Assembly: GCF_040546685.1 (NCBI RefSeq)
Contig: NZ_JBEPOH010000001.1
Span: forward strand, 682,001-746,000
Length of the DNA stretch: 64,000 bases
Reading direction: 5' to 3'
Origin: Variovorax sp. OAS795
Lineage (GTDB): Bacteria > Pseudomonadota > Gammaproteobacteria > Burkholderiales > Burkholderiaceae_C
The position numbers and the translations under genes are program-made. A model generated the notes under the pieces. It saw nothing but the letters and a program-made list of their open reading frames with translations. It ran no database searches and was not told the origin of the DNA. Positions 1 to 64,000 of this stretch are shown here, in pieces (within the stretch, counting starts at the first letter, position 1; each line of letters opens with the position of its first letter).

Positions 1-743
1 AGCCTTCGTCGCGGCCCATGGTCGAGGCGATGCGCAGCGCGAAGCATTTCTTGCCCAGGAGCGCGTTGCCGCCGTAGCCCGAGCCGTAGCTCCAGATCTC
101 GCGCGTCTCGGGGTAGTGGACGATGTACTTGGTCTTGTTGCAGGGCCAGGAGACGTCCTTCTGGCCGGGCTCGAGCGGCGCGCCCACGGTGTGCACGCAC
201 GGCACGAACTCGCCGCCGGTGCCGAGCACCTCGTACACGTCCTTGCCCATGCGCGTCATGATCTTCATGTTGACGGCCACGTAGGGGCTGTCGGACAGCT
301 CGATGCCGATGTGGGCGATGGGCGAGCCGAGCGGGCCCATGCTGAACGGCACCACGTACATCGTGCGGCCCTTCATGCAGCCGTCGAAGAGGGGCTGCAG
401 CGTGGCGCGCATCTCGGCCGGGGCCATCCAGTTGTTGGTGGGGCCGGCGTCTTCCTTCTTCTGGGAGCAGATGAACGTGCGGTCTTCGACGCGCGCCACG
501 TCGCTCGGATCGGATGCCGCGAGGAACGAATTGGGGCGCTTGGCGGGGTTGAGCTTCTTGAAGGTGCCCGCGTCGACCAGCTGCTGGCAGAGGCGGTCGT
601 ACTCTTCCTTGCTTCCGTCGCACCAGTAGATGGCCTCGGGTTTGCAGAGCGCGGCCATGTCGGCCACCCAGGCCACCAGTTTTGCGTTCTTGACGTATGA
701 GGGTGCCTGAATGGCGAGGCCCTGCATCGTGGGTGCGTTCATC
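1..743 (-). CDS. pckG: Phosphoenolpyruvate carboxykinase (GTP), N-terminal part
   Basis: GTP-dependent PEP carboxykinase, converting oxaloacetate plus GTP to PEP, CO2 and GDP in gluconeogenesis. The reading frame starts at an ATG with a good ribosome site (AGGAG, 7 bases upstream) and runs off the left edge of the window. The visible 247 residues carry typical family stretches: [14 protein letters not shown] near residue 39, [20 protein letters not shown] near 125, and [20 protein letters not shown] near 220, which is the substrate-binding region preceding the kinase loops. The C-terminal nucleotide-binding half lies outside the window. The family is about 610-620 aa, so roughly 40% is present. 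The identification is firm; regulation is not visible. Confidence 0.95.
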
Positions 744-890
744 GGAAATCTCCTAAGTTGAAAAATCGTCTTTCCGAACGGGGCGCCGCGCGTGCAGATG
801 AGCGCGGAGGTCCGTTTGAGAAAACGTTTCCCTCAGGGAGACTGCGTCAACGCGGGCCGCAAGACCCGCGGACGAAGACGCGAATGGCTG

Positions 891-1043
891 TCAGGCCAAA
901 TAGACAGCGATGGACGCGAGCAGCAGCATCAGCACGCCGCCGGCCAGCGGCAGCACGAGCGGCATCAGGTGCACGACCGATTCGACGGCGTCTTTTTCAA
1001 CGGCGGCGGCGTGATGGGGCTCGACGGGGGTGGGGTGGGACAT
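891..1043 (-). CDS. Small single-pass membrane protein, 50 aa
   Basis: A short frame read from the minus strand. It starts at an ATG preceded by GAGGTAATCA, a convincing ribosome site, and encodes a polar, His-rich N-terminus (MSHPTPVEPHH) followed by one strongly hydrophobic helix (about residues 26-49) ending at the stop. The topology fits a small inner-membrane protein of N-in or N-out type; function unknown. It sits 147 bp upstream of pckG on the same strand, between pckG and ilvA, and could be cotranscribed with pckG. Support is the ribosome site plus the clean amphipathic-then-hydrophobic composition; conservation was not tested. Confidence 0.6.
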   Translation of the reverse strand: MSHPTPVEPHHAAAVEKDAVESVVHLMPLVLPLAGGVLMLLLASIAVYLA

Positions 1044-1130
1044 TGATTACCTCGAATACTCAAATTCAAAAACTGGGGGGCATTTTACGGGCCGGGCCAG
1101 CCCGACCGGTCTAGGGGGTTGCCAGCCCCC

Positions 1131-2364
1131 TCAGTGCTGCTCTTCGGCCTCGAAGCCGGCGTCGTGCAACGCGCCCAGCACGCTGGCCAGGTGGGCCCGT
1201 CCACGGGTTTGCAGCACCAACTCGATATCGACATTCTGCGCCGCCAGCATGGTGAATGCACGCTGATGGTGCACCTCATCGACGTTAGCGCCCGCTTCCG
1301 CCACAGTGGCCGTGATCTGGGCCAACGAGCCCGGCACGTCGCGTGCGCTGACCCGCACCCGGGCCAGCCGGCCCGCCCGCACCATGCCGCGTTCGATGAT
1401 CGCCGCCAGCAGCAGCGGATCGATGTTGCCGCCCGAGAGCACCAGTCCCACGCGCTTGCCCTTGAAGCGTTCCGGGTGCCGGATCAGCGCCGCCAGCCCG
1501 GCCGCACCCGCGCCTCTCGACCAGGGTTTTCTCGATTTCCAGCAGCATCAGCACGCCCTGTTCGATGTCGCCTTCATCGACCAGCAGCAGGTCGTCCACG
1601 TGCCTGGCGATGATTTCCTGCGTCAGCACGCCCGGCGTTCCGACCGCGATGCCTTCGGCGATGGTGCTCTTGCCCTGCAGGTGCCGGGTGCCCTTGACCG
1701 CATTGACCATGCCCGGAAAGCGCGTGGTCTGCACCCCGACGATCTCGATGCCGGGCTTGCGCTCGCGCGCCGCGATGGCCATGCCGGCAATCAGGCCGCC
1801 GCCGCCGACCGAGACGACCAGCATGTCGAGGTCGGGCACTGCGTCGAGCATCTCGAGCGCCACCGTGCCCTGGCCCGCGATGATGGCCTCGTCGTCATAG
1901 GGATGGACGAAGGTCAGCCCCTCGCGCTCGGCCAGCTCCAGCGCATGCGCGCGCGCCGCGTCGAGCGTGTCGCCGTGCAGCACCACCTCGGCCCCGAAGC
2001 CGCGCGTGCGCTCGATCTTCACGCCGGGCGTGAAGCGCGGCATCACGATGAGCGCGCGCAAGCCCAGCCGCTGCGCGTGATAGGCCACACCCTGCGCATG
2101 GTTGCCCGCCGACATGGCCACCACGCCGCGCGTGGTGTCCTGGCCGTCGCCCCGCGCGCCGTTCTCCGAAAGATCGACCAGCTTGTTGCAGGCCCCGCGT
2201 TCCTTGAACGAGGAGGTGAACTGCAGGTTCTCGAACTTGAGGAACACCTGCGCGCCCACGATCTCCGAAAGCGTGCGCGATTCGACGCAGGGCGTGTTGA
2301 GCACCTGACCCTGCAGACGCGCCGCGGCGCGCCGGATTTCTTCGATTCCGACCATGGCGGGCAT
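1131..2364 (-). pseudogene. ilvA: Threonine ammonia-lyase (biosynthetic-type), interrupted by a +1 frameshift
   Basis: PLP-dependent threonine dehydratase (threonine to 2-oxobutanoate plus ammonia, first step of isoleucine synthesis). The N-terminal part has the PLP-lysine motif SFKERGACNKL and the glycine-rich phosphate loop SVGGGGLIAG. The frame is intact to EKTLVE, then shifts: one extra base at about 1515 (read on the plus strand as CGCCTCTCGA where CGCCCTCGA is expected) turns the conserved EGAGAAGLAAL segment into another frame. The correct C-terminus (FKGKRVGLVLSGGNIDP, followed by an ACT-like domain) continues in a neighbouring frame to the stop at 1131. Removing one base restores about 410 aa, a normal length for the single-ACT form. 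This is either a real inactivating mutation or a sequencing error. The start is an ATG at 2364, with a second ATG 9 bp downstream. Confidence 0.85.
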
Positions 2365-2471
2365 TGTGGCTGGAATCGCACCATCAGGGTTTTTACCGTC
2401 CCAGCGTCTTCCCGAAGGCAAAAGTCTGCGTTATGGTCGCCCCAGGAATTCCCTCGTCTGGAGGTCGTCTG

Positions 2472-4796
2472 ATGGTCAAGCGTGCGGGTGTCGATGTCGT
2501 GGCTGCTGCGGTGCGCGGGCAGGCCTTGCCGTCGCCCGGGCTCAAGGGGGCGCCAGTGCTCGAGCTCATGTGCTCGCACTTCGTGCTCACGCTCGCCGCC
2601 AAGCAGGGCCCGCGCTTCAACGTGCGCCGCGACATCAACGGCCTGCTCTCGCTGACCGGGCGCCACCTGGTGTGGCCGGCCGCGGTGCTGCATCGCCTGC
2701 GCGAGTTCCTCGGGCGCCGCTGCGCGGGCAACGAGGCCTGGAAGGGCGTCGAGAATTTCGACGGGCGCACGCTGCTGGAGCGCCACGGCGTGTGGCGCGG
2801 CCCGTACGAGGAAGGCACGCTCTTCTTCTACCTGGACGAATACGCCAAGGACCAGCCCAAGGATCTGCTCTCGGTGCTGGCCGTCACGCGCGACTGGCTC
2901 ACGCATGCGCTGCGCAAGCAGTCGACGCTGGTCGAGAAGAACATCGATGCGCTCGCGGGTCTTTTGCAGCTCAACAAGGCCGAGCGCGCGCTGCTACTCT
3001 ACGGCACGCTCGCGCGCTACCAGCGCGACCTGCGTTCGCTCCTGGTGGAGTTCAAGGTCAACAATGCGCCCGAGGCCTATGCGGCCATCGCCGACATCGC
3101 GGGCGTCAATGCGAGCGAGGTGGGCGAGGCGCTGCGCGCGGGCTCGCGGCTGGAGCGCATCGGCCTGGTCGAGAACCTGATCTCCGAGCACAACATCACC
3201 GACCTGGCCGACCTCATGAAGGTCAGCGAGAAGCTGCCGCCGGTGCTGATGCGCGAATACCGCGACCACAACGAGCTGATGGCCGTGTTCACGCGCCCCT
3301 CGGCCAAGAGCGCGCTCACCGCGCACGACTTTTCATTCGTCGAGGAAGACGCGCAGATGCTCGTCACGCTGCTGCGCGCCGCGGTGGCGCGCAAGGAGCC
3401 CGGCGTCAACGTGCTGCTCTACGGCCCGCCCGGCACCGGCAAGACCGAACTTGCCAAGGTGGTGGCGCAGGCTGCGGGGCTCGAGCTGTTCGAGGTCGAG
3501 TACGCCGACCGCGACGGCAACTCGCTCAGCGGCCGCGACCGCTACCGCTCGCTGCAGATCGCGCAGGTGTTCCTCAAGGGCAGTGCGCAGGCCGCGCTGC
3601 TGTTCGACGAAGTCGAGGACGTGTTCCCGCCCATCAGCACCGAAGCCGCGCAGTTCATGGCGCGCGCCGAGCAGGTGCCGGCCGCCGCCAGCGGCAGCGT
3701 GAGCGGCAAGGCCTGGGTCAACCAGATCCTCGAGGCCAACCCCGTGCCCACGCTGTGGGTGACCAACCGCATCGAGCAGATCGACCCGGCCTTCAGGCGC
3801 CGCTTTGCCTATCACCTCGAGCTCAAGTCGCCGCCGCCCGGCGCGCGCGAGCAGCTGGTGAAGAAGACGCTCGAAGGCATCGCCGTCTCGGAAGCCTTCA
3901 CTGCCAAGCTGGCCGAGCGCAAGGGGCTCACGCCCGCGCAGATCCGCACCGCGGTGCGTTTTGCCGGCCTTGCGCAAACCGACGGTGCGTCGATGGAAAC
4001 GCTCATCGAGCGGCAGCTCAAGAACGCCGACCTCGCGCTCGGCACGCTCGACACCGGCCTGGGCGAACGCCGCAGCGTCACGACCTACGACCTCGACATG
4101 CTCAACGTCGAAACCCGCTTCGAGATCCCGCGTGTGGTGGCGGCCCTCAAGGCGCGCGGCCATGGCACGCTGTGCTTCTATGGCGCGCCCGGCACCGGCA
4201 AGACCGCGCTGGCCGAGCACATCGCCAAGGCCATCGGCCGGCCGCTCATCATCAAGCAGGCCAGCGACCTCATGAGCAAGTACGTCGGCGAAACCGAGCA
4301 GAACATGGCCGCGATGTTCAAGGAAGCCGAGGCCGAGAAGGCCGTGCTGCTGCTCGACGAGGCCGACAGCTTCCTGCAGGACCGGCGCGGCGCGCAGCGC
4401 ACCTACGAGGTGACCGAGGTCAACGAGATGCTCCAGGGCATGGAGCGCTTCAACGGCATCTTCATCTGCACCACCAATCTGCTCGACCGGCTCGACCAGG
4501 CGGCGCTGCGGCGCTTCACCTTCAAGATCAAGTTCATGCCGCTGACCGCGCCGCAGCGCGAGCGCATGTTCGTGACCGAGGCGCTGGCCGGCGACGCCGC
4601 GCTGCTCACCGCCGAAGCGAAGGCGCGCCTCGCGCAGATGCGCCAGCTGTGCCCGGGCGATTTCGCGGCCGTAAAGCGGCAGACGGACATCCTCGCGGTC
4701 GATTTCTCGGCCGCCGAATTCCTCGACCAGCTCGAGGCCGAGCACCGCATCAAGCCCGAGGTGCGCGAATCGCGCGGCATGGGCTTCGTGCAATAG
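2472..4796 (+). CDS. Tandem-AAA-domain ATPase (774 aa)
   Basis: Cytosolic ATPase with two AAA modules. Module 1 has Walker A GPPGTGKT at residues 318-325 and Walker B ALLFDEVED near 375; module 2 has Walker A GAPGTGKT at 571-578 and Walker B VLLLDEADS near 625. Both carry second-region-of-homology arginines (for example DPAFRRRFAYHLEL and DQAALRRFTFKIKF). The N-terminal 300 residues have no motif I recognise and probably bind substrate or a partner. The ATG at 2472 is chosen because GGAGG lies 8 bases upstream; longer in-frame starts overlap the ilvA promoter region. It is divergent from ilvA. The architecture resembles Cdc48-type unfoldases, but a specific role cannot be assigned. Confidence 0.85.
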   Translation: MVKRAGVDVVAAAVRGQALPSPGLKGAPVLELMCSHFVLTLAAKQGPRFNVRRDINGLLSLTGRHLVWPAAVLHRLREFLGRRCAGNEAWKGVENFDGRTLLERHGVWRGPYEEGTLFFYLDEYAKDQPKDLLSVLAVTRDWLTHALRKQSTLVEKNIDALAGLLQLNKAERALLLYGTLARYQRDLRSLLVEFKVNNAPEAYAAIADIAGVNASEVGEALRAGSRLERIGLVENLISEHNITDLADLMKVSEKLPPVLMREYRDHNELMAVFTRPSAKSALTAHDFSFVEEDAQMLVTLLRAAVARKEPGVNVLLYGPPGTGKTELAKVVAQAAGLELFEVEYADRDGNSLSGRDRYRSLQIAQVFLKGSAQAALLFDEVEDVFPPISTEAAQFMARAEQVPAAASGSVSGKAWVNQILEANPVPTLWVTNRIEQIDPAFRRRFAYHLELKSPPPGAREQLVKKTLEGIAVSEAFTAKLAERKGLTPAQIRTAVRFAGLAQTDGASMETLIERQLKNADLALGTLDTGLGERRSVTTYDLDMLNVETRFEIPRVVAALKARGHGTLCFYGAPGTGKTALAEHIAKAIGRPLIIKQASDLMSKYVGETEQNMAAMFKEAEAEKAVLLLDEADSFLQDRRGAQRTYEVTEVNEMLQGMERFNGIFICTTNLLDRLDQAALRRFTFKIKFMPLTAPQRERMFVTEALAGDAALLTAEAKARLAQMRQLCPGDFAAVKRQTDILAVDFSAAEFLDQLEAEHRIKPEVRESRGMGFVQ

Positions 4797-4884
4797 AGAG
4801 ACAGACAGCGGCAGGGAACACGTCCGCCGCACCACGGCAAACAAGAAACCGGTCCGATCGCACAGGACCCGCAGGAGGGACTCG

Positions 4885-6492
4885 ATGAACTCAGGCAACG
4901 CGAACGCGCGGGAAGTGCCGCGCTCGACGGGTTCCGGATCTGCCGCGGCCGCATTCGTGCTGGCCTGCGCGGTGCTGGCCCTCGCGGGCTGCGGCGGTGG
5001 GGGCGGCGGCGGAGGAGCGAGCGGCGGGGGATTCCCGATCATCGCGCCCCCCAGCGTCGCACCGCCCGCCGCCAGCGGCGGCGATGACGACGCCATCCTC
5101 GCCTCTTCCACCGTGGCGGGCCTGTGCGCCGCGCCGCGCACCGGCATCGACCCCGAGACCGGCGCGGCCTATCCCGACAAGCCCGGCACGCTGACCCAAG
5201 AGAAGCGCTGGGTGCGCGGCTGGATCGACGAAACCTATCTCTGGTTCGGCGAGGTGCCGGCCACGCTCAAGGCGGCCGACTACGCCACGCCGGTCGCGTA
5301 TTTCAGCGTGCTCAAGACCCCGGCCCTCACGGCGTCGGGCCGCGCGAAGGACCGCTTCCACTATGTGTACGACACCGAGCGCTTCCGGCAGCTGTCGCAG
5401 AACGGCGTGGCGCCGGGCTACGGCATGGAGTTCGCGTTCCTGCGCAACTCGCGGCCGCGCGACCTGCGCATCGCGTTCACCGAGCCCGGTTCGCCCGCGG
5501 CCGCGGCCGGCATCGGCCGGGGCGCCAAGGTGCTCGAGGTGGACGGCGTCGACGTGATCGATGGCACCAACACCACGGTCATCAACCGCGGCATCTCGCC
5601 GACGGCGGTCGGCGAATCGCACACCTTCAAGCTGCAGGAAGGCGGCGCCACGCGCACCGTGACGCTGGCGGCCGCAAACGTCACGCGCACGCCGGTGCAG
5701 AACGTGAAGAGCATCGACACCGCCAGCGGCCGCGTGGGCTACCTGCTCTTCAACGACCACATCACGACCTCGGAGACGCAGCTCATCGCTGCGTTCAACC
5801 AGTTCAGGCAGGACGGCGTGCAGGACCTGGTGCTCGACATGCGCTACAACGGCGGCGGCCAGCTCAACATCGCGAGCCGGCTCGCCGCCATGGTGTCGTC
5901 GTCGGGCGCCACCTCGGGCAAGACCTTCGAGCGCCTCGCCTTCAACGACAAGAACCCGTTCCACCTGACGGCGGCGCAGACGGTCATTCCGTTCTATGGC
6001 ACGAGCCGCACCGGCGCCACGCTGCCGCGGCTGGCCCTTTCGCAGGTGACGGTGCTGGTCGGCCCCGACACCTGCTCGGCCAGCGAATCGGTCGTCAACA
6101 GCCTGCGCGGCATCGACGTCAAGGTCAACCTCGTGGGCGGCGCGACCTGCGGCAAGCCCTATGGGTTCTTTCCGCAGGACAACTGCGGCACCAGCTACTT
6201 CGCGATCCAGTTCCAGGGCGTCAACGCCAAGGGCTTCGGCGACTACGGCGACGGCTTTGCGCCCGACTGCGCCGTGGCGGACGATTTCGACCACGCGCTC
6301 GGCGATCCCTCCGAGGCGCGGCTGGCAGCCGCGCTCGCAATGCGCGGCGGAGGCGCCTGCCCCGCGTCGGCTTCTGCCAAGAGCTTGCCCGGGCTCGAGA
6401 AATCCGGAACCGCCGGGGAGCAGCCCTACCTGCTTGATCGAACGCCGCTGCGCGAGATGCGGCTGTTCGACGCCGCGCCTGCGCCGGGCTGA
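4885..6492 (+). CDS. S41-family (C-terminal processing) peptidase, lipoprotein
   Basis: A 535-aa exported protease. The N-terminus has a hydrophobic signal ending in a lipobox (LAGC, lipidated Cys36) followed by a poly-glycine linker, so it should be anchored to a membrane facing the periplasm. A PDZ-like domain lies around residues 190-260 (TEPGSPAAAAGIGRGAKVLE). The S41 core has LVLDMRYNGGGQLN and the nucleophile motif PDTCSASESVVNS, followed by GGATCGKPYGFF with the probable general-base lysine. It starts after a good ribosome site (GCAGGAGGG) 88 bp downstream of the AAA ATPase and may be cotranscribed with it. Substrate unknown; cysteines near the active site (TCSAS, ATCGK, DNCG) suggest disulphides. 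Confidence 0.88.
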   Translation: MNSGNANAREVPRSTGSGSAAAAFVLACAVLALAGCGGGGGGGGASGGGFPIIAPPSVAPPAASGGDDDAILASSTVAGLCAAPRTGIDPETGAAYPDKPGTLTQEKRWVRGWIDETYLWFGEVPATLKAADYATPVAYFSVLKTPALTASGRAKDRFHYVYDTERFRQLSQNGVAPGYGMEFAFLRNSRPRDLRIAFTEPGSPAAAAGIGRGAKVLEVDGVDVIDGTNTTVINRGISPTAVGESHTFKLQEGGATRTVTLAAANVTRTPVQNVKSIDTASGRVGYLLFNDHITTSETQLIAAFNQFRQDGVQDLVLDMRYNGGGQLNIASRLAAMVSSSGATSGKTFERLAFNDKNPFHLTAAQTVIPFYGTSRTGATLPRLALSQVTVLVGPDTCSASESVVNSLRGIDVKVNLVGGATCGKPYGFFPQDNCGTSYFAIQFQGVNAKGFGDYGDGFAPDCAVADDFDHALGDPSEARLAAALAMRGGGACPASASAKSLPGLEKSGTAGEQPYLLDRTPLREMRLFDAAPAPG

Positions 6493-6532
6493 GAGGCGCG
6501 GCGCGCCCCGGACCGGCGCCGAACCCGCCCCT

Positions 6533-8428
6533 TCAGAATGCCGAGCAGACCCGCAGCACTTCCGTGCCGTAGGCCTCGAGCTTCTTGGTGCCGATGCCGC
6601 TGATGCCCTGCAGGTCTTCGAGCGTCGCGGGCGCGCGCTCGGCAATGGCCGCCAGAGTGGCGTCGTGGAAGATCACGTAGGCCGGCAGGTTGTGCTCGCG
6701 TGCCACTTCGGCGCGCCAGGCCTTGAGCGCCTCGAAGCGCTTCTGGCCGGTGCCGTCGAGCTTGGCGGCCGCCGGTGACGGCGCGCCCTTGGCGACTTTT
6801 TCCCGCCGGGGCTTGCGCTCCGCCGGCGACGAGATCGACTCGCGCAGCGTCACGTTCGATTCGCCCTTGAGCACCGCACGCGATCCTTCGGTGAGCTTCA
6901 GCGTGTTGAAGGCCTCGGCATCCACGGCCAGCGCGCCCGTGGCGATCAGCTGCCGCAGCACGCCGCGCAATTGCACCTCGCTGAACTCCGCACCGAGCCC
7001 GAAGGTGCTGATGCGCTCGTGCCCGAACTGCTTGACCTTCTCGGTCTCCTTGCCGCGCAGGATGTCCATGATGTGGCCCGCACCGAAGCTGATGCCGCTC
7101 AGTTGCTGCACGCGGTAGATGGTGGAAAGCAGCTTGCGCGCGGCATCGGTGCCGTCCCATACCTGCGGTGGGTTCAGGCAGTTGTCGCAGTTGCCGCAAG
7201 GGGTGCTCTGCTCGCCGAAATAGCCCAGGAGGCGCACGCGCCGGCAGTCGCTCGCCTCGGCCAGCGACAGCAGCGCATCGAGCTTGCCGCGCATCACCTG
7301 CTTGAACTCTTCGCCGGCCGGGCTTTCGTCGATCATGCGGCGCTGGTTCACCACGTCCTGCAGGCCGTAGGTCATCCAGGCATCGGCCGGCGCGCCGTCG
7401 CGCCCCGCACGGCCGGTTTCCTGGTAGTAGCCCTCGATGTTCTTGGGCATGTCCAGGTGGCCGACAAAGCGCACGTCGGGCTTGTCGATGCCCATGCCGA
7501 ACGCGATGGTCGCGACCATCACGATGCCTTCCTCGCGCAGGAACCGGTCCTGGTGCTTCTGGCGCACCGCGGCGTCCAGGCCGGCGTGATAGGGCAGCGC
7601 GTTGATGCCTGCGCCCTTCAGCATCACGGCCACGTCTTCCACCCGCTTGCGCGACTGGCAATAGACCACGCCCGCATCGCCCTCGTGCTCGCGCTCGATG
7701 AAGCGCAGCAGCTGCGTGGTGGCGTCCTTCTTCTCGACGATGGTGTAGCGGATGTTCGGCCGGTCGAAGCTGGAGACGAATTGGCGCGCCTCCTCCAGCT
7801 GCAGCCGCTCGACGATGTCGGCGCGCGTGAGCGCATCGGCGGTGGCCGTGAGCGCAATGCGCGGCACGCCGGGGTAGCGCTCGTGCAGCACCGTGAGCGC
7901 GCGGTATTCGGGGCGGAAGTCGTGGCCCCACTGGCTCACGCAATGCGCCTCGTCGATCGCGAACAGCGAGAGCTTGCCGCGCTCCTTCAGCGAATCGAGC
8001 TGCGACAGGAAGCGCGGCGTGTTCACGCGCTCGGGCGCCGCATACAGCAGCGTGATTTCGCCGCGCAGCATGCGCCGCTCCACGTCCTGCGTCTGTTCCC
8101 AGTCGAGCGTCGAATTCAGGAAGGCCGCGTTCACGCCGGCCTCGTGCAGCGCGCCGACCTGGTCGTGCATCAGCGCGATCAGCGGCGACACCACCACCGA
8201 GACGCCGCGCCCCGCGCGCTGGCGTGCAATGGCCGGGATCTGGTAGCACAGCGACTTGCCGCCGCCCGTGGGCATCAGCACCAGCGCATCGCCGCCGCCC
8301 ACCACATGGTCGACGATCTCCTGCTGCGGCCCGCGGAACTGCGAGTAGCCGAACACTTCATGAAGGATGTCGGCGGGTGCGCTGCTGCTGCCGGGGGCGT
8401 CGAGGGGGAGGGGGGCGAGCGAGGACAC
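6533..8428 (-). CDS. recQ: ATP-dependent DNA helicase RecQ
   Basis: 3'-5' superfamily-2 helicase acting in recombination and fork repair. Visible motifs in order: Q-region and FRGPQQEIVDH, Walker A MPTGGGKSLCYQIPA, DEAH box AIDEAHCVSQWGHDFRPEYR, motif III ALTATAD, motif VI QETGRAGRDG, then the RecQ-C zinc cysteines (SDCRRVRL and PCGNCDNCL), the winged helix, and a C-terminal HRDC domain (QKRFEALKAWRAEVAREH). About 631 aa from a GTG at 8428; an in-frame ATG at 8512 would add 28 residues with no family similarity I recognise, so the true start is uncertain. It is divergent from the hut transporter, whose operators lie upstream of either start. Confidence 0.93.
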   Translation of the reverse strand: MSSLAPLPLDAPGSSSAPADILHEVFGYSQFRGPQQEIVDHVVGGGDALVLMPTGGGKSLCYQIPAIARQRAGRGVSVVVSPLIALMHDQVGALHEAGVNAAFLNSTLDWEQTQDVERRMLRGEITLLYAAPERVNTPRFLSQLDSLKERGKLSLFAIDEAHCVSQWGHDFRPEYRALTVLHERYPGVPRIALTATADALTRADIVERLQLEEARQFVSSFDRPNIRYTIVEKKDATTQLLRFIEREHEGDAGVVYCQSRKRVEDVAVMLKGAGINALPYHAGLDAAVRQKHQDRFLREEGIVMVATIAFGMGIDKPDVRFVGHLDMPKNIEGYYQETGRAGRDGAPADAWMTYGLQDVVNQRRMIDESPAGEEFKQVMRGKLDALLSLAEASDCRRVRLLGYFGEQSTPCGNCDNCLNPPQVWDGTDAARKLLSTIYRVQQLSGISFGAGHIMDILRGKETEKVKQFGHERISTFGLGAEFSEVQLRGVLRQLIATGALAVDAEAFNTLKLTEGSRAVLKGESNVTLRESISSPAERKPRREKVAKGAPSPAAAKLDGTGQKRFEALKAWRAEVAREHNLPAYVIFHDATLAAIAERAPATLEDLQGISGIGTKKLEAYGTEVLRVCSAF

Positions 8429-8548
8429 AGGCAGCGGTGCGAAGGGGCGGAAATGGAGAAAAACAGAACGAGGCCGGATTGTCCCCCAGCCGCAGCGGCA
8501 TGACTGTGGCATGAGCTTTGCAATGATGAACCCCGTCCCGCCACCCTT

Positions 8549-8562
8549 CCTGTATAGACAGC
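8549..8562 (+). promoter_or_regulatory. Putative HutC operator 1
   Basis: The 14-mer CCTGTATAGACAGC is an imperfect palindrome matching two other copies in this locus (8615-8628 and 12451-12464), giving a consensus near CYTGTATAKACARG. It resembles the TGTATNNACA core known for HutC-type GntR repressors. It lies 161 bp upstream of the first transporter gene, in the recQ-transporter divergent region. Assignment to the hutC product encoded 3 kb downstream is inferred from site recurrence and location. Confidence 0.7.
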
Positions 8563-8614
8563 AATCTGGTGCATTTTCCCGAGGGATGCACCGAAAACGG
8601 CACTCCCGGGTTAT

Positions 8615-8628
8615 CCTGTATATACAAG
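8615..8628 (+). promoter_or_regulatory. Putative HutC operator 2
   Basis: CCTGTATATACAAG is the best-conserved of the three sites, with perfect symmetry over the central 10 bases (TGTATATACA). It is 52 bp from operator 1 (centre to centre 66 bp) and about 95 bp upstream of the transporter start codon. The pair could allow cooperative binding of HutC dimers. Urocanate would be the expected inducer by analogy with characterised HutC proteins. Confidence 0.78.
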
Positions 8629-8722
8629 TTGGGGCGCTTGGCAACAATGCGAGGTTCGTGCACCCCGGCCTCCGGAGCGCATCGCCGAGCTTTTTTCCCA
8701 GAGAACAGAACCAGGAGTACCC

Positions 8723-9691
8723 ATGGTCAAACCGGTAATCGTGAAAGTCGCGTCGCTGCTGGCAGCAGGCGCTTGTGCAGCGGGCATGGCTGGCACTGCC
8801 GCCGCGCAGGAAACAAAAATCGCGCTCGGCATGTCCGGCTGGACCGGCTTCGCGCCGCTCTCGCTGGCCGACAAGGCCGGCATCTTCAAGAAGAACGGCC
8901 TGGACGTCGAACTCAAGATGATCCCGCAGAAGGACCGCCACCTGGCGCTGGCTTCCGGTGCCATCCAGTGCGCGGCCACCACAGTGGAAACGCACGTGGC
9001 CTGGAACGCCAACGGCGTGCCCATCGTGCAGATCTTCCAGATGGACAAGTCCTATGGCGCCGACGGCATTGCGGTGCGCAACGACGTGAAGGGCTTTGCC
9101 GACCTCAAGGGCAAGACCATCGGCGTGAGCGCGCCGGGCACCGCCCCCTACTTCGGCCTGGCGTGGATGCTCAACAAGAACGGCATGACGCTGAAGGACG
9201 TGAAGCTGGTCTCGCTCGAGCCGCAGCCCGCTGCCCAGGCCTTCGTCGCGGGCCAGAACGACGCCGCCATGACCTACGAGCCCTATCTTTCGACCGTGCG
9301 CGCCAATCCGACCGCCGGCAAGATCCTGGCCACCACGCTCGACTACCCGATGGTCATGGACACCGTGGGCTGCGCGCCGACCTGGCTCAAGGCCAATGCC
9401 AAGGCCGCGCAGGCGCTCACGCAGTCGTACTTCGAGGCGCTGGACATGATCAAGGCCGACCCGGCCAAGGCCAACGAGCTCATGGGTTCGGCCGTGAAGC
9501 AGACCGGCGAGCAGTTCGCCAAGTCGTCCGCCTTCCTGCGCTGGCAGGACAAGGCGGCCAACCAGAAGTTCTTTGCGGGCGAACTCACGAGCTTCATGAA
9601 GGAAGCCACGTCCATCCTTCTGGAAGCCGGCGTGATCCGCAAGGCGCCCGAAGACTACGCGGCGATGTTCGATGCAAGCTTCGTCAAGTAA
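8723..9691 (+). CDS. NitT/TauT-family ABC transporter substrate-binding protein, hut-linked
   Basis: A 322-aa periplasmic binding protein with a Sec signal peptide (hydrophobic residues 10-25, probable cleavage after AAAQ near 29). The mature protein starts like SsuA/NMT1-type proteins: KIALGMSGWTGFAPLSLADK, then GIFKKNGLDVEL. It is the first gene of a transporter operon with the permease (overlap 20 bp) and ATPase, and is preceded by two HutC-like operators. By context it should import histidine, urocanate or a related imidazole, although its family is better known for sulfonates, nitrate and thiamine precursors. The ligand is inferred from context only. Confidence 0.88.
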   Translation: MVKPVIVKVASLLAAGACAAGMAGTAAAQETKIALGMSGWTGFAPLSLADKAGIFKKNGLDVELKMIPQKDRHLALASGAIQCAATTVETHVAWNANGVPIVQIFQMDKSYGADGIAVRNDVKGFADLKGKTIGVSAPGTAPYFGLAWMLNKNGMTLKDVKLVSLEPQPAAQAFVAGQNDAAMTYEPYLSTVRANPTAGKILATTLDYPMVMDTVGCAPTWLKANAKAAQALTQSYFEALDMIKADPAKANELMGSAVKQTGEQFAKSSAFLRWQDKAANQKFFAGELTSFMKEATSILLEAGVIRKAPEDYAAMFDASFVK

Positions 9692-10550
9692 GGCCCTGCC
9701 GCAGGTGCCGCCGCGTGCGGCGGCGCCCGCACCGGCCATCTCCGCCCACGCCGCGGCGCCCGTGCGGCGCCGTTCGTTCGCGCCGCTCGAACCCATCGGC
9801 GCGCGCGCCCGCGTGCTGCTCGGATTGGCGTTCTTCGTGGTGTTCGTGCTCGTGTGGTCCATTGCCACCATCGGCGGATTCGTGCCGCCCACCTTCCTCG
9901 CCAGCCCGGTGACGATGCTCAAGGAAGGCTGGATGCTGTTCGCCGAGTTCGGCTTCATCGGCGACGTGGGCATGACCGTGTGGCGCGTGTTCGGCGGCTT
10001 CCTGCTGGCGGCCGTGCTGGCAGTGCCGCTCGGCATTGCCATGGGCACCTGGAAAACCGTGGAAGCCTTCTTCGAGCCCTTCGTCTCGTTCTGCCGCTAC
10101 CTGCCGGCGTCGGCCTTCATTCCGCTGCTCATCCTGTGGGCGGGCCTGGGCGAAATGCAGAAGCTGCTGGTGATCTTCATCGGCTCGTTCTTCCAGATCG
10201 TGCTGATGGTGGCCGTCACCGTGGGCGGCGCGCGGCGCGACCTCGTCGAGGCGGCCTACACGCTGGGTGCCAAGAGCCGCGGCATCGTGGCGCGCGTGCT
10301 CATTCCGGGTGCCGCGCCCGGCATTGCCGAGACGCTGCGCCTCGTGCTCGGCTGGGCCTGGACCTACGTGATCGTGGCCGAGCTCATCGGCTCGTCGTCG
10401 GGCATCGGCCACATGATCACCGACAGCCAGGCCTTGCTTAACACCGGTCAGATCATCTTCGGGATCATCGTGATCGGCGTCATCGGCCTCGTGTCCGACT
10501 TTGCTTTCAAGGCGCTCAACCGCCGCCTCTTCGCGTGGGCGGCCTTGTGA
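9672..10550 (+). CDS. ABC transporter permease, hut-linked (SsuC/TauC family)
   Basis: Inner-membrane permease, 292 aa. A Pro/Ala-rich cytoplasmic N-terminus of about 40 residues precedes roughly six membrane helices starting at LLGLAFFVVFVLVWSIATIG. The cytoplasmic coupling segment is EAAYTLGAKSRGIVARVLIP, containing the family's EAA-G motif. Its start codon lies inside the end of the binding-protein gene and its stop overlaps the ATPase start (TGATG), so the three are translationally coupled. It forms the channel for the hut-linked importer. Confidence 0.88.
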   Translation: MQASSSKALPQVPPRAAAPAPAISAHAAAPVRRRSFAPLEPIGARARVLLGLAFFVVFVLVWSIATIGGFVPPTFLASPVTMLKEGWMLFAEFGFIGDVGMTVWRVFGGFLLAAVLAVPLGIAMGTWKTVEAFFEPFVSFCRYLPASAFIPLLILWAGLGEMQKLLVIFIGSFFQIVLMVAVTVGGARRDLVEAAYTLGAKSRGIVARVLIPGAAPGIAETLRLVLGWAWTYVIVAELIGSSSGIGHMITDSQALLNTGQIIFGIIVIGVIGLVSDFAFKALNRRLFAWAAL

Positions 10551-11335
10551 TGACGAACAACCAACTCTCCATTCAAGGCGTCTCGCGCGTCTTCACCGGC
10601 ACCAAGGGGCAGAGCACGCAGGCGCTGCTGCCGATCGACTTCGAGGTGAAGGAGAACGACTTCGTCACCATCCTCGGCCCCTCGGGCTGCGGCAAATCAA
10701 CGCTGCTGCGCATCGTGGCGGGGCTCGACTTTCCGACCACCGGCCAGGTGCTGCTCGACGGCGAGCGCATCGAAGGCCCGGGCGCTGACCGCGGCGTGGT
10801 GTTCCAGAGCTACACGCTCTTTCCGTGGCTCACGGTGGCGCAGAACATCCGTTTCGGCCTGCGCGAGCGCGGCATGAGCGAGGCCGACCAGAAGGAGCGC
10901 AGCGAGTTCTTCATCGCCAAGGTGGGCCTGCGCGGCTTCGAGAACCATTTTCCCAAGCAGCTCTCGGGCGGCATGCAGCAGCGCACCGCGATTGCGCGCG
11001 CGCTGGCCAACGACCCCAAGATGCTGCTGCTGGACGAGCCCTTCGGCGCGCTGGACAACCAGACGCGCGTGCTGATGCAGGAGCTGTTGCTCGGCATCTG
11101 GGAGTCTGCGCGCAAGACGGTGCTGTTCGTCACGCACGACATCGACGAGGCGATCTTCATGGCCAACCGCGTGGCGGTGTTCAGCGCGCGGCCCGGCCGC
11201 ATCAAGACCGAGATCGCGGTCGACTTTCCGCATCCGCGCAGCTACACCATCAAGACCTCGCCCGAGTTCATGGACATCAAGGCGCGGCTGACGGAAGAGA
11301 TTCGCGCGGAGTCGATGGCGGCTGTGGAGCACTAG
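10550..11335 (+). CDS. ABC transporter ATP-binding protein, hut-linked (SsuB/TauB family)
   Basis: Cytoplasmic ATPase of the importer, 261 aa from the ATG overlapping the permease stop. Walker [10 protein letters not shown] is at residues 43-51, Q-loop Gln86, signature LSGG at 138-141, Walker B LLLDE ending at residues 162-163, and the switch histidine in FVTHDIDEA near 198. The last gene of the transporter operon; it is followed by an inverted-repeat element and then hutC. All catalytic motifs are intact. Confidence 0.9.
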
Positions 11336-11380
11336 GATGAAGCGCTGCGCTTTTGTTCTTCGTGGTGCGGGTTTGGTGCG

Positions 11381-11643
11381 CTGTTCAGGGCGCGCTCGCG
11401 CCGACGGGGTACCTTTCTCCGCGAATGTCCCCCGGCCTGCGGCCTCCTCCTTTATTTCGCTGCGCAAGGCATCCCGCCAGCGCGAGCGTTGGGCAGAGCA
11501 GTCGTTGATCAGCCGGCACCACGACAGCGCTTGGTGTGCACAGGGCGCCGGGTGCTCCCCGCAGCGAAATAAAGGAGGAGCCGAAGGCGGGGGACATTCG
11601 CGGAGGGGAGTACCCGGTGGCCTGTGCACGCGCCCTGAACAAC
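11381..11643. repeat. Imperfect long inverted repeat between the transporter operon and hutC
   Basis: Left arm about 11381-11464 and right arm about 11560-11643 are reverse complements over roughly 84 bases with scattered mismatches, separated by about 95 bases. The best-matched blocks are CCGCGAATGTCCCCC and CTCCTTTATTTCGCTGCG. No transposase or credible gene is present in the 336 bp between the ATPase stop and hutC. It is probably a non-autonomous intergenic repeat; as RNA it would form a long hairpin that could attenuate read-through from the transporter into hutC. Confidence 0.75.
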
Positions 11644-11671
11644 TGAGCCAAGAGCAAAGCCCAAAGCCGAC

Positions 11672-12409
11672 ATGAAGCGCGACCTCCCCTCCCTCGCGCT
11701 CTATGCGCAAGTCAAGGATCACATCTCCCGCAAGATCCAGGACGGCACCTGGCCGGCCGGCCATCGCCTGCCGTCCGAGAGCGAACTGGTCGCGCAGTTC
11801 GGCATCTCGCGCATGACCGTGAACCGTGCGCTGCGCGAGCTGATGGAGCAGGGCCGTATCGTGCGCGTGGCCGGGGTCGGCAGCTTCGTGGCCGAGAACA
11901 AGCCGCAGTCCACGCTGCTGCAGATCGCCAACATCGCGAGCGAAATCCGCCAGCGCGGCCATGACTACCGCTGCGAGATGCTGGCCGTGGAGCGCGTGGC
12001 CGCGTCGCCCGACGTGGCGGCCTGGCTCGACATGCGCGCGGGCACCTCGGTGTTCCACAGCGTCTGCCTGCACCTGGAGAACGACACGCCGGTGCAACTC
12101 GAAGAACGCTACGTCAATCCGCAGGTCGTGCCCGATTTCCTCGAGCAGGACTTTGCCGCCGTGCCGCCAAGTGAGTACCTGGTGCGCAACGTGCCCTTCG
12201 ACCAGATCGAACACGTCGTCGATGCCGTGCTGCCCACCGCGGAGCAGGCGAGCCGGCTCGCGATGGAGCCCACCGACCCCTGCCTGCTGCTCACGCGCCG
12301 CACCTGGACGCGCAACACGCCGGTCACCTGGGTGCGCTGCCTGCACCCGGCCTCGCGCTATAGCCTGGGCAGCCGCTTCAAGGCCGACGGCAACCCCTCG
12401 TTCGGCTGA
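11672..12409 (+). CDS. hutC: Histidine utilisation repressor HutC (GntR/HutC family)
   Basis: A 245-aa transcription factor. The N-terminal winged helix-turn-helix spans about residues 8-75, with the family signature RLPSESELVAQFGISRMTV, followed by a UTRA ligand-binding domain (about 95-235) that in characterised homologues binds urocanate. It lies between the transporter and hutH on the same strand. The three CTTGTATAKACARG-like sites, two before the transporter and one before hutH, are its likely targets, so it probably represses both uptake and catabolism until urocanate accumulates. Confidence 0.93.
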   Translation: MKRDLPSLALYAQVKDHISRKIQDGTWPAGHRLPSESELVAQFGISRMTVNRALRELMEQGRIVRVAGVGSFVAENKPQSTLLQIANIASEIRQRGHDYRCEMLAVERVAASPDVAAWLDMRAGTSVFHSVCLHLENDTPVQLEERYVNPQVVPDFLEQDFAAVPPSEYLVRNVPFDQIEHVVDAVLPTAEQASRLAMEPTDPCLLLTRRTWTRNTPVTWVRCLHPASRYSLGSRFKADGNPSFG

Positions 12410-12450
12410 TTTCTTTCGTCAAGGAAACCGAAGGTTTTCTCTCGCAACCA

Positions 12451-12464
12451 CTTGTATAGACAGG
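12451..12464 (+). promoter_or_regulatory. Putative HutC operator 3, abutting the hutH start
   Basis: CTTGTATAGACAGG matches the two upstream operators. It ends only 5 bases before the hutH ATG (12470), occupying the place where a ribosome site would normally be. Bound repressor would therefore sit on the transcription start or the translation-initiation region, implying either a very short leader or promoter elements upstream of 12450 with roadblock-type repression. Confidence 0.75.
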
Positions 12465-12469
12465 TTCAC

Positions 12470-14020
12470 ATGCCAAGCAATCACACAACCGCCACCCTGA
12501 CGCTCACACCCGGCAAGGTGGACCTCGCGATGCTGCGCCGCATTCAGGCCGGCGGCATGCAGCTCGCGCTCGACCCTTCGGTGCAGGACGGCATGAAGCG
12601 CGCCGAAGCGGCGGTGCGCCACATCGTCGACAACGACCAGGTGGTCTACGGCATCAACACCGGCTTCGGCAAGCTCGCGAGCACGCGCATCGGCAACGAC
12701 CACCTGGCCGACCTGCAGCGCAACCTCGTGCTCTCGCACAGCGTGGGCACCGGCGAGCCGCTGCCCGCGCCCGTCGTTCGGATGGTGCTCGCGACCAAGG
12801 CCGTGAGCCTGGCGCGCGGCCACTCGGGCGTGCGGCCCGCGCTGGTCGACGCGCTGCTGGCGCTGTTCAATGCGGGCGTGATGCCGCGCATTCCATGCAA
12901 GGGCTCGGTCGGCGCCTCGGGCGACCTCGCGCCGCTTGCGCACATGGCCTGCGTGCTGATCGGCGAGGGCGAAGCGACCACGGCCGACGGTACGGTTGTC
13001 AATGGTGCGGAGGCCATGCGCCTCGTCGGCCTGGAGCCCTTCGTGCTCGGCCCGAAGGAAGGCCTGGCGCTGCTCAACGGCACGCAGGTGTCGACCGCGC
13101 TCGCGCTCGCCGGCCTGTTCGGCGCCGAGGACGTATTCGCCTCGGCCCTGATGTCGGGTGCGCTCTCGCTCGAAGCCATCCAGGGTTCGATCAAGCCCTT
13201 CGATGCGCGCATCCATGCCGCGCGCGGGCAGCCGGGACAGATCGCCGTGGCCGGTGCCGTGCGCACGCTGCTCGAAGGCAGCGAGATCGTGCCCTCGCAC
13301 GCCGACTGCGGCCGCGTGCAAGACCCGTACTCCGTGCGCTGCATCCCGCAGGTGATGGGCGCCTGCCTCGACAACCTCGCGCATGCCGCGCGCGTGCTGG
13401 TGATCGAGGCCAATGCCGCATCGGACAACCCGCTGGTGTTCTGCGACACCGGCGAAGTGATCTCGGGCGGCAACTTCCACGCCGAGCCGGTCGCCTTCGC
13501 GGCCGACATCATCGCGCTGGCCGTGAGCGAAGTCGGCGCCATTGCCGAGCGCCGCATTGCGCTCCTGCTCGACACGGGCCTCTCGGGCCTGCCGCCTTTC
13601 CTGGTGCACGACGGCGGCCTGAACTCCGGCTTCATGATCGCGCAGGTGACGGCGGCGGCGCTGGCTTCGGAGAACAAGTCGCTCGCGCATCCCGCGAGCG
13701 TCGACAGCCTGCCGACCTCGGCCAACCAGGAGGACCATGTGTCGATGGCCACCTTTGCGGCGCGCCGGCTCGGCGACATGGTCAACAACACGGCGGTCGT
13801 CGTCGGCATCGAAGCGATGGCCGCCGCGCAAGGCATCGAACTCAAACGCGGGCTCAAGAGCTCGCCGCTGGTCGAAGCCGAGTTCGCCAACATCCGCCGG
13901 AAGGTCGCTTTCCTCGAACGCGATCGCTATCTCGCGCCGGACATCGAGGCCATGCGCCAGTGGGCGCTGAAGGCCGAGCTGCCCGCCGCGCTCTTGAACA
14001 TCCTCCCCAGCCACGCCTGA
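12470..14020 (+). CDS. hutH: Histidine ammonia-lyase
   Basis: Converts L-histidine to urocanate and ammonia, first step of the pathway. 516 aa, normal length. The autocatalytic MIO cofactor triad Ala149-Ser150-Gly151 lies in GSVGASGDLAPLAHM. Other family segments include VVYGINTGFGKLA near residue 60, the tetramer-core SSDNPLVF-type segment (here AASDNPLVF), and the C-terminal TSANQEDHVSMA with active-site residues. The ATG at 12470 is preferred; a TTG 18 bp upstream would start within the operator. No clear Shine-Dalgarno sequence precedes it. First gene of hutHUDIFG. Confidence 0.97.
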   Translation: MPSNHTTATLTLTPGKVDLAMLRRIQAGGMQLALDPSVQDGMKRAEAAVRHIVDNDQVVYGINTGFGKLASTRIGNDHLADLQRNLVLSHSVGTGEPLPAPVVRMVLATKAVSLARGHSGVRPALVDALLALFNAGVMPRIPCKGSVGASGDLAPLAHMACVLIGEGEATTADGTVVNGAEAMRLVGLEPFVLGPKEGLALLNGTQVSTALALAGLFGAEDVFASALMSGALSLEAIQGSIKPFDARIHAARGQPGQIAVAGAVRTLLEGSEIVPSHADCGRVQDPYSVRCIPQVMGACLDNLAHAARVLVIEANAASDNPLVFCDTGEVISGGNFHAEPVAFAADIIALAVSEVGAIAERRIALLLDTGLSGLPPFLVHDGGLNSGFMIAQVTAAALASENKSLAHPASVDSLPTSANQEDHVSMATFAARRLGDMVNNTAVVVGIEAMAAAQGIELKRGLKSSPLVEAEFANIRRKVAFLERDRYLAPDIEAMRQWALKAELPAALLNILPSHA

Positions 14021-14044
14021 ACACAGATCAAGGAGAACCTCGCC

Positions 14045-15759
<1,715 letters not shown>

Positions 15760-15763
<4 letters not shown>

Positions 15764-16365
15764 CGCGCGGGGAAGGCGCGAGAGACCTCGTCATGAATAG
15801 CGTGCGGCGTTTCTCGTGCGCTGCGCTTCCGGCCGCGCCCTGGAAGAACGGCGGCGGCTCCACGCAGGAGATCGTGAGCTGGCCGCCGGGCGCGGGGCTC
15901 GATGGTTTCGGCTGGCGCGCGAGCATCGCGGCCATCGCGGCGGCGGGGCCGTTCTCGATCTTCGCGGGCGTCGACCGCAGCATCATGCTGCTCGAAGGCG
16001 ACGGCGTGCGGCTGTTCACGCACGACGGGCGCGTAGAGCACCGGCTCGATGTGGCGCATCGTCCGTTCGCGTTCAGCGGGGACGATGCAATCGACTGCAC
16101 GCTGCTGGGCGGCGCCTCGACCGATTTCAACGTGATGACGCGGCACGGCCAGTGGCGCGCCGACGTGCGGGTGCTGGACCACGCCTCGGCGGTGGAGACC
16201 GCAGCGCACGGCGTGCTGCTGGCCCTGCGCGGCGCATGGCGATTGAACGGCGAGCCCTGTGCCGAGGGCGATGGCCTGTACTGGACCGACACCGCAAAGG
16301 CATGGCAGGCCGAGCCGCAGAGCGAAGGCGCGCGGCTCGCTGCGGTTCGCATCCTGCCGGCGTAA
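15760..16365 (+). CDS. hutD: HutD family protein
   Basis: A 201-aa cupin-fold protein found in hut operons of many proteobacteria. Residues near the N-terminus ([16 protein letters not shown]) and [21 protein letters not shown] match the HutD family. In Pseudomonas it is thought to fine-tune the pathway by binding urocanate or formylated intermediates and is not a catalytic step. It starts at ATGA overlapping the hutU stop; an internal ATG 33 bases downstream is an alternative start. The position between hutU and hutI supports the call. Confidence 0.9.
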
Positions 16366-16387
16366 GCTGCGGAGCGGGAGAAACTCG

Positions 16388-17614
16388 ATGAACCCCACCC
16401 ACGAACATCCATCGGCAGACGGCCTCTGGACCGGCCTGCGTCTTGCAACCGACCCGGGCACCGAAGCGGCCATCGTGGTCTCGGAAGGCACGGTCCGATG
16501 GGTCGGCGCCCGCGATGCGCTGCCCTCCGGATTCGCCGGCTTCCCGCCGCACGACGGCGGCGGCGCACTCGTCACGCCGGGCCTCGTCGATTGCCACACG
16601 CACCTGGTCTACGGCGGCCAGCGCGCGAATGAGTTCGCGATGCGGCTCGCGGGCGCCACCTATGAAGAAGTGGCCAAGGCTGGCGGCGGCATCGTCTCGT
16701 CGGTGCGCGCCACGCGCGAAGCCGACGAAGACACGCTCTTTGCGCAGGCGGCACCGCGCCTGGAGCAGCTGCTGGCCGATGGCGTGTGCGCGATCGAGAT
16801 CAAGTCGGGCTACGGCCTGTCGCTCGAACACGAACGCAAGCAGCTGCGCGTGGCGCGCCGGCTCGGCGAGGCGTACGGCGTCACGGTGCGCACCACCTTT
16901 CTCGGTGCGCATGCGCTGCCACCCGAATACGCGGGCCGCAGCGGCGACTACATCGCGCTCGTCTGCAACCAGATGCTGCCCGCGCTCGCGGCCGAAGGAC
17001 TGGTCGATGCGGTGGACGTGTTCTGCGAACGCATCGCTTTTTCGCTCGTGGAAACCGAGCAGGTCTTCAAGGCCGCGAAGGCGCTGGGCCTCCCGGTCAA
17101 GCTGCACGCCGAGCAACTCTCCGACATGGGCGGCGCGGCGCTGGCCGCGCGCTACGGCGCGCTCTCGTGCGACCACATCGAGCATCTTTCGGCTGAAGGC
17201 ATCGAGGCCATGCGTGAGGCGGGCACCGTGGCCGTGCTGCTGCCAGGCGCCTACTACACGCTGCGCGACACGCATCTGCCGCCCATCCAGGCGCTGCGCA
17301 CCGCGGGCGTGCCGATGGCCGTGTCGACCGACCACAACCCCGGCACCTCGCCGGCGCTGAGCCTGCTGTTGATGATGAACATGGCTTGCACGCTGTTCCG
17401 CCTGACCGTGCCCGAGGCGCTGGCCGGCGTCACGGTGCATGCGGCGCGCGCACTGGGCCTGCAGGAAACGCACGGCGCCATCGCCGAAGGCATGCCGGCC
17501 AACTTCGTGCTGTGGAACGTGCGCGATGCGGCCGAGCTCGCCTATTGGTTCGGCCAGCGGCCGGTGCGCAGCGTGGTGCGCCAGGGCCGCATCGCCGTGG
17601 GAGCCGCCGCATGA
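16388..17614 (+). CDS. hutI: Imidazolonepropionase
   Basis: Metal-dependent amidohydrolase opening the imidazolone ring to give N-formimidoyl-L-glutamate. 408 aa. The metal-binding HxH is in [17 protein letters not shown] (about residue 70), with further ligands in KLHAEQLSD and the catalytic Asp region [11 protein letters not shown]. The ATG at 16388 has GGAG upstream and follows hutD by 22 bp. Its TGA overlaps the hutF start (ATGA), so the two are translationally coupled. Confidence 0.96.
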
Positions 17615-19023
17615 CGCCATCGCTTTTCGCTGCCGACGCACTGCTGCCCGACGGGTGGGCGAAGAATGTCTTGCTCCAATGGAACGATGCCGGCCAGCTC
17701 ACCCAGGTGCAGTCGGCCGTTCAGCCTGCCGCCGGCGCACGGGTCGCAAGCGGCCCCGTGATCCCCGGCCTGCCCAACCTGCATTCGCACGCCTTCCAGC
17801 GCGCCTTCGCGGGCCTCACCGAGCACCGCGCCGAGCAGCACGACAGTTTCTGGAGCTGGCGCACGCTGATGTACCGCTTTGCCGCGCGCCTCGGCCCGCA
17901 GCACATGGAGGCCATTGCCACCTGGCTCTATGCCGAGATGCTGGAAGCCGGCTACACCAGCGTGTGCGAGTTCCAGTACGTGCACCACGACGCCGACGGC
18001 CGTCCCTATGCCGACGATGCGACGCTGAGCCTGGCCTTGCTGCGCGCCGCGCAGAAGGTGGGTATCGGCTTTACGCTGCTGCCCGTGCTGTATCAAACCA
18101 GCGGCTTCGGCGGACTGCCGCCCAACGAAGGGCAGCGCCGCTTCATCCGCTCGACCGAATCGATGCTGCGCCTGCTCGACAAGCTCAAGCCCGCGTGCGA
18201 CGCACAAGGCGCGCCCGGACCGCAAGGCGGTCCTTCGGCCCGCCTGGGCCTCGCGCCGCATTCGCTGCGCGCCGTGCCGCCCGATGCCTTGCGCGAAGCC
18301 GTTGCGGGCCTCGAAGCCATCGACCCGCGCGCGCCCATTCACATCCACATTGCCGAGCAGACCAAGGAGGTCGACGACTGCATCGCCTGGAGCGGGCAGC
18401 GCCCCGTGGCCTGGCTGCTCGACCATGCACCCGTCGATGCGCGCTGGTGCCTGGTGCATGCGACGCACATGGACAGCGCCGAATACGCGCGCGGCGCCCG
18501 GAGCGGCGCCGTGGCCGGCCTGTGCCCGACCACCGAGGCGAACCTGGGCGACGGCATCTTCGACTTCGGCGCCTGGCGCCACCATGGCGGCGCCTGGGGC
18601 GTGGGCTCCGACAGCCATGCCACCGTGAACGCGGCGGAAGAACTGCTGATGCTCGAGTACAGCCAGCGCCTGGGCAAGCGGCAGCGCAACGTCGGCGCCA
18701 GCGCGGCGCAGCCGCACGTGGCCACCGCGCTCACGCTTGAAGCGGTGCGCGGCGGCGCGCAGGCGTCGGGCCGGCCCATCGGCGGCCTGGCGGCAGGGCA
18801 GCAGGCCGACTTCGTCGTGCTCGATGCCGCGCATCTGGCGCTGCAGGGCCTCGGCGCGCCCGACATGCTGTCGTCCCACGTCTTCGCGAGCCACCGCACC
18901 TCGGCCATCGATGCCGTCTGGGTGTCTGGCCAGCCGCGCGTATTGGCAGGCCGCCATGCCCTGCACGGCGAGGCTGCCGCAGCATTCGTCGCGGCGCGCA
19001 GCCAGCTTCTTCTGGAAAATTGA
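17611..19023 (+). CDS. hutF: Formimidoylglutamate deiminase
   Basis: Amidohydrolase that deiminates N-formimidoyl-L-glutamate to N-formyl-L-glutamate plus ammonia. 470 aa. Metal-binding [13 protein letters not shown] lies at about residues 55-65, with [15 protein letters not shown] and the catalytic region [13 protein letters not shown] near 335. Its presence together with hutG shows the five-step branch that passes through formylglutamate, and not direct formimino hydrolysis. A Gly/Pro-rich insertion around residues 195-212 ([12 protein letters not shown]) is unusual and probably a surface loop. Confidence 0.94.
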
Positions 19024-19027
19024 GCCC

Positions 19028-19843
19028 ATGCGTTTCATCACCACCGAACCTCCGTTCCGCTTTCGCCGGGGCACGCGTCCCTTGCTGATCTCGATGCCGC
19101 ATGTCGGCACCCATGTGCCGCCCGCGCTCGCGGCCCGCTTCACCGAAGAGGCGCGCCAGGTGCCCGATACCGACTGGCACCTCGAACGGCTCTACGGCTT
19201 TGCCGACGCGCTCGGCGCCTCGGTGCTCGTCGCCACGCATTCGCGCTACGTGATCGACCTGAACCGTCCGCCGGACGGCGCGAGCCTGTACCCGGGCCAG
19301 AGCGTCACCGGCCTGTGCCCGGTCGATACCTTCGACGACACACCCGTCTACGCGTCCGCCGACGACCTGCCCGGCGACGAAGAAATCGCCGCGCGGCGCG
19401 ATGCGATCTGGCGCCCGTACCACCAGCAGCTTGAGGCCGAGCTCGGGCGCCTGAAGGCCGCGCACGGCACCGTCGCGCTGTGGGACGCGCACTCGATCCG
19501 CTCCGTGCTGCCGCGCTTCTTCGAGGGCAAGCTGCCCGACCTGAACCTGGGGACCGCCAACGGCGCCAGCTGCGATGCGGGGCTGGCGGCGACGCTGCTC
19601 GGCATCGCCGAGTCGGCCCCGGGCTACACCGGCGTGCTCAACGGCCGCTTCAAGGGCGGCCACATCACGCGCCAGTACGGCAACCCCGCGGCCGGCGTGC
19701 ATGCGGTGCAGCTGGAGATGACGCAGTCGAGCTACATGCAGGAGCAGCTGCCATTCGACTACCTGCCCGACGTGGCGGCCGGCGTGCAGCCGCATGTGCA
19801 GCGGATGATCGAGGCGGTGCTGGCCTTCGTTGAAGGCCGCTAA
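19028..19843 (+). CDS. hutG: N-formylglutamate deformylase
   Basis: Hydrolyses N-formyl-L-glutamate to glutamate and formate, completing histidine degradation. 271 aa. Family segments: LLISMPHVGTHVP at about residues 19-31 with probable metal-binding residues, ATHSRYVIDLNRPP, LWDAHSIRS, and the C-terminal VQLEMTQSSYM. It starts 4 bp after hutF. The last gene of the hut operon; metH follows 48 bp later from what looks like its own promoter. Confidence 0.95.
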   Translation: MRFITTEPPFRFRRGTRPLLISMPHVGTHVPPALAARFTEEARQVPDTDWHLERLYGFADALGASVLVATHSRYVIDLNRPPDGASLYPGQSVTGLCPVDTFDDTPVYASADDLPGDEEIAARRDAIWRPYHQQLEAELGRLKAAHGTVALWDAHSIRSVLPRFFEGKLPDLNLGTANGASCDAGLAATLLGIAESAPGYTGVLNGRFKGGHITRQYGNPAAGVHAVQLEMTQSSYMQEQLPFDYLPDVAAGVQPHVQRMIEAVLAFVEGR

Positions 19844-19877
19844 AGCACCGACGGCCGCCAAGGGCAGCCCCGCTTCC

Positions 19878-19883
19878 TACAAT
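19878..19883 (+). promoter_or_regulatory. Candidate -10 box for metH (first half)
   Basis: TACAAT lies 8 bases before the metH start codon at 19892. If used as a -10 element, transcription would begin within one or two bases of the ATG, giving a nearly leaderless mRNA; there is also no Shine-Dalgarno sequence in this short gap. No confident -35 element was identified. This would separate metH transcription from the hut operon. Confidence 0.4.
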
Positions 19884-19891
19884 CGGGGGCT

Positions 19892-20938
19892 ATGAAGCCC
19901 GTCATCTACACCCGCGGCCAGGCACTCGCCGGCATCCTCGAAAAGCGCATCGCCATCCTCGATGGCGCCATGGGCACGATGATCCAGCGCTTCAAGCTCA
20001 CCGAGGAGCAGTACCGCGGCGAGCGCTTCAAGGATTTCGAGCGCGACGTGAAGGGCAACAACGAGCTGCTCTCGCTGACCCGGCCCGACGTGATCCGCGA
20101 CATCCACGAGGGCTACCTCGGGGCCGGCGCCGACCTGATCGAGACCAACACCTTCGGCGCGACCACCATCGCGCAGGAGGACTACAAGATGGCGCACCTG
20201 GCGCGCGAGATGAACCTCGAATCGGCCAAGCTTGCGCGCGCAGCCTGCGACAAGTTCAGCACGCCGGACAAGCCGCGCTTCGTGGCCGGCGCCCTGGGCC
20301 CGACGCCCAAGACCGCGAGCATCAGCCCCGACGTGAACGACCCCGGCGCGCGCAACGTGGACTTCGAGCAGCTGCGCGCGGCCTACTACGAGCAGACCGA
20401 GGCGCTGGTCGAAGGCGGCGCCGACGTGATCCTGGTCGAGACCATCTTCGACACGCTCAACGCCAAGGCCGCGCTGTTCGCGGTGGACGAGTATTTCGAC
20501 AACAGCGGCCAGCGGCTGCCGCTGATCATCAGCGGCACCGTGACCGATGCCTCGGGCCGCATCCTGAGCGGCCAGACCGTGACCGCGTTCTGGCACAGCG
20601 TGCGCCATGCGCAGCCGCTGGCCATCGGCCTGAACTGCGCGCTGGGCGCGGCGCTGATGCGTCCCTACATCCAGGAACTGGCGAAGGTCGCGGGCGACAC
20701 CTTCATCAGCTGCTACCCGAACGCGGGCCTGCCCAACCCGATGAGCGAAACCGGCTTCGACGAAACGCCGGACGTCACCTCGCGGCTGCTGCACGAGTTC
20801 GCGGCCGAAGGGCTGGTCAACATCGTCGGCGGCTGCTGCGGCACCACGCCGGACCACATCGCGGCCATCGGCCAGGCCGTGGCGCCGCTCGCGGGCCGCA
20901 TGCTGAACAGCAACGGCTTCTACCGCGAAGCCGCCTGA
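19892..20938 (+). CDS. metH: Methionine synthase, homocysteine-binding half (split MetH, part 1)
   Basis: A 348-aa protein corresponding to the N-terminal homocysteine S-methyltransferase module of cobalamin-dependent MetH. It begins [20 protein letters not shown] and carries the zinc ligands: a Cys near 248 ([11 protein letters not shown]) and the Cys pair near 314 ([11 protein letters not shown]). The remaining MetH modules are encoded separately at 23500-26247, so the enzyme must work as two polypeptides. Split MetH genes are known in some beta-proteobacteria, but here about 2.5 kb carrying three unrelated genes lies between the halves. No riboswitch was found before this half. Confidence 0.93.
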
Positions 20939-21020
20939 CCGGGCCCCCCGGGTTCGCGCCCTCGGCTGATTGACGGCATCCGGGCCGCCGCCTAGGCTGG
21001 CGGCGCAAAGGAAGCCATTC

Positions 21021-21839
21021 ATGAACTACACATTTCCCATGCGCTGGGTCGGCGTCGGCGCGCTCGCCATGGCCCTGCCGCTCGCAGCGGTGGCGCAGCA
21101 GGCCTTCACGCGCGGCACCGTCAACATGCGCGCGGGCCCCTCGGGCGACTATCCGCTGGTGGCGCGCCTCGGACCGGGCCAGCCGCTGGACGTGATGGGC
21201 TGCACGGGCGGCTACAGCTGGTGCGACGTGGTGCTGCCCGACGGCGGACGCGGCTGGGTCTGGGCCCGGAGCCTGGACTACGCCTACCAGGAGCGGCGCG
21301 TGCCGCTGGCGACCTACGGCGCGGCGATCGGCGTGCCCATCGTGACTTTCGTGATCGGCAGCTACTGGGCCGACTACTACCGCGACCGCCCCTGGTATGG
21401 GGAGCGGCGCTGGTGGGGTGGCCGGCCGCCGCCGCCGCCGATGCCAGGCTGGCGCCCGCCGCCGCCCATTCGTCCGGCCTGGCAGCCCAGGCCATGGCCG
21501 GGGCCCGGGTTCAAGCCCGCGCCCGGGCCCGGCGTCCGCCCGCAACCCGGCCCGGGCTACCGCGCGCCGCATCCCGGTCCCGGCTACCGGCAGCCCGCGG
21601 ACCCGGGTTTCAGGCCGCCGCGTCCCCAGCCCGCTTTCCGGCCCGGCCCGCCGCCGGGCCCGCCGCAGATGCACCAGGGCGGCGGCCGCCCCGGTGGTGG
21701 CGGGGGAGGAGGCGGTGGACGTGCGCATGGCGGTGAAGGCGGCGGCAAGGGTGGCGGCCATGGCGGAGGACACGGCGGGGGCCACGGTGGCGGAGGCGGA
21801 GGCGGCGGAAAGGGCGGCGGCCACGGCCACCGCGACTAG
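21021..21839 (+). CDS. Exported SH3-domain protein with Pro-rich and Gly/His-rich tail
   Basis: 272 aa starting at an ATG after AAAGGAAG. A signal peptide (about 1-23, ending AAVAQQ) is followed by a bacterial SH3 domain (about 27-85: GTVNMRAGPSGDYPLVARLG with DGGRGWVWARSL), then a hydrophobic segment (ATYGAAIGVPIVTFVIG). The second half is low complexity: a Pro/Arg/Trp-rich region with repeated PGPG motifs, then a Gly-rich tail with repeated HGGG. The tail could bind metal or peptidoglycan, but this is speculative. It sits between the two metH halves and its stop directly abuts the stop of the convergent LysR gene. Confidence 0.75.
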   Translation: MNYTFPMRWVGVGALAMALPLAAVAQQAFTRGTVNMRAGPSGDYPLVARLGPGQPLDVMGCTGGYSWCDVVLPDGGRGWVWARSLDYAYQERRVPLATYGAAIGVPIVTFVIGSYWADYYRDRPWYGERRWWGGRPPPPPMPGWRPPPPIRPAWQPRPWPGPGFKPAPGPGVRPQPGPGYRAPHPGPGYRQPADPGFRPPRPQPAFRPGPPPGPPQMHQGGGRPGGGGGGGGGRAHGGEGGGKGGGHGGGHGGGHGGGGGGGGKGGGHGHRD

Positions 21840-22757
21840 CTAGCCCGCGGGCGCAATCCCTGCCGCGGCCTGGCGGTCGCGCGCAATGAGCGCCACGAAG
21901 CGCTGCGCCCCGAGGCCCAGCGGCCGTTCGCGCGACCACACCACGTCGACCCACAGGTCCAGCCCGTTGCTGAGGTTCTCGAACGGGATCTCGACCAGCG
22001 CGCCGGCAGCCACGTGCGGCTTGGCAAAGTTGCGCGGCAGCCAGCCCCAGCCGAGCCCGGCGGTGATCAGGCCCAGCGCGGCCAGCGCGTTGTCGGTGCG
22101 CCAGACATGGCGCGCGAACACGAAGCGCGGGTCGCTGGTCGCCAGGTCGCGCCCGGCCACGACGATCTGCCGCGTGTTCGTGAGGTGTTCCTCCCGCAGG
22201 CGCTCGCCGGCGGCCGCCACCAGCACCGGGTGGTCGGGCGCCATCACGGCCACCATGGTGTCGCTGCCCACTTCCTGGAATCCTTCGCGGCCGTCGAGGC
22301 TCGGGCGCTCGAACACCAGCGCCAGCTGCGCGCGGCCGCTGTGCAGCAGCGCCAGCGCATCGGCCTGCGGAGCCGCCAGCACCTCGACCTGCAGCAGCGG
22401 ATATTCCTCGGCCAGCGCGGCCAGCGGTCCGCTCCAGGGTGCCGCCAGCAACTCGGGCGCAATCGCGAGCGTGAGGCGGTTCTCCAGTCCCTGCGTGAGG
22501 GCCAGTGCCTGCACCTGCAGCTGCTTGAGCTGGGCTGCCAAAAGGCGCGCCTGCGGCTCCAGCGAACGGGCGGCGGCGGTCGGCTGCGGCTCGCGGCCAC
22601 TGCGGTCGAACAGGGGAAGGGCGAGTTCGGCCTCGAGGCTGGCTATGGCCATGCTCACGGCCGAGGGCACCTTGTGCAGCGCGCGGGCCGCGGCCGAAAA
22701 CGAGCCGTGGTCGATCACGGCAAGGAAGACTTCGACGGTGTCGCTGGAAAAAGCCAT
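21840..22757 (-). CDS. LysR-family transcriptional regulator
   Basis: A 305-aa regulator. The N-terminal helix-turn-helix (about residues 5-62) has FLAVIDHGSFSAAARALHKVPSAV-type residues, of which SAAARALHKVPSAVSMAIAS is the recognition region; the rest is a LysR substrate-binding domain. The ATG at 22757 is used. It is divergent from the PACE efflux gene with a 104-bp shared promoter region, the arrangement known for AceR/AceI in Acinetobacter, so it probably activates that pump in response to a diamine or biocide ligand. It converges with the SH3 gene with no gap. Confidence 0.88.
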   Translation of the reverse strand: MAFSSDTVEVFLAVIDHGSFSAAARALHKVPSAVSMAIASLEAELALPLFDRSGREPQPTAAARSLEPQARLLAAQLKQLQVQALALTQGLENRLTLAIAPELLAAPWSGPLAALAEEYPLLQVEVLAAPQADALALLHSGRAQLALVFERPSLDGREGFQEVGSDTMVAVMAPDHPVLVAAAGERLREEHLTNTRQIVVAGRDLATSDPRFVFARHVWRTDNALAALGLITAGLGWGWLPRNFAKPHVAAGALVEIPFENLSNGLDLWVDVVWSRERPLGLGAQRFVALIARDRQAAAGIAPAG

Positions 22758-22861
22758 CTGCAAACCGGTCTATCAATGAAACTGAAAGAAGTTAACTTTT
22801 TATATCAGCAACACGCAAATAAAGTCCAGCCATTGCCTTCATCCGTTCCAGGAAAACAGCC

Positions 22862-23317
22862 ATGCAGGGGTTCCAGCGCCGCGTCATCTACATCACCCTC
22901 TACGAGGGGATCGCCATCGTGGCTGCCAGTGCGGGCCTGGCGCTGCTGACCGATGCCGGGCTCGGCCATTCCGGCCTGCTGGCGGTGGCCGCTTCGGTCA
23001 TCGCGGTGATCTGGAACCTGGTGTTCAACGCCCTGTTCGAACGCTGGGAGTCGCGCCAGGCCGTGCGCGGGCGCAGCGTGCGCCGGCGCGTGGCGCACGC
23101 CATCGGCTTCGAGGGCGGGCTGGTCGCCTTCCTGGTGCCGATGTTCGCCTGGGGCCTCGGGGTGACGCTCTGGCAGGCGCTGGTGATGGACCTGGGCTTG
23201 GTGGTGTTCTTCCTGGTCTACACCTTCGTCTTCAACTGGGCCTTCGACCGGGTGTTCGGGCTGCCGGCTTCGGCCGCGCCGCGGGCGCCCGCATCCGTGG
23301 CCGGGCAGGGGGCCTGA
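22862..23317 (+). CDS. PACE-family efflux transporter
   Basis: A 151-aa inner-membrane protein with four predicted helices arranged as two bacterial transmembrane pair (BTP) domains. BTP signatures are visible: RRVIYITLYEGIAIV with the family's membrane-embedded glutamate, IWNLVFNALFERWE, then in the second repeat RRVAHAIGFEGGLVAFLVP and VYTFVFNWAFDRVFG. PACE proteins export chlorhexidine and short-chain diamines using the proton gradient. Divergent from the LysR gene; 49 bp downstream the riboswitch region of the second metH gene begins. Confidence 0.9.
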   Translation: MQGFQRRVIYITLYEGIAIVAASAGLALLTDAGLGHSGLLAVAASVIAVIWNLVFNALFERWESRQAVRGRSVRRRVAHAIGFEGGLVAFLVPMFAWGLGVTLWQALVMDLGLVVFFLVYTFVFNWAFDRVFGLPASAAPRAPASVAGQGA

Positions 23318-23352
23318 ACGCCCCACGCGGCCGCGGCCCTTGCCGCAGCCGG

Positions 23353-23358
23353 TAAAAT
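23353..23358 (+). promoter_or_regulatory. Candidate -10 box before the SAH riboswitch
   Basis: TAAAAT lies 16 bases upstream of the conserved AAGGAGCG of the aptamer, placing the transcription start near 23365. That is the expected position for a leader containing the whole riboswitch. No clear -35 element was picked out. Confidence 0.45.
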
Positions 23359-23365
23359 TGCGCTC

Positions 23366-23494
23366 CCTTCCAAGGAGCGTTGCAGCGGCGGACATCATCG
23401 ACAGGGTCCGCCGTCAGGCTTGGAAGGCGCCCCGGCGGCCGGGGCGCAAGCCGCAAACGACGCTCACCTGACGTTTTTCCCTGCACAGGTGAGC
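23366..23494 (+). promoter_or_regulatory. S-adenosylhomocysteine (SAH) riboswitch controlling metH part 2
   Basis: The leader contains the conserved SAH-aptamer core: AAGGAGCGTTGCAGC (23372-23386), a GCGGAC/GTCCGC stem around 23386-23412, CGTCAGGCTTGGAA (23412-23425), a variable GC-rich hairpin, and AACGACGCTCACC (23457-23469), whose CGCTC can pair back with GAGCG as the family's pseudoknot. Immediately after it, GCTCACCTG (23462-23470) is a perfect reverse complement of CAGGTGAGC (23486-23494), and the latter includes the AGGTGAG ribosome site 6 bases before the ATG. Ligand binding would use the first strand in the pseudoknot and free the ribosome site, giving an ON switch when SAH accumulates. 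Confidence 0.88.
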
Positions 23495-23499
23495 CCCCC

Positions 23500-26247
<2,748 letters not shown>

Positions 26248-26299
26248 ACCTGCCGGCCGGCATGGCCGACCGGCGCCGGGAGTTGTTATTCAGAAGTTG

Positions 26300-28099
26300 A
26301 TGTTTGCCGCCGCGCACTACGCGGCCCTGGCTGTCTTCGTCGTTGCCTGCTGGGGTTTCGGCCGCGCACTGCTGGCGCGCCTTCTGCCGCCGCCGCGCCG
26401 TGACGCATGGCTCGAAGCGGCGATGGCCGCGACCCTCGGGGTCGGCCTTTTCATCTGCGCGTTCCAGCTGCTCGCGATCTTCGGCGCGTTCAAGGTGGGC
26501 GCCACCGTGGCGCTGATCGCTGCCGGCGTCGTGGCCGCGGCGGTGCAGCTGCGGCCCTGGTGGCGCACGGTCCACGCTTCGGCAACGCCCGCCGCGCCAT
26601 GGACCCGTGACGACAGGATCGCGGCCATCGCCCTGGCGCTGGTGGCGCTGCCCGCGCTGGTCGCGCCGCTGGCGCCGCCGGCCGCCTTCGACGAGCTGAT
26701 GTACCACCTGCCCTATGCGCGGCAGGTGGCGCAGCAGGGTTCGCTGGGCATCCACGAGTGGCTGCGCTACCCCTGGTTTCCGTACAACTACAACCTGCTG
26801 TACGCCGCCGCGCTGCAGGTCGGCGACGACGTGCTGCCGCACTTTCTCAATGCGCTGGCCGGGCTCCTTTCTTCGGTGATGGTGTTGCGCCTGGGCATCC
26901 AGCACGCGAACCGGGTCACGGCCATCGTCGGCACCGCCATCTGGATCGGCATCGGCGACTATTCGAATGCGCTGATAGACATGGGCGTGGCGCTCTTCGT
27001 GCTCGGCGCCTGTGTGGCGCTGTGGTGGTGGCGCGAGTCGCAGCCGGTGCAGGGCGGCACGCGGTGGCTCGGCCTGGCGGCGTTCTGCCTCGGCGTGGCG
27101 GCGGGATCGAAGTACCAGGCGCTCACCTTCCTGCCGCTGGTGGCGCTGTTCGTCGTCTGGCACGAGCGCCGGCCCAAGGCCTGGGCGCTGGCGCTGCTGT
27201 GCTTCATGGTGCCGTGCGTGTACTGGTACGCCCGCAACGCCCTCATGACCGGCGACCCGTTCAACCCCATCGGCGCGCGCGTGTTCGGCTTCACCGACTG
27301 GATCCCGGCCGACTACGTGCAGCAGGTGGCCGACGTGCGCGACCACGCGGCGCGGCCCAACGCGCTGATCTGGGCCGTGTTCCTGGCACCGCTCAGCGTG
27401 TGGTGGAAGCGCTCGGCCGCCGTGCGCGCGGCGGGCTGGTTCTGCTTCTATTCGGTGGCCGTGTGGCTCGTGACCTCGCGCTACCCGCGCTATCTCACGG
27501 CCTCGTTCCCGCTGCTCGCGCTGATGTCGGCCATCGGCTGGCAGGTGCTGTTCGGCCGGATCGGCGGCGGGCTGCGGCGGGTGTTCGGACCGCGCGGTGG
27601 AACGGCAGCCGCCGTCGATGCGCCTGCCGCACCCGCCGGCCGCCTGGGCCTGGCCGGCGACTGGATCGTCGTGCTGCTCGTCGCCGCGCTGGCCGCGGTG
27701 TCGCTGAAGCAGACCGCCGCCAAGGTGGCGATGATCTCGCCCACGCCCGAGACGCGCGAAGCCTTCCTGCGCCAGCATGTGCCGGGCTATGCCGCCATGG
27801 ACTACCTGCGCCGGCATGCCGACGGGCGCGTCTACCAGATTGCGCTGAACGAGGCGATCTACTACGGCCCCAATCCCATCTGGGGCGATACGCTCGGCCC
27901 CTGGCGCTACCGCGATTTCCTGCTGCTGCCTCCGGGCGACATGGCGGTCAAGCTCGCGCAGCGGGGCTTCACCGCCATCGTCATGCCCACGTCGATGGTG
28001 CCGACGCTGGCCACCCGGCCGGGCTTCGACCAGCATTTCGCCTTGCTCTACGAGCAAGACGGCGGCCGGGCCTATCGCATTCTCTCGACCGCACCATGA
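26300..28099 (+). CDS. GT-C-fold membrane glycosyltransferase-like protein
   Basis: A 599-aa polytopic membrane protein with about ten or more helices. After the second helix pair a large external loop has PPAAFDELMYHLPYARQVAQ, with acidic residues in the position of the GT-C catalytic loop (as in ArnT/PMT-type enzymes), followed by the PWFPYNYNLLYAAAL segment. The soluble C-terminal tail (about 480-599) is probably periplasmic. It overlaps the downstream GT2 gene by ATGA, and a GtrA-like flippase follows, so the three genes probably build and use a polyprenyl-phosphate-linked sugar to modify an envelope glycan. The acceptor is unknown. Confidence 0.75.
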   Translation: MFAAAHYAALAVFVVACWGFGRALLARLLPPPRRDAWLEAAMAATLGVGLFICAFQLLAIFGAFKVGATVALIAAGVVAAAVQLRPWWRTVHASATPAAPWTRDDRIAAIALALVALPALVAPLAPPAAFDELMYHLPYARQVAQQGSLGIHEWLRYPWFPYNYNLLYAAALQVGDDVLPHFLNALAGLLSSVMVLRLGIQHANRVTAIVGTAIWIGIGDYSNALIDMGVALFVLGACVALWWWRESQPVQGGTRWLGLAAFCLGVAAGSKYQALTFLPLVALFVVWHERRPKAWALALLCFMVPCVYWYARNALMTGDPFNPIGARVFGFTDWIPADYVQQVADVRDHAARPNALIWAVFLAPLSVWWKRSAAVRAAGWFCFYSVAVWLVTSRYPRYLTASFPLLALMSAIGWQVLFGRIGGGLRRVFGPRGGTAAAVDAPAAPAGRLGLAGDWIVVLLVAALAAVSLKQTAAKVAMISPTPETREAFLRQHVPGYAAMDYLRRHADGRVYQIALNEAIYYGPNPIWGDTLGPWRYRDFLLLPPGDMAVKLAQRGFTAIVMPTSMVPTLATRPGFDQHFALLYEQDGGRAYRILSTAP

Positions 28100-29073
28100 C
28101 CGACCACAACCCAACCGCCGCAGCCCACGCGCCGCTGCGCATCGCAGCGGTGATCCCCTGCTACAACGAGGCGCTCTCCATCGCGCAGGTGGTCGCGCAG
28201 TTCCGCGCCGCGCTGCCGGAGGCCGAGATCCACGTCTTCGACAACAACTCGAGCGACGACACCGCCGCCATCGCACGCGCGAGCGGCGCCCTGGTGACGC
28301 ACGTGGCGGCGCCGGGCAAGGGCAACGTGGTGCGGCGCATGTTCGCCGACGTGGAGGCCGACGTGTACGTCACGGTCGACGGCGACGCCACCTACGACGT
28401 GGCCAGCGCGCCCCGGCTGGTGGAGCTGCTGGTGGAGCGCAACCTCGACATGGTGGTGGGCTGCCGCGTCGACGATGGGCAGAACGCGCTCACCTACCGC
28501 GCCGGCCACCGCCTGGGCAACCGCATGCTCACCGGCGCCGTGGCGCAGCTGTTCGGCGGCGGCCTCACCGACATGCTCTCGGGCTACCGCGTGTTCTCGC
28601 GCCGCTACGCCAAGTCGTTCCCGGCGCTCTCGCACGGCTTCGAGATCGAGACCGAGCTCACGGTGCACGCGCTCGAACTGCGCATGCCCTATGCCGAGCT
28701 CGACACCACCTACAGCACGCGCCCCGAGGGGTCGCACAGCAAGCTCTCGACCTACCGCGACGGCTGGCGCATCCTCAGGACCATCTGCAAGCTGTTCATC
28801 AGCGAGCGGCCGCTGCAGTTCTTCTCGATCCTGGCGGCCGTGCTCGCGGCGAGCGCCATCGCGCTGGCCATCCCGCTGCTGGTCACCTACCTGCACACCG
28901 GCCTGGTGCCCCGGATCCCCACGGCGGTGCTCGCGACCGGCGCCATGCTGGCCGCGATGCTGTCGATGGTCTGCGGCGTGGTGATGCATGCGATCCGGCT
29001 CGGCCGCCGCGAGGCCAAGCGCCTGCGCTACCTCGCGATTCCCGGCGTCGGGCTGTTCCGCCGCACGCCATGA
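28096..29073 (+). CDS. Family-2 glycosyltransferase with C-terminal membrane helices (DPM1/GtrB-like)
   Basis: 325 aa. The GT-A nucleotide-sugar fold starts AAVIPCYNEALSIAQVV, with DNNSSDDTA and the metal/UDP-binding VTVDGDATYD (DxD-like) near residue 97, then GYRVFSRRYAKSFP and the QXXRW-like region. Two membrane helices follow (about 240-265 and 272-297). This architecture matches enzymes that charge undecaprenyl phosphate with a sugar at the inner face of the membrane. It overlaps both neighbours by ATGA (28096-28099 and 29070-29073). Confidence 0.88.
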   Translation: MTDHNPTAAAHAPLRIAAVIPCYNEALSIAQVVAQFRAALPEAEIHVFDNNSSDDTAAIARASGALVTHVAAPGKGNVVRRMFADVEADVYVTVDGDATYDVASAPRLVELLVERNLDMVVGCRVDDGQNALTYRAGHRLGNRMLTGAVAQLFGGGLTDMLSGYRVFSRRYAKSFPALSHGFEIETELTVHALELRMPYAELDTTYSTRPEGSHSKLSTYRDGWRILRTICKLFISERPLQFFSILAAVLAASAIALAIPLLVTYLHTGLVPRIPTAVLATGAMLAAMLSMVCGVVMHAIRLGRREAKRLRYLAIPGVGLFRRTP

Positions 29074-29459
29074 AGGCGGGCCGCGAGTTCCTCGCGTTCG
29101 CCATCGTCGGCGCGGCGGGATTCGTGGTCGACGTGGCGGTGCTGTACCTTGCGGCGCCGCTGCTGGGCTGGTACGGCGCGCGGGTGCTGTCCTTCCTTGC
29201 GGCGGCCACGGCCACCTGGGCGCTGAACCGGCGCTACACCTTCCGCGGGCGGCGCTCCGATGCTTCGGTGCTGCGCGAATACCTCGGCTATCTCGCGACG
29301 ATGCTCGGCGGCGCGCTCGTCAACTACGGTGCGTATGTGCTGGTTCTGCATTGGGCCACGGGGCCCTGGGCGCCGGCGGCCGGCGTGGCGCTGGGCAGCT
29401 GCGCGGGGCTGGTCGTGAACTTCCTGTCGGCGCGCTACCTTGTGTTTCGGGTGCGGTAG
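29070..29459 (+). CDS. GtrA family membrane protein
   Basis: 129 aa with four predicted helices; begins EFLAFAIVGAAGFVVDVAVL and has ATWALNRRYTFRGR between helices two and three, a GtrA hallmark. GtrA proteins are proposed flippases for polyprenyl-phosphate-linked sugars made by the neighbouring GT2. Last gene of the three-gene operon; it converges on the enamidase gene. Confidence 0.9.
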   Translation: MKAGREFLAFAIVGAAGFVVDVAVLYLAAPLLGWYGARVLSFLAAATATWALNRRYTFRGRRSDASVLREYLGYLATMLGGALVNYGAYVLVLHWATGPWAPAAGVALGSCAGLVVNFLSARYLVFRVR

Positions 29460-29467
29460 GAGTTTTG

Positions 29468-29493
29468 CTCCCTCCCCCAGAGGGGGAAGGAGA
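29468..29493. terminator. Possible bidirectional terminator between gtrA-like gene and enamidase
   Basis: In the 45-bp gap between convergent genes, TCCCTCCCCCAGAGGGGGAAGGA forms a GC-rich hairpin (CCCTC/CCCC paired with GGGG/AGGG-like strand). There is no long T-tract, so intrinsic termination is not certain. It also resembles the half-units of the REP-like elements at 44.3 and 46.8 kb. Confidence 0.4.
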
Positions 29494-29504
29494 AAGAGAG
29501 GCGC

Positions 29505-30704
29505 TCAGTGCCCGCCCGACACCACCACCGGAATCTCGGTCGCTGGCGGCGTGTTGCGGCTGCGGCCGCAGCGCACGATGCCGTCGATCATCACCATGCC
29601 CACGCCCGGGATGTCGCCCAGTCGCACGCTCTCCAGCAGGCCGGGCGCGGGCGAATGCTGCGCGCGGTCCATGAAGACGAAGTCGGCGTCGCGGCCCACT
29701 TCGATGAGCCCGCAGTTCAGCTTGCGGATGCGCGCCGTGTTGCCGGTGGCAAAGCAGAACACCAGCTCGGCCGGAATGTTGGCGATCGACGAGAGCATGG
29801 CCACCATGCGCAGGATGCCCAGCGGCTGCACGCCCGAACCCGCGGGGCCGTCGGTGCCGAGGATCACGCGGTGCGGGCACTTGAGATCGAGCGCAGCCCT
29901 GGCCGCCGCGATGGCGACCTTCTCGTTGCCGTTGTGCACGATCTCGATCGCGCGCGAGCTCTTCTCGCACAGCTCGCACACATGGGCCTCGGGCAGCGAG
30001 GTGTGGCCGCCGTTGATGTGGCCGATGATGTCGGCGTCGGCTTCGAGCACCACGTCCTTGTCGATCAGGCCCGAGCCGGGAATCGACGGGCCACCGGTGT
30101 GGATGGTGCTCTGGATGCCGTACTTGCGCGCCCAGGCCACCATCTCCTTGGCCTCGTAGCCGGCCTTCACCGAGCCCAGGCCCACTTCGCCGAGCAGGCC
30201 CACACCCGCTTCGGCAAGCTCCTTGAAATCGCTCTCGACCATGCCCTTCTCGATGACCGGCGCGCCCGCCAGCACCTTCACGCCGCCGGGGCGGAAATTG
30301 TCGAACGCCCGCTGCGCCGTGATGGCCAGCGCCTTCAGGCCCACGATGTCCTTCGGGCGGCCGGGCAGGTGCACCTCGCCGGCCGAGATCATGGTGGTCA
30401 CGCCACCGTTCATGGTGGAGTCGATCCAGCCGATCTGGCCCTGGCGCGGTGTCCAGTCGCCGAACACCGGGTGCACGTGGCTGTCGATCAGGCCTGGCGC
30501 CACGCAGGTCTGCCTGGCGTCGATGACGGTCTTCGCGCCTTCGAGGTCGCAGTCCTTTTCCTTGCCGACCTGGGTGATCAGGCCGTCGTTCACCACCAGG
30601 GTGTCGGCATCCAGGATGGGCTTGTCGATGTCGCCCGACAGCAGGAGCCCGATGTTCTTTATGACGACTTTGCCCGACTTGGCGCCGGCTGCGATTTCTG
30701 CCAT
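29505..30704 (-). CDS. ena: Enamidase (6-oxo-tetrahydronicotinate amidohydrolase family)
   Basis: A 399-aa amidohydrolase. Metal ligands His76 and His78 are in GLIDSHVHPVFGD; GGVTTMISAGEVHLPGRPKD, IHTGGPSIPGS, HINGGHTS and the C-terminal RCGRSRNTPPATE closely recall the Eubacterium barkeri enamidase, which opens 1,4,5,6-tetrahydro-6-oxonicotinate to 2-formylglutarate plus ammonia. The similarity is recalled, not computed. It sits next to a 6-hydroxynicotinate-reductase gene, the preceding step in that pathway. The start overlaps the tetR gene by 46 bp on the same strand, implying cotranscription with it. Confidence 0.85.
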   Translation of the reverse strand: MAEIAAGAKSGKVVIKNIGLLLSGDIDKPILDADTLVVNDGLITQVGKEKDCDLEGAKTVIDARQTCVAPGLIDSHVHPVFGDWTPRQGQIGWIDSTMNGGVTTMISAGEVHLPGRPKDIVGLKALAITAQRAFDNFRPGGVKVLAGAPVIEKGMVESDFKELAEAGVGLLGEVGLGSVKAGYEAKEMVAWARKYGIQSTIHTGGPSIPGSGLIDKDVVLEADADIIGHINGGHTSLPEAHVCELCEKSSRAIEIVHNGNEKVAIAAARAALDLKCPHRVILGTDGPAGSGVQPLGILRMVAMLSSIANIPAELVFCFATGNTARIRKLNCGLIEVGRDADFVFMDRAQHSPAPGLLESVRLGDIPGVGMVMIDGIVRCGRSRNTPPATEIPVVVSGGH

Positions 30705-31423
30705 TTTGTGTTGTCCTCGTCGTGGGTGTTGTCGGGTGCCTCGTCTGCCGGGACCTCGTCCGCGCGCACGGTGCGCAGCACGGTCTCGATCACGAAGTCT
30801 TCCCAGTGCGTGATCGCCTCGGGCGATTCCAGCGGCTCGCCCAGGAACGCCGTGAGCGTGTGCCGGTTCGAGGTGTAGAAATAGCCCGTGGATGCGATCA
30901 GCAGGTAGATGTCGCGCGCGATCAGCGCCTTGCGGAACAGGCCCTGCGACGCGCCGCTGGCCAGGATCTCGGCAATGATCGCCACCGCCCGCGAAGAGTA
31001 TTCGCGCGCCCGCAGCGACTTCGAGATGTGCCGGCCCTTGTGCAGGTTCTCGGTGTTCAGCAGCGTGACGAACTCGGGGTTCTTGCGGTAGTAGCCCAGC
31101 ACGAAGCGGATCACTTCAGTGAGCGCCTCCACGGGCCGGGAAGCATCGAGCGCGATGGCGGCCTCGGCGTCGTCCATGCGCTTGTAGATGCCCTCGAGCA
31201 CCGCGATGAACAGGCCTTCCTTGCTGCCGAAGTAGTAGTAGATCATCCGGTCGTACGACTTCGCGGCCTTGGAGATCTTCTCCACGCTGCCGCCGTCGTA
31301 GCCGTACCGGGCGAACACCTTGGTCGCCGCCTTCAGGATGCTGTCGCGCGTGGCCTGCGCCGCGGCCTCGCGCACGCCGGTGCGGCGCTGGGGCTTGCCG
31401 TTGGCGGTGCGGCTGTCGGCCAT
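30659..31423 (-). CDS. TetR/AcrR-family transcriptional regulator
   Basis: 254 aa from the ATG at 31423 (an upstream in-frame ATG at 31474 would overlap the ferredoxin reductase gene). The N-terminal helix-turn-helix (about 20-65: DSILKAATKVFARYGYDGGS with SYDRMIYYYFGSKEGLF) is typical TetR. The C-terminal domain resembles the RutR-like C-terminal regulators. The last 46 bp overlap the enamidase start, so it probably controls the nicotinate genes; the paired palindromes at 32381-32435 in the divergent promoter are candidate operators. Confidence 0.88.
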   Translation of the reverse strand: MADSRTANGKPQRRTGVREAAAQATRDSILKAATKVFARYGYDGGSVEKISKAAKSYDRMIYYYFGSKEGLFIAVLEGIYKRMDDAEAAIALDASRPVEALTEVIRFVLGYYRKNPEFVTLLNTENLHKGRHISKSLRAREYSSRAVAIIAEILASGASQGLFRKALIARDIYLLIASTGYFYTSNRHTLTAFLGEPLESPEAITHWEDFVIETVLRTVRADEVPADEAPDNTHDEDNTKWQKSQPAPSRAKSS

Positions 31424-31442
31424 CGTGCGCGCGGTGCCCCGC

Positions 31443-32216
31443 TTATTTTTCGGCGAACGCGCGTTCGACGACAAAGTCGCCCGGCGTGCTCGTGTTGCCT
31501 TCCTTGAAGCCGCGCCCTTCGAGGATGTGCTTCAGGTCCACCAGGAGGCCGGGGCTGCCGCACAGCATCACGCGGTCTTCGACCGGGTTGAGCGGCGGCA
31601 GGCCGAGGTCGTCGGTGAGCTTGTTGGTCGAGATCAGGTCGGTGATGCGGCCCTGGTTGCGGAACTCCTCGCGCGTGACCGTGGGGTAGTAGAGCAGCTG
31701 CTTCTCGACCATCTCGCCCAGGAACTCGTGCTTGGGCAGGTGGTCGGTCACGAGGTCGTGGTAGGCCAGCTCGTCGACCTGGCGCACGCCGTGCACCAGG
31801 ATGACCTGCTCGAACTTCTCGTAGGTCTCAGGGTCGCGGATGATGCTCATGAACGGTGCGAGGCCGGTGCCCGTGCCGAACAGGTACAGGCGCTTGCCCG
31901 GCAGCGTGTAGTCGATCAGCAGCGTGCCGGTGGGCTTGCGGCCCACGATGATGGTGTCGCCGACCTGGATGTGCTGCAGCTTCGAGGTGAGTGGGCCTTC
32001 CTCCACCTTGATGCTCAGGAACTCGAGATGCTCCTCGTAGTTCGGGCTCACGATGCTGTAGGCGCGCAGCAGGGGCTTGTTGTTGACCTTCAGGCCGATC
32101 ATCGTGAAATGACCATTCGAGAAGCGCAGCGCCGGGTCGCGCGTGGTGGTGAAGGTGAACAGGCGGTCGGTCCAGTGGTGGACGCTCAGGACGCGTTCTT
32201 CGCTGAAAGCACTCAT
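31443..32216 (-). CDS. fpr: Ferredoxin/flavodoxin-NADP+ reductase
   Basis: A 257-aa FAD enzyme. FAD-binding RAYSIVSPNYEEHLEFLSIK near residue 52, NADP-binding GTGTGLAPFMSIIRDP near 115, and the C-terminal GDFVVERAFAEK are characteristic of bacterial Fpr (subclass with short FAD site). It passes electrons between NADPH and ferredoxin or flavodoxin. The start is the ATG at 32216, divergent from the 6-hydroxynicotinate reductase gene. Because that reductase uses reduced ferredoxin in E. barkeri, Fpr could be its electron feed here; it may equally be a general housekeeping enzyme. Confidence 0.93.
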   Translation of the reverse strand: MSAFSEERVLSVHHWTDRLFTFTTTRDPALRFSNGHFTMIGLKVNNKPLLRAYSIVSPNYEEHLEFLSIKVEEGPLTSKLQHIQVGDTIIVGRKPTGTLLIDYTLPGKRLYLFGTGTGLAPFMSIIRDPETYEKFEQVILVHGVRQVDELAYHDLVTDHLPKHEFLGEMVEKQLLYYPTVTREEFRNQGRITDLISTNKLTDDLGLPPLNPVEDRVMLCGSPGLLVDLKHILEGRGFKEGNTSTPGDFVVERAFAEK

Positions 32217-32380
32217 ACGGAACTCAAGAGTTGGTTGAACAGTGGAAAGTGGCTGGGCCGGGATGCACGCCTCTGGGGCGTGCATCCATCGGCAGGCTGC
32301 GAACCCTCCATTGTCGTTGGTCGGAAAAACCCCCGAAGCACACCGCGAGAAAACACCATTGCAAGCATCGGGCCTGTTTG

Positions 32381-32401
32381 CTACATTGAGCGCGAATGTA
32401 G
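32381..32401. promoter_or_regulatory. Palindrome A in the fpr-hnr divergent promoter
   Basis: CTACAT-N9-ATGTAG, a perfect 6-bp inverted repeat of 21 bp in the 326-bp gap between divergent genes. The half-site (ATGTAG) resembles that of palindrome B 17 bp further on. Candidate binding site for the nearby TetR regulator; the spacing could also fit another dimeric regulator. Confidence 0.5.
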
Positions 32402-32417
32402 TGAACGCAACATGAAA

Positions 32418-32435
32418 GTGTAGGGAATGCTACAC
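32418..32435. promoter_or_regulatory. Palindrome B in the fpr-hnr divergent promoter
   Basis: GTGTAG-N6-CTACAC, a perfect 6-bp inverted repeat of 18 bp. Together with palindrome A it forms a two-site cluster about 110-160 bp upstream of the hnr start. The rest of the 326-bp gap has no other gene or clear repeat. Confidence 0.55.
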
Positions 32436-32542
32436 AAACGGAAGGCGGCGCACAAGCGGGCGGACGGCACGTTTGTTGCAACCCTTTGCAGACCCGGATA
32501 CCCGACACCGACCCCGCACCACACGCCCACGAGACCGCCCCG

Positions 32543-34159
32543 ATGACCGAACACACCAAGACAGACGGACTGCCCGGCATGGACATGCCGGTGGCCTTCG
32601 ACGCCGGCACTGGCGCCTTCGGCAAGGCGCCGCCGCGCAACGAGCGCATGAGCACCGCCAAGGTCGAGTGCAACGCCTGCCCGGTGCTGTGCCAGATCTC
32701 CGACGGCCGCACCGGCGCCTGCGACCGCTACGCCAACCGCGAAGGCGTGCTGGTGCGTGTCGATCCCGTGGTGCTGCTGCGCCGGCAGATCGCGAGCGAG
32801 GCGCCGGTGCTGGTGCCCTTCGACCGCCCCGCCGCCGAGAAGGCCGAGGACGGCGCGCCCGACTGGAGAGGCGACCTGCTGCACGCCGACGAGGTCTTCG
32901 TCACCGGCGTGGGCTCGTCCACCACCTACCCCGACTACAAGCCCGCGCCTTTCATCGTGGCCTCCAAAGCCCGGGGCGTCGACATGGTCACCGTCGTCAC
33001 CGAAGGCATCTTCAGCTACTGCAGCTTCAAGGTGAAGATCGACACCGACCGCTTCCTCGGCTCCGAGCAGGCCAACGTGCGCTACCGCGGCGAAGTGGTC
33101 GGCCATGTCACCACGGCCGAATACGGCTCGCAGATGCTGTCGCTCGGCGGCGTGCACCACCTCACCGGCGGCAGCAAGAAGGAAGGCCGCATGACGGCCG
33201 AGCTGATGCAGCTCCTGGGCAACAAGAAGGCCGCCGAGTGCACCATCGACGGCGGCTCCACGCTCGTCATCCAGGCCGGCAAGGCGCCCATCGTCAACGG
33301 CGTGGAAGAGCAGCGCATGCGCGTGGGCTGCGGCTCCGCCGCGGTCGGCATCTTCGCGCGCCAGTTCGCGGGTGTGGCCGACGAGGTGGTGGTGGTCGAC
33401 GACCACATCACCGGCGTGCTCACCGAGCACCAGGCCGGCCGCTGCCTCGACATGGCACCTTCGGGCATCCAGATGCTGGGGCGCAAGTCCACGCCGGGGC
33501 GCTACTTCCAGGTGGCGAACCCGGGCAACGGCTGGGGCGGCACCGACATCGCCGATCCGCTCTCGATCATCGAAGGCTGGGAAGAGGGCATCGCGCGGCC
33601 GGGCCTGCGCCTCCTGATGACCTCGACCACCGGCGAGCACGCGCAGTGGTATGTGCTGGACGAGGCGCTGAAGCCGGTCGAACACGAGATGCCGGCCGAG
33701 GTGCGGCGCATCGTCGATCGCATCGGCGAGAACTGCGAACCGTCGCTGTGCACGGTGCTGTTCCTCGGCGGTGCGGGCGGGTCGCTGCGCGCGGGCGTCA
33801 CCGAGAACCCCGTGCTGCTCACGCGCGCGATCAAGCGCGCGCTGGTCAACGTGACCTGCGGCGGCGCGCCGGCCTATGTGTGGCCCGGCGGCGGCATCAC
33901 CGTGATGGCCGACGTCATGCGCATGCCCGACAACAGCTTCGGCACCGTGCCCACGCCGGCCATCGTGGCACCCATCGAGTTCAGCATGCGGCAGGACGAC
34001 TACGCGGCGCTCGGCGGCCACATGGAACACGTCTTCTCGCTCGAGCAGGCGCTCGCGCGCGGCGCGTGGCAGGAAGACGGCGCGCCCTTGTCGCGCCAGT
34101 GGGTCGTCATGGACGACGCCAATCCGTGGCCGCTCGGCCATGCGCCCATGCTGGGCTGA
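32543..34159 (+). CDS. hnr: 6-hydroxynicotinate reductase-like iron-sulfur flavoprotein
   Basis: 538 aa, resembling the E. barkeri enzyme that reduces 6-hydroxynicotinate to 1,4,5,6-tetrahydro-6-oxonicotinate. An N-terminal cluster motif, Cys43-x2-Cys46-x3-Cys50-x9-Cys60 (ECNACPVLCQ), would bind [4Fe-4S]. Later segments include VTEGIFSYCSFKVKIDTDRF, IDGGSTLVIQAGK, GCGSAAVGIFARQF and CGGAPAYVWPGGGITVMADV. The start is the ATG at 32543 with only a weak ribosome site. First gene of a long plus-strand operon; divergent from fpr and close to enamidase, the next enzyme in the pathway. Substrate assignment rests on family recall and that neighbourhood. Confidence 0.8.
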   Translation: MTEHTKTDGLPGMDMPVAFDAGTGAFGKAPPRNERMSTAKVECNACPVLCQISDGRTGACDRYANREGVLVRVDPVVLLRRQIASEAPVLVPFDRPAAEKAEDGAPDWRGDLLHADEVFVTGVGSSTTYPDYKPAPFIVASKARGVDMVTVVTEGIFSYCSFKVKIDTDRFLGSEQANVRYRGEVVGHVTTAEYGSQMLSLGGVHHLTGGSKKEGRMTAELMQLLGNKKAAECTIDGGSTLVIQAGKAPIVNGVEEQRMRVGCGSAAVGIFARQFAGVADEVVVVDDHITGVLTEHQAGRCLDMAPSGIQMLGRKSTPGRYFQVANPGNGWGGTDIADPLSIIEGWEEGIARPGLRLLMTSTTGEHAQWYVLDEALKPVEHEMPAEVRRIVDRIGENCEPSLCTVLFLGGAGGSLRAGVTENPVLLTRAIKRALVNVTCGGAPAYVWPGGGITVMADVMRMPDNSFGTVPTPAIVAPIEFSMRQDDYAALGGHMEHVFSLEQALARGAWQEDGAPLSRQWVVMDDANPWPLGHAPMLG

Positions 34160-34162
34160 ACC

Positions 34163-35065
34163 ATGACCGCCCAACGCGCCGCGCTCGACAAGAACCGCTG
34201 GCACTTCAACCACGGCCCAATCGACATCGTGGCGGAGGCCTACGGCGATACCTACGCCGTGGCCGCCGCGCACGACGCCGCATGGGCGCGCTTCGGCCAT
34301 GTGCTGGACGAACTGGTGCGCGAGCTGCCGCTGCTGCGCCTGCCCGCGAGCGACAACATGCGCCCTCGCGGCGTGGTCGCCAGGCGCATGTGGGACGCCT
34401 GTGCCGCGTTCTCGCCGATGTTCATCACACCCATGGCGGCCGTGGCCGGTTCGGTGGCGCAGGAGCTGATCGCTTTCTACGATCGGCCGGGCATCGAGCG
34501 GGCCTGGATCAACAACGGCGGCGACATCGCGCTGCACCTCGCGCCCGGGCAGTCGGCGCGCGTGGGCGTCTATGCCGACCTGGCGCGCTTCGACTGGCGC
34601 GACAGCGGCATCCTCACCACCGATGGCCAGTTCGAGATCAGCGCCGGCCAGCCGGTGCGCGGCGTGGCCACCAGCGGGTGGCGCGGCCGCAGTTTCTCGC
34701 TGGGCATTGCCGACAGCGTGACCGTGCTCTCCACCACGGCGGCCGCGGCCGATGCCGCCGCCACCGTGATCGCCAATGCCGTCGACGTGGACGATGCCGC
34801 CATCCAGCGGCGCCCCGCCAACACCTGCAAGGACGACAGCGACCTGGGCGACCTTCCGGTCACGGTCGAGGTGCCGCCGCTGGCGCCCGCGCTGGTGGGA
34901 AGCGCGCTGGACAACGGCGCCGCGTGCGCCAGGGCGCTGCAGAAAAACGGGCTCGCCTGGGCTGTCCTGCTCGTTTGCCAGGGGCAGTGGCGACTTGTCG
35001 AACCCTTATGCTCGAAGGCGCTGCCAAAAGTGCCGTCCGATGCAGTTGGTTCAGTATTTGCTTAA
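34163..35065 (+). CDS. UPF0280 family protein (ApbE-like fold)
   Basis: 300 aa. The segment AWINNGGDIALHLAPGQSARVG recalls the NGGD core of ApbE-type flavin transferases, and GVATSGWRGRSFSLGIADSVTVL is typical of UPF0280. ApbE-like proteins attach FMN to targets or handle flavin cofactors. It starts 4 bp after the reductase stop, so the two are tightly coupled; a role in maturing the flavin site of that reductase is a reasonable guess but unproven. Confidence 0.75.
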   Translation: MTAQRAALDKNRWHFNHGPIDIVAEAYGDTYAVAAAHDAAWARFGHVLDELVRELPLLRLPASDNMRPRGVVARRMWDACAAFSPMFITPMAAVAGSVAQELIAFYDRPGIERAWINNGGDIALHLAPGQSARVGVYADLARFDWRDSGILTTDGQFEISAGQPVRGVATSGWRGRSFSLGIADSVTVLSTTAAAADAAATVIANAVDVDDAAIQRRPANTCKDDSDLGDLPVTVEVPPLAPALVGSALDNGAACARALQKNGLAWAVLLVCQGQWRLVEPLCSKALPKVPSDAVGSVFA

Positions 35066-35086
35066 CGAAAAGCAAGGTTCTTTTTC

Positions 35087-35728
35087 ATGATCGATATACG
35101 CCGCGTCTTCACCCATGTCGAGCACATCCACCACGAGTTCGGGCCGCGTGCCGCGACCCCGCTGGTGCGCGGTGCCATCGGCGTGGTGCTGACCAATCCG
35201 TTCGCGGGCCGCTACGAGCCCGACATCCTGCCGATGATGGCGCTGCTCGATCCCGTGGGCGTCGACATGGCGCACCGGCTGCATGCCGCGATGGACGTGC
35301 CGCTCGCGCAGATCGCCACCTACGGCAAGGGCGCCATCGTGGGCGCCGCGGGCGAGCTCGAGCACGGCGCGCTCTGGCATGTGCCCGGCGGCTATGCCAT
35401 GCGCGAACTGCTTGGCTGGAAGGGCGACCGCGCGGCCTACACCGCCGGCAAGGGCGAGGAAAAGACAGGCCAGCCCGGCAATGCGCTCTCCATCGTGCCT
35501 TCGACCAAGAAGGTCGGGCCGCCCGGCGCCGCACTCGACGTGCCGCTCACCAACATCAACGCCAGCTATGTGCGCGGCCAGTTCGACGCCATCGAGGTGC
35601 GCGTGCCCGGTGCGCCAGCGGCCGACGAGATCGTCTTCATCCTGGCGATGAGCACGGGCTACCGCGTGCATGCGCGCGTGGGCGGCCTGCTCGCCAAGGA
35701 CATCAGCAAATGGGACGGCCTGCGCTGA
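35087..35728 (+). CDS. AA_synth (DUF1185) family protein, copy 1
   Basis: 213 aa of the amino-acid-synthesis (PF06684-type) family, whose biochemical role is unknown. Shared family blocks with copy 2: RGAIGVVLTNPFAGRYEPDI, TYGKGAIVGAAGELEHGALW and VPSTKKVGPPGAALDVPLTN, with a C-terminal DEIVFILAMSTGYRVHARVGG. No membrane segment or signal. A gap of 21 bp separates it from the UPF0280 gene and it is likely cotranscribed with hnr. The two copies may form a heteromer. Confidence 0.8.
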   Translation: MIDIRRVFTHVEHIHHEFGPRAATPLVRGAIGVVLTNPFAGRYEPDILPMMALLDPVGVDMAHRLHAAMDVPLAQIATYGKGAIVGAAGELEHGALWHVPGGYAMRELLGWKGDRAAYTAGKGEEKTGQPGNALSIVPSTKKVGPPGAALDVPLTNINASYVRGQFDAIEVRVPGAPAADEIVFILAMSTGYRVHARVGGLLAKDISKWDGLR

Positions 35729-35762
35729 GCCCGATCCCCAGAGACAAGAAGGAACACAAGAC

Positions 35763-36347
35763 ATGACCGCCAACATCCGCAAGCTCGTGATCCAGGTCGA
35801 CGAGACCCGCAAGGAGATGGGCCAGACGATCGATCCGCCCACGCGCCGCGCCGTCGCCATCGCGGTGATCGAGAACCCGTACGCAGGCCGCTTCAGCGAG
35901 AACCTCGACGAGCTGGTCGCCATCGGCGAAGAACTTGGCGCGCTGCTCGGCCAGAAGGCCGTGAAGGCGCTCGGCATCGAACCGGGCCAGGCCCAGAGCT
36001 ACGGCAAGGCCGCCATCGTCGGCGAGAGCGGCGAGCTCGAGCACGCAGCCGCCATCCTGCATCCCAAGCTCGGCGCGCCGCTGCGCGTGGCGGTCGAGAA
36101 GGGCGCGGCGCTCGTGCCCTCGGCCAAGAAGCGCGGCACGCTGGGCACCGCCATCGACGTGCCGCTCGGCCACAAGGATGCCGCCTTCGTGCGCAGCCAC
36201 TTCGACGCCGTCGAGGCGCGCGTGTCCGACGCACCGCGCGCCAACGAGATCGTGGTGGCGGTCGCCGTCACCGACAGCGGCCGTCCGCTGCCCCGCATCG
36301 GCGGGCTGCAGGCGAGCGAAATCAAGGGCGAGGACGGGCTGCGTTGA
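35763..36347 (+). CDS. AA_synth (DUF1185) family protein, copy 2
   Basis: 194 aa, a diverged paralogue of copy 1: RAVAIAVIENPYAGRFSENL, SYGKAAIVGESGELEHAAAI, VPSAKKRGTLGTAIDVPLGH, and ANEIVVAVAVTDSGRPLPRI. The two proteins align along their length with modest identity, so the duplication is old. The ATG at 35763 is used; it lies 34 bp after copy 1. The conserved position between hnr and the importer genes suggests a role in the same pathway, perhaps ring hydrolysis or intermediate handling, but nothing in the sequence proves it. Confidence 0.8.
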   Translation: MTANIRKLVIQVDETRKEMGQTIDPPTRRAVAIAVIENPYAGRFSENLDELVAIGEELGALLGQKAVKALGIEPGQAQSYGKAAIVGESGELEHAAAILHPKLGAPLRVAVEKGAALVPSAKKRGTLGTAIDVPLGHKDAAFVRSHFDAVEARVSDAPRANEIVVAVAVTDSGRPLPRIGGLQASEIKGEDGLR

Positions 36348-36420
36348 ACGTTCCCGCTGCCGCTCGTCCATTCGTGCATTCACAGCGTATCTTTCTCTTT
36401 CGATCCCAAGGAGCTTCCTC

Positions 36421-37626
36421 ATGAACCCATTGCGTCACGTCTTCAGCGCCGCGGCCGTCGCCACCCTGGCCACGGCCCTCGTTCCTGCCCATGCCCAGGG
36501 CGTGATCAAGATCGGCGAGGTGAACAGCTACAAGGCCCAGCCCGCCTTCCTCGAGCCCTACAAGAAGGGCATGGAGCTGGCGGTCGAAGAGATCAACGCC
36601 AAGGGCGGCGTCAACGGCCGCAAGGTCGAGCTCATCACGCGCGACGACAATGCCAACCCCGGCGACGCCGTGCGCGTGGCCGAAGAACTGGTGGCGCGCG
36701 AGAAGATCGACGTGCTCACCGGCACCTTCCTGTCGAACACCGGCCTGGCCGTGGCCGACTTCGCCAAGCAGAAGAAGATCTTCTTCCTGGCCGGCGAACC
36801 GTTGACCGACAAGATGACCTGGCAGGGCGGCAACGAATACACCTTCCGCCTGCGCCCCGGCACCTACATGCAGGCTGCGATGCTGGTGCCCGAAGCGGCC
36901 AAGCTCAAGAAGAAGCGCTGGGCCGTGGTGTACCCCAACTACGAGTATGGCCAATCGGCCGTGGCCGCCTTCAAGACGCTCCTGAAGGCCGCACAGCCCG
37001 ACGTGGAGTTCGTCGCCGAACAGGCGCCGCCGCTCGGCAAGGTCGATGCGGGCGCCGTGGTGCAGGCGCTGGCCGATGCCAAGCCCGACGCCATCTTCAA
37101 CGTGCTGTTCGGCGCCGACCTGTCCAAGTTCGTGCGCGAAGGCAACACCCGCGGCCTCTTCAAGGACCGCACGGTGGTGAGCGTGCTCACCGGCGAGCCC
37201 GAGTACCTCGACCCGCTGAAGGACGAAACGCCCAACGGCTGGATCGTGACCGGCTATCCCTGGTACGGCGTCCAGACGCCCGAGCACAAGGCCTTCTTCC
37301 TCGCGTACCACGCCAAGTACAAGGACTATCCGCGCCTGGGCTCGGTGGTCGGCTACAGCATGATCAAGTCGGTCGCGGCCGGCATCGACAAGGCCAGGAG
37401 CACCGAGACGCCGAAGCTCGTCGCCGCGTTCAAGGGCCTGCAGGTCGACACGCCGTTCGGCAAGATCAGCTACCGCGCCGAAGACCACCAGTCGACCATG
37501 GGCGCCTTCGTCGGCAAGACGAAGAACGAGAACGGCAAGGGCGTGATGGTCGACTACACGTACTTCGACGGCGCGAAGTTCCAGCCGAGCGCCGCCGACG
37601 TCAAGAAGTCCCGCGCGGCCGACTGA
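36421..37626 (+). CDS. Branched-chain-type ABC transporter substrate-binding protein 1
   Basis: 401-aa periplasmic binding protein (Leu/Ile/Val-binding fold, PBP type 1) with a Sec signal peptide (cleavage near HAQG, residue 26). Mature start VIKIGEVNSYKAQPAFLEPYK and NAKGGVNGRKVELITRDDNANP are typical. A strong ribosome site (AAGGAG) precedes the ATG. It lies directly before the fused permease, so it is the primary receptor of this importer. By context the ligand may be nicotinate or a related pyridine carboxylate. Confidence 0.88.
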   Translation: MNPLRHVFSAAAVATLATALVPAHAQGVIKIGEVNSYKAQPAFLEPYKKGMELAVEEINAKGGVNGRKVELITRDDNANPGDAVRVAEELVAREKIDVLTGTFLSNTGLAVADFAKQKKIFFLAGEPLTDKMTWQGGNEYTFRLRPGTYMQAAMLVPEAAKLKKKRWAVVYPNYEYGQSAVAAFKTLLKAAQPDVEFVAEQAPPLGKVDAGAVVQALADAKPDAIFNVLFGADLSKFVREGNTRGLFKDRTVVSVLTGEPEYLDPLKDETPNGWIVTGYPWYGVQTPEHKAFFLAYHAKYKDYPRLGSVVGYSMIKSVAAGIDKARSTETPKLVAAFKGLQVDTPFGKISYRAEDHQSTMGAFVGKTKNENGKGVMVDYTYFDGAKFQPSAADVKKSRAAD

Positions 37627-37653
37627 TCCTTTCTACCCGGAACGCTTGCACCC

Positions 37654-39576
37654 ATGAGCCTCTCGTCCCTGCTGCTTCAGTTCCTCACCGGGCTGTCGTC
37701 TGCTTCGTCGCTGTTCCTCGTGGGAGCCGGCCTTTCGTTGATCTTCGGCGTCACGCGCATCGTCAACTTTGCGCACGGCTCCTTCTTCATGGTGGGTATC
37801 TACCTGGCCTACACGCTGGTCGACAAGCTCGGCACGCTCGGCTTCTGGCCGGCCGTGCTGATCGCGGCACTCGCGGTGGGCGTGATCGGTGCGCTGATCG
37901 AGATGGTGCTGCTGCGCCGCATCTACAAGTCGCCAGAGCTGTTCCAGCTGCTGGCCACCTTTGCACTGGTGCTCGTCATCAAGGACGCGGTGCTGTATGT
38001 CTGGGGACCGGACGAACTGCTCGGCCCGCGTGCGCCGGGCCTGTCGGGCTCGGTCGAGATCCTGGGCCGGCAGTTTCCGACCTACGACCTGTTCCTGATC
38101 GTCGTCGGCCCGGTGGTGCTCGGCCTCCTGTGGCTGCTGCTCACGCGCACGCGCTGGGGCACGCTGGTGCGCGCCGCCACGCAAGACCGCGAGATGGTCA
38201 GCGCGCTGGGCGTGAACCAGGCCTGGCTGTTCACGGCGGTGTTCGCGCTCGGCGCCACGCTCGCAGCCCTGGGCGGTGCGCTGCAGCTGCCGCGCGAACC
38301 GGCCACGCTCGCCATGGACCTCAACACCATCGGCGCGGCCTTCGTGGTGGTGGTGGTGGGTGGCATGGGCTCGATCCCCGGCGCCTACGTGGCGGCCCTG
38401 CTGCTGTCCGAGATCAAGGCGGTCTGCATCTGGCTCGGCGTGGTCGAGATCTTCGGCTACAGCGTGTCGTTCTCCAAGCTCACGCTGGTGGTCGACTTCA
38501 TCGTGATGGCCATCGTGCTGGTGTGGCGCCCCTGGGGCCTGCTCGGCCGGCCGCAAGCGCCGAGCCGCTACGTGGGCATGCAGGAAGAACCGCTGCGGCG
38601 CGCGAGCAAGGGCTACCTGTGGCTCGTCGCCGCGCTCGGCCTCGCGCTCATGGCCATGCCGCTGTTCACGGCCGATTCGCCCTACACCACGGTGCTGATG
38701 ATCGACCTGCTGATCGCCGCACTCTTTGCGGCCAGCCTGCACTTCATCATGGGCCCGGCCGGCATGCACTCGTTCGGCCACGCGGCCTACTTCGGCCTCG
38801 GTGCCTATGGTGCCGCGCTGCTGGTGCGCGCGAGCGGCATGCCGATGGAACTCGCGCTCATCGTCGCGCCGCTGGTCGCAGCCATCGGCGCCTTCGTCTA
38901 CGGCTGGTTCGCGGTGCGGCTCTCGGGCGTGTACCTGGCCATGCTCACGCTGGCCTTCGCGCAGATCACCTGGGCCGTGGTCTACCAGTGGGATTCGTTC
39001 ACCGGCGGCAGCAACGGGCTCACCGGCGTGTGGCCTTCGGAGTGGCTGTCGGACAAGCGCACCTATTACTGGCTCACACTGGTGCTGGTGGCAGCCGGCA
39101 TTTTGATGTTGAGGCGCGTGCTGTTCTCGCCGTTCGGATATGCCTTGCGCGCGGGGCGCGATTCGGTGCTGCGGGCGGATGCGATCGGTATCGATGTGAA
39201 GCGCATGCAGTGGACTGCTTTTGTGATTGCCGGTGCTGCTGCGGGGCTTGCCGGGTCGCTCTATGCTTTTTCGAAGGGGAGCATTTCGCCTGAGAGCCTC
39301 AGTGTCGACAAATCGGTGGATGGGTTGGTGATGGTGCTGCTCGGGGGTATCCAGACGTTGGCGGGGCCGGTGGTGGGGGCTGTGACTTTCAGCTGGCTGC
39401 ATGACACTGTGGCGCGCAATACCGACTATTGGCGGGCTACGTTGGGGGCGATCATCTTGTTGTTGGTGTTGCTGTTTCCGCAGGGGATTGCTGGGTTTGC
39501 CAAGCAGCTCAGTGAACGCTTGTTGCGGGGGCGTCGTTCGCAAGCGGATGTTGCTCTGAAGGAGAAGCGGACTTGA
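37654..39576 (+). CDS. Fused LivH-LivM ABC transporter permease
   Basis: 640 aa with both branched-chain-type permease modules in one chain. The LivH-like half (residues 1-300) has GAGLSLIFGVTRIVNFAHGS and VVVVVGGMGSIPGAYVAALL; the LivM-like half (about 325-625) has HFIMGPAGMHSFGHAAYFGL and ALRAGRDSVLRADAIGIDVK. Fusions of this type are a known variant. The last ~160 codons (39100-39576) switch to ggg, ttg, gct and gat codons that are rare earlier in the gene, although the protein motifs remain normal. A 570-bp palindrome separates it from its ATPase partners. Confidence 0.9.
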   Translation: MSLSSLLLQFLTGLSSASSLFLVGAGLSLIFGVTRIVNFAHGSFFMVGIYLAYTLVDKLGTLGFWPAVLIAALAVGVIGALIEMVLLRRIYKSPELFQLLATFALVLVIKDAVLYVWGPDELLGPRAPGLSGSVEILGRQFPTYDLFLIVVGPVVLGLLWLLLTRTRWGTLVRAATQDREMVSALGVNQAWLFTAVFALGATLAALGGALQLPREPATLAMDLNTIGAAFVVVVVGGMGSIPGAYVAALLLSEIKAVCIWLGVVEIFGYSVSFSKLTLVVDFIVMAIVLVWRPWGLLGRPQAPSRYVGMQEEPLRRASKGYLWLVAALGLALMAMPLFTADSPYTTVLMIDLLIAALFAASLHFIMGPAGMHSFGHAAYFGLGAYGAALLVRASGMPMELALIVAPLVAAIGAFVYGWFAVRLSGVYLAMLTLAFAQITWAVVYQWDSFTGGSNGLTGVWPSEWLSDKRTYYWLTLVLVAAGILMLRRVLFSPFGYALRAGRDSVLRADAIGIDVKRMQWTAFVIAGAAAGLAGSLYAFSKGSISPESLSVDKSVDGLVMVLLGGIQTLAGPVVGAVTFSWLHDTVARNTDYWRATLGAIILLLVLLFPQGIAGFAKQLSERLLRGRRSQADVALKEKRT

Positions 39577-39615
39577 GGGGCGCTTGTCTTTCAACGTTCC
39601 GACGTTTTCTTTTTT

Positions 39616-40186
39616 CCCGAGGCCGGGATATCCGCCCGGCGGCGGACTCACTTTCTTTTGCTTCGCCAAAAGAAAGTAAGCAAAGAAAAGGCGACCCTAC
39701 TGTCTGCGTCCCTTCGCTGCGCTGCGGGCAACCTGCGGTGCTCGACTCCGGCGGGGGTCCGCAGAACTCGCTTCGCTCAAACAGCTGCGGCCCTGATCCC
39801 GCCTCCATCTGCGCTCCTCGGCGCATACAGAAGGGGTGGGATCGGGCAGCCTTCGCTCCCGCTCGGCCCCAAAACAAACAGCCGAACTCAATACCAACCA
39901 CCGCGGCGCGCAGCGCCGCGGTGGCCTGGTGGCCGAGCGAAGCAAAGGCCCGTGTGGTTCCCCCGCCCCTCTGTATGCGCCGAGGAGCGCAGGGTTTCGC
40001 GGATCAGGGCTCGCAGCTGTTTGAGCGAAGCGAGTTCTGCGAGACCCCGCGAAACCCGAGCACCGCAGGTTGCCCCGTAGCAAAGCGAAGGGGTCGCAGA
40101 CAGTGGGGTCGCCTTTTCTTTGCTTACTTTCTTTTGGCGAAGCAAAAGAAAGTGAGTCCGCCGCCGGGCGGAATCCCGGCCTCGGG
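39616..40186. repeat. 570-bp near-perfect palindromic element inside the importer operon
   Basis: The 709-bp gap between the permease and the ATPase holds no gene. Left arm 39616-39909 and right arm 39913-40186 are reverse complements over most of their length, including a long exact block around 39650-39708 / 40095-40153 with the nested hairpin ACTTTCTTTTG/CAAAAGAAAGT. The centre is CCACCGCGGCGC-GCA-GCGCCGCGGTGG (39898-39924). Short open frames within it read through the arms and are not genes. No transposase. It resembles dispersed intergenic palindromes of high-GC proteobacteria. Confidence 0.88.
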
Positions 40187-40240
40187 AAGCAAAAACTCGA
40201 CAACGATCGAAAGACCTGCGCAGTTCGGAAAGGCCGCCAG

Positions 40241-40276
40241 CCCTCACCCCAACCCTCTCCCAGAGGAAGAGGGAGT
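40241..40276. repeat. REP-like half unit before the livG-like gene
   Basis: CCCTCACCCCAACCCTCTCC followed by CAGAGGAAGAGGGAG forms a short hairpin ending 10 bases before the ATPase start, so it may also supply the GGGAG ribosome site. The same unit occurs at 44404-44439 and 46853-46888, and inverted at 44337-44370 and 46787-46821. Confidence 0.8.
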
Positions 40277-40285
40277 AAGCCAAAC

Positions 40286-41089
40286 ATGACACTTCTCAAA
40301 GTAGACAACCTAGGCAAGTCTTTCGGCGGCGTCAAAGCCGTGGACGGCATCAGCTTCGAGCTCAAGGCGGGCGAACTGCTCGCCCTCATCGGCCCGAACG
40401 GCGCAGGCAAGTCCACCACCTTCAACATGGTGAACGGGCAGCTCAAGGCGGACCAGGGTTCGATCGTCTTCGACGGCCACGAGCTCGTGGGCCAGAAGCC
40501 GCGCGACATCTGGCGCAAGGGCGTGGGCCGCACCTTCCAGATCGCCGAAACCTTTGCCTCGCTCACCGTGGTGGAGAACGTGCAGATGGCCATGCTCTCG
40601 CATGACGGCAAGCTGTTCTCGATGTGGCGCCGCGCGGCCGACCACAAGCGCGACGAGGCGCTGGCGCTGCTCGACCAGGTCGGCATGAAGGCGCAGGCCG
40701 ACCGGCCGTGCAGCGAGCTGGCCTATGGCGACGTCAAGCGCGTGGAGCTCGCGATCGCGATGGCCAATGCACCCAAGCTGCTGCTGATGGACGAGCCCAC
40801 CGCGGGCATGGCGCCGAAGGAGCGCAACTCGCTGATGGCGCTCACCAAGGAACTGGTGGTGCAGCGCGGCCTCGCGGTGCTGTTCACCGAGCACAGCATG
40901 GACGTGGTGTTCGCGTATGCCGACCGCATGATCGTGCTGGCCCGTGGCCGCCTCATCGCGCAGGGCAAGCCGCTCGAGATCCGCGACCACCCGAAGGTGC
41001 AGGAGGTGTACTTCGGCAGCGGCAAGACATTCGAGAAGATTGCAGAAAAAGCCGCCGCAGTGAACGCGGCCGTGGGAGCAACCGCATGA
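40286..41089 (+). CDS. ABC transporter ATP-binding protein (LivG family)
   Basis: 267 aa. Walker A GPNGAGKSTTFN near residue 38, the LivG-type Q-loop region GVGRTFQIAETF, signature-like LAYGDVKRVELAIAM (serine replaced by AYGD, as commonly seen in LivG), Walker B LLLMDEPTAGMAP and switch His in LFTEHSMDVVF. It works with the fused permease and the following LivF-like ATPase, overlapping that gene by ATGA. A long Ala-rich C-terminal tail (EKIAEKAAAVNAAVGATA) is slightly unusual. Confidence 0.92.
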   Translation: MTLLKVDNLGKSFGGVKAVDGISFELKAGELLALIGPNGAGKSTTFNMVNGQLKADQGSIVFDGHELVGQKPRDIWRKGVGRTFQIAETFASLTVVENVQMAMLSHDGKLFSMWRRAADHKRDEALALLDQVGMKAQADRPCSELAYGDVKRVELAIAMANAPKLLLMDEPTAGMAPKERNSLMALTKELVVQRGLAVLFTEHSMDVVFAYADRMIVLARGRLIAQGKPLEIRDHPKVQEVYFGSGKTFEKIAEKAAAVNAAVGATA

Positions 41090-41820
41090 GCACGCACGAA
41101 ACCCTGCTGCAGGCCAGCGCACTGTGCGCCTGGTACGGCGCCGCGCAGATCCTGTACGACGTCGACCTCGAAGTGCGCCGCGGCGAGGTCGTCGCGCTCA
41201 TGGGGCGCAACGGCGCGGGCAAGTCGACCACGCTCAAGACGCTGATCGGCATGCTGGCCAAGCGCAAGGGCAGCGTGAGCTTCCTCGGCCACGACATCTC
41301 CAGGAGCGAACCGCATCATGCGGCCAAGCTCGGCCTGGGCTTCGTGCCCGAAGACCGGCGCGTGTTCACCGACCTCACGGTGATGGAAAACCTCGAGGTC
41401 GGCAAGCAGCCGCCGCGCCGCTGGGCCGACGGCACCGAGGCGCCGCTGTGGACGCCCGAGCGGCTGTTCAAGCTGTTCCCCAACCTGGGCGAGATGCCCG
41501 ACCGCCCGGGCGGCCGCATGAGCGGCGGCGAGCAGCAGATGCTCACCGTGGCGCGCACGCTCATGGGCAACCCCTACCTGGTGCTGCTCGATGAACCTTC
41601 GGAGGGCGTGGCGCCGGTCATCGTGGAGCAGATGGCCAACATGATCCTGGAGCTCAAGGCGCAGGGCGTGAGCATCCTGCTGTCGGAACAGAACATGCAT
41701 TTTGCCGAGCTGGTGTCCGACCGGGCCTATGTGCTCGAGAAGGGCCAGATCCGCTACCACGCCACCATGGCGGAGCTCGCGGCCAACGAAGAGGTGCGCC
41801 GCGCCTACCTGAGCGTCTAG
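41086..41820 (+). CDS. ABC transporter ATP-binding protein (LivF family)
   Basis: 244 aa. Walker A GRNGAGKSTTLKTL near residue 45, GLGFVPEDRRVFTDLTVMENL (LivF hallmark), signature MSGGEQQMLTVARTL, Walker B VLLDEPSEGVAPVIVEQ, and LLSEQNMHFAELVSD where the usual switch histidine is Gln, as is normal for this family. Translationally coupled to the LivG-like gene. Completes a LivHM-G-F importer. Confidence 0.92.
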   Translation: MSTHETLLQASALCAWYGAAQILYDVDLEVRRGEVVALMGRNGAGKSTTLKTLIGMLAKRKGSVSFLGHDISRSEPHHAAKLGLGFVPEDRRVFTDLTVMENLEVGKQPPRRWADGTEAPLWTPERLFKLFPNLGEMPDRPGGRMSGGEQQMLTVARTLMGNPYLVLLDEPSEGVAPVIVEQMANMILELKAQGVSILLSEQNMHFAELVSDRAYVLEKGQIRYHATMAELAANEEVRRAYLSV

Positions 41821-41868
41821 CGCGGCGCGCACGCCTTTGCTTTTTCTCGTCAACCACCGGAGCACACC

Positions 41869-42591
41869 ATGCACGACTCGCACCGCAGATCCCTTCTGAA
41901 GTCCACGGCCGCATTGAGCTTGCTCGGTGCGACCGGAACATTGTTCGCAGCCTCGAAGCTCAAGCCCAACGACAAGTCGGCGCTGATCGTCATCGACGTG
42001 CAGAACTGCTTCGTCGATGGCGGCACGCTGCCCGTGAAAGGTGGCGCCGAGGTGGTGCCGGTGATCAACAAGCTGGCCGAGTCGTTCGAGAACATCGTGG
42101 TCACGCAGGACTGGCACACGCAGGGCCACGCATCGTTCGCGAGCGCACACGCTGGCCAGAAGCCGTTCAGCAGCATCAAGCTCTCGTACGGCAACCAGGT
42201 GCTCTGGCCCGACCACTGCGTGCAAGGCACCGACGACGCGGCGCTGCACAAGGACCTGAAGCTCCCCACCGCGCAGGTCATCGTCCGCAAGGGCTTCCAC
42301 AAGGGCGTGGACAGCTACTCCGCTTTCGAGGAGGCCGACCGCAAGACCGCCACCGGCCTGGGCGGCTACCTCAAGCAGCGCGGCATCAAGACGGTGTACG
42401 TGGCGGGCCTCGCCACCGACTTTTGCGTGGCCTGGACCGCGCTCGATGCGCGCAAGGCCGGCTTCGAGGTCTACGTGATCGAGGACGCCACGCGCGCCAT
42501 CGACCTCAACGGCTCGCTCGCCGCGGCATGGAAGCAGATGACGGCCAAGGGCGTCAAGCGCATCCAGTCCACCGACATCCTGGCCGCCTGA
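41869..42591 (+). CDS. Exported nicotinamidase (PncA-like isochorismatase family)
   Basis: 240 aa. The N-terminus has HRRSLLKSTAALSLLGATG, a Tat-like twin-arginine signal, so the enzyme should fold in the cytoplasm and be exported. The catalytic triad is Asp43 (VIDVQNCFVDGG), Lys141 (VRKGFHKG) and nucleophile Cys186 (GLATDFCVAW); metal-site residues fit Asp81, His83, His87 and His116 (TQDWHTQGH, WPDHCVQGT). These are the nicotinamidase/pyrazinamidase motifs, so it should convert nicotinamide to nicotinate outside the cytoplasm. Its place between the importer and a second binding protein suggests it supplies nicotinate for uptake. Ordinary PncA is cytosolic. Confidence 0.87.
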   Translation: MHDSHRRSLLKSTAALSLLGATGTLFAASKLKPNDKSALIVIDVQNCFVDGGTLPVKGGAEVVPVINKLAESFENIVVTQDWHTQGHASFASAHAGQKPFSSIKLSYGNQVLWPDHCVQGTDDAALHKDLKLPTAQVIVRKGFHKGVDSYSAFEEADRKTATGLGGYLKQRGIKTVYVAGLATDFCVAWTALDARKAGFEVYVIEDATRAIDLNGSLAAAWKQMTAKGVKRIQSTDILAA

Positions 42592-42662
42592 GCACGCGTC
42601 CCGCCCACCGCGTTGATCACCCCCGCATCCACAACAACGACAGCAAAGAGCTTGACGACGCA

Positions 42663-43823
42663 ATGACGATTTCGATTTCAAGGCGCACCCTGGTGGCGGG
42701 CGGCGCAGCCCTGGCCGTGGGCCCCGGTCTTCTGGGTTCGGCGCGTGCCAATAACGGCGTGACCGACAGCCTCATCCGCATCGGCCAGTCGGCCGTGTTC
42801 AGCGGCCCGGCGAAGGACTTCGGCGTCGACTACCGTGCGGGCATCAAGCTTTATTTCGACCGGGTCAACAGGTCCGGCGGCATCAACGGCCGCAAGATCG
42901 AGCTCGTCTCGTACGACGATGCCTACGACCCTGCGAAGACGGCCGCCAACACGGCCAAGCTGATCGATGAGGACAAGGTCTTCGCGCTCGCGGGCTTCGT
43001 CGCCACCGGCAACCTCGCGGCCGCGATGCCGCTGGCCGAGAAGGCCGGCGTGCCCATGTTCGCGCCGCTGGTGGGCACCACCTCGTTCCGAACCAAGGTC
43101 AACCGCCTGCTGTTCCACGTGCGCGCGGGCTACGACCTGGAGCTTCGCAAGATCATCAGCCATCTCTCGACCATCGGCATCTCGTCGCTCGCGGTGGTCT
43201 ACCAGGACAGCGCCTTCGGCAAGTCGAACCTCGCCACCTGCGAGCAGCTGGCCGCCGACTACAAGGTGCAGGTGACCAAGACGCTGCCGCTCGCCATCGC
43301 GGCCGAGGACGCGAAGCAGGTGGTCGCCAGCCTGGCCGACACGAAGCCCGGCGCGGTGCTGATGATCATGGCCGGCCGCATGGTCGAGGTGTTCATGCGC
43401 GACTACCGCGCCAACGGCGTGGGCGCGCCGCTCTACACGCTGTCGGTCGGCATCACCGACGCGGCGGGGTCCGCGAAGCGGCTCGACGGCAAGCTCGCGG
43501 GCCTGGTCACGGCCAGCATCGTGCCGCCGCCGCAGGCCCTGCGCGTACCCATCGTGGCCGATTACCAGCGCGACCGCGCCGAGTTTGGCGAGAAGATCGA
43601 CAGCTACACCACGCTCGAAGGCTACATCGCCTCGCGCGTGATGGTCGAAGGCCTGCGCCGCGCGGGCAAGACGCTCACGCGCGACAGCTTCATTGCCGGC
43701 CTCGAAGGCATCGGCAGCACGCGCTTCGGCGACTTTCCGATCGACTACAGCGCGAAGAACCACAACGGCTCGACCTTCGTGGACCTGGAGATGTACACCC
43801 GTGACGGCCAGTTGCGGCGCTGA
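42663..43823 (+). CDS. Branched-chain-type ABC transporter substrate-binding protein 2
   Basis: 386 aa PBP-type-1 protein with a twin-arginine signal (ISRRTLVAGGAALAVG, residues 5-20). Mature domain starts LIRIGQSAVFSGPAKDFGVD and has GGINGRKIELVSYDDAYDPA. No permease or ATPase lies next to it apart from the LivHM-G-F set upstream, so it probably delivers a second ligand to that importer. The nicA start codon lies inside its last codons. Confidence 0.87.
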   Translation: MTISISRRTLVAGGAALAVGPGLLGSARANNGVTDSLIRIGQSAVFSGPAKDFGVDYRAGIKLYFDRVNRSGGINGRKIELVSYDDAYDPAKTAANTAKLIDEDKVFALAGFVATGNLAAAMPLAEKAGVPMFAPLVGTTSFRTKVNRLLFHVRAGYDLELRKIISHLSTIGISSLAVVYQDSAFGKSNLATCEQLAADYKVQVTKTLPLAIAAEDAKQVVASLADTKPGAVLMIMAGRMVEVFMRDYRANGVGAPLYTLSVGITDAAGSAKRLDGKLAGLVTASIVPPPQALRVPIVADYQRDRAEFGEKIDSYTTLEGYIASRVMVEGLRRAGKTLTRDSFIAGLEGIGSTRFGDFPIDYSAKNHNGSTFVDLEMYTRDGQLRR

Positions 43824-44301
43824 GCCGCTGCACCTCGAGGTCAACGGACAGGCCTGTTCGATCCCGGGCGTGCCGCGCGAGGCCACGCTGCTGCACCTCT
43901 TGCGCAACGACCTGGGCCTGAACGGGCCCAAGTACGGCTGCGGCCTGGGCCAGTGCGGCGCATGCACCGTGCACGTCGACGGCGTGGCGGCGCGTGCCTG
44001 CGTGATTCCCGCGCATGGCGTGGCGGGCCGCGCCATCACCACGCTCGAAGGCCTGGGCACGCGCGGGCGCTGGCACCCCGTGCAGGCCGCCTTCGAGGAC
44101 GCGCAGGCCGCGCAGTGCGGCTATTGCCTCAACGGCATGGTGATGCAGGCCACGGCGCTGCTCGCGCGCGATCCGCAGGCGAGCGAGGCGCGGATTCGCA
44201 GCGAGCTGTCGGGCAACCTGTGCCGATGCGGGACGCACATCGAAATCCTGGACGCGGTGCAGCGTGCCGCGGTGCGCATGCGCGCGGAGACAAACCGATG
44301 A
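43801..44301 (+). CDS. nicA: Nicotinate hydroxylase small subunit, [2Fe-2S] protein
   Basis: 166 aa from a GTG inside the upstream gene (23-bp overlap); other starts are further in. Xanthine-oxidase-family small subunit with two [2Fe-2S] sites: Cys47, Cys52, Cys55, Cys67 (YGCGLGQCGACTVHVDG) and Cys106, Cys109, Cys141, Cys143 (QCGYCLNGM, GNLCRCGTH). With NicB it hydroxylates nicotinate to 6-hydroxynicotinate, passing electrons to haem. Homologous isoquinoline or aldehyde oxidoreductases look alike; the pathway context favours nicotinate. Its TGA overlaps an ATG (44298) that now leads only into a repeat. Confidence 0.82.
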   Translation: MTASCGAEPLHLEVNGQACSIPGVPREATLLHLLRNDLGLNGPKYGCGLGQCGACTVHVDGVAARACVIPAHGVAGRAITTLEGLGTRGRWHPVQAAFEDAQAAQCGYCLNGMVMQATALLARDPQASEARIRSELSGNLCRCGTHIEILDAVQRAAVRMRAETNR

Positions 44302-44318
44302 GCAGCCCGTCATCTTGT

Positions 44319-44439
44319 CCCCTCTCCCTGTCTTGTCCCCTCTCCCTCCGGGAGAGGGCTAGGGTGAGGGCATCGGCCTTCGCCCAAGCATCGCCCCCGC
44401 AGGCCCTCACCCCAACCCTCTCCCAGAGGGAGAGGGAGC
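44319..44439. repeat. REP-like doublet between nicA and nicB
   Basis: Two inverted half units, CCCCTCTCCCTCCGGGAGAG... (44337-44370) and CCCTCACCCCAACCCTCTCC... (44404-44439), with an extra truncated copy of the first at 44319-44335. Together they form a BIME-like doublet. The element follows the ATGA overlap at 44298, from which only a 50-codon repeat-encoded frame can be read before a stop at 44447-44449. Confidence 0.85.
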
Positions 44440-44446
44440 AAGAACC

Positions 44447-47400
44447 ATGACGCGGCGCGCCGATCTGCCGCGCACCCGCGCGGACTTTCTCTCGGCCGAC
44501 GGCGTCCTGCTCGTCGTGCGCGAAACCCCGCCCGCACCGCCGCCCGCCAAGGGCCAGCCCACGGCCGTGGCCGGCAACCCCGCCGAAGGCGACGAGATCC
44601 TGCTGGCCGTGTGGGACGACGGCAGCGCATCGGCGCTCAACGGCCACGTCGACCTGGGCACCGGCATCCAGACCGCGCTCGCGCAGATCGTGGCCGAAGA
44701 GCTCGACCTCGGCATGCCCTGCGTGCGCATGATGCTCGGCGACACGGCGCGCGCGCCCAACCAGGGTGCGACGATCGCCAGCGCCTCGATCCAGATCCAT
44801 TCGCAGCCGCTGCGCCTGGCCGCGGCACAGGCGCGCGCGTGGCTGCTCGCGCGCGCGGCCGATCGGCTCGGAGTCGCAGTGCAAGCGCTGCAGGTGCGCA
44901 ACGGTGTCGTGCGCTTGGCCGAGGAACCCGACCGCCGCATCGACTACGCCGACCTCGTTGCGGGCCAACGCACCGTGCTGCGCCTGGACCCGCATGCACA
45001 GCCCAAGGCACCGGCCGACTACCGCATCGTCGGCACGCGCCAGGCGCGCGTGGACATACCCGCCAAGCTCGCGGGCGAGAGCGTGTTCGTGCACGACATG
45101 CGCGTGCCCGGCATGCTGCATGGCCGCGTGGTGCGCCCGCCGTATGCGGGCGCCGACCATGGCGAATTCATCGGCAACACGCTCGATGCGGTCGACGAAT
45201 CGTCGATCGCGCACATCCCCGGCATTCGCGCCGTGGTCGTGGTCCGCGATTTCGTCGGCATCGTGGCCGAGCGCGAAGAGCACGCGGAGCAGGCGCTGCG
45301 CGAACTGCGCGTCACCTGGAAGCCCTGGCCCGGCATGCCGGACCTGTCCGACCTGGCGCAGGCCCTGCGCGACAACCCGTCGACCCAGCGCCTGCTCGTC
45401 GATGAGGGCGACGTCGATGGCGCACTGGCCGCGGCCGCGCAGCCGATGCACCGCACCTACGTGTGGCCTTACCAGATGCACGCGTCCATCGGCCCTTCGT
45501 GCGCGCTGGCGGATTGGCAGCCCCGGGACGGCAGCGGCATGCAGCTGCGCGTATGGGCCGGCTCGCAGAACCCGCACGTGCTTCGCGCCGATCTTGCAAA
45601 GCTCATGGGCGTGGACGACGTGCAGGTCGATGTCGTCCGCATGGAAGCCGCGGGCTGCTACGGCCGCAACGGCGCCGACGACGTGGCGGCCGATGCCGCG
45701 CTGCTCGCGCGTGCCGTGGGAGCGCCGGTGCGCGTGCAGCTCACGCGCGAGCAGGAGCATGCATGGGAGCCCAAGGGCGCCGCGCAGCTGATGGAGGTCG
45801 ATGGCGGGCTCATGGCCGACGGCCGCATCGCCGCCTACGACTTCGAGACTTCCTATCCATCCAACGGTGCGCCGACGCTCGCACTGCTGCTCACGCGCAC
45901 CATCGAGCCCGTGGCGCAGGCTTTCGAAATGGGCGACCGCACGGCGCGCCCGCCCTACAGCGTCGACAACCTGCGCGTGAAGGTCAACGACATGGCGCCG
46001 ATCGTGCGCGCCTCGTGGCTGCGCGGCGTGTCGGCGCTGCCGAGTTCGTTCGCACACGAGTCGTACATCGACGAACTGGCCACTGCCGCGGGCGTCGATC
46101 CGGTGCAGTTCCGCCTGCGCCACCTGAACGATCCGCGCGCCGTCGAGCTGGTGCAGGCCACCGCGCAGAAAGCTGGCTGGCGCATGCGCACCGGCCCTCA
46201 GGAGAACGCCGACGGCGGCCTGGGCGAGGGCGGCGACATCCTCTTTGGCCAGGGCTTTGCTTATGCGCGCTACATCCACAGCAAGTGGCCCGGCTTCGGC
46301 GCCGCATGGGCCGCCTGGGTGGCCGATGTCGAGGTCAACCGCAAGACCGGCGAGGTGCACGTGCGCCGCGTGGTGGTGGGGCATGACGCGGGACTGATGA
46401 TCAACCCCGCGGGGGTCGAGCACCAGGTGCACGGCAACGTGATCCAGACCACCAGCCGCGCACTCAAGGAAGAGGTGCGGTTCGCGCCGCAGCAGGGCGC
46501 GGCAAACGGCGGGCCGCAGCTGCCCGGCGTGCTGCCCTCCGGCGTGGTCGCGAGCCGCGAGTGGGGCAGCTACCCGATCATCAACTTCCGCGAAGTTCCG
46601 GTGGTCGAGATCATGCACATGCCGCGGCCCGGTGAGCCGTCGCTGGGCGCGGGCGAGTCGTCGTCGGTGCCGGGCACGGCGGCGATTGCGAATGCGATCT
46701 TCGATGCGACCGGCGTGCGGTTTCGCGAGCCGCCGTTCACGGCGGAGAAGGTGCTGGCGGCGCTCCGTCCCTTGACCTCGGATTTGCCCCCTCTCCCTCC
46801 GGGAGAGGGTTGGGGTGAGGGCGAGCGGCCTGCGAATAGAGACGCCGTCGCACCCTCATCCCAACCTTCTCCCAGAGGGAGAAGGAGCAATACAGCATGG
46901 CCGCAGCGCAAGGGCCTCCTCGCCACAGGCGCCGCCCTCTTCATCGGCGGCATCGGCCTCATCGCCGGCCTGCTCGGCTGGCGCTCCGCCATCGCCCCGG
47001 TCTCGCTCAGTGCGCCGGTCTACAGCCAGGCCACCGTCGAACGCGGCCGGGTGCTCGCCGCGCTCGGCGACTGCGCCGTGTGCCACACCGCAGCGGGTGG
47101 CGCGCCCAACGCGGGCGGCCGCGCGATGGAGACGCCCTTCGGCACGCTCTACACCACCAACCTCACGCCCGATGCCGACACGGGCCTCGGCCGCTGGTCG
47201 TTCAGCGCCTTCCAGCGCGCGATGCGCGAAGGCGTCTCGCGCGACGGCCATCACCTGTACCCCGCGTTCCCGTACACCGCGTTCGCAAAGACCAGCGACG
47301 ACGACCTGCAGGCGCTCTATGCGTACTTCATGTCCATGCCCGCGGTGCGCGCCGAGACGCCGAAGGCCGAGCTGAAATTTCCGTTCAGCATGCGGCCGCT

Positions 47401-48208
47401 CATGGCCGGATGGAACGCGCTCTTCCATGACCCGGCGCCCTTGCAGCCGGTGGCCGCGCAGAACGCGGAATGGAACCGCGGCGCCTACCTCGTCAACGGC
47501 CTGGGCCATTGCGGCGCGTGCCACACGCCGCGCAACGCGCTCGGCGCGGAGCAGGGCGGCAGCGCCTTCCTCTCGGGCGCGATGGTCGAGGGCTGGGAGG
47601 CACCGGCGCTCACCGGGCTTTCGAAGTCAGCCGTGCCATGGGATGCCGACGAGCTGTACCGCTACCTGCGCCAGGGCCACACCCGGCGCCACGGCATCGC
47701 AGGCGGACCGATGGCCGAGGTGGTGCGCGAACTCGCCGAGGTGCCCGATGCCGACGTGCGCGCCATGGCCACCTACCTGGCCTCTTTCGATCCCGCGCCG
47801 GCAGCGCAGCCGCAGGCCGTGGCGCAGCAGGCGGTCGACACCGCCGCACGCACGCAGGGCCAGCTGCTCGGCCCGGCGCAGCGCATGTTCGACAGCGCCT
47901 GCGCGTCGTGCCATCACGACGGCGACGGCCCCACGCTGCTGGGTGTGAACACGCCGCTCGCGCTCAACAGCAACCTCACGAGCGCGCGGCCCGACAACCT
48001 GCTGCGCACCATCCTCGATGGCGTGCGAGAGCCCGCGAGCCGCGGCATCGGCTTCATGCCGGCCTTCCGCGAGGCGCTCGACGACCGGCAGGTCGCCGAA
48101 CTCGCGGGCTACATGCGCGCGCGCTTCGCGCCGCAGGAGCCGGCGTGGAAGAACCTGCCGGCGGAGGTGGCGCGCGTGCGTGCCGCGCGCGGGCATGGCG
48201 CGCCATAG
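44447..48208 (+). CDS. nicB: Nicotinate hydroxylase large subunit: molybdopterin domains fused to tri-haem cytochrome c
   Basis: 1253 aa. Residues ~1-780 are the molybdenum hydroxylase part (NGHVDLGTGIQTALAQIVAE, hammerhead-like IPAKLAGESVFVHDMRVPGM near 205, MEAAGCYGRNGADDVAADAA, GAGESSSVPGTAAIANAIFD). Residues ~781-815 are encoded by a REP-like doublet; a membrane helix follows (about 823-846), then three c-type haem motifs, CAVCH at 876, CGACH at 1022 and CASCH at 1152. This matches the NicB layout of Pseudomonas putida, where electrons leave to the respiratory chain through the haems. The domain topology implies a cytochrome region on the periplasmic side. The original start may have been the ATGA at 44298. 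Confidence 0.85.
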   Translation: MTRRADLPRTRADFLSADGVLLVVRETPPAPPPAKGQPTAVAGNPAEGDEILLAVWDDGSASALNGHVDLGTGIQTALAQIVAEELDLGMPCVRMMLGDTARAPNQGATIASASIQIHSQPLRLAAAQARAWLLARAADRLGVAVQALQVRNGVVRLAEEPDRRIDYADLVAGQRTVLRLDPHAQPKAPADYRIVGTRQARVDIPAKLAGESVFVHDMRVPGMLHGRVVRPPYAGADHGEFIGNTLDAVDESSIAHIPGIRAVVVVRDFVGIVAEREEHAEQALRELRVTWKPWPGMPDLSDLAQALRDNPSTQRLLVDEGDVDGALAAAAQPMHRTYVWPYQMHASIGPSCALADWQPRDGSGMQLRVWAGSQNPHVLRADLAKLMGVDDVQVDVVRMEAAGCYGRNGADDVAADAALLARAVGAPVRVQLTREQEHAWEPKGAAQLMEVDGGLMADGRIAAYDFETSYPSNGAPTLALLLTRTIEPVAQAFEMGDRTARPPYSVDNLRVKVNDMAPIVRASWLRGVSALPSSFAHESYIDELATAAGVDPVQFRLRHLNDPRAVELVQATAQKAGWRMRTGPQENADGGLGEGGDILFGQGFAYARYIHSKWPGFGAAWAAWVADVEVNRKTGEVHVRRVVVGHDAGLMINPAGVEHQVHGNVIQTTSRALKEEVRFAPQQGAANGGPQLPGVLPSGVVASREWGSYPIINFREVPVVEIMHMPRPGEPSLGAGESSSVPGTAAIANAIFDATGVRFREPPFTAEKVLAALRPLTSDLPPLPPGEGWGEGERPANRDAVAPSSQPSPRGRRSNTAWPQRKGLLATGAALFIGGIGLIAGLLGWRSAIAPVSLSAPVYSQATVERGRVLAALGDCAVCHTAAGGAPNAGGRAMETPFGTLYTTNLTPDADTGLGRWSFSAFQRAMREGVSRDGHHLYPAFPYTAFAKTSDDDLQALYAYFMSMPAVRAETPKAELKFPFSMRPLMAGWNALFHDPAPLQPVAAQNAEWNRGAYLVNGLGHCGACHTPRNALGAEQGGSAFLSGAMVEGWEAPALTGLSKSAVPWDADELYRYLRQGHTRRHGIAGGPMAEVVRELAEVPDADVRAMATYLASFDPAPAAQPQAVAQQAVDTAARTQGQLLGPAQRMFDSACASCHHDGDGPTLLGVNTPLALNSNLTSARPDNLLRTILDGVREPASRGIGFMPAFREALDDRQVAELAGYMRARFAPQEPAWKNLPAEVARVRAARGHGAP
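46787..46888. repeat. REP-like doublet lying in frame inside nicB
   Basis: Half units CCCCCTCTCCCTCCGGGAGA... (46787-46821) and CCCTCATCCCAACCTTCTCC... (46853-46888) are inverted copies of the same unit family as at 44.3 kb. They are translated as a Pro/Gly/Arg-rich linker (LPPLPPGEGWGEGE, SSQPSPRGRRS) between the molybdopterin part and the membrane helix, with no stop codon. An ATG with GGAG at 46897 follows the element. Confidence 0.87.
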
Positions 48209-48294
48209 CGGCGCCAGTCTTCGGCGAGCAGCGTGAGGGAAGAGATTGATTCAGAATGTCCGCTCCCTGAACCCCCAGTGCCCCCGGAGACAAC

Positions 48295-49482
48295 ATGCCC
48301 CTCGATCTTTCCCCCGCCACCAGCCTTCCCCGCGACGCCGAGCGTGCGACCCTCGTCGGCCGCATCTGGCAGCCCGGCGTGGGCCCCGTTCTGGTCGCGG
48401 TGCATGACGGCGCGCTGCACGATCTCTCCGCGCTGGCGCCGACCATGAGCGACTTGCTCGAGGGCGCGGAGTCGCCGTCGGCCGGCGTGCGCGCCGCGTT
48501 GAAGGCGGGCACGGCACCTCGCATCGCCGAGCTGTCGGCCGTGCTCGCCAACAGCGACGCCACCGCGCGCGACGAAGCGAAGCCCTGGCTGCTTGCGCCG
48601 TGTGACCTGCAGGCCATCAAGGCCAGCGGCGTGACCTTCGTCGAAAGCCTGCTCGAGCGCGTGATCGAAGAGCAGGCGCGCGGCGATGCATCGCGCGCCG
48701 AGAGCACGCGTGCGGCGCTCAGCGGCGTGCTCGGCGACAACCTCGCGGGCATCGTCCCGGGCTCGGCCGAGGCGGCGAAGGTCAAGGAAGTCCTGATCGC
48801 ACAGGGCGCGTGGTCGCAGTACCTCGAAGTCGGTATCGGGCCCGATGCCGAGATCTTCACCAAGGCGCCGGTGCTCTCGGCCGTGGGCACGGGTGCCGAC
48901 GTCGGCATCCATGCCGCATCGGTGTGGAACAACCCCGAGCCCGAGGTGGTGCTTGCGGTGAACAGCCGCGGCGAGACGCTCGGCGCGGCGCTGGGCAACG
49001 ACGTCAACCTGCGCGACTTCGAAGGCCGCAGCGCGTTGCTGCTCGGCAAGGCCAAGGACAACAACGCGTCATGCGCCATCGGCCCGTTCATCCGCCTGTT
49101 CGATGCGCACTTCGGCATCGACGACGTGCGCCGCATCACGGTGGCGCTCGAAGTGGCGGGTCCCGAAGGCTTCATGCTCGAGGGCTCGAGCTCGCTCGCG
49201 AAGATCAGCCGCGATCCGCTGGACCTCGTCTCGCAGGCGATCGGCGCGCACCACGACTATCCCGACGGCTTCATGCTGTTTCTCGGCACCATGTTCGCGC
49301 CGACGCAGGACCGCCATGGTCCCGGGCAGGGCTTCACCCACGTCGTGGGCGACCGCGTGCGCATCGCGGCGCCGGAACTCGGCGCGCTCGTGAACCGCGT
49401 GGTGCATTCGGACCAGGCACCCCGGTGGACTTTCGGGCTGAGCGCGCTGATGCGCAATCTTGGCGCACGCGGACTGCTGTAA
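48295..49482 (+). CDS. Fumarylacetoacetate hydrolase-fold protein
   Basis: 395 aa. The FAH-fold C-terminal domain has YLEVGIGPDAEIFTKAPVLS, GIHAASVWNNPEPEVVLAVN (acidic metal ligands in NPEPE) and GNDVNLRDFEGRSALLLGKA. The N-terminal ~130 residues are separate, as in the AraD1/2-keto-3-deoxy acid dehydratase-like branch. It is 86 bp after nicB on the same strand, so it may belong to the nicotinate operon as a decarboxylase, hydrolase or dehydratase acting on a later intermediate, or be unrelated sugar-acid catabolism. No direct evidence for the substrate. Confidence 0.8.
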   Translation: MPLDLSPATSLPRDAERATLVGRIWQPGVGPVLVAVHDGALHDLSALAPTMSDLLEGAESPSAGVRAALKAGTAPRIAELSAVLANSDATARDEAKPWLLAPCDLQAIKASGVTFVESLLERVIEEQARGDASRAESTRAALSGVLGDNLAGIVPGSAEAAKVKEVLIAQGAWSQYLEVGIGPDAEIFTKAPVLSAVGTGADVGIHAASVWNNPEPEVVLAVNSRGETLGAALGNDVNLRDFEGRSALLLGKAKDNNASCAIGPFIRLFDAHFGIDDVRRITVALEVAGPEGFMLEGSSSLAKISRDPLDLVSQAIGAHHDYPDGFMLFLGTMFAPTQDRHGPGQGFTHVVGDRVRIAAPELGALVNRVVHSDQAPRWTFGLSALMRNLGARGLL

Positions 49483-49511
49483 AGAGTCTTCTTTCTACGC
49501 TGCGGGAGAGT

Positions 49512-50768
49512 TCAGGCAGCGGTGCCGGCGGCATCGCGCCAGCGCTGCGCCGCGACCAGTGCCAGCACCGCGACCACGCTGGCCCCCAGCAGCACCCAGA
49601 GGCCGGTCGTGTAGCCGGTGTCCGGCTGCCACAGCACGCCCAGCATCAGCGGCGCCAGCGCGCGCGCAATGGCGCTCGGCAAGCCCAGCGCGCCGTTGAG
49701 CGTGGCCACGTGCTCGCGGTTCACGTACTGCGCGATGGCCGTGCCCTTCACGATCGTGAGCATGCCGTTGCCCATGCCGTAGAAGAAGACGAACAGCACC
49801 GCGGCGCCCGGATGGGCCGCGCCCGCGAGCAGCGCGAGCAGCCCGATCGGGATCAGGCAGGGAATCAGCCGATTCGCAAGATGCAGGTCGAAATGGTGTT
49901 CGAAGAAATACAGCAGCGCCCGCCCCAGCACCTGCACCAGCCCGATGCCCGCGGGCAGCGCGATGGCCCACGACTCGGCAAGGCCCGCGCCACGCAGCAG
50001 GCTCACCATGTGTGGCGGCAGCGCGGCCGTGACAGCCATCAGCAGCACCGTGAACACGCCCACGAAAAGGAACGGCGCGCTGCGCATGTAGTGGCTCGCG
50101 GGATGGCTGCCGGGTGCGGCCCCGGTCGCCTTGCCGGCGGTTGGCGCAGGTGTCGTGGGTGCCGTGGGTGTCGCGGGCGGAGGCGCATGCCGCAGTACGC
50201 GGGCATGCAGCGGCACGCAGACGAACAGGTGGATGCCCGCGAGCACCCAGAGCGCATGCCGCCAGCCGAGCTCCGCAATCAGCCACGCCACCAGCGGGAT
50301 GAACACCGTGCTCGCGAGCCCGCCGAGAAAGGTCAGCGTGATGATCGCGCGGCGAAAGTCGTGGGGGAAGCGGCGGGTCACGATCGAGAACGCCGGGTTG
50401 TAGAGCGTGGCCGCTAAACCCGCGCCGAGCAGCGTCCAGGCCAGGTAGAAGCCGAGCGCGCCTTGCACCAGGCTGTGCAGCAGCAGCCCGGCCGCAACAG
50501 CCAGCGAGCCGCCCGCCATCACCGCGCGCTCGTGCCCGCGGTCGATCCAGCGGCCGACGGGCCATGCCAGCGCGCCCTCGGCCAGCAGCGCGAGGCTGAA
50601 GGCGAGCGAAGACTGCGCCCGGCTCAGGCCCAGTTCGCGTTCGACTGGCTCCATCAGCAGGGCGAAGGCGTAGAACACGCTGCCCCAGGTGATGAGCTGG
50701 CCGACGGACAGCCAGCCCACCATGCGGCGGTCGTAGAGGGTGGGGGAGGGCGCGTTCACTGCCAGCAT
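49512..50768 (-). CDS. Major facilitator superfamily transporter
   Basis: 418 aa with twelve predicted helices and a long Pro/Thr/Ala-rich central loop (about residues 195-225) between the two halves. N-half motifs include YAFALLMEPVERELGLSRAQ and WPVGRWIDRGHERAVMAGGS, a motif-A-like cytoplasmic loop; these match the monocarboxylate/oxalate-formate-like MFS group. The start is the ATG at 50768. Convergent with the FAH-fold gene (gap 29 bp). It could carry an organic acid, but the ligand is unknown. Confidence 0.85.
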   Translation of the reverse strand: MLAVNAPSPTLYDRRMVGWLSVGQLITWGSVFYAFALLMEPVERELGLSRAQSSLAFSLALLAEGALAWPVGRWIDRGHERAVMAGGSLAVAAGLLLHSLVQGALGFYLAWTLLGAGLAATLYNPAFSIVTRRFPHDFRRAIITLTFLGGLASTVFIPLVAWLIAELGWRHALWVLAGIHLFVCVPLHARVLRHAPPPATPTAPTTPAPTAGKATGAAPGSHPASHYMRSAPFLFVGVFTVLLMAVTAALPPHMVSLLRGAGLAESWAIALPAGIGLVQVLGRALLYFFEHHFDLHLANRLIPCLIPIGLLALLAGAAHPGAAVLFVFFYGMGNGMLTIVKGTAIAQYVNREHVATLNGALGLPSAIARALAPLMLGVLWQPDTGYTTGLWVLLGASVVAVLALVAAQRWRDAAGTAA

Positions 50769-51177
50769 TGTTGCTCGGCAAAATGCCATCGTTCAGTAGA
50801 ACGCAGGAGATCTCGGCCTTGAGGGTCGGGGCGAGATTTGGCATGGGCGCCCGTGACATTTCATCGCAGTGCCTGCGGCTCATGTTCTTGCTCTCGCAAG
50901 TTGACGCTAGCCCCACGCCAGCGACAGTTGCGGGGAGACGGCTTCCGGAACAAATCGTAGCGGCCGATCCACGGCCGCATGCGCCAGCCGTGTGAACCTA
51001 AGCGTTCATTGCAAACAGCGGCCACGTGCAATATTTGGCACTTCCAAAGGTGAATCGCGCGAGCTCATCTTTGTTGACAAGTGTGTTTGCGTACTCCTCC
51101 CAGAATCCCGGCCAGGCAGTCGCTGTGTTCCGTCAAAAGCGCCAGACCACAGGGTCAATCAAGGGAGAGAAATCATC
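50769..51177. other. Intergenic region between the MFS gene and vgrG
   Basis: 409 bp between divergent genes with visibly lower G+C than its flanks. Frames reading into vgrG from 50992 extend its frame but lack a ribosome site. The vgrG ribosome site GGGAGAG lies just before 51178. It should hold the promoters of both genes; no strong -10/-35 pair, terminator or repeat was identified. Confidence 0.5.
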
Positions 51178-53763
51178 ATGTCCGCACTCCGTGCTGCGCG
51201 CACGCGCACGCTCGAAATCCACAGCCCCGCCATCCCCGAGTTCCTGGGCCGCCCGGCGCTCGAACCGGTGCGCCTGTCCGGCCGCGAAGGCCTGAACAGC
51301 CTGTTCGCGTACGACCTCTTCCTGAAGACCCCCGATGACCTGAACCTCGGCGCCAGCGGCGCGGCCGACTGGGACCTGGACAGCTTCATCGGCCGCGAGA
51401 TCAGCTGCACCATCCAGCTGGACGGCATGGGCGAGTTCCTGCCCGGGGCCGTCGGCGCCTCCGTCGACCACCTGGGCGCCGGCGAGCGCCAGATCAACGC
51501 CCTCGTCACCGGCGCCTGCGTCTGGGGCGAGGAGGGCCGCCATGTGCAGTACAAGCTCACCCTGCGCCCCTGGCTGCACCTGGCCACCCTGAGCACCGAC
51601 TGCAGGATCTTCCAGAACAAGAGCGCCATCCACATCCTGGACGAACTGCTGGCCGACTATGCGTTCCCGGTCGACAAGCGCCTCATCGAGACCTACCCCA
51701 GCCGCGACTACCAGACCCAGTTCAACGAGAGCGACTTCGCGTTCTTCAGCCGCCTCACCCAGGAATGGGGCATCAGCTACTTCTTCGAGCATTCCGCGAC
51801 CGAAGGGGCCTCCGGTCCCGGCAAGCACCGGCTCGTGCTCATCGACAACATGGGCGCGTACAAGCACAACGACAGCGCCGCCTACCGCGAGGTCCAATAC
51901 CACGCCCCGGGCTGGAAGACCGATGCCGAATATCTGCACAGCTTCGTCCCCGCGAACCACCTGACCAGCGGCCAGTATGCCAGCCGCGACTACGACTACA
52001 CCCGGCCCAAGGCCGACCTGACTCAGGGCCGCAAGGACCCGCGCCCGACCGGCCAGGCCGACGCCGAGGTCTACCAGTGGCATGCAGGGCAGGCTGGCAG
52101 CCACTACGCCCAGCCCAAGGCCGGCAGCGCCCAGGCCAACGACCCCCAGGCCGAAGGCCGCCAGCTCGCCCTCTTGCGCATGCAGGCCCTGCGCACCCAT
52201 GGCGCCCGCGCCCAGGCCAGCGGCAACCTGCGCGGCATGGTCCCGGGCTGCACCTTCAGGCTTCAGAAGCATCCGCGCCAGCAGGCCAACGCCGAGTACC
52301 TGATCCTGGACACCCGCCTGATGATCGAGGACGTCGCGCAGGACAGCCAGATCCGGGAGGCGGCCGACGGCCGCAAGCAGCACTGGAAGGTCGAGGTCGA
52401 CTTCACCGCCCATCCGATGTCCGAGCCGCTGCGCCCAGCGCTCACGCAGGCCAAGCCCTTCACCCACGGCCCGCAGACCGCGCTGGTGGTCGGCCCCGAA
52501 GGCCAGAACCTGTGGACCGACGAGCTCGGCCGCATCAAGGTGCAGTTTCCCTGGGACCGCATCGGCCAGAAGAACCAGCACAGCACCTGCTGGCTGCGCG
52601 TTGCCAGCCCATGGGCCGGCAACCAGCTGGGCGGCGTGCAGCTGCCGCGCATCGGCCAGGAGGTGATCGTCGACTGCATCGGCGGGGACCCGGACCTGCC
52701 GGTGTGCACGGGGCGGGTGCACAACCAGAGCAACCTGCCGCCCTGGGCGCTGCCGGGGCAGAGTGCGTTGTCGGGCTTCCGCTCGAGGGAACTCACCAAG
52801 GAAGGCGGCAACAGCGCTGCGGGCCGCAGCAATCACCTGATCCTCGATGACACCGAATCGAAGATCCAGGTGCAGCTCAAGAGCGACCACCAGCACAGCC
52901 AGCTGAGCCTGGGGCACATCACGCGCATCGAGGACAACGCAGGGCGCAAGGACCCGCGCGGCGAGGGCTATGAGCTGCGCACGGACGGCCACGGCGTGCT
53001 GCGTGCCGCTGACGGCATGCTCATCACCACCGAAGCCCGCATGGATGCCGCGGGACACGCCAAGGACCTGGGCGATGCCATCCAGCGGCTCACGCTCGCG
53101 CGCGATCTGGTCGAAGGCCAGTCCGACGCCGCGCGCATCAGCCAGGCGCAGGTCAACGGCGACCAGGACGCGGTTGCCAAGTCCCTCAAGCAGTTCAACG
53201 ACACCCTCAAGGGCAGCGGCGGCGACCCCCAAGCCGGCCAGTTTCCCGAGCTGGCCGACCCGCACATGGTGCTCGCCAGCCCGAGCGGCATGGCCTTCAC
53301 CTCGGGCGGCTCGACCCACATCGCCAGCACCGAGCACACGCAAGTCACCAGTTCCAGGCACACCAGCATCAACAGCGGCGGCAGCCTGCTCGCGGTCGCG
53401 CTGGAGGCCTTCAAGGTCTATGCCATGCAAAACGGCATGGAGATGATTGCTGCCCAGGCCGACATCGAGATCAAGGCGCTGAAGAACTCCATCAAGATGA
53501 TGGCCAAGGACAAGATCGAGCTGACGGCCGACTTCATCGACATCATCGCCAAGACCCGGCTCACCATCAATGGTGGCGGCAGCTACGAAGAGTATGCCGC
53601 CGGCAAGATCATCAAGGGCACCACCGGCCAGTACATCACCCACGCGACGGTCCACAGCTACGCACCCGGCAACTATCGCCCTACCAAGCCGGTGAACGGC
53701 GACGGCTGCAGTGGCAAGGAAAAGGCGGCCGACAACGGCGTCAACTCGGTCGCGCGTTCATGA
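51178..53763 (+). CDS. vgrG: Type VI secretion system tip protein VgrG
   Basis: 861 aa. The gp27-like part (about 1-370) begins RTLEIHSPAIPEFLGRPALE; RLTQEWGISYFFEHS is typical. The gp5/OB part has TDELGRIKVQFPWDRIGQ and WAGNQLGGVQLPRIGQEVIV; then comes a DUF2345-like beta-helix extension with TKEGGNSAAGRSNHLILDDT and short repeats such as THIASTEHTQVTSSRHTSIN. It forms the spike that carries effectors. The ATG at 51178 with GGGAGAG upstream is preferred. It overlaps the DUF4123 gene by ATGA. Confidence 0.95.
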   Translation: MSALRAARTRTLEIHSPAIPEFLGRPALEPVRLSGREGLNSLFAYDLFLKTPDDLNLGASGAADWDLDSFIGREISCTIQLDGMGEFLPGAVGASVDHLGAGERQINALVTGACVWGEEGRHVQYKLTLRPWLHLATLSTDCRIFQNKSAIHILDELLADYAFPVDKRLIETYPSRDYQTQFNESDFAFFSRLTQEWGISYFFEHSATEGASGPGKHRLVLIDNMGAYKHNDSAAYREVQYHAPGWKTDAEYLHSFVPANHLTSGQYASRDYDYTRPKADLTQGRKDPRPTGQADAEVYQWHAGQAGSHYAQPKAGSAQANDPQAEGRQLALLRMQALRTHGARAQASGNLRGMVPGCTFRLQKHPRQQANAEYLILDTRLMIEDVAQDSQIREAADGRKQHWKVEVDFTAHPMSEPLRPALTQAKPFTHGPQTALVVGPEGQNLWTDELGRIKVQFPWDRIGQKNQHSTCWLRVASPWAGNQLGGVQLPRIGQEVIVDCIGGDPDLPVCTGRVHNQSNLPPWALPGQSALSGFRSRELTKEGGNSAAGRSNHLILDDTESKIQVQLKSDHQHSQLSLGHITRIEDNAGRKDPRGEGYELRTDGHGVLRAADGMLITTEARMDAAGHAKDLGDAIQRLTLARDLVEGQSDAARISQAQVNGDQDAVAKSLKQFNDTLKGSGGDPQAGQFPELADPHMVLASPSGMAFTSGGSTHIASTEHTQVTSSRHTSINSGGSLLAVALEAFKVYAMQNGMEMIAAQADIEIKALKNSIKMMAKDKIELTADFIDIIAKTRLTINGGGSYEEYAAGKIIKGTTGQYITHATVHSYAPGNYRPTKPVNGDGCSGKEKAADNGVNSVARS

Positions 53764-54815
53764 ACGATGACGCCCTCGCGCCCTGTCTCACGCTTGTCGA
53801 TGCGCTGATCCAGAGTTGGAGCGATTTGACCGTGTTCCCGCCGGCCCGGCTGAAGAACAGCTCCCGGGTCAAGCCGCCACCTGTGCCGCAGCGGGCCTAC
53901 CTGCTGTTCAACCGATGGGATGACAACCTGCTTGCGCAGTCGTTGGAGCAGGACTTTTCCAGCTGGACGCGCGATCGCGTCGCCGTGCCTGACCGCCAGT
54001 TTCAGGATCGCCTCGAGCACGCCCCTTTTGTGCTGGAGCTGCCGGAGGAAATGATCATCGCCCCTGCGGCTTCCCAGAATCGCGCGATCCGCGAATGGTT
54101 GGCGCGATCGCTGGCGTACGCTGGAAAGCAGGTCAGTGAGCGCACGTCCAAGCAGGATCTTTGCGGCGTGATCATCAGCCCCGCATCGCCTCAGGCCATC
54201 ACCCGCCATTGGGTCAGTCTGGGCGATCAACGCCCGCCTTATCAAGACGACAGCGTGCTGTTCCGCTACCACGACCCTCGCGTGATGCAGCGGGTATGGC
54301 CGGCCCTGAGTCCGCTGCAGCAAAGCCGATGGCTGGGCCCGATCTTGCACTGGTGGTCGATCCTGCAGCCCTGGGGGCCGTTCGGCGCGTCGCCTGAACC
54401 GCTCCAATGGTTTCGTGCCAAAGCGCCCGCCCTGGCGCATGGTGAACCGGCAGGAGGGTCTCCGAGCGACCTGTTCGACGAGCTGCAATGGCGTCTCTCG
54501 GGCAGTTCAGCGCAGGCCAATCTCATCTGGCGCGGCTATGCCGACAACCACATACCGGTCGCGGCCCAGCCCGATGCGGGCAGCCTGCTGCAGATGCTGG
54601 CCGACGCCGCTCGGCTGGGCCTGGAAGGGGTCAACCTCGAAGACTATGTTTGGGTCACCTGGACGCACGCGCCCAAGGAAGGTCCGCCCCGCGCCATGGA
54701 CTGGAACCTTCCCCATCTGGCGCCGACCTTGAGTCTGATCGAAGCGCAGCTGCGCAGCCAGCCCGACGCTCGTTTCTCGAGCCTTTTCGTACAGGCCGTC
54801 CAGGCCCGGACTTGA
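53760..54815 (+). CDS. DUF4123 family T6SS effector adaptor
   Basis: 351 aa, no signal or membrane helix. Begins ALAPCLTLVDALIQSWSDLT and has QRAYLLFNRWDDNLLAQSLE, matching DUF4123/Tap-type proteins that load a cognate effector onto VgrG. The central FRYHDPRVMQRVWPALSPLQ and LGPILHWWSILQPWG are typical of the domain, while the ~100-residue C-terminus is variable. It lies between vgrG (ATGA overlap) and the effector gene (7-bp gap), the position expected for an adaptor. Confidence 0.9.
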   Translation: MNDDALAPCLTLVDALIQSWSDLTVFPPARLKNSSRVKPPPVPQRAYLLFNRWDDNLLAQSLEQDFSSWTRDRVAVPDRQFQDRLEHAPFVLELPEEMIIAPAASQNRAIREWLARSLAYAGKQVSERTSKQDLCGVIISPASPQAITRHWVSLGDQRPPYQDDSVLFRYHDPRVMQRVWPALSPLQQSRWLGPILHWWSILQPWGPFGASPEPLQWFRAKAPALAHGEPAGGSPSDLFDELQWRLSGSSAQANLIWRGYADNHIPVAAQPDAGSLLQMLADAARLGLEGVNLEDYVWVTWTHAPKEGPPRAMDWNLPHLAPTLSLIEAQLRSQPDARFSSLFVQAVQART

Positions 54816-54822
54816 GAGCACC

Positions 54823-57608
54823 ATGGCCCACACCACTCCTTGCGAGCAATGCGCCCAGACCGGGCTGCCCATTCTTTTCACACGCTATGCCGCGGCGTAC
54901 AGCGCGACGAGGGATGGAATGGCCGCGCTCGATGCGCTCAAGCCCGGCGGCAAGCTCAAAGCCGAACCCGGTGGCGTGAGCTTGAAGACCGCCAGATACA
55001 ACCTGCGCATGCTGCGCGGCGGCTATCTGTACCTGCGCATGGAATCTGTCTTCCGAACTCCTGAATGGCTGGCCTTTGCCGTCCATCCACATGGATACCT
55101 CACAAAGATCGACATCAATCATCCGGAGCAGACCGCCTGCGAAGCCGCTTGCCGGCCCAACGAATGGGGCGCCAACAGGAGCCTGGTGTGGATCAAGGAC
55201 GCCGAGAACATCACCAAGCTCCAGTGCATGTTCCACCCCGACCCGGTCGATCCCCAGCACCTGAAAAATGTAATCGACCACGAACCCGACAAGTACATGC
55301 AGACTTTCAAGGTCTCCGCATGGGTCAAAGGCTCGACCGCGCAGGACGACACCCTGCAGCCCGAAGCGGCAGACGCCATGGTCATGGAATTCAAGGCCTT
55401 GTCCGATGACGCGCTTCAAACCGCAGGCACCGAACAATTCTTCGGGCTCATGGGCCGCAGCCCTCAAGAGCGCGGCTGGGGCGACTACAGCGAGGTGCGC
55501 GAGGGCCGCCACTTCGCTGGCCAGCACGATGAATCCAGAGAGCTCGACGGAACCATCACCCGCAGCGACAACCCGGGCTTGTCGGGCGCCATCAGCACCG
55601 GCTCCTACGTGGCCCATGCGCGGGGGCTTCCCTACGGCCAGGCCCACGGCCCGCGCCTGCGCAAGATGGTCGATTTCCTGAAAGCCCACAAGGGCGCCGT
55701 CGTCGCCTGCGACGATCCCCTGGGCATCGCCATGGAGTTGAGCCTGCACCATCTCACGGCGGCTGTTCCCTACGTGGATTGGCTCAAGGCAACCGACGGC
55801 AAAGGCGTCAGCAACCAGTGGAAGCAGGCCGCCAGCGAAAGCGTGCGCACCATGCGCCTGGCACTGGCCCACAAGGCCGTGGAAGCCTACGACGACGCCA
55901 CAGACCGGCTGAAAAACACGAAAGAAGCGCTGGTGGGCGGCTACCCCGGATCGGACTCCCATCAGCCCGTCAAGCTGCGCCGCGCCGACGGCACGTACGA
56001 AGAAGTGTCGCTCGCCGAACTCAACCGGCGCCGCGCGGCGGAGCTGGATACACACATCGGCGCCCGCGAAAGCGACCGCGCAGTCCTGGGGAGCCAGGCC
56101 GCCAGCGCAGACGCGCTGGCACGCGTAGCCGGGTACTGCGACATGGGTGCCGTCGCCGCATTCGACGCGCTGCACAAGACCGAACTCGGCAAGCGCGACG
56201 CCCTGATGGACAGGCTCGCCGTCGACCTGCACGCATGGCTCCAGGCCGACGCCCTCACCGAGAGGGCGCTGGGACGCTACAACGACAAGGCCAGCATCGA
56301 CTCCGGCGACGGTGCGCGCTGTGCCGGACAGTTGTGCGCCATCCTGCTGCAGATCGACAGTGCCCCCAAGGGCCGCCAGTGGTACGCCGCGCTCGACCTG
56401 TTTGCGCCCGGCACCAAGAACCTCGTGTGGCGCATGCTGAGCCTGAACAACGCCGAAATCAGCGCCGAACTGCATGCCGCACTCGAGTTGCTCACAGCCC
56501 CGCTGCCGCCGGCCCGGCCTCGAGGTGAACCACGCCGAGGAACTCGCCCGCGAGCAAAAGGCCTATGGCACCGCGATGGCGGCGCTGGGCCAACTGAGCA
56601 AGACCCTCGGCGCAAGCGACAAGATCAACAAGGGCTTGCCCCAAAGTGCTCGATTCCGGCCTCAAGCGGCTGGAACGCCTGCAGGCGGGCGGTGAACTCG
56701 CCAAGGTGGTCTACGACAGCCCGCACGCCGTGCTCGGCGCAGCCGCGATGGCGCGCTTCAAGGCCCTGCCCGCAGCACGCGCCGAAAGCTTCATCGCCAA
56801 GGCTCAATTGATGCTGCTGGCCCGTGGGCTGGGCCAGCAGGCCATGGCCTTCACCCGGAACCAGCAGGCCAACGCACTGACGAAAGCGACCGCCAGGCAG
56901 GCGCGCTACACGCAGCGCCGGATAGAAAAGGCCATCCAGGGCCAGATTGCAGAAACGGCCGGCAAGGACATGCGCCTGCCCAACGTGCTGCTGGCGTTGA
57001 ACGCACTGGCCATCCTGCCGGCACTGGCCAATGCCAATACCCGGCGCGACGAGCGCACCACCACCGAGCTGATGGGCGCGATGGCGGGGCTGGTGGGCAG
57101 CATGCGGCAGTGGCGGGCCGACCTGTACGAGAAGGCGCTGTTCAAGCAGCTGCCCGACGCGGTCTACAAGACCCACAAGGCGGGCATGGCGAGGGCGACG
57201 CAGGCGGAGTTGCTGGCGATGAAGGCGGGGGCGGCGCACCTCGTGGTGGCGGGGGCGGTTGTGGGGGTGGGGTGGGATGCGGTGGATGGAAGAAAGGCGC
57301 AGCGCGAAGATGAGAGTGCGCTTGCCTGGGCGTATTACGGGCGTGCCGCGACTGGCGGTGCCACCATCTTCGGCACTATCGTTGGCGCCAGTTATCTCGA
57401 AGCCCCACTCCGGCTGGTGCGCTTCAACCTCGTCACGGCAATTGCTTCCGGCGCATTGACCATCGCCATCGGCAAGCTCAAGGGCGATGCCTGGGCCAAC
57501 TGGCTGCAAGCCCAGCCTTTCCATCAGGCCAACAGCAAGAAGATCCCTCACAAGAGCGAAAAAGAGACGATGAGCAAGCTGGCCGATGCACTGACGGAAT
57601 TTGATTAA
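54823..57608 (+). pseudogene. VasX/BTH_I2691-like T6SS effector, interrupted by two +1 frameshifts
   Basis: The N-terminus (CEQCAQTGLPILFTRYAAAY, RYNLRMLRGGYLYLRM) matches the VasX N-terminal region of membrane-disrupting T6SS effectors. The first frame is good to about 56510 (HAALELLTAPLPPA), then the protein sense continues in the second frame (LEVNHAEELAREQKAYGTAM, to about 56640) and finally in the third (LDSGLKRLERLQAGGELAKV to the stop at 57608). Each shift equals one extra base, the second in a CCCC run at 56639-56642. Restoring both gives about 927 aa. The C-terminal part has three hydrophobic segments (for example LVVAGAVVGVGW and TAIASGALTIAIG), as in pore-forming effectors. As read, the product would stop at 56811 after out-of-frame residues. 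Confidence 0.78.
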
Positions 57609-57616
57609 GGGTCGAC

Positions 57617-58702
57617 ATGTTCAATTGCGAATCTGGTTTTGTTGTTCACCGAAAGAAGCACGGGCAGCGTGAAGCCGTCGAGTTGATTGCAGACATCAAC
57701 CGCTACACGAAGCTCCAGTCACCCAAGGACAAGCCAAAGAAGAACGGGGACTCGCAGCCTACGCTGGACTGGCAGCGTGCACTGTTTGATCGCAACGAGC
57801 ACTTCATTGAGCTCTCCAACATGGGGGGGGAGGACAGGTCGTTGATGTTGATGTTGACGGGATTGCTCTTAGGTCTACTTGGGTTCGCTGTATTTGTTTG
57901 GATATCAATGACAGTAGATCAGCCTGTGTTCAGTAAATGGTGGAACCTATCGATGTTCTTTGGAGCATGCATGACATCAGTCGTGCTCTGGCTCAACTAC
58001 ATGCTCTGGCCCCTCCAGTACGCGCCCAACTTCTTCACCCTCCTGCGCGCGCGCTACCGCTTCAACCGAACCGCCCGCAAGGTCTATGTGCTGCGCCCCG
58101 CGCGCTACGGCGGCAACGTGGTGCTGGACTGGGACCGCGTGCAGGCCCATGTGGACTGGTGCGCCCCGCGAGAGATGACCCATGATGACCTGCGCGACCC
58201 CGTGGCGCGCCAGGCCCGCCAGGACAACCGAGGCGGCCAGTTCGGCCTCTGCGGCCTGGTCCTGTACTGGCCACCCCTGGATGCTGCCGACAAGGAGCGC
58301 AAGGGCGAAGATGTCCTGTGGGTCGGCCCCAAGCTGGCCGGAGAAAACCTCTGGCAGTACATCCGCACCTTCATGGAAGAAGGCATGGATGCGGTGCCCG
58401 AGCCCACGGAGTACGAGTGGCTGCGCAAGGGCTTCCATTCGGTGGGCCAGCACGTCGAGGAGACCGTGCTCGGGCCGTCCCGCGTGCTCGACCGCCTCGG
58501 TGGGCGTGCGGGCGAAGGCGAGGCGTCCGCCCAGACCCACTTCAACTTCATGCTCAACGCCGTGTGGGCGCCGCTGCACTGCCTGGCCGAGCGGCTGTGT
58601 TCGTGGCCGACCTTCCCCGAGGAATGGAACAGCGACTGTGGCCAGAAGCGGCGCGAGAGCGGCCTGGGGCCCGAAGAGCCGCTGCGGTGGACGGCCAGAT
58701 GA
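57617..58702 (+). CDS. Candidate T6SS immunity protein (DUF6708-like membrane protein), copy A
   Basis: 361 aa, with two predicted membrane helices (about 74-96 and 106-128, ending in VLWLNYMLWPLQYAPNFFTL) and large cytoplasmic flanks. Motifs shared with copy B: CESGFVVHRKKHGQREAVEL, FNRTARKVYVLRPARYGGNV, LRDPVARQARQDNRGGQFGL. It resembles DUF6708-type proteins found beside T6SS effectors. Placed 8 bp after a VasX-like effector, it is best explained as an inner-membrane immunity protein, though an accessory role is possible. A run of eight G at 57823-57830 lies within the coding sequence. Confidence 0.75.
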   Translation: MFNCESGFVVHRKKHGQREAVELIADINRYTKLQSPKDKPKKNGDSQPTLDWQRALFDRNEHFIELSNMGGEDRSLMLMLTGLLLGLLGFAVFVWISMTVDQPVFSKWWNLSMFFGACMTSVVLWLNYMLWPLQYAPNFFTLLRARYRFNRTARKVYVLRPARYGGNVVLDWDRVQAHVDWCAPREMTHDDLRDPVARQARQDNRGGQFGLCGLVLYWPPLDAADKERKGEDVLWVGPKLAGENLWQYIRTFMEEGMDAVPEPTEYEWLRKGFHSVGQHVEETVLGPSRVLDRLGGRAGEGEASAQTHFNFMLNAVWAPLHCLAERLCSWPTFPEEWNSDCGQKRRESGLGPEEPLRWTAR

Positions 58703-58764
58703 AGCTTTGCCGCCGAAAAGAGACGATGAGCAAGCTGGCCAATGCGTTGGCGGAAATCGAGTAA
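58699..58764 (+). pseudogene. Remnant of a second effector C-terminus (21 codons)
   Basis: Between the two membrane-protein genes a 21-codon frame beginning at ATGA (overlapping copy A's stop) ends KETMSKLANALAEIE. This matches the last residues of the upstream effector (KETMSKLADALTEFD) in the same register relative to the following gene. It is therefore probably the tail of a second effector gene whose body was lost, leaving the immunity gene behind. Confidence 0.7.
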
Positions 58765-58773
58765 GAGGCCGGC

Positions 58774-59862
58774 ATGTTCAATTGCGAATCTGGTTTTGTT
58801 GTTCACCGCAAGAAGCACGGGCAGCGTGAAGCCGTCGAACTGATTGCAGACATCAACCACCACACCAAACTCCAGACACCCAAGGACAAGCCGAAGAAGA
58901 ACGGGGACTCGCAGGCGGCGCTGGACTGGCAGCGCGCATTGTTTGATCGCAACGAGCATTTCATCGAGCTGTCCAACATGGGGGAGGAGGACAGGTCGTT
59001 GATGTTGATGTTGTCAGGTTTTTTGCTGGTGGGGCTCTTCGGGCTAGCCGTTCTTGCTTGGACACTCGAATTAGCTGGTGGGCATGCATCTACGAACGAT
59101 TTGTACTGGGGAATACTGTTTGCTTTCGGTATGACGGCCTTTGCCCTGTGGCTCAACTACATGCTCTGGCCCCTCCAGTACGCGCCCAACTTCTTCACCC
59201 TCCTGCGCGCGCGCTACCGCTTCAACCGAACCACCCGCAAGGTCTATGTGCTGCGCCCCGCGCGCTACGGCGGCAACGTGGTGCTGGACTGGGACCGCGT
59301 GCAGGCCCATGTGGACTGGTGCGCCCCGCGCGAGATGACCCATGATGACCTGCGCGACCCCGTGGCGCGCCAGGCCCGCCAGGACAACCGAGGCGGCCAG
59401 TTCGGCCTCTGCGGCCTGGTCCTGTACTGGCCACCCCTGGATGCTGCCGACAAGGAGCGCAAGGGCGAAGATGTCCTGTGGGTCGGCCCCAAGCTGGCCG
59501 GAGAAAACCTCTGGCAGTACATCCGCATCTTCATGGAAGAAGGCATGGATGCGGTGCCCGAGCCCACGGAGTACGAGTGGCTGCGCAAGGGCTTCCATAC
59601 GGTAGGCCAGCACGTCGAGGAGACCGTGCTCGGGCCGTCCCGCGTGCTCGACCGCCTCGGTGGGCGTGCGGGCGAAGGCGAGGCGTCCGCCCAGACCCAC
59701 TTCAACTTCATGCTCAACGCCGTGTGGGCGCCGCTGCACTGCCTGGCCGAACGTCTTTGTTCGTGGCCGACCTTCCCCGAGGAATGGAACAGCGACTGTG
59801 GCCAGAAGCGGCGCGAGAGCGGCCTGGGGCCCGAAGAGCCGCTGCGGTGGACGGCCAGATGA
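58774..59862 (+). CDS. Candidate T6SS immunity protein (DUF6708-like membrane protein), copy B
   Basis: 362 aa, almost identical to copy A except residues ~81-124, which include the two membrane helices and the loop between them (copy B: LELAGGHASTNDLYWGILFA; copy A: MTVDQPVFSKWWNLSMFFGA). The cytoplasmic C-terminal ~235 residues differ at only about four positions. The divergence of the externally exposed membrane hairpin fits specificity for a different effector. Follows the effector-tail remnant by 9 bp and precedes the tssL-like gene by 27 bp. Confidence 0.75.
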   Translation: MFNCESGFVVHRKKHGQREAVELIADINHHTKLQTPKDKPKKNGDSQAALDWQRALFDRNEHFIELSNMGEEDRSLMLMLSGFLLVGLFGLAVLAWTLELAGGHASTNDLYWGILFAFGMTAFALWLNYMLWPLQYAPNFFTLLRARYRFNRTTRKVYVLRPARYGGNVVLDWDRVQAHVDWCAPREMTHDDLRDPVARQARQDNRGGQFGLCGLVLYWPPLDAADKERKGEDVLWVGPKLAGENLWQYIRIFMEEGMDAVPEPTEYEWLRKGFHTVGQHVEETVLGPSRVLDRLGGRAGEGEASAQTHFNFMLNAVWAPLHCLAERLCSWPTFPEEWNSDCGQKRRESGLGPEEPLRWTAR

Positions 59863-59889
59863 AGCTGCCCAGATAAAGACGCCCTGTTT

Positions 59890-60762
59890 ATGCCTCTTCT
59901 GGAAAAAGTCAAGCTCGCCGCCGAAGGCCACGTCAAGCATGCCGAGCAAAGGCTGGTGGAGGCGTCCCGGCCGCCGGTACCGCCCGAAACCCTGCTGAAC
60001 GGCCGGCAGCAGCTCGCACGCCTGTCACCGCAACCCGACCGGCGCGTGGCTGTGCTGGCCGCGCCGGCGCCGCTGATCGAAGCGGCACGGCCGCTGCTCA
60101 ATGTCCTGGTGAACCTGCCGCAGACGCCGCTCGACGCCGACCAGCTCACGGCCTTGCATGCGCTGCTGGCGCGCGAGATTGCCAGCTTCCAGTCGGTGTG
60201 CCGCGAAGCGCGCATGCCCATCGAGGAAATCTTCGGCGCCAGCTATGCCCTCTGCGCTGCCCTGGACGAAGCGGCCTGCATGACGTGCTGGGGCGGCGCC
60301 ACCGGCGAAGAAGCGGGGGAGTGGGCCTCGCGCCTCTTGGCGGTGCAGTTTCATGGCGATGCCCAGGGTGGCGTGAAGATGTTCAAGCTGCTGGGGCTGG
60401 TGTTGCCTCTGGCACCCATGCACATCGACCTTCTGGACCTGCTCCATCGCATCCTGGAGATGGGCTTCATGGGCAAGTATCGCGAATCCCCGAGGGGTCC
60501 CCGTGTGCTGGACGATCTCTGCCGCAAGCTCGAAGACAAGATCACGACCGTGCGAAGGCAGCAGGCGGAGGAGGCGGAATGGGAACGAGCCAATCCCCCG
60601 CCAGCGATCGCCGAAGCGCCAGACCCCCAGGTGCCGCGTGCCGAGATGCCGGAGTGGGCCGCCTTTGTATTGCAGGAAATCGTGCCGCTGGTGGTGATAG
60701 CAGCGGTTGCAGCGGTAGTCGTCTGGTGGTTCTTTTTTCAGGGGAGACAATTTTCATCATGA
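59890..60762 (+). CDS. DotU/TssL-family T6SS protein (short form)
   Basis: 290 aa. The cytoplasmic DotU domain spans about residues 60-215 (LLNVLVNLPQTPLDADQLTA, FGASYALCAALDEAACMTCW, GLVLPLAPMHIDLLDLLHRI, LEMGFMGKYRESPRGPRVLD) and a single C-terminal membrane helix lies near 265-287 (VPLVVIAAVAAVVVWWFFFQ). It is not next to tssJ, tssK or tssM here, so this is an extra or orphan copy linked to the vgrG island. It overlaps the pentapeptide gene by ATGA. Confidence 0.85.
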   Translation: MPLLEKVKLAAEGHVKHAEQRLVEASRPPVPPETLLNGRQQLARLSPQPDRRVAVLAAPAPLIEAARPLLNVLVNLPQTPLDADQLTALHALLAREIASFQSVCREARMPIEEIFGASYALCAALDEAACMTCWGGATGEEAGEWASRLLAVQFHGDAQGGVKMFKLLGLVLPLAPMHIDLLDLLHRILEMGFMGKYRESPRGPRVLDDLCRKLEDKITTVRRQQAEEAEWERANPPPAIAEAPDPQVPRAEMPEWAAFVLQEIVPLVVIAAVAAVVVWWFFFQGRQFSS

Positions 60763-61253
60763 GCGCCCAACAAATCATCCTGGACCACGACAAGTGGCGC
60801 AAGGGCGCCGGCGGCGCACCGGCTGGACTTGCAAGTGAAAGCGACGGCAATGTCTATGCGGGTCTGGACCTCAACCTGATCACGTTCACGTTCAGCAACT
60901 TCAGCGGCAGCAGCTTCACTTCGACAACCTTCCGCGACGCCGTCTGGACGTCATGCCGGTTCATCGGCTGCTCTTTCAGCCATTGCGACATGCAGGCCAT
61001 CAAGATCAGCGGCTGCACCTTCATGAGCTGCACGTTCAGCGCCTCGCAGCTCAAGGACAGCACCCTTGCCAACTGCTCGTTCAGCCAATGCAACTGGTCG
61101 GACCTGAACTTCGATGCGAGCCAATGGGCGCAAGTGAAGCTGCTGGACTGCACCGGCCGGCAGGTGAACGCGGTGGACCTCCGGGGCGATCAGGTCGACT
61201 TCACGGGCAGCCAGTTCGAGGACATGCAACTCACCGGCGCTCGGATCAATTGA
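60759..61253 (+). CDS. Pentapeptide-repeat protein
   Basis: 164 aa without signal or membrane helix. About residues 38-160 carry five-residue repeats with F or L at the centre, for example FSNFSGSSFTSTTFRDAVW, CRFIGCSFSHCDMQAIKI and CTFMSCTFSASQLKDSTL, predicting a right-handed quadrilateral beta-helix. An unusual number of cysteines follow S/T in the coil. Coupled to the tssL-like gene by ATGA. Similar proteins occur in vgrG islands; it might help deliver effectors or protect, but its role is unknown. Confidence 0.85.
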   Translation: MSAQQIILDHDKWRKGAGGAPAGLASESDGNVYAGLDLNLITFTFSNFSGSSFTSTTFRDAVWTSCRFIGCSFSHCDMQAIKISGCTFMSCTFSASQLKDSTLANCSFSQCNWSDLNFDASQWAQVKLLDCTGRQVNAVDLRGDQVDFTGSQFEDMQLTGARIN

Positions 61254-61255
61254 AG

Positions 61256-61375
61256 ATGAAGACACGATGCCAGCGCGAAGACCTCGACCATTGTCAGGCA
61301 ACGGCAGCATCTGATGAAGTGATGCAGGTGAGCGTGAAGCACGAGACGAACATGAACTCCAAAGGTGTTGCATGA
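61256..61375 (+). CDS. Possible 39-aa peptide
   Basis: A short frame starting 2 bp after the pentapeptide gene and overlapping the next gene by ATGA. It encodes a polar peptide (starts MKTRCQREDLDHCQAT) with two cysteines and no hydrophobic stretch. No ribosome site is obvious. It could be a coupling leader or a chance frame; the exact two-sided gene packing is the only argument for it. Confidence 0.25.
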   Translation: MKTRCQREDLDHCQATAASDEVMQVSVKHETNMNSKGVA

Positions 61376-62085
61376 GCCTTCCAGCAGACAAGCCCGAGAC
61401 CAAGTCGATCAGCGTGCAGACACTATTGACTGTACTTCCCGTCTTGTCTGGTGGGTTGTATGCCATCGGCATGACTTACCAGGAAGGTTACTTCGCCGGT
61501 TTCGGCGTGGAGAGCTCGTCGTTCTCCTTGCCGCCAGATCGCATTCTGTTCCTGGGCTTGACTTCGCTGATCTCGTTTGGCATTGGGCCATTGGCCTACA
61601 GCGTTCTCGTCCTGCTGGCATTGGTTTCGGCTGTCTTGATTGCGGCTGTCCTGTCTTCGCTTCCCGCTGTAAAACAACGTCAGGCAAGGTCCGCCGAGTG
61701 GCTGGCTTCCAAGCGAAGCACGAGCAAACCCGCGCCTTCGATGATCGCTTTGATTGACAAGGGCGAGGTGCTCTACGGCTATGTCGTCGGGATACTGGCT
61801 ATCGCCTTTGCGCTCGTTCTGGCAGCGGTCTTCTCATGGAAGACGGGCACGGAGCATGCCGAGATCGACATCAAGAAATGGCAGGACGGGCGGACGCGGA
61901 TTTCGACTTTTGTGGTTGATGGCGAACTCCCATTGTCATCGTTCCAAATTGCATGTGGCGCGATCTATTGCGCTTTCTGGACAGGCAGTGAAGCGCGGTT
62001 GGTACGACACGAGCAGATCAAGCAATTGAAGTCGCGCCCACCTGCTGCGGAGAATTCGGCAGCGGTACCCAGTACCGGCAGATAA
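61372..62085 (+). CDS. Unknown membrane protein, 237 aa
   Basis: Starts at an ATG preceded by AAAGGTG. Three or four predicted helices: about 18-40 (LLTVLPVLSGGLYAIGMTYQ), 55-100 (ILFLGLTSLISFGIGPLAYS and VLLALVSAVLIAAVLSS) and 135-155 (GYVVGILAIAFALVLAAVFS), then a soluble C-terminal domain of about 80 residues. Codon use is less GC-biased than in the flanking core genes, as in the rest of the vgrG island. No family recognised. It may be island cargo, for example an additional immunity protein. Confidence 0.65.
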   Translation: MSLPADKPETKSISVQTLLTVLPVLSGGLYAIGMTYQEGYFAGFGVESSSFSLPPDRILFLGLTSLISFGIGPLAYSVLVLLALVSAVLIAAVLSSLPAVKQRQARSAEWLASKRSTSKPAPSMIALIDKGEVLYGYVVGILAIAFALVLAAVFSWKTGTEHAEIDIKKWQDGRTRISTFVVDGELPLSSFQIACGAIYCAFWTGSEARLVRHEQIKQLKSRPPAAENSAAVPSTGR

Positions 62086-62186
62086 GACCCCGGAGTCCAG
62101 CGGCAGGCCGGACAATCAGATAGCGAAAACAAGCTTAACGAGCTGATGCCGGTTCATACGGGGCGCGGCGCGTACAAGGAAGAAGC

Positions 62187-63740
62187 TCATGCGCGCTCGG
62201 CATTGCCTCGCAAAGCCCGCCGGTACTGCACCGCCTCGGCCACGTGCTCCGTGCGCACCGACTCGGCGCCCGCAAGATCAGCCACCGTGCGCGCCACCTT
62301 GAGCGCGCGGTGCGTGCTGCGCGCGGACCAGCCGAGCTTGGCGGCGGCGTTGACCATGAACTTGCGGGCCGCATCGTCGAGCGCGGCGTGCTGGTCGATG
62401 GCGCCGGCCTGCAGCGCCTGGTTGGGGCTGCCCTGGCGCTGCAGAGCGAAATCGCGAGCGGCCATCACGCGGATGCGGATGGCGGCTGTCGATTCGCCGG
62501 CGGGCGCGCCGAGCAGCTGCTGCGCCGAGACGGCGGGCACTTCGATGTGCAGGTCGATGCGGTCGAGCAGCGGGCCGCTGAGCTTGCCCTGGTAGCGCAG
62601 GATCTGGTCGGGCGTGCAGCGGCAGGACTTGAGGCTGGAGCCCAGATAGCCGCAAGGGCAGGGGTTCATTGCCGCGATGAGCTGGAAGCGGGCGGGAAAC
62701 TCGGCGCGCCGGGCGGCCCGCGCGATGGTGATGGTGCCGGTCTCGAGCGGCTCGCGCAGGGCCTCGAGCGCCGAGCGCGCGAACTCGGGGAATTCGTCCA
62801 GGAACAGCACGCCGTGGTGCGCCTGCGAGATCTCGCCCGGCCGCGGCGGCGATCCGCCGCCCACCAGCGCCACGGCGCTCGAGGTGTGGTGCGGCGCTGA
62901 GGTGGGCCGCGTCATCCAGCGCGCGGTCGAGAAGCTGCCGCCCAGGCTGGCCACCGCCGCGCTCTCCAGCGCCTCGTCCACGGTCATGGGCGGCAGCAAG
63001 CCGGCAAAGCGCTGTGCCAGCATGGACTTGCCCGAGCCGGGCTCCCCGACCATCAGCAGGCTGTGTCCGCCCGCGGCCGCGATCTCCAGGGCGCGGCGGG
63101 CGCCGGCATGCCCCTTCACGTCGGACAGGTCGGCATAGAGCGGCATGGCGGCTGCGGCCGCTGCCTGCACCCGGGCCCAGCCGTCCGCGGCCGGCGGCTC
63201 GGCCTGCGGCCCGGCGGCGTCCTCGGCCATGAAGCGCCGCACCACGTCCAGCAGGTGTTTGGCGCCGTAGACCTCGCCGCCGGGCACCAGTGCGGCCTCT
63301 TGCGCGCTTTCGGTGGGCAGCACCAGCCGGGTGGCGATGCCGCGGGTGTGAAGGGCCAGCGCCATGGCCAGCGCGCCGCGCACGGGCCGCAGTTCGCCCG
63401 AGAGGGAGAGTTCGCCGGCAAATTCATGGCCGGCAAGGCGGGCGCCCTGGATCTGATCGCTGGCCGCCAGGATGCCGAGCGCAATGGGGAGGTCGAAGCG
63501 GCCGGAATCCTTGGGCAGGTCGGCCGGCGCCAGGTTGACCGTGATCCGCTTGTTGTTGGGAAATTCGAGCCCGGCGTTCTGGATGGCCGACCGCACGCGT
63601 TCGCGGGCTTCCTTGACTTCTGTTTCGGCCAGGCCCACGAGCGTGAAGCTCGGCAAGCCGTTGGCCAAATGCACCTCAACCGTGACGCTGGCCGCTTCCA
63701 GGCCCAGCAAAGCACGGCTTTGCACCAAAGACAAGCTCAT
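62187..63740 (-). CDS. comM: ComM/YifB family AAA+ ATPase (Mg-chelatase-like)
   Basis: 517 aa. The N-terminal Lon-protease-like domain starts LSLVQSRALLGLEAASVTVE; the central AAA+ module has Walker A GEPGSGKSMLA near residue 228, Walker B HHGVLFLDEFPEF, and the Mg-chelatase signature NPCPCGYLGSSLKSCRCTP with its cysteines; sensor regions follow. ComM is a hexameric branch-migration helicase that promotes natural transformation by helping integrate DNA. The start is the ATG at 63740; a longer frame to 63890 has no family similarity. All key motifs are intact. Confidence 0.95.
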   Translation of the reverse strand: MSLSLVQSRALLGLEAASVTVEVHLANGLPSFTLVGLAETEVKEARERVRSAIQNAGLEFPNNKRITVNLAPADLPKDSGRFDLPIALGILAASDQIQGARLAGHEFAGELSLSGELRPVRGALAMALALHTRGIATRLVLPTESAQEAALVPGGEVYGAKHLLDVVRRFMAEDAAGPQAEPPAADGWARVQAAAAAAMPLYADLSDVKGHAGARRALEIAAAGGHSLLMVGEPGSGKSMLAQRFAGLLPPMTVDEALESAAVASLGGSFSTARWMTRPTSAPHHTSSAVALVGGGSPPRPGEISQAHHGVLFLDEFPEFARSALEALREPLETGTITIARAARRAEFPARFQLIAAMNPCPCGYLGSSLKSCRCTPDQILRYQGKLSGPLLDRIDLHIEVPAVSAQQLLGAPAGESTAAIRIRVMAARDFALQRQGSPNQALQAGAIDQHAALDDAARKFMVNAAAKLGWSARSTHRALKVARTVADLAGAESVRTEHVAEAVQYRRALRGNAERA

Positions 63741-63956
63741 TTTTATGACTCTCCCCATTGTGGTGCGCCCATTTTTGGCCGGGCTTGTGCACCGCGGGGT
63801 CCGTCGGACCCCGCATTTGAAACGTTTGTAAATTTCGTCGGGGCGTGTGGATGAGCGGGGAGCCGGGCTGCGCGGCTGCAGAACGAGCACTTTGGCACGC
63901 TCCCTGCTACGAGACGGTGAACCCCCTTAACTTCCAACCCACTCCGAGGAGTCTCG

Positions 63957-64000
63957 ATGATGCACCGTAAATTCGCCCAGGCAATGGCCGTGGCCGCCCT
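63957..64000 (+). CDS. N-terminus of an exported protein (cut by the window)
   Basis: An ATG after GAGGAGT, a strong ribosome site, begins MMHRKFAQAMAVAA, the basic-then-hydrophobic start of a signal peptide. Only 14 codons are visible. In related genomes comM is often near a glnK-amtB cluster with an exported TorF-like protein, so that is one candidate, but the sequence here cannot confirm it. The 216-bp gap to comM should hold both promoters. Confidence 0.55.
   Translation, partial: MMHRKFAQAMAVAA

Follow-up and report, generated by a model that had tools for sequence, protein, structure and literature searches.

A probable nicotinate catabolic island of Variovorax sp. OAS795 combining oxidative hydroxylation with a reductive ring route, and the COG2122 protein associated with its 6-hydroxynicotinate reductase

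Introduction

The Pseudomonas nic pathway comprises NicAB, NicC, NicX and NicD. In E. barkeri nicotinate is hydroxylated by a haem-free selenium enzyme, the 6-hydroxynicotinate reductase (Hnr) reportedly carries a covalent flavin, and the later steps involve 2-hydroxymethylglutarate and methyleneglutarate mutase. The reductive nicotinate route is already known from a few relatives. In the accessible part of PMC3511419 (2012), such a nicotinate cluster is shown for A. caulinodans (AZC_2804-2790) and B. japonicum, and the A. caulinodans pathway leads via tetrahydro-oxonicotinate to glutarate. The gene set in aerobes is thus better described than a preliminary description of the present DNA had assumed. 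That description also ended the pathway in 2-formylglutarate, although in Azorhizobium the carbon continues to glutarate.

Here we analysed a stretch of 64,000 nucleotides of Variovorax sp. OAS795 (the window), in which nicotinate catabolism genes lie at 29505-48208. Given that the pathway is already known, the locus by itself is ordinary; it matters because COG2122 (UPF0280) is tied here to Hnr and to a sulfur-free chemistry. COG2122 is a widespread uncharacterised family, whose only link in the accessible part of PMC5764234 is to homocysteine synthesis.

Results

Gene content of the locus

The locus is very probably a nicotinamide/nicotinate catabolic island with oxidative hydroxylation followed by a reductive ring route. 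The family matches were far beyond chance and the genes were found together in other genomes, which confirmed the observation of the locus. The genes are as follows.

29505..30704, minus: enamidase (Ena), predicted hydrolytic opening of tetrahydro-6-oxonicotinate; PDB 2VUN, E=1e-107; tblastn 47% to the E. barkeri protein
30659..31474, minus: TetR-family regulator (TetR_C_29, RutR-like); Pfam E=1.5e-38, RutR model below cut-off
31443..32285, minus: Fpr-like ferredoxin--NADP reductase, proposed electron source of Hnr; NF008178 at 136 bits against a cut-off of 390
32486..34159, plus: Hnr, conserved core from 32648; named homologues, 40% identity to E. barkeri Hnr
34163..35065, plus: UPF0280/COG2122, ApbE superfamily, proposed flavin transferase/maturase of Hnr; NF003322, 397 bits, above the 290 cut-off
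35087..35728, plus: AA_synth (PF06684) paralogue 1; Pfam E=5.8e-62
35670..36347, plus: AA_synth (PF06684) paralogue 2, family domain from about 35775; Pfam E=1.9e-71; PDB 2QTP (E=8e-86) and 3BYQ, both uncharacterised
36178..37626, plus: ABC importer substrate-binding protein 1; PF13458, E=1.2e-71
37654..39576, plus: ABC importer fused LivH-LivM-type permease; PF02653 in two stretches, UrtB and UrtC models on the halves
40070..41089, plus: ABC importer ATPase, LivG-type, homology from residue 73 (about 40286); PF00005, E=2.4e-33; NF008449
41089..41820, plus: LivF-type ATPase of the ABC importer, start approximate, sharing the frame of ORF 40624-41820; ABC motifs read directly in the translation
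41869..42591, plus: nicotinamidase (nicotinamide to nicotinate); NF008623, 181.7 bits, above the 174 cut-off
42423..43823, plus: ABC importer substrate-binding protein 2; PF13458, E=1.1e-59
43693..44301, plus: NicA, 2x[2Fe-2S] subunit of nicotinate hydroxylase; Fer2_2 (E=5.7e-27) and Fer2
44447..48208, plus: NicB, molybdopterin subunit whose C-terminal part carries three cytochrome c haem sites; MoCoBD_1, MoCoBD_2, Cytochrom_C
48295..49482, plus: fumarylacetoacetate-hydrolase-fold (FAH-like) protein soon after NicB, uncertain member; PDB 9KKT, E=3.8e-129

An apparent conserved gene at 41124-41594 was rejected as an out-of-frame reading of LivF. The FAH-like gene is at most a tentative candidate for a 2-formylglutarate decarboxylase: among the loci searched it was present, besides the window, only in the same-genus genome L132, and therefore falls outside the conserved core. 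The analysis identified neither a gene to decarboxylate 2-formylglutarate nor one for the use of glutarate. AA_synth is a conserved component; of the genes that neighbour Hnr, UPF0280 and AA_synth, both missing from the preliminary description, are two of the most conserved.

Hydroxylase, reductase and enamidase

The central enzymes named in the preliminary description were recovered. Its NicA and tri-haem NicB, the nicotinate 6-hydroxylase of a reductive cluster, were borne out by the Fer2_2 domain of the former and by the MoCo and cytochrome c domains of the latter, which contains exactly three CxxCH motifs (residues 876, 1022 and 1152) and has the Pseudomonas-type layout of a molybdopterin domain with a C-terminal multi-haem cytochrome c. 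In the PDB comparison NicB matched 3HRD, a nicotinate dehydrogenase of the E. barkeri type, and 8GY3, a cytochrome c subunit. The E. barkeri-like enamidase of a reductive nicotinate cluster was likewise found, the phmmer match to 2VUN (named ENAMIDASE) reaching 364 bits over 380 residues. The protein described as resembling 6-hydroxynicotinate reductase matched nothing in Pfam at E<=0.001 or in the PDB at E<=10; Variovorax proteins about 95% identical to it bear that name, and its E. barkeri homologue, about 40% identical, is encoded near the enamidase in that genome.

The absence of a NicC-type monooxygenase held within the window, where no FAD_binding_3 match occurred, and no further Pseudomonas-type nic gene was seen among the ORFs scanned. 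The genome as a whole has 39 FAD_binding_3 matches; when nine of these proteins were scanned, none matched a NicC-named model, in a library that may have no such model. Judged from these nine of 39 sequences, none an evident NicC, the enzyme is likely absent genome-wide. It is very improbable that a NicC encoded elsewhere oxidises 6-hydroxynicotinate while Hnr and Ena serve another purpose: the one protein compared with the PDB, L151, matched NicC (5EOW) moderately at 164 bits but was nearer to tropone monooxygenase (222 bits), and Hnr and Ena share one island with NicAB. Another pyridine or N-heterocycle, e.g. a substituted nicotinate, is also an improbable main substrate, if slightly less so. 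In its favour, Mo hydroxylases and amidohydrolases have broad substrate ranges. Strain SG-6C runs 6-chloronicotinate through the same route after dechlorination, but the same kind of cluster in that strain is read as nicotinate catabolism (both from the accessible part of PMC3511419). Also against another substrate, the nicotinamidase scores above its curated cut-off within the same gene run, and the enamidase and Hnr match those of E. barkeri.

Enamidase was absent from 15 genomes on a first look with at most four candidates scored per genome. HyuA was sought within the fetched stretches, whose unequal flanking sequence ranged from about 2 to 20 kb per side, and the ATP-dependent hydantoinase/oxoprolinase HyuAB is a candidate ring opener in place of enamidase in some aerobes.

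Proposed electron supply to Hnr

Hnr has conserved cysteines resembling Fe-S ligands. An N-terminal two-cluster [4Fe-4S] ferredoxin domain was missing from the window protein and from all 38 Pseudomonadota Hnr, and was present in 9/9 N-terminally complete Hnr from the search with the E. barkeri protein and in 8/10 Hnr loci of a further set (L123 and L125, in which the core motif was not found, were unscored, and the L068 genome is counted in both sets). A separate [4Fe-4S] ferredoxin ORF (>70 codons) near Hnr, sought with a regular expression for the common forms, occurred only in L050 and L052 among 20 loci and the window. The stretches flanking Hnr contained an Fpr-like gene in 17 of the 38 Hnr genomes, and in the other 21 none was seen; the next best match to the Variovorax protein in its own genome is just 30% identical.

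A kinship of Hnr with DUF39 (PF01837), an idea that began from an eyeballed match in a VDVVT..T region, was dropped because real sequences scored in HMM searches like reversed or shuffled decoys; the hhalign probability was under 1% (DUF39 alignment from 29 of 32 loci, leaving out L090, L097 and L110).

UPF0280 as a possible flavin maturase

The UPF0280 gene directly follows that of Hnr. UPF0280 was found among the neighbours of Hnr in 20/20 loci (AA_synth in 19/20) and co-occurred with Hnr in 38/38 Hnr genomes, counts that are uncorrected for phylogeny; the adjacency may be a product of operon inheritance. The AF2 model (pLDDT 85) showed an ApbE fold, matching FMN transferases over the full length at 13-18% identity in structural alignment. 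Against the curated ApbE model the window protein scored 18.3 bits, below the 25.6 cut-off, and 44/44 relatives matched that model at E<=0.1 (best 4.4e-7). None of the 18 Hnr sequences scanned contained the canonical target motif of ApbE, which counts against flavin transfer. Taken together, we give even chances to UPF0280 being a flavin transferase or loader for Hnr.

A role without flavin, in which UPF0280 would serve the sulfur or persulfide chemistry of its partner enzyme or help to assemble its Fe-S centres, as proposed for COG2122-DUF39, is rather unlikely. In the accessible part of PMC5764234, COG2122 is needed for homocysteine synthesis together with DUF39 and a NIL/ferredoxin protein, and a DUF39 cysteine holds a persulfide; UPF0280 was present in 133 of 134 DUF39 genomes (197-genome set), and the Fe-S-like cysteines of Hnr would also suit such a role. 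However, hydroxynicotinate reduction involves no sulfur chemistry, and the full-length fit to FMN transferases argues for the flavin reading. In addition, UPF0280 of 34/35 Hnr genomes scored >170 bits to the model and those listed below these <93 bits, so that Hnr and DUF39 partners go with distinct kinds of UPF0280; the 170-bit line was set post hoc, in a drop of the listed matches from 174 to 92 bits. The sole Hnr genome without a high-scoring UPF0280, G528, has a contig that ends just past Hnr. UPF0280 occurred without Hnr or DUF39 in 4/197 genomes, and a high-scoring UPF0280 without Hnr in one genome.

Discussion

The analysis shows which genes are present, in what order and with which domains, how they co-occur, and a predicted ApbE-like fold; from this we infer what the enzymes do, how electrons flow and what UPF0280 contributes. 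Nicotinate would enter through the ABC transporter or arise from nicotinamide by the action of the nicotinamidase. NicAB would hydroxylate it at C6, its three haems passing the electrons on to the respiratory chain. The resulting 6-hydroxynicotinate would be converted by Hnr to 1,4,5,6-tetrahydro-6-oxonicotinate, with NADPH as the electron donor and the Fpr-like reductase as the carrier, and ring opening by the enamidase would give 2-formylglutarate and ammonia. UPF0280 would most likely mature Hnr by attaching or loading flavin. The coupling of respiratory hydroxylation to reductive dearomatisation put forward in the preliminary description is supported by this gene content, with hydroxylation, electron transfer to cytochrome c, dearomatisation and hydrolytic opening all represented.

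Since the locus links COG2122 to a single defined enzyme whose defined chemistry is free of sulfur, the old question of its function becomes testable. A broader proposal, that COG2122/UPF0280 proteins are dedicated flavin transferases of ferredoxin-linked enzymes including Hnr, with HyuAB replacing enamidase in some aerobes, is tentative and somewhat less probable than the role for Hnr itself. On that reasoning the DUF39 homocysteine enzyme may also carry a flavin, as yet unseen, that COG2122 attaches. Hnr, an enzyme of strict anaerobes, differs in aerobes in having no ferredoxin domain and often an NADPH reductase nearby, and HyuAB may offer a second way to open the reduced ring.

Among the closest known systems is the cluster of A. 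caulinodans and Bradyrhizobiaceae SG-6C, compared here through its description in the accessible part of PMC3511419; the Variovorax locus consists of two divergent runs with a TetR regulator, Fpr-like reductase and nicotinamidase, features that may or may not set it apart. The E. barkeri cluster (L059) contains Hnr, UPF0280, AA_synth and enamidase, as in Variovorax, but its Hnr carries the N-terminal two-cluster ferredoxin domain that the Variovorax protein lacks. With the Pseudomonas nic pathway the locus has in common NicA and a NicB with a C-terminal cytochrome c domain, whereas the window has no NicC-type match and the ring would be reduced and not oxygenated. UPF0280 shares 13-18% identity with the ApbE/FmnB FAD:protein FMN transferases, and Hnr is without their canonical target motif. 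In Acetobacterium (L131), a partner enzyme and a NIL/two-cluster ferredoxin neighbour COG2122, an arrangement like that of the DUF39 (HcyBio) homocysteine system, and DUF39 and Hnr have no detectable sequence homology.

Gene layout

The nicotinate stretch belongs to a two-contig genome of 6.09 Mb and consists of two divergent gene runs:

32285 to 29505, minus strand: ferredoxin--NADP reductase-like gene (Fpr-like, 31443-32285), TetR, enamidase (29505-30704)
32486-49482, plus strand, first part: 6-hydroxynicotinate reductase (Hnr, 32486-34159), UPF0280 (34163-35065), two AA_synth genes, substrate-binding protein, fused permease
Same run, later part: two ATPases, nicotinamidase, second substrate-binding protein, NicA, NicB, FAH-fold protein

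The related locus L039, in which LivG directly follows the permease, lacks the roughly 700 bp that separate these two genes in the window (39577-40285); the ORF in this interval (39573-40289) had no family match in family-model scans. Elsewhere in the window are a histidine utilisation set (11672-20938; regulator, aromatic amino acid lyase, urocanase, amidohydrolases and formylglutamate amidohydrolase, with a homocysteine S-methyltransferase gene after them), a MetH-like gene (23380-26247) and type VI secretion-like genes (50992-60762; VgrG, DUF4123, a VasX-N-domain protein, a DUF6708 tandem pair and a DotU-domain protein).

Identity of the enzymes

The assignments made in the preliminary description held for both halves of the pathway. 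NicB, claimed to be the tri-haem partner of NicA, has molybdopterin domains and three CxxCH motifs. The enamidase and Hnr, claimed to be of the Eubacterium barkeri type, matched the E. barkeri enamidase structure 2VUN at E=1e-107 (second-best match a hydantoinase, E=1e-5) and E. barkeri Hnr at about 40% identity, respectively; the same Hnr is about 95% identical to named Variovorax proteins. With the 2VUN sequence as query the E. barkeri genome and ten more loci were recovered, the last of the ten (L069) being a weak 25% match without Hnr. In E. barkeri itself Hnr, UPF0280, a NicA-like subunit, enamidase and AA_synth all lie inside 10 kb.

The C-x2-C-x3-C...C motif at Hnr residues 8-28 (from 32648) weakly matches (<25 bits) other ORFs, many near 340 aa, in 31 Hnr-less genomes; these ORFs may encode radical-SAM proteins whose N-terminus bears a similar motif. 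At one locus (L043 in genome G016, near 9300-10800) Hnr appeared as two overlapping matches, as if frameshifted.

UPF0280 as partner of Hnr

UPF0280 (COG2122, ApbE superfamily) is a near-obligate partner of Hnr. Among 397 Pseudomonadota genomes Hnr was found in 38, and UPF0280 scoring above 190 bits in exactly those 38 (counts ignore kinship), with weak matches only (<24 bits) in six more. UPF0280 lay directly downstream of Hnr on the same strand in 38/38, the matched stretches of the two genes being 6 to 503 bp apart. By comparison, enamidase (at least 60% identity) was present in just 23 of the 38 and in no other genome, kinship again being ignored; two Hnr-less genomes had a 41-42% relative.

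In a second set of 197 genomes from the phylum of G403 (a genome recorded under Deltaproteobacteria), Hnr (full or long matches) was found in 35, UPF0280 above 170 bits in 35 and both in 34, and UPF0280 adjoined Hnr at 33 of 37 Hnr places. The homocysteine enzyme DUF39, the other COG2122 partner, occurred in 134 of these genomes, any UPF0280 in 140 and both in 133 (counts ignore kinship), and four had UPF0280 with neither partner. In the Hnr-less genome G563 a high-scoring UPF0280 (L129:7598-8464) adjoins a TRAP transporter, possibly a third partner.

In E. barkeri Hnr, a flavin is reportedly bound covalently, alongside one [2Fe-2S] cluster and two [4Fe-4S] clusters. The simplest reading would be that UPF0280 is an ApbE-fold protein dedicated to its neighbour, a covalent flavoprotein.

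AA_synth (PF06684), present as tandem paralogues at 35087-36347, accompanies Hnr in 19/20 Pseudomonadota loci and in E. barkeri, and aerobes and anaerobes probably share its role; its solved structures (2QTP, 3BYQ) are both uncharacterised.

A different Hnr in aerobes and its candidate electron donor

The two [4Fe-4S] clusters fit the N-terminal ferredoxin domain found in the E. barkeri Hnr sequence. This two-cluster domain was found in 9/9 N-terminally complete Hnr from the E. barkeri search and at 8/10 Hnr loci from another search (L123 and L125 being unscorable; the L068 genome is counted in both), whereas it was found in 0/38 Pseudomonadota genomes. The Fpr-like gene, divergent from Hnr in the window, was found in 17/38 Hnr genomes (fetched stretches around Hnr, of unequal reach), and the window's own genome has no second close copy (next best 30%). 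The missing ferredoxin domain and the nearby reductase fit NADPH as a candidate donor, via ferredoxin or directly.

A possible second ring-opening enzyme

No enamidase was detected at E<=1e-40 in 15 of the 38 Hnr genomes. A HyuA homologue (L046 HyuA itself or 57-67% identical to it) lay about 10 kb or less from Hnr in nine of these (L043, L046-L049, L053, L054, L172/L173, L177), compared with 0/23 enamidase genomes in the fetched stretches (Fisher's Exact Test ignoring kinship, p = 3e-5); the stretches of the other six contained no HyuA. At L177, L173 and L049 HyuA divergently adjoins the Fpr-like gene, the position of enamidase at L044, L058 and L184, and HyuB was confirmed after HyuA at L177, L049 and L053. 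One genus (g130) is mixed, with enamidase in G122 and G170 and HyuA in G055 and G158. HyuA/HyuB might be a replacement ring-opening enzyme where no enamidase was detected.

Comparison with known systems

In the literature searched, which leaves most subscription journals outside so that novelty is unproven, we found neither UPF0280 by name, nor ApbE together with hydroxynicotin-, nor enamidase together with 6-hydroxynicotinate reductase. The reductase name does occur, as does COG2122 with homocysteine and with flavin (the only two pairings looked at).

NicB with cytochrome c was found at 7/20 Pseudomonadota loci (L039, L040, L041, L044, L052, L053, L058) and a FAD-subunit-family gene beside a NicA-like gene at 12/20 (L042, L043, L045, L046, L048-L051, L054-L057; family read from one scanned member, L042, FAD_binding_5), and L047 had neither in its stretch. 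The reductive module is therefore joined to either kind of hydroxylase. The gene set of the aerobic reductive route had been called poorly described, but PMC3511419 already gives nicotinate clusters, located with E. barkeri genes, in Azorhizobium caulinodans, Bradyrhizobium japonicum USDA110, Rhodopseudomonas palustris HaA2 and SG-6C, with Hnr of SG-6C named (42% to its E. barkeri counterpart) and the A. caulinodans route leading to glutarate. Since such clusters are described there, a hybrid route that joins respiratory hydroxylation to ring reduction is already known.
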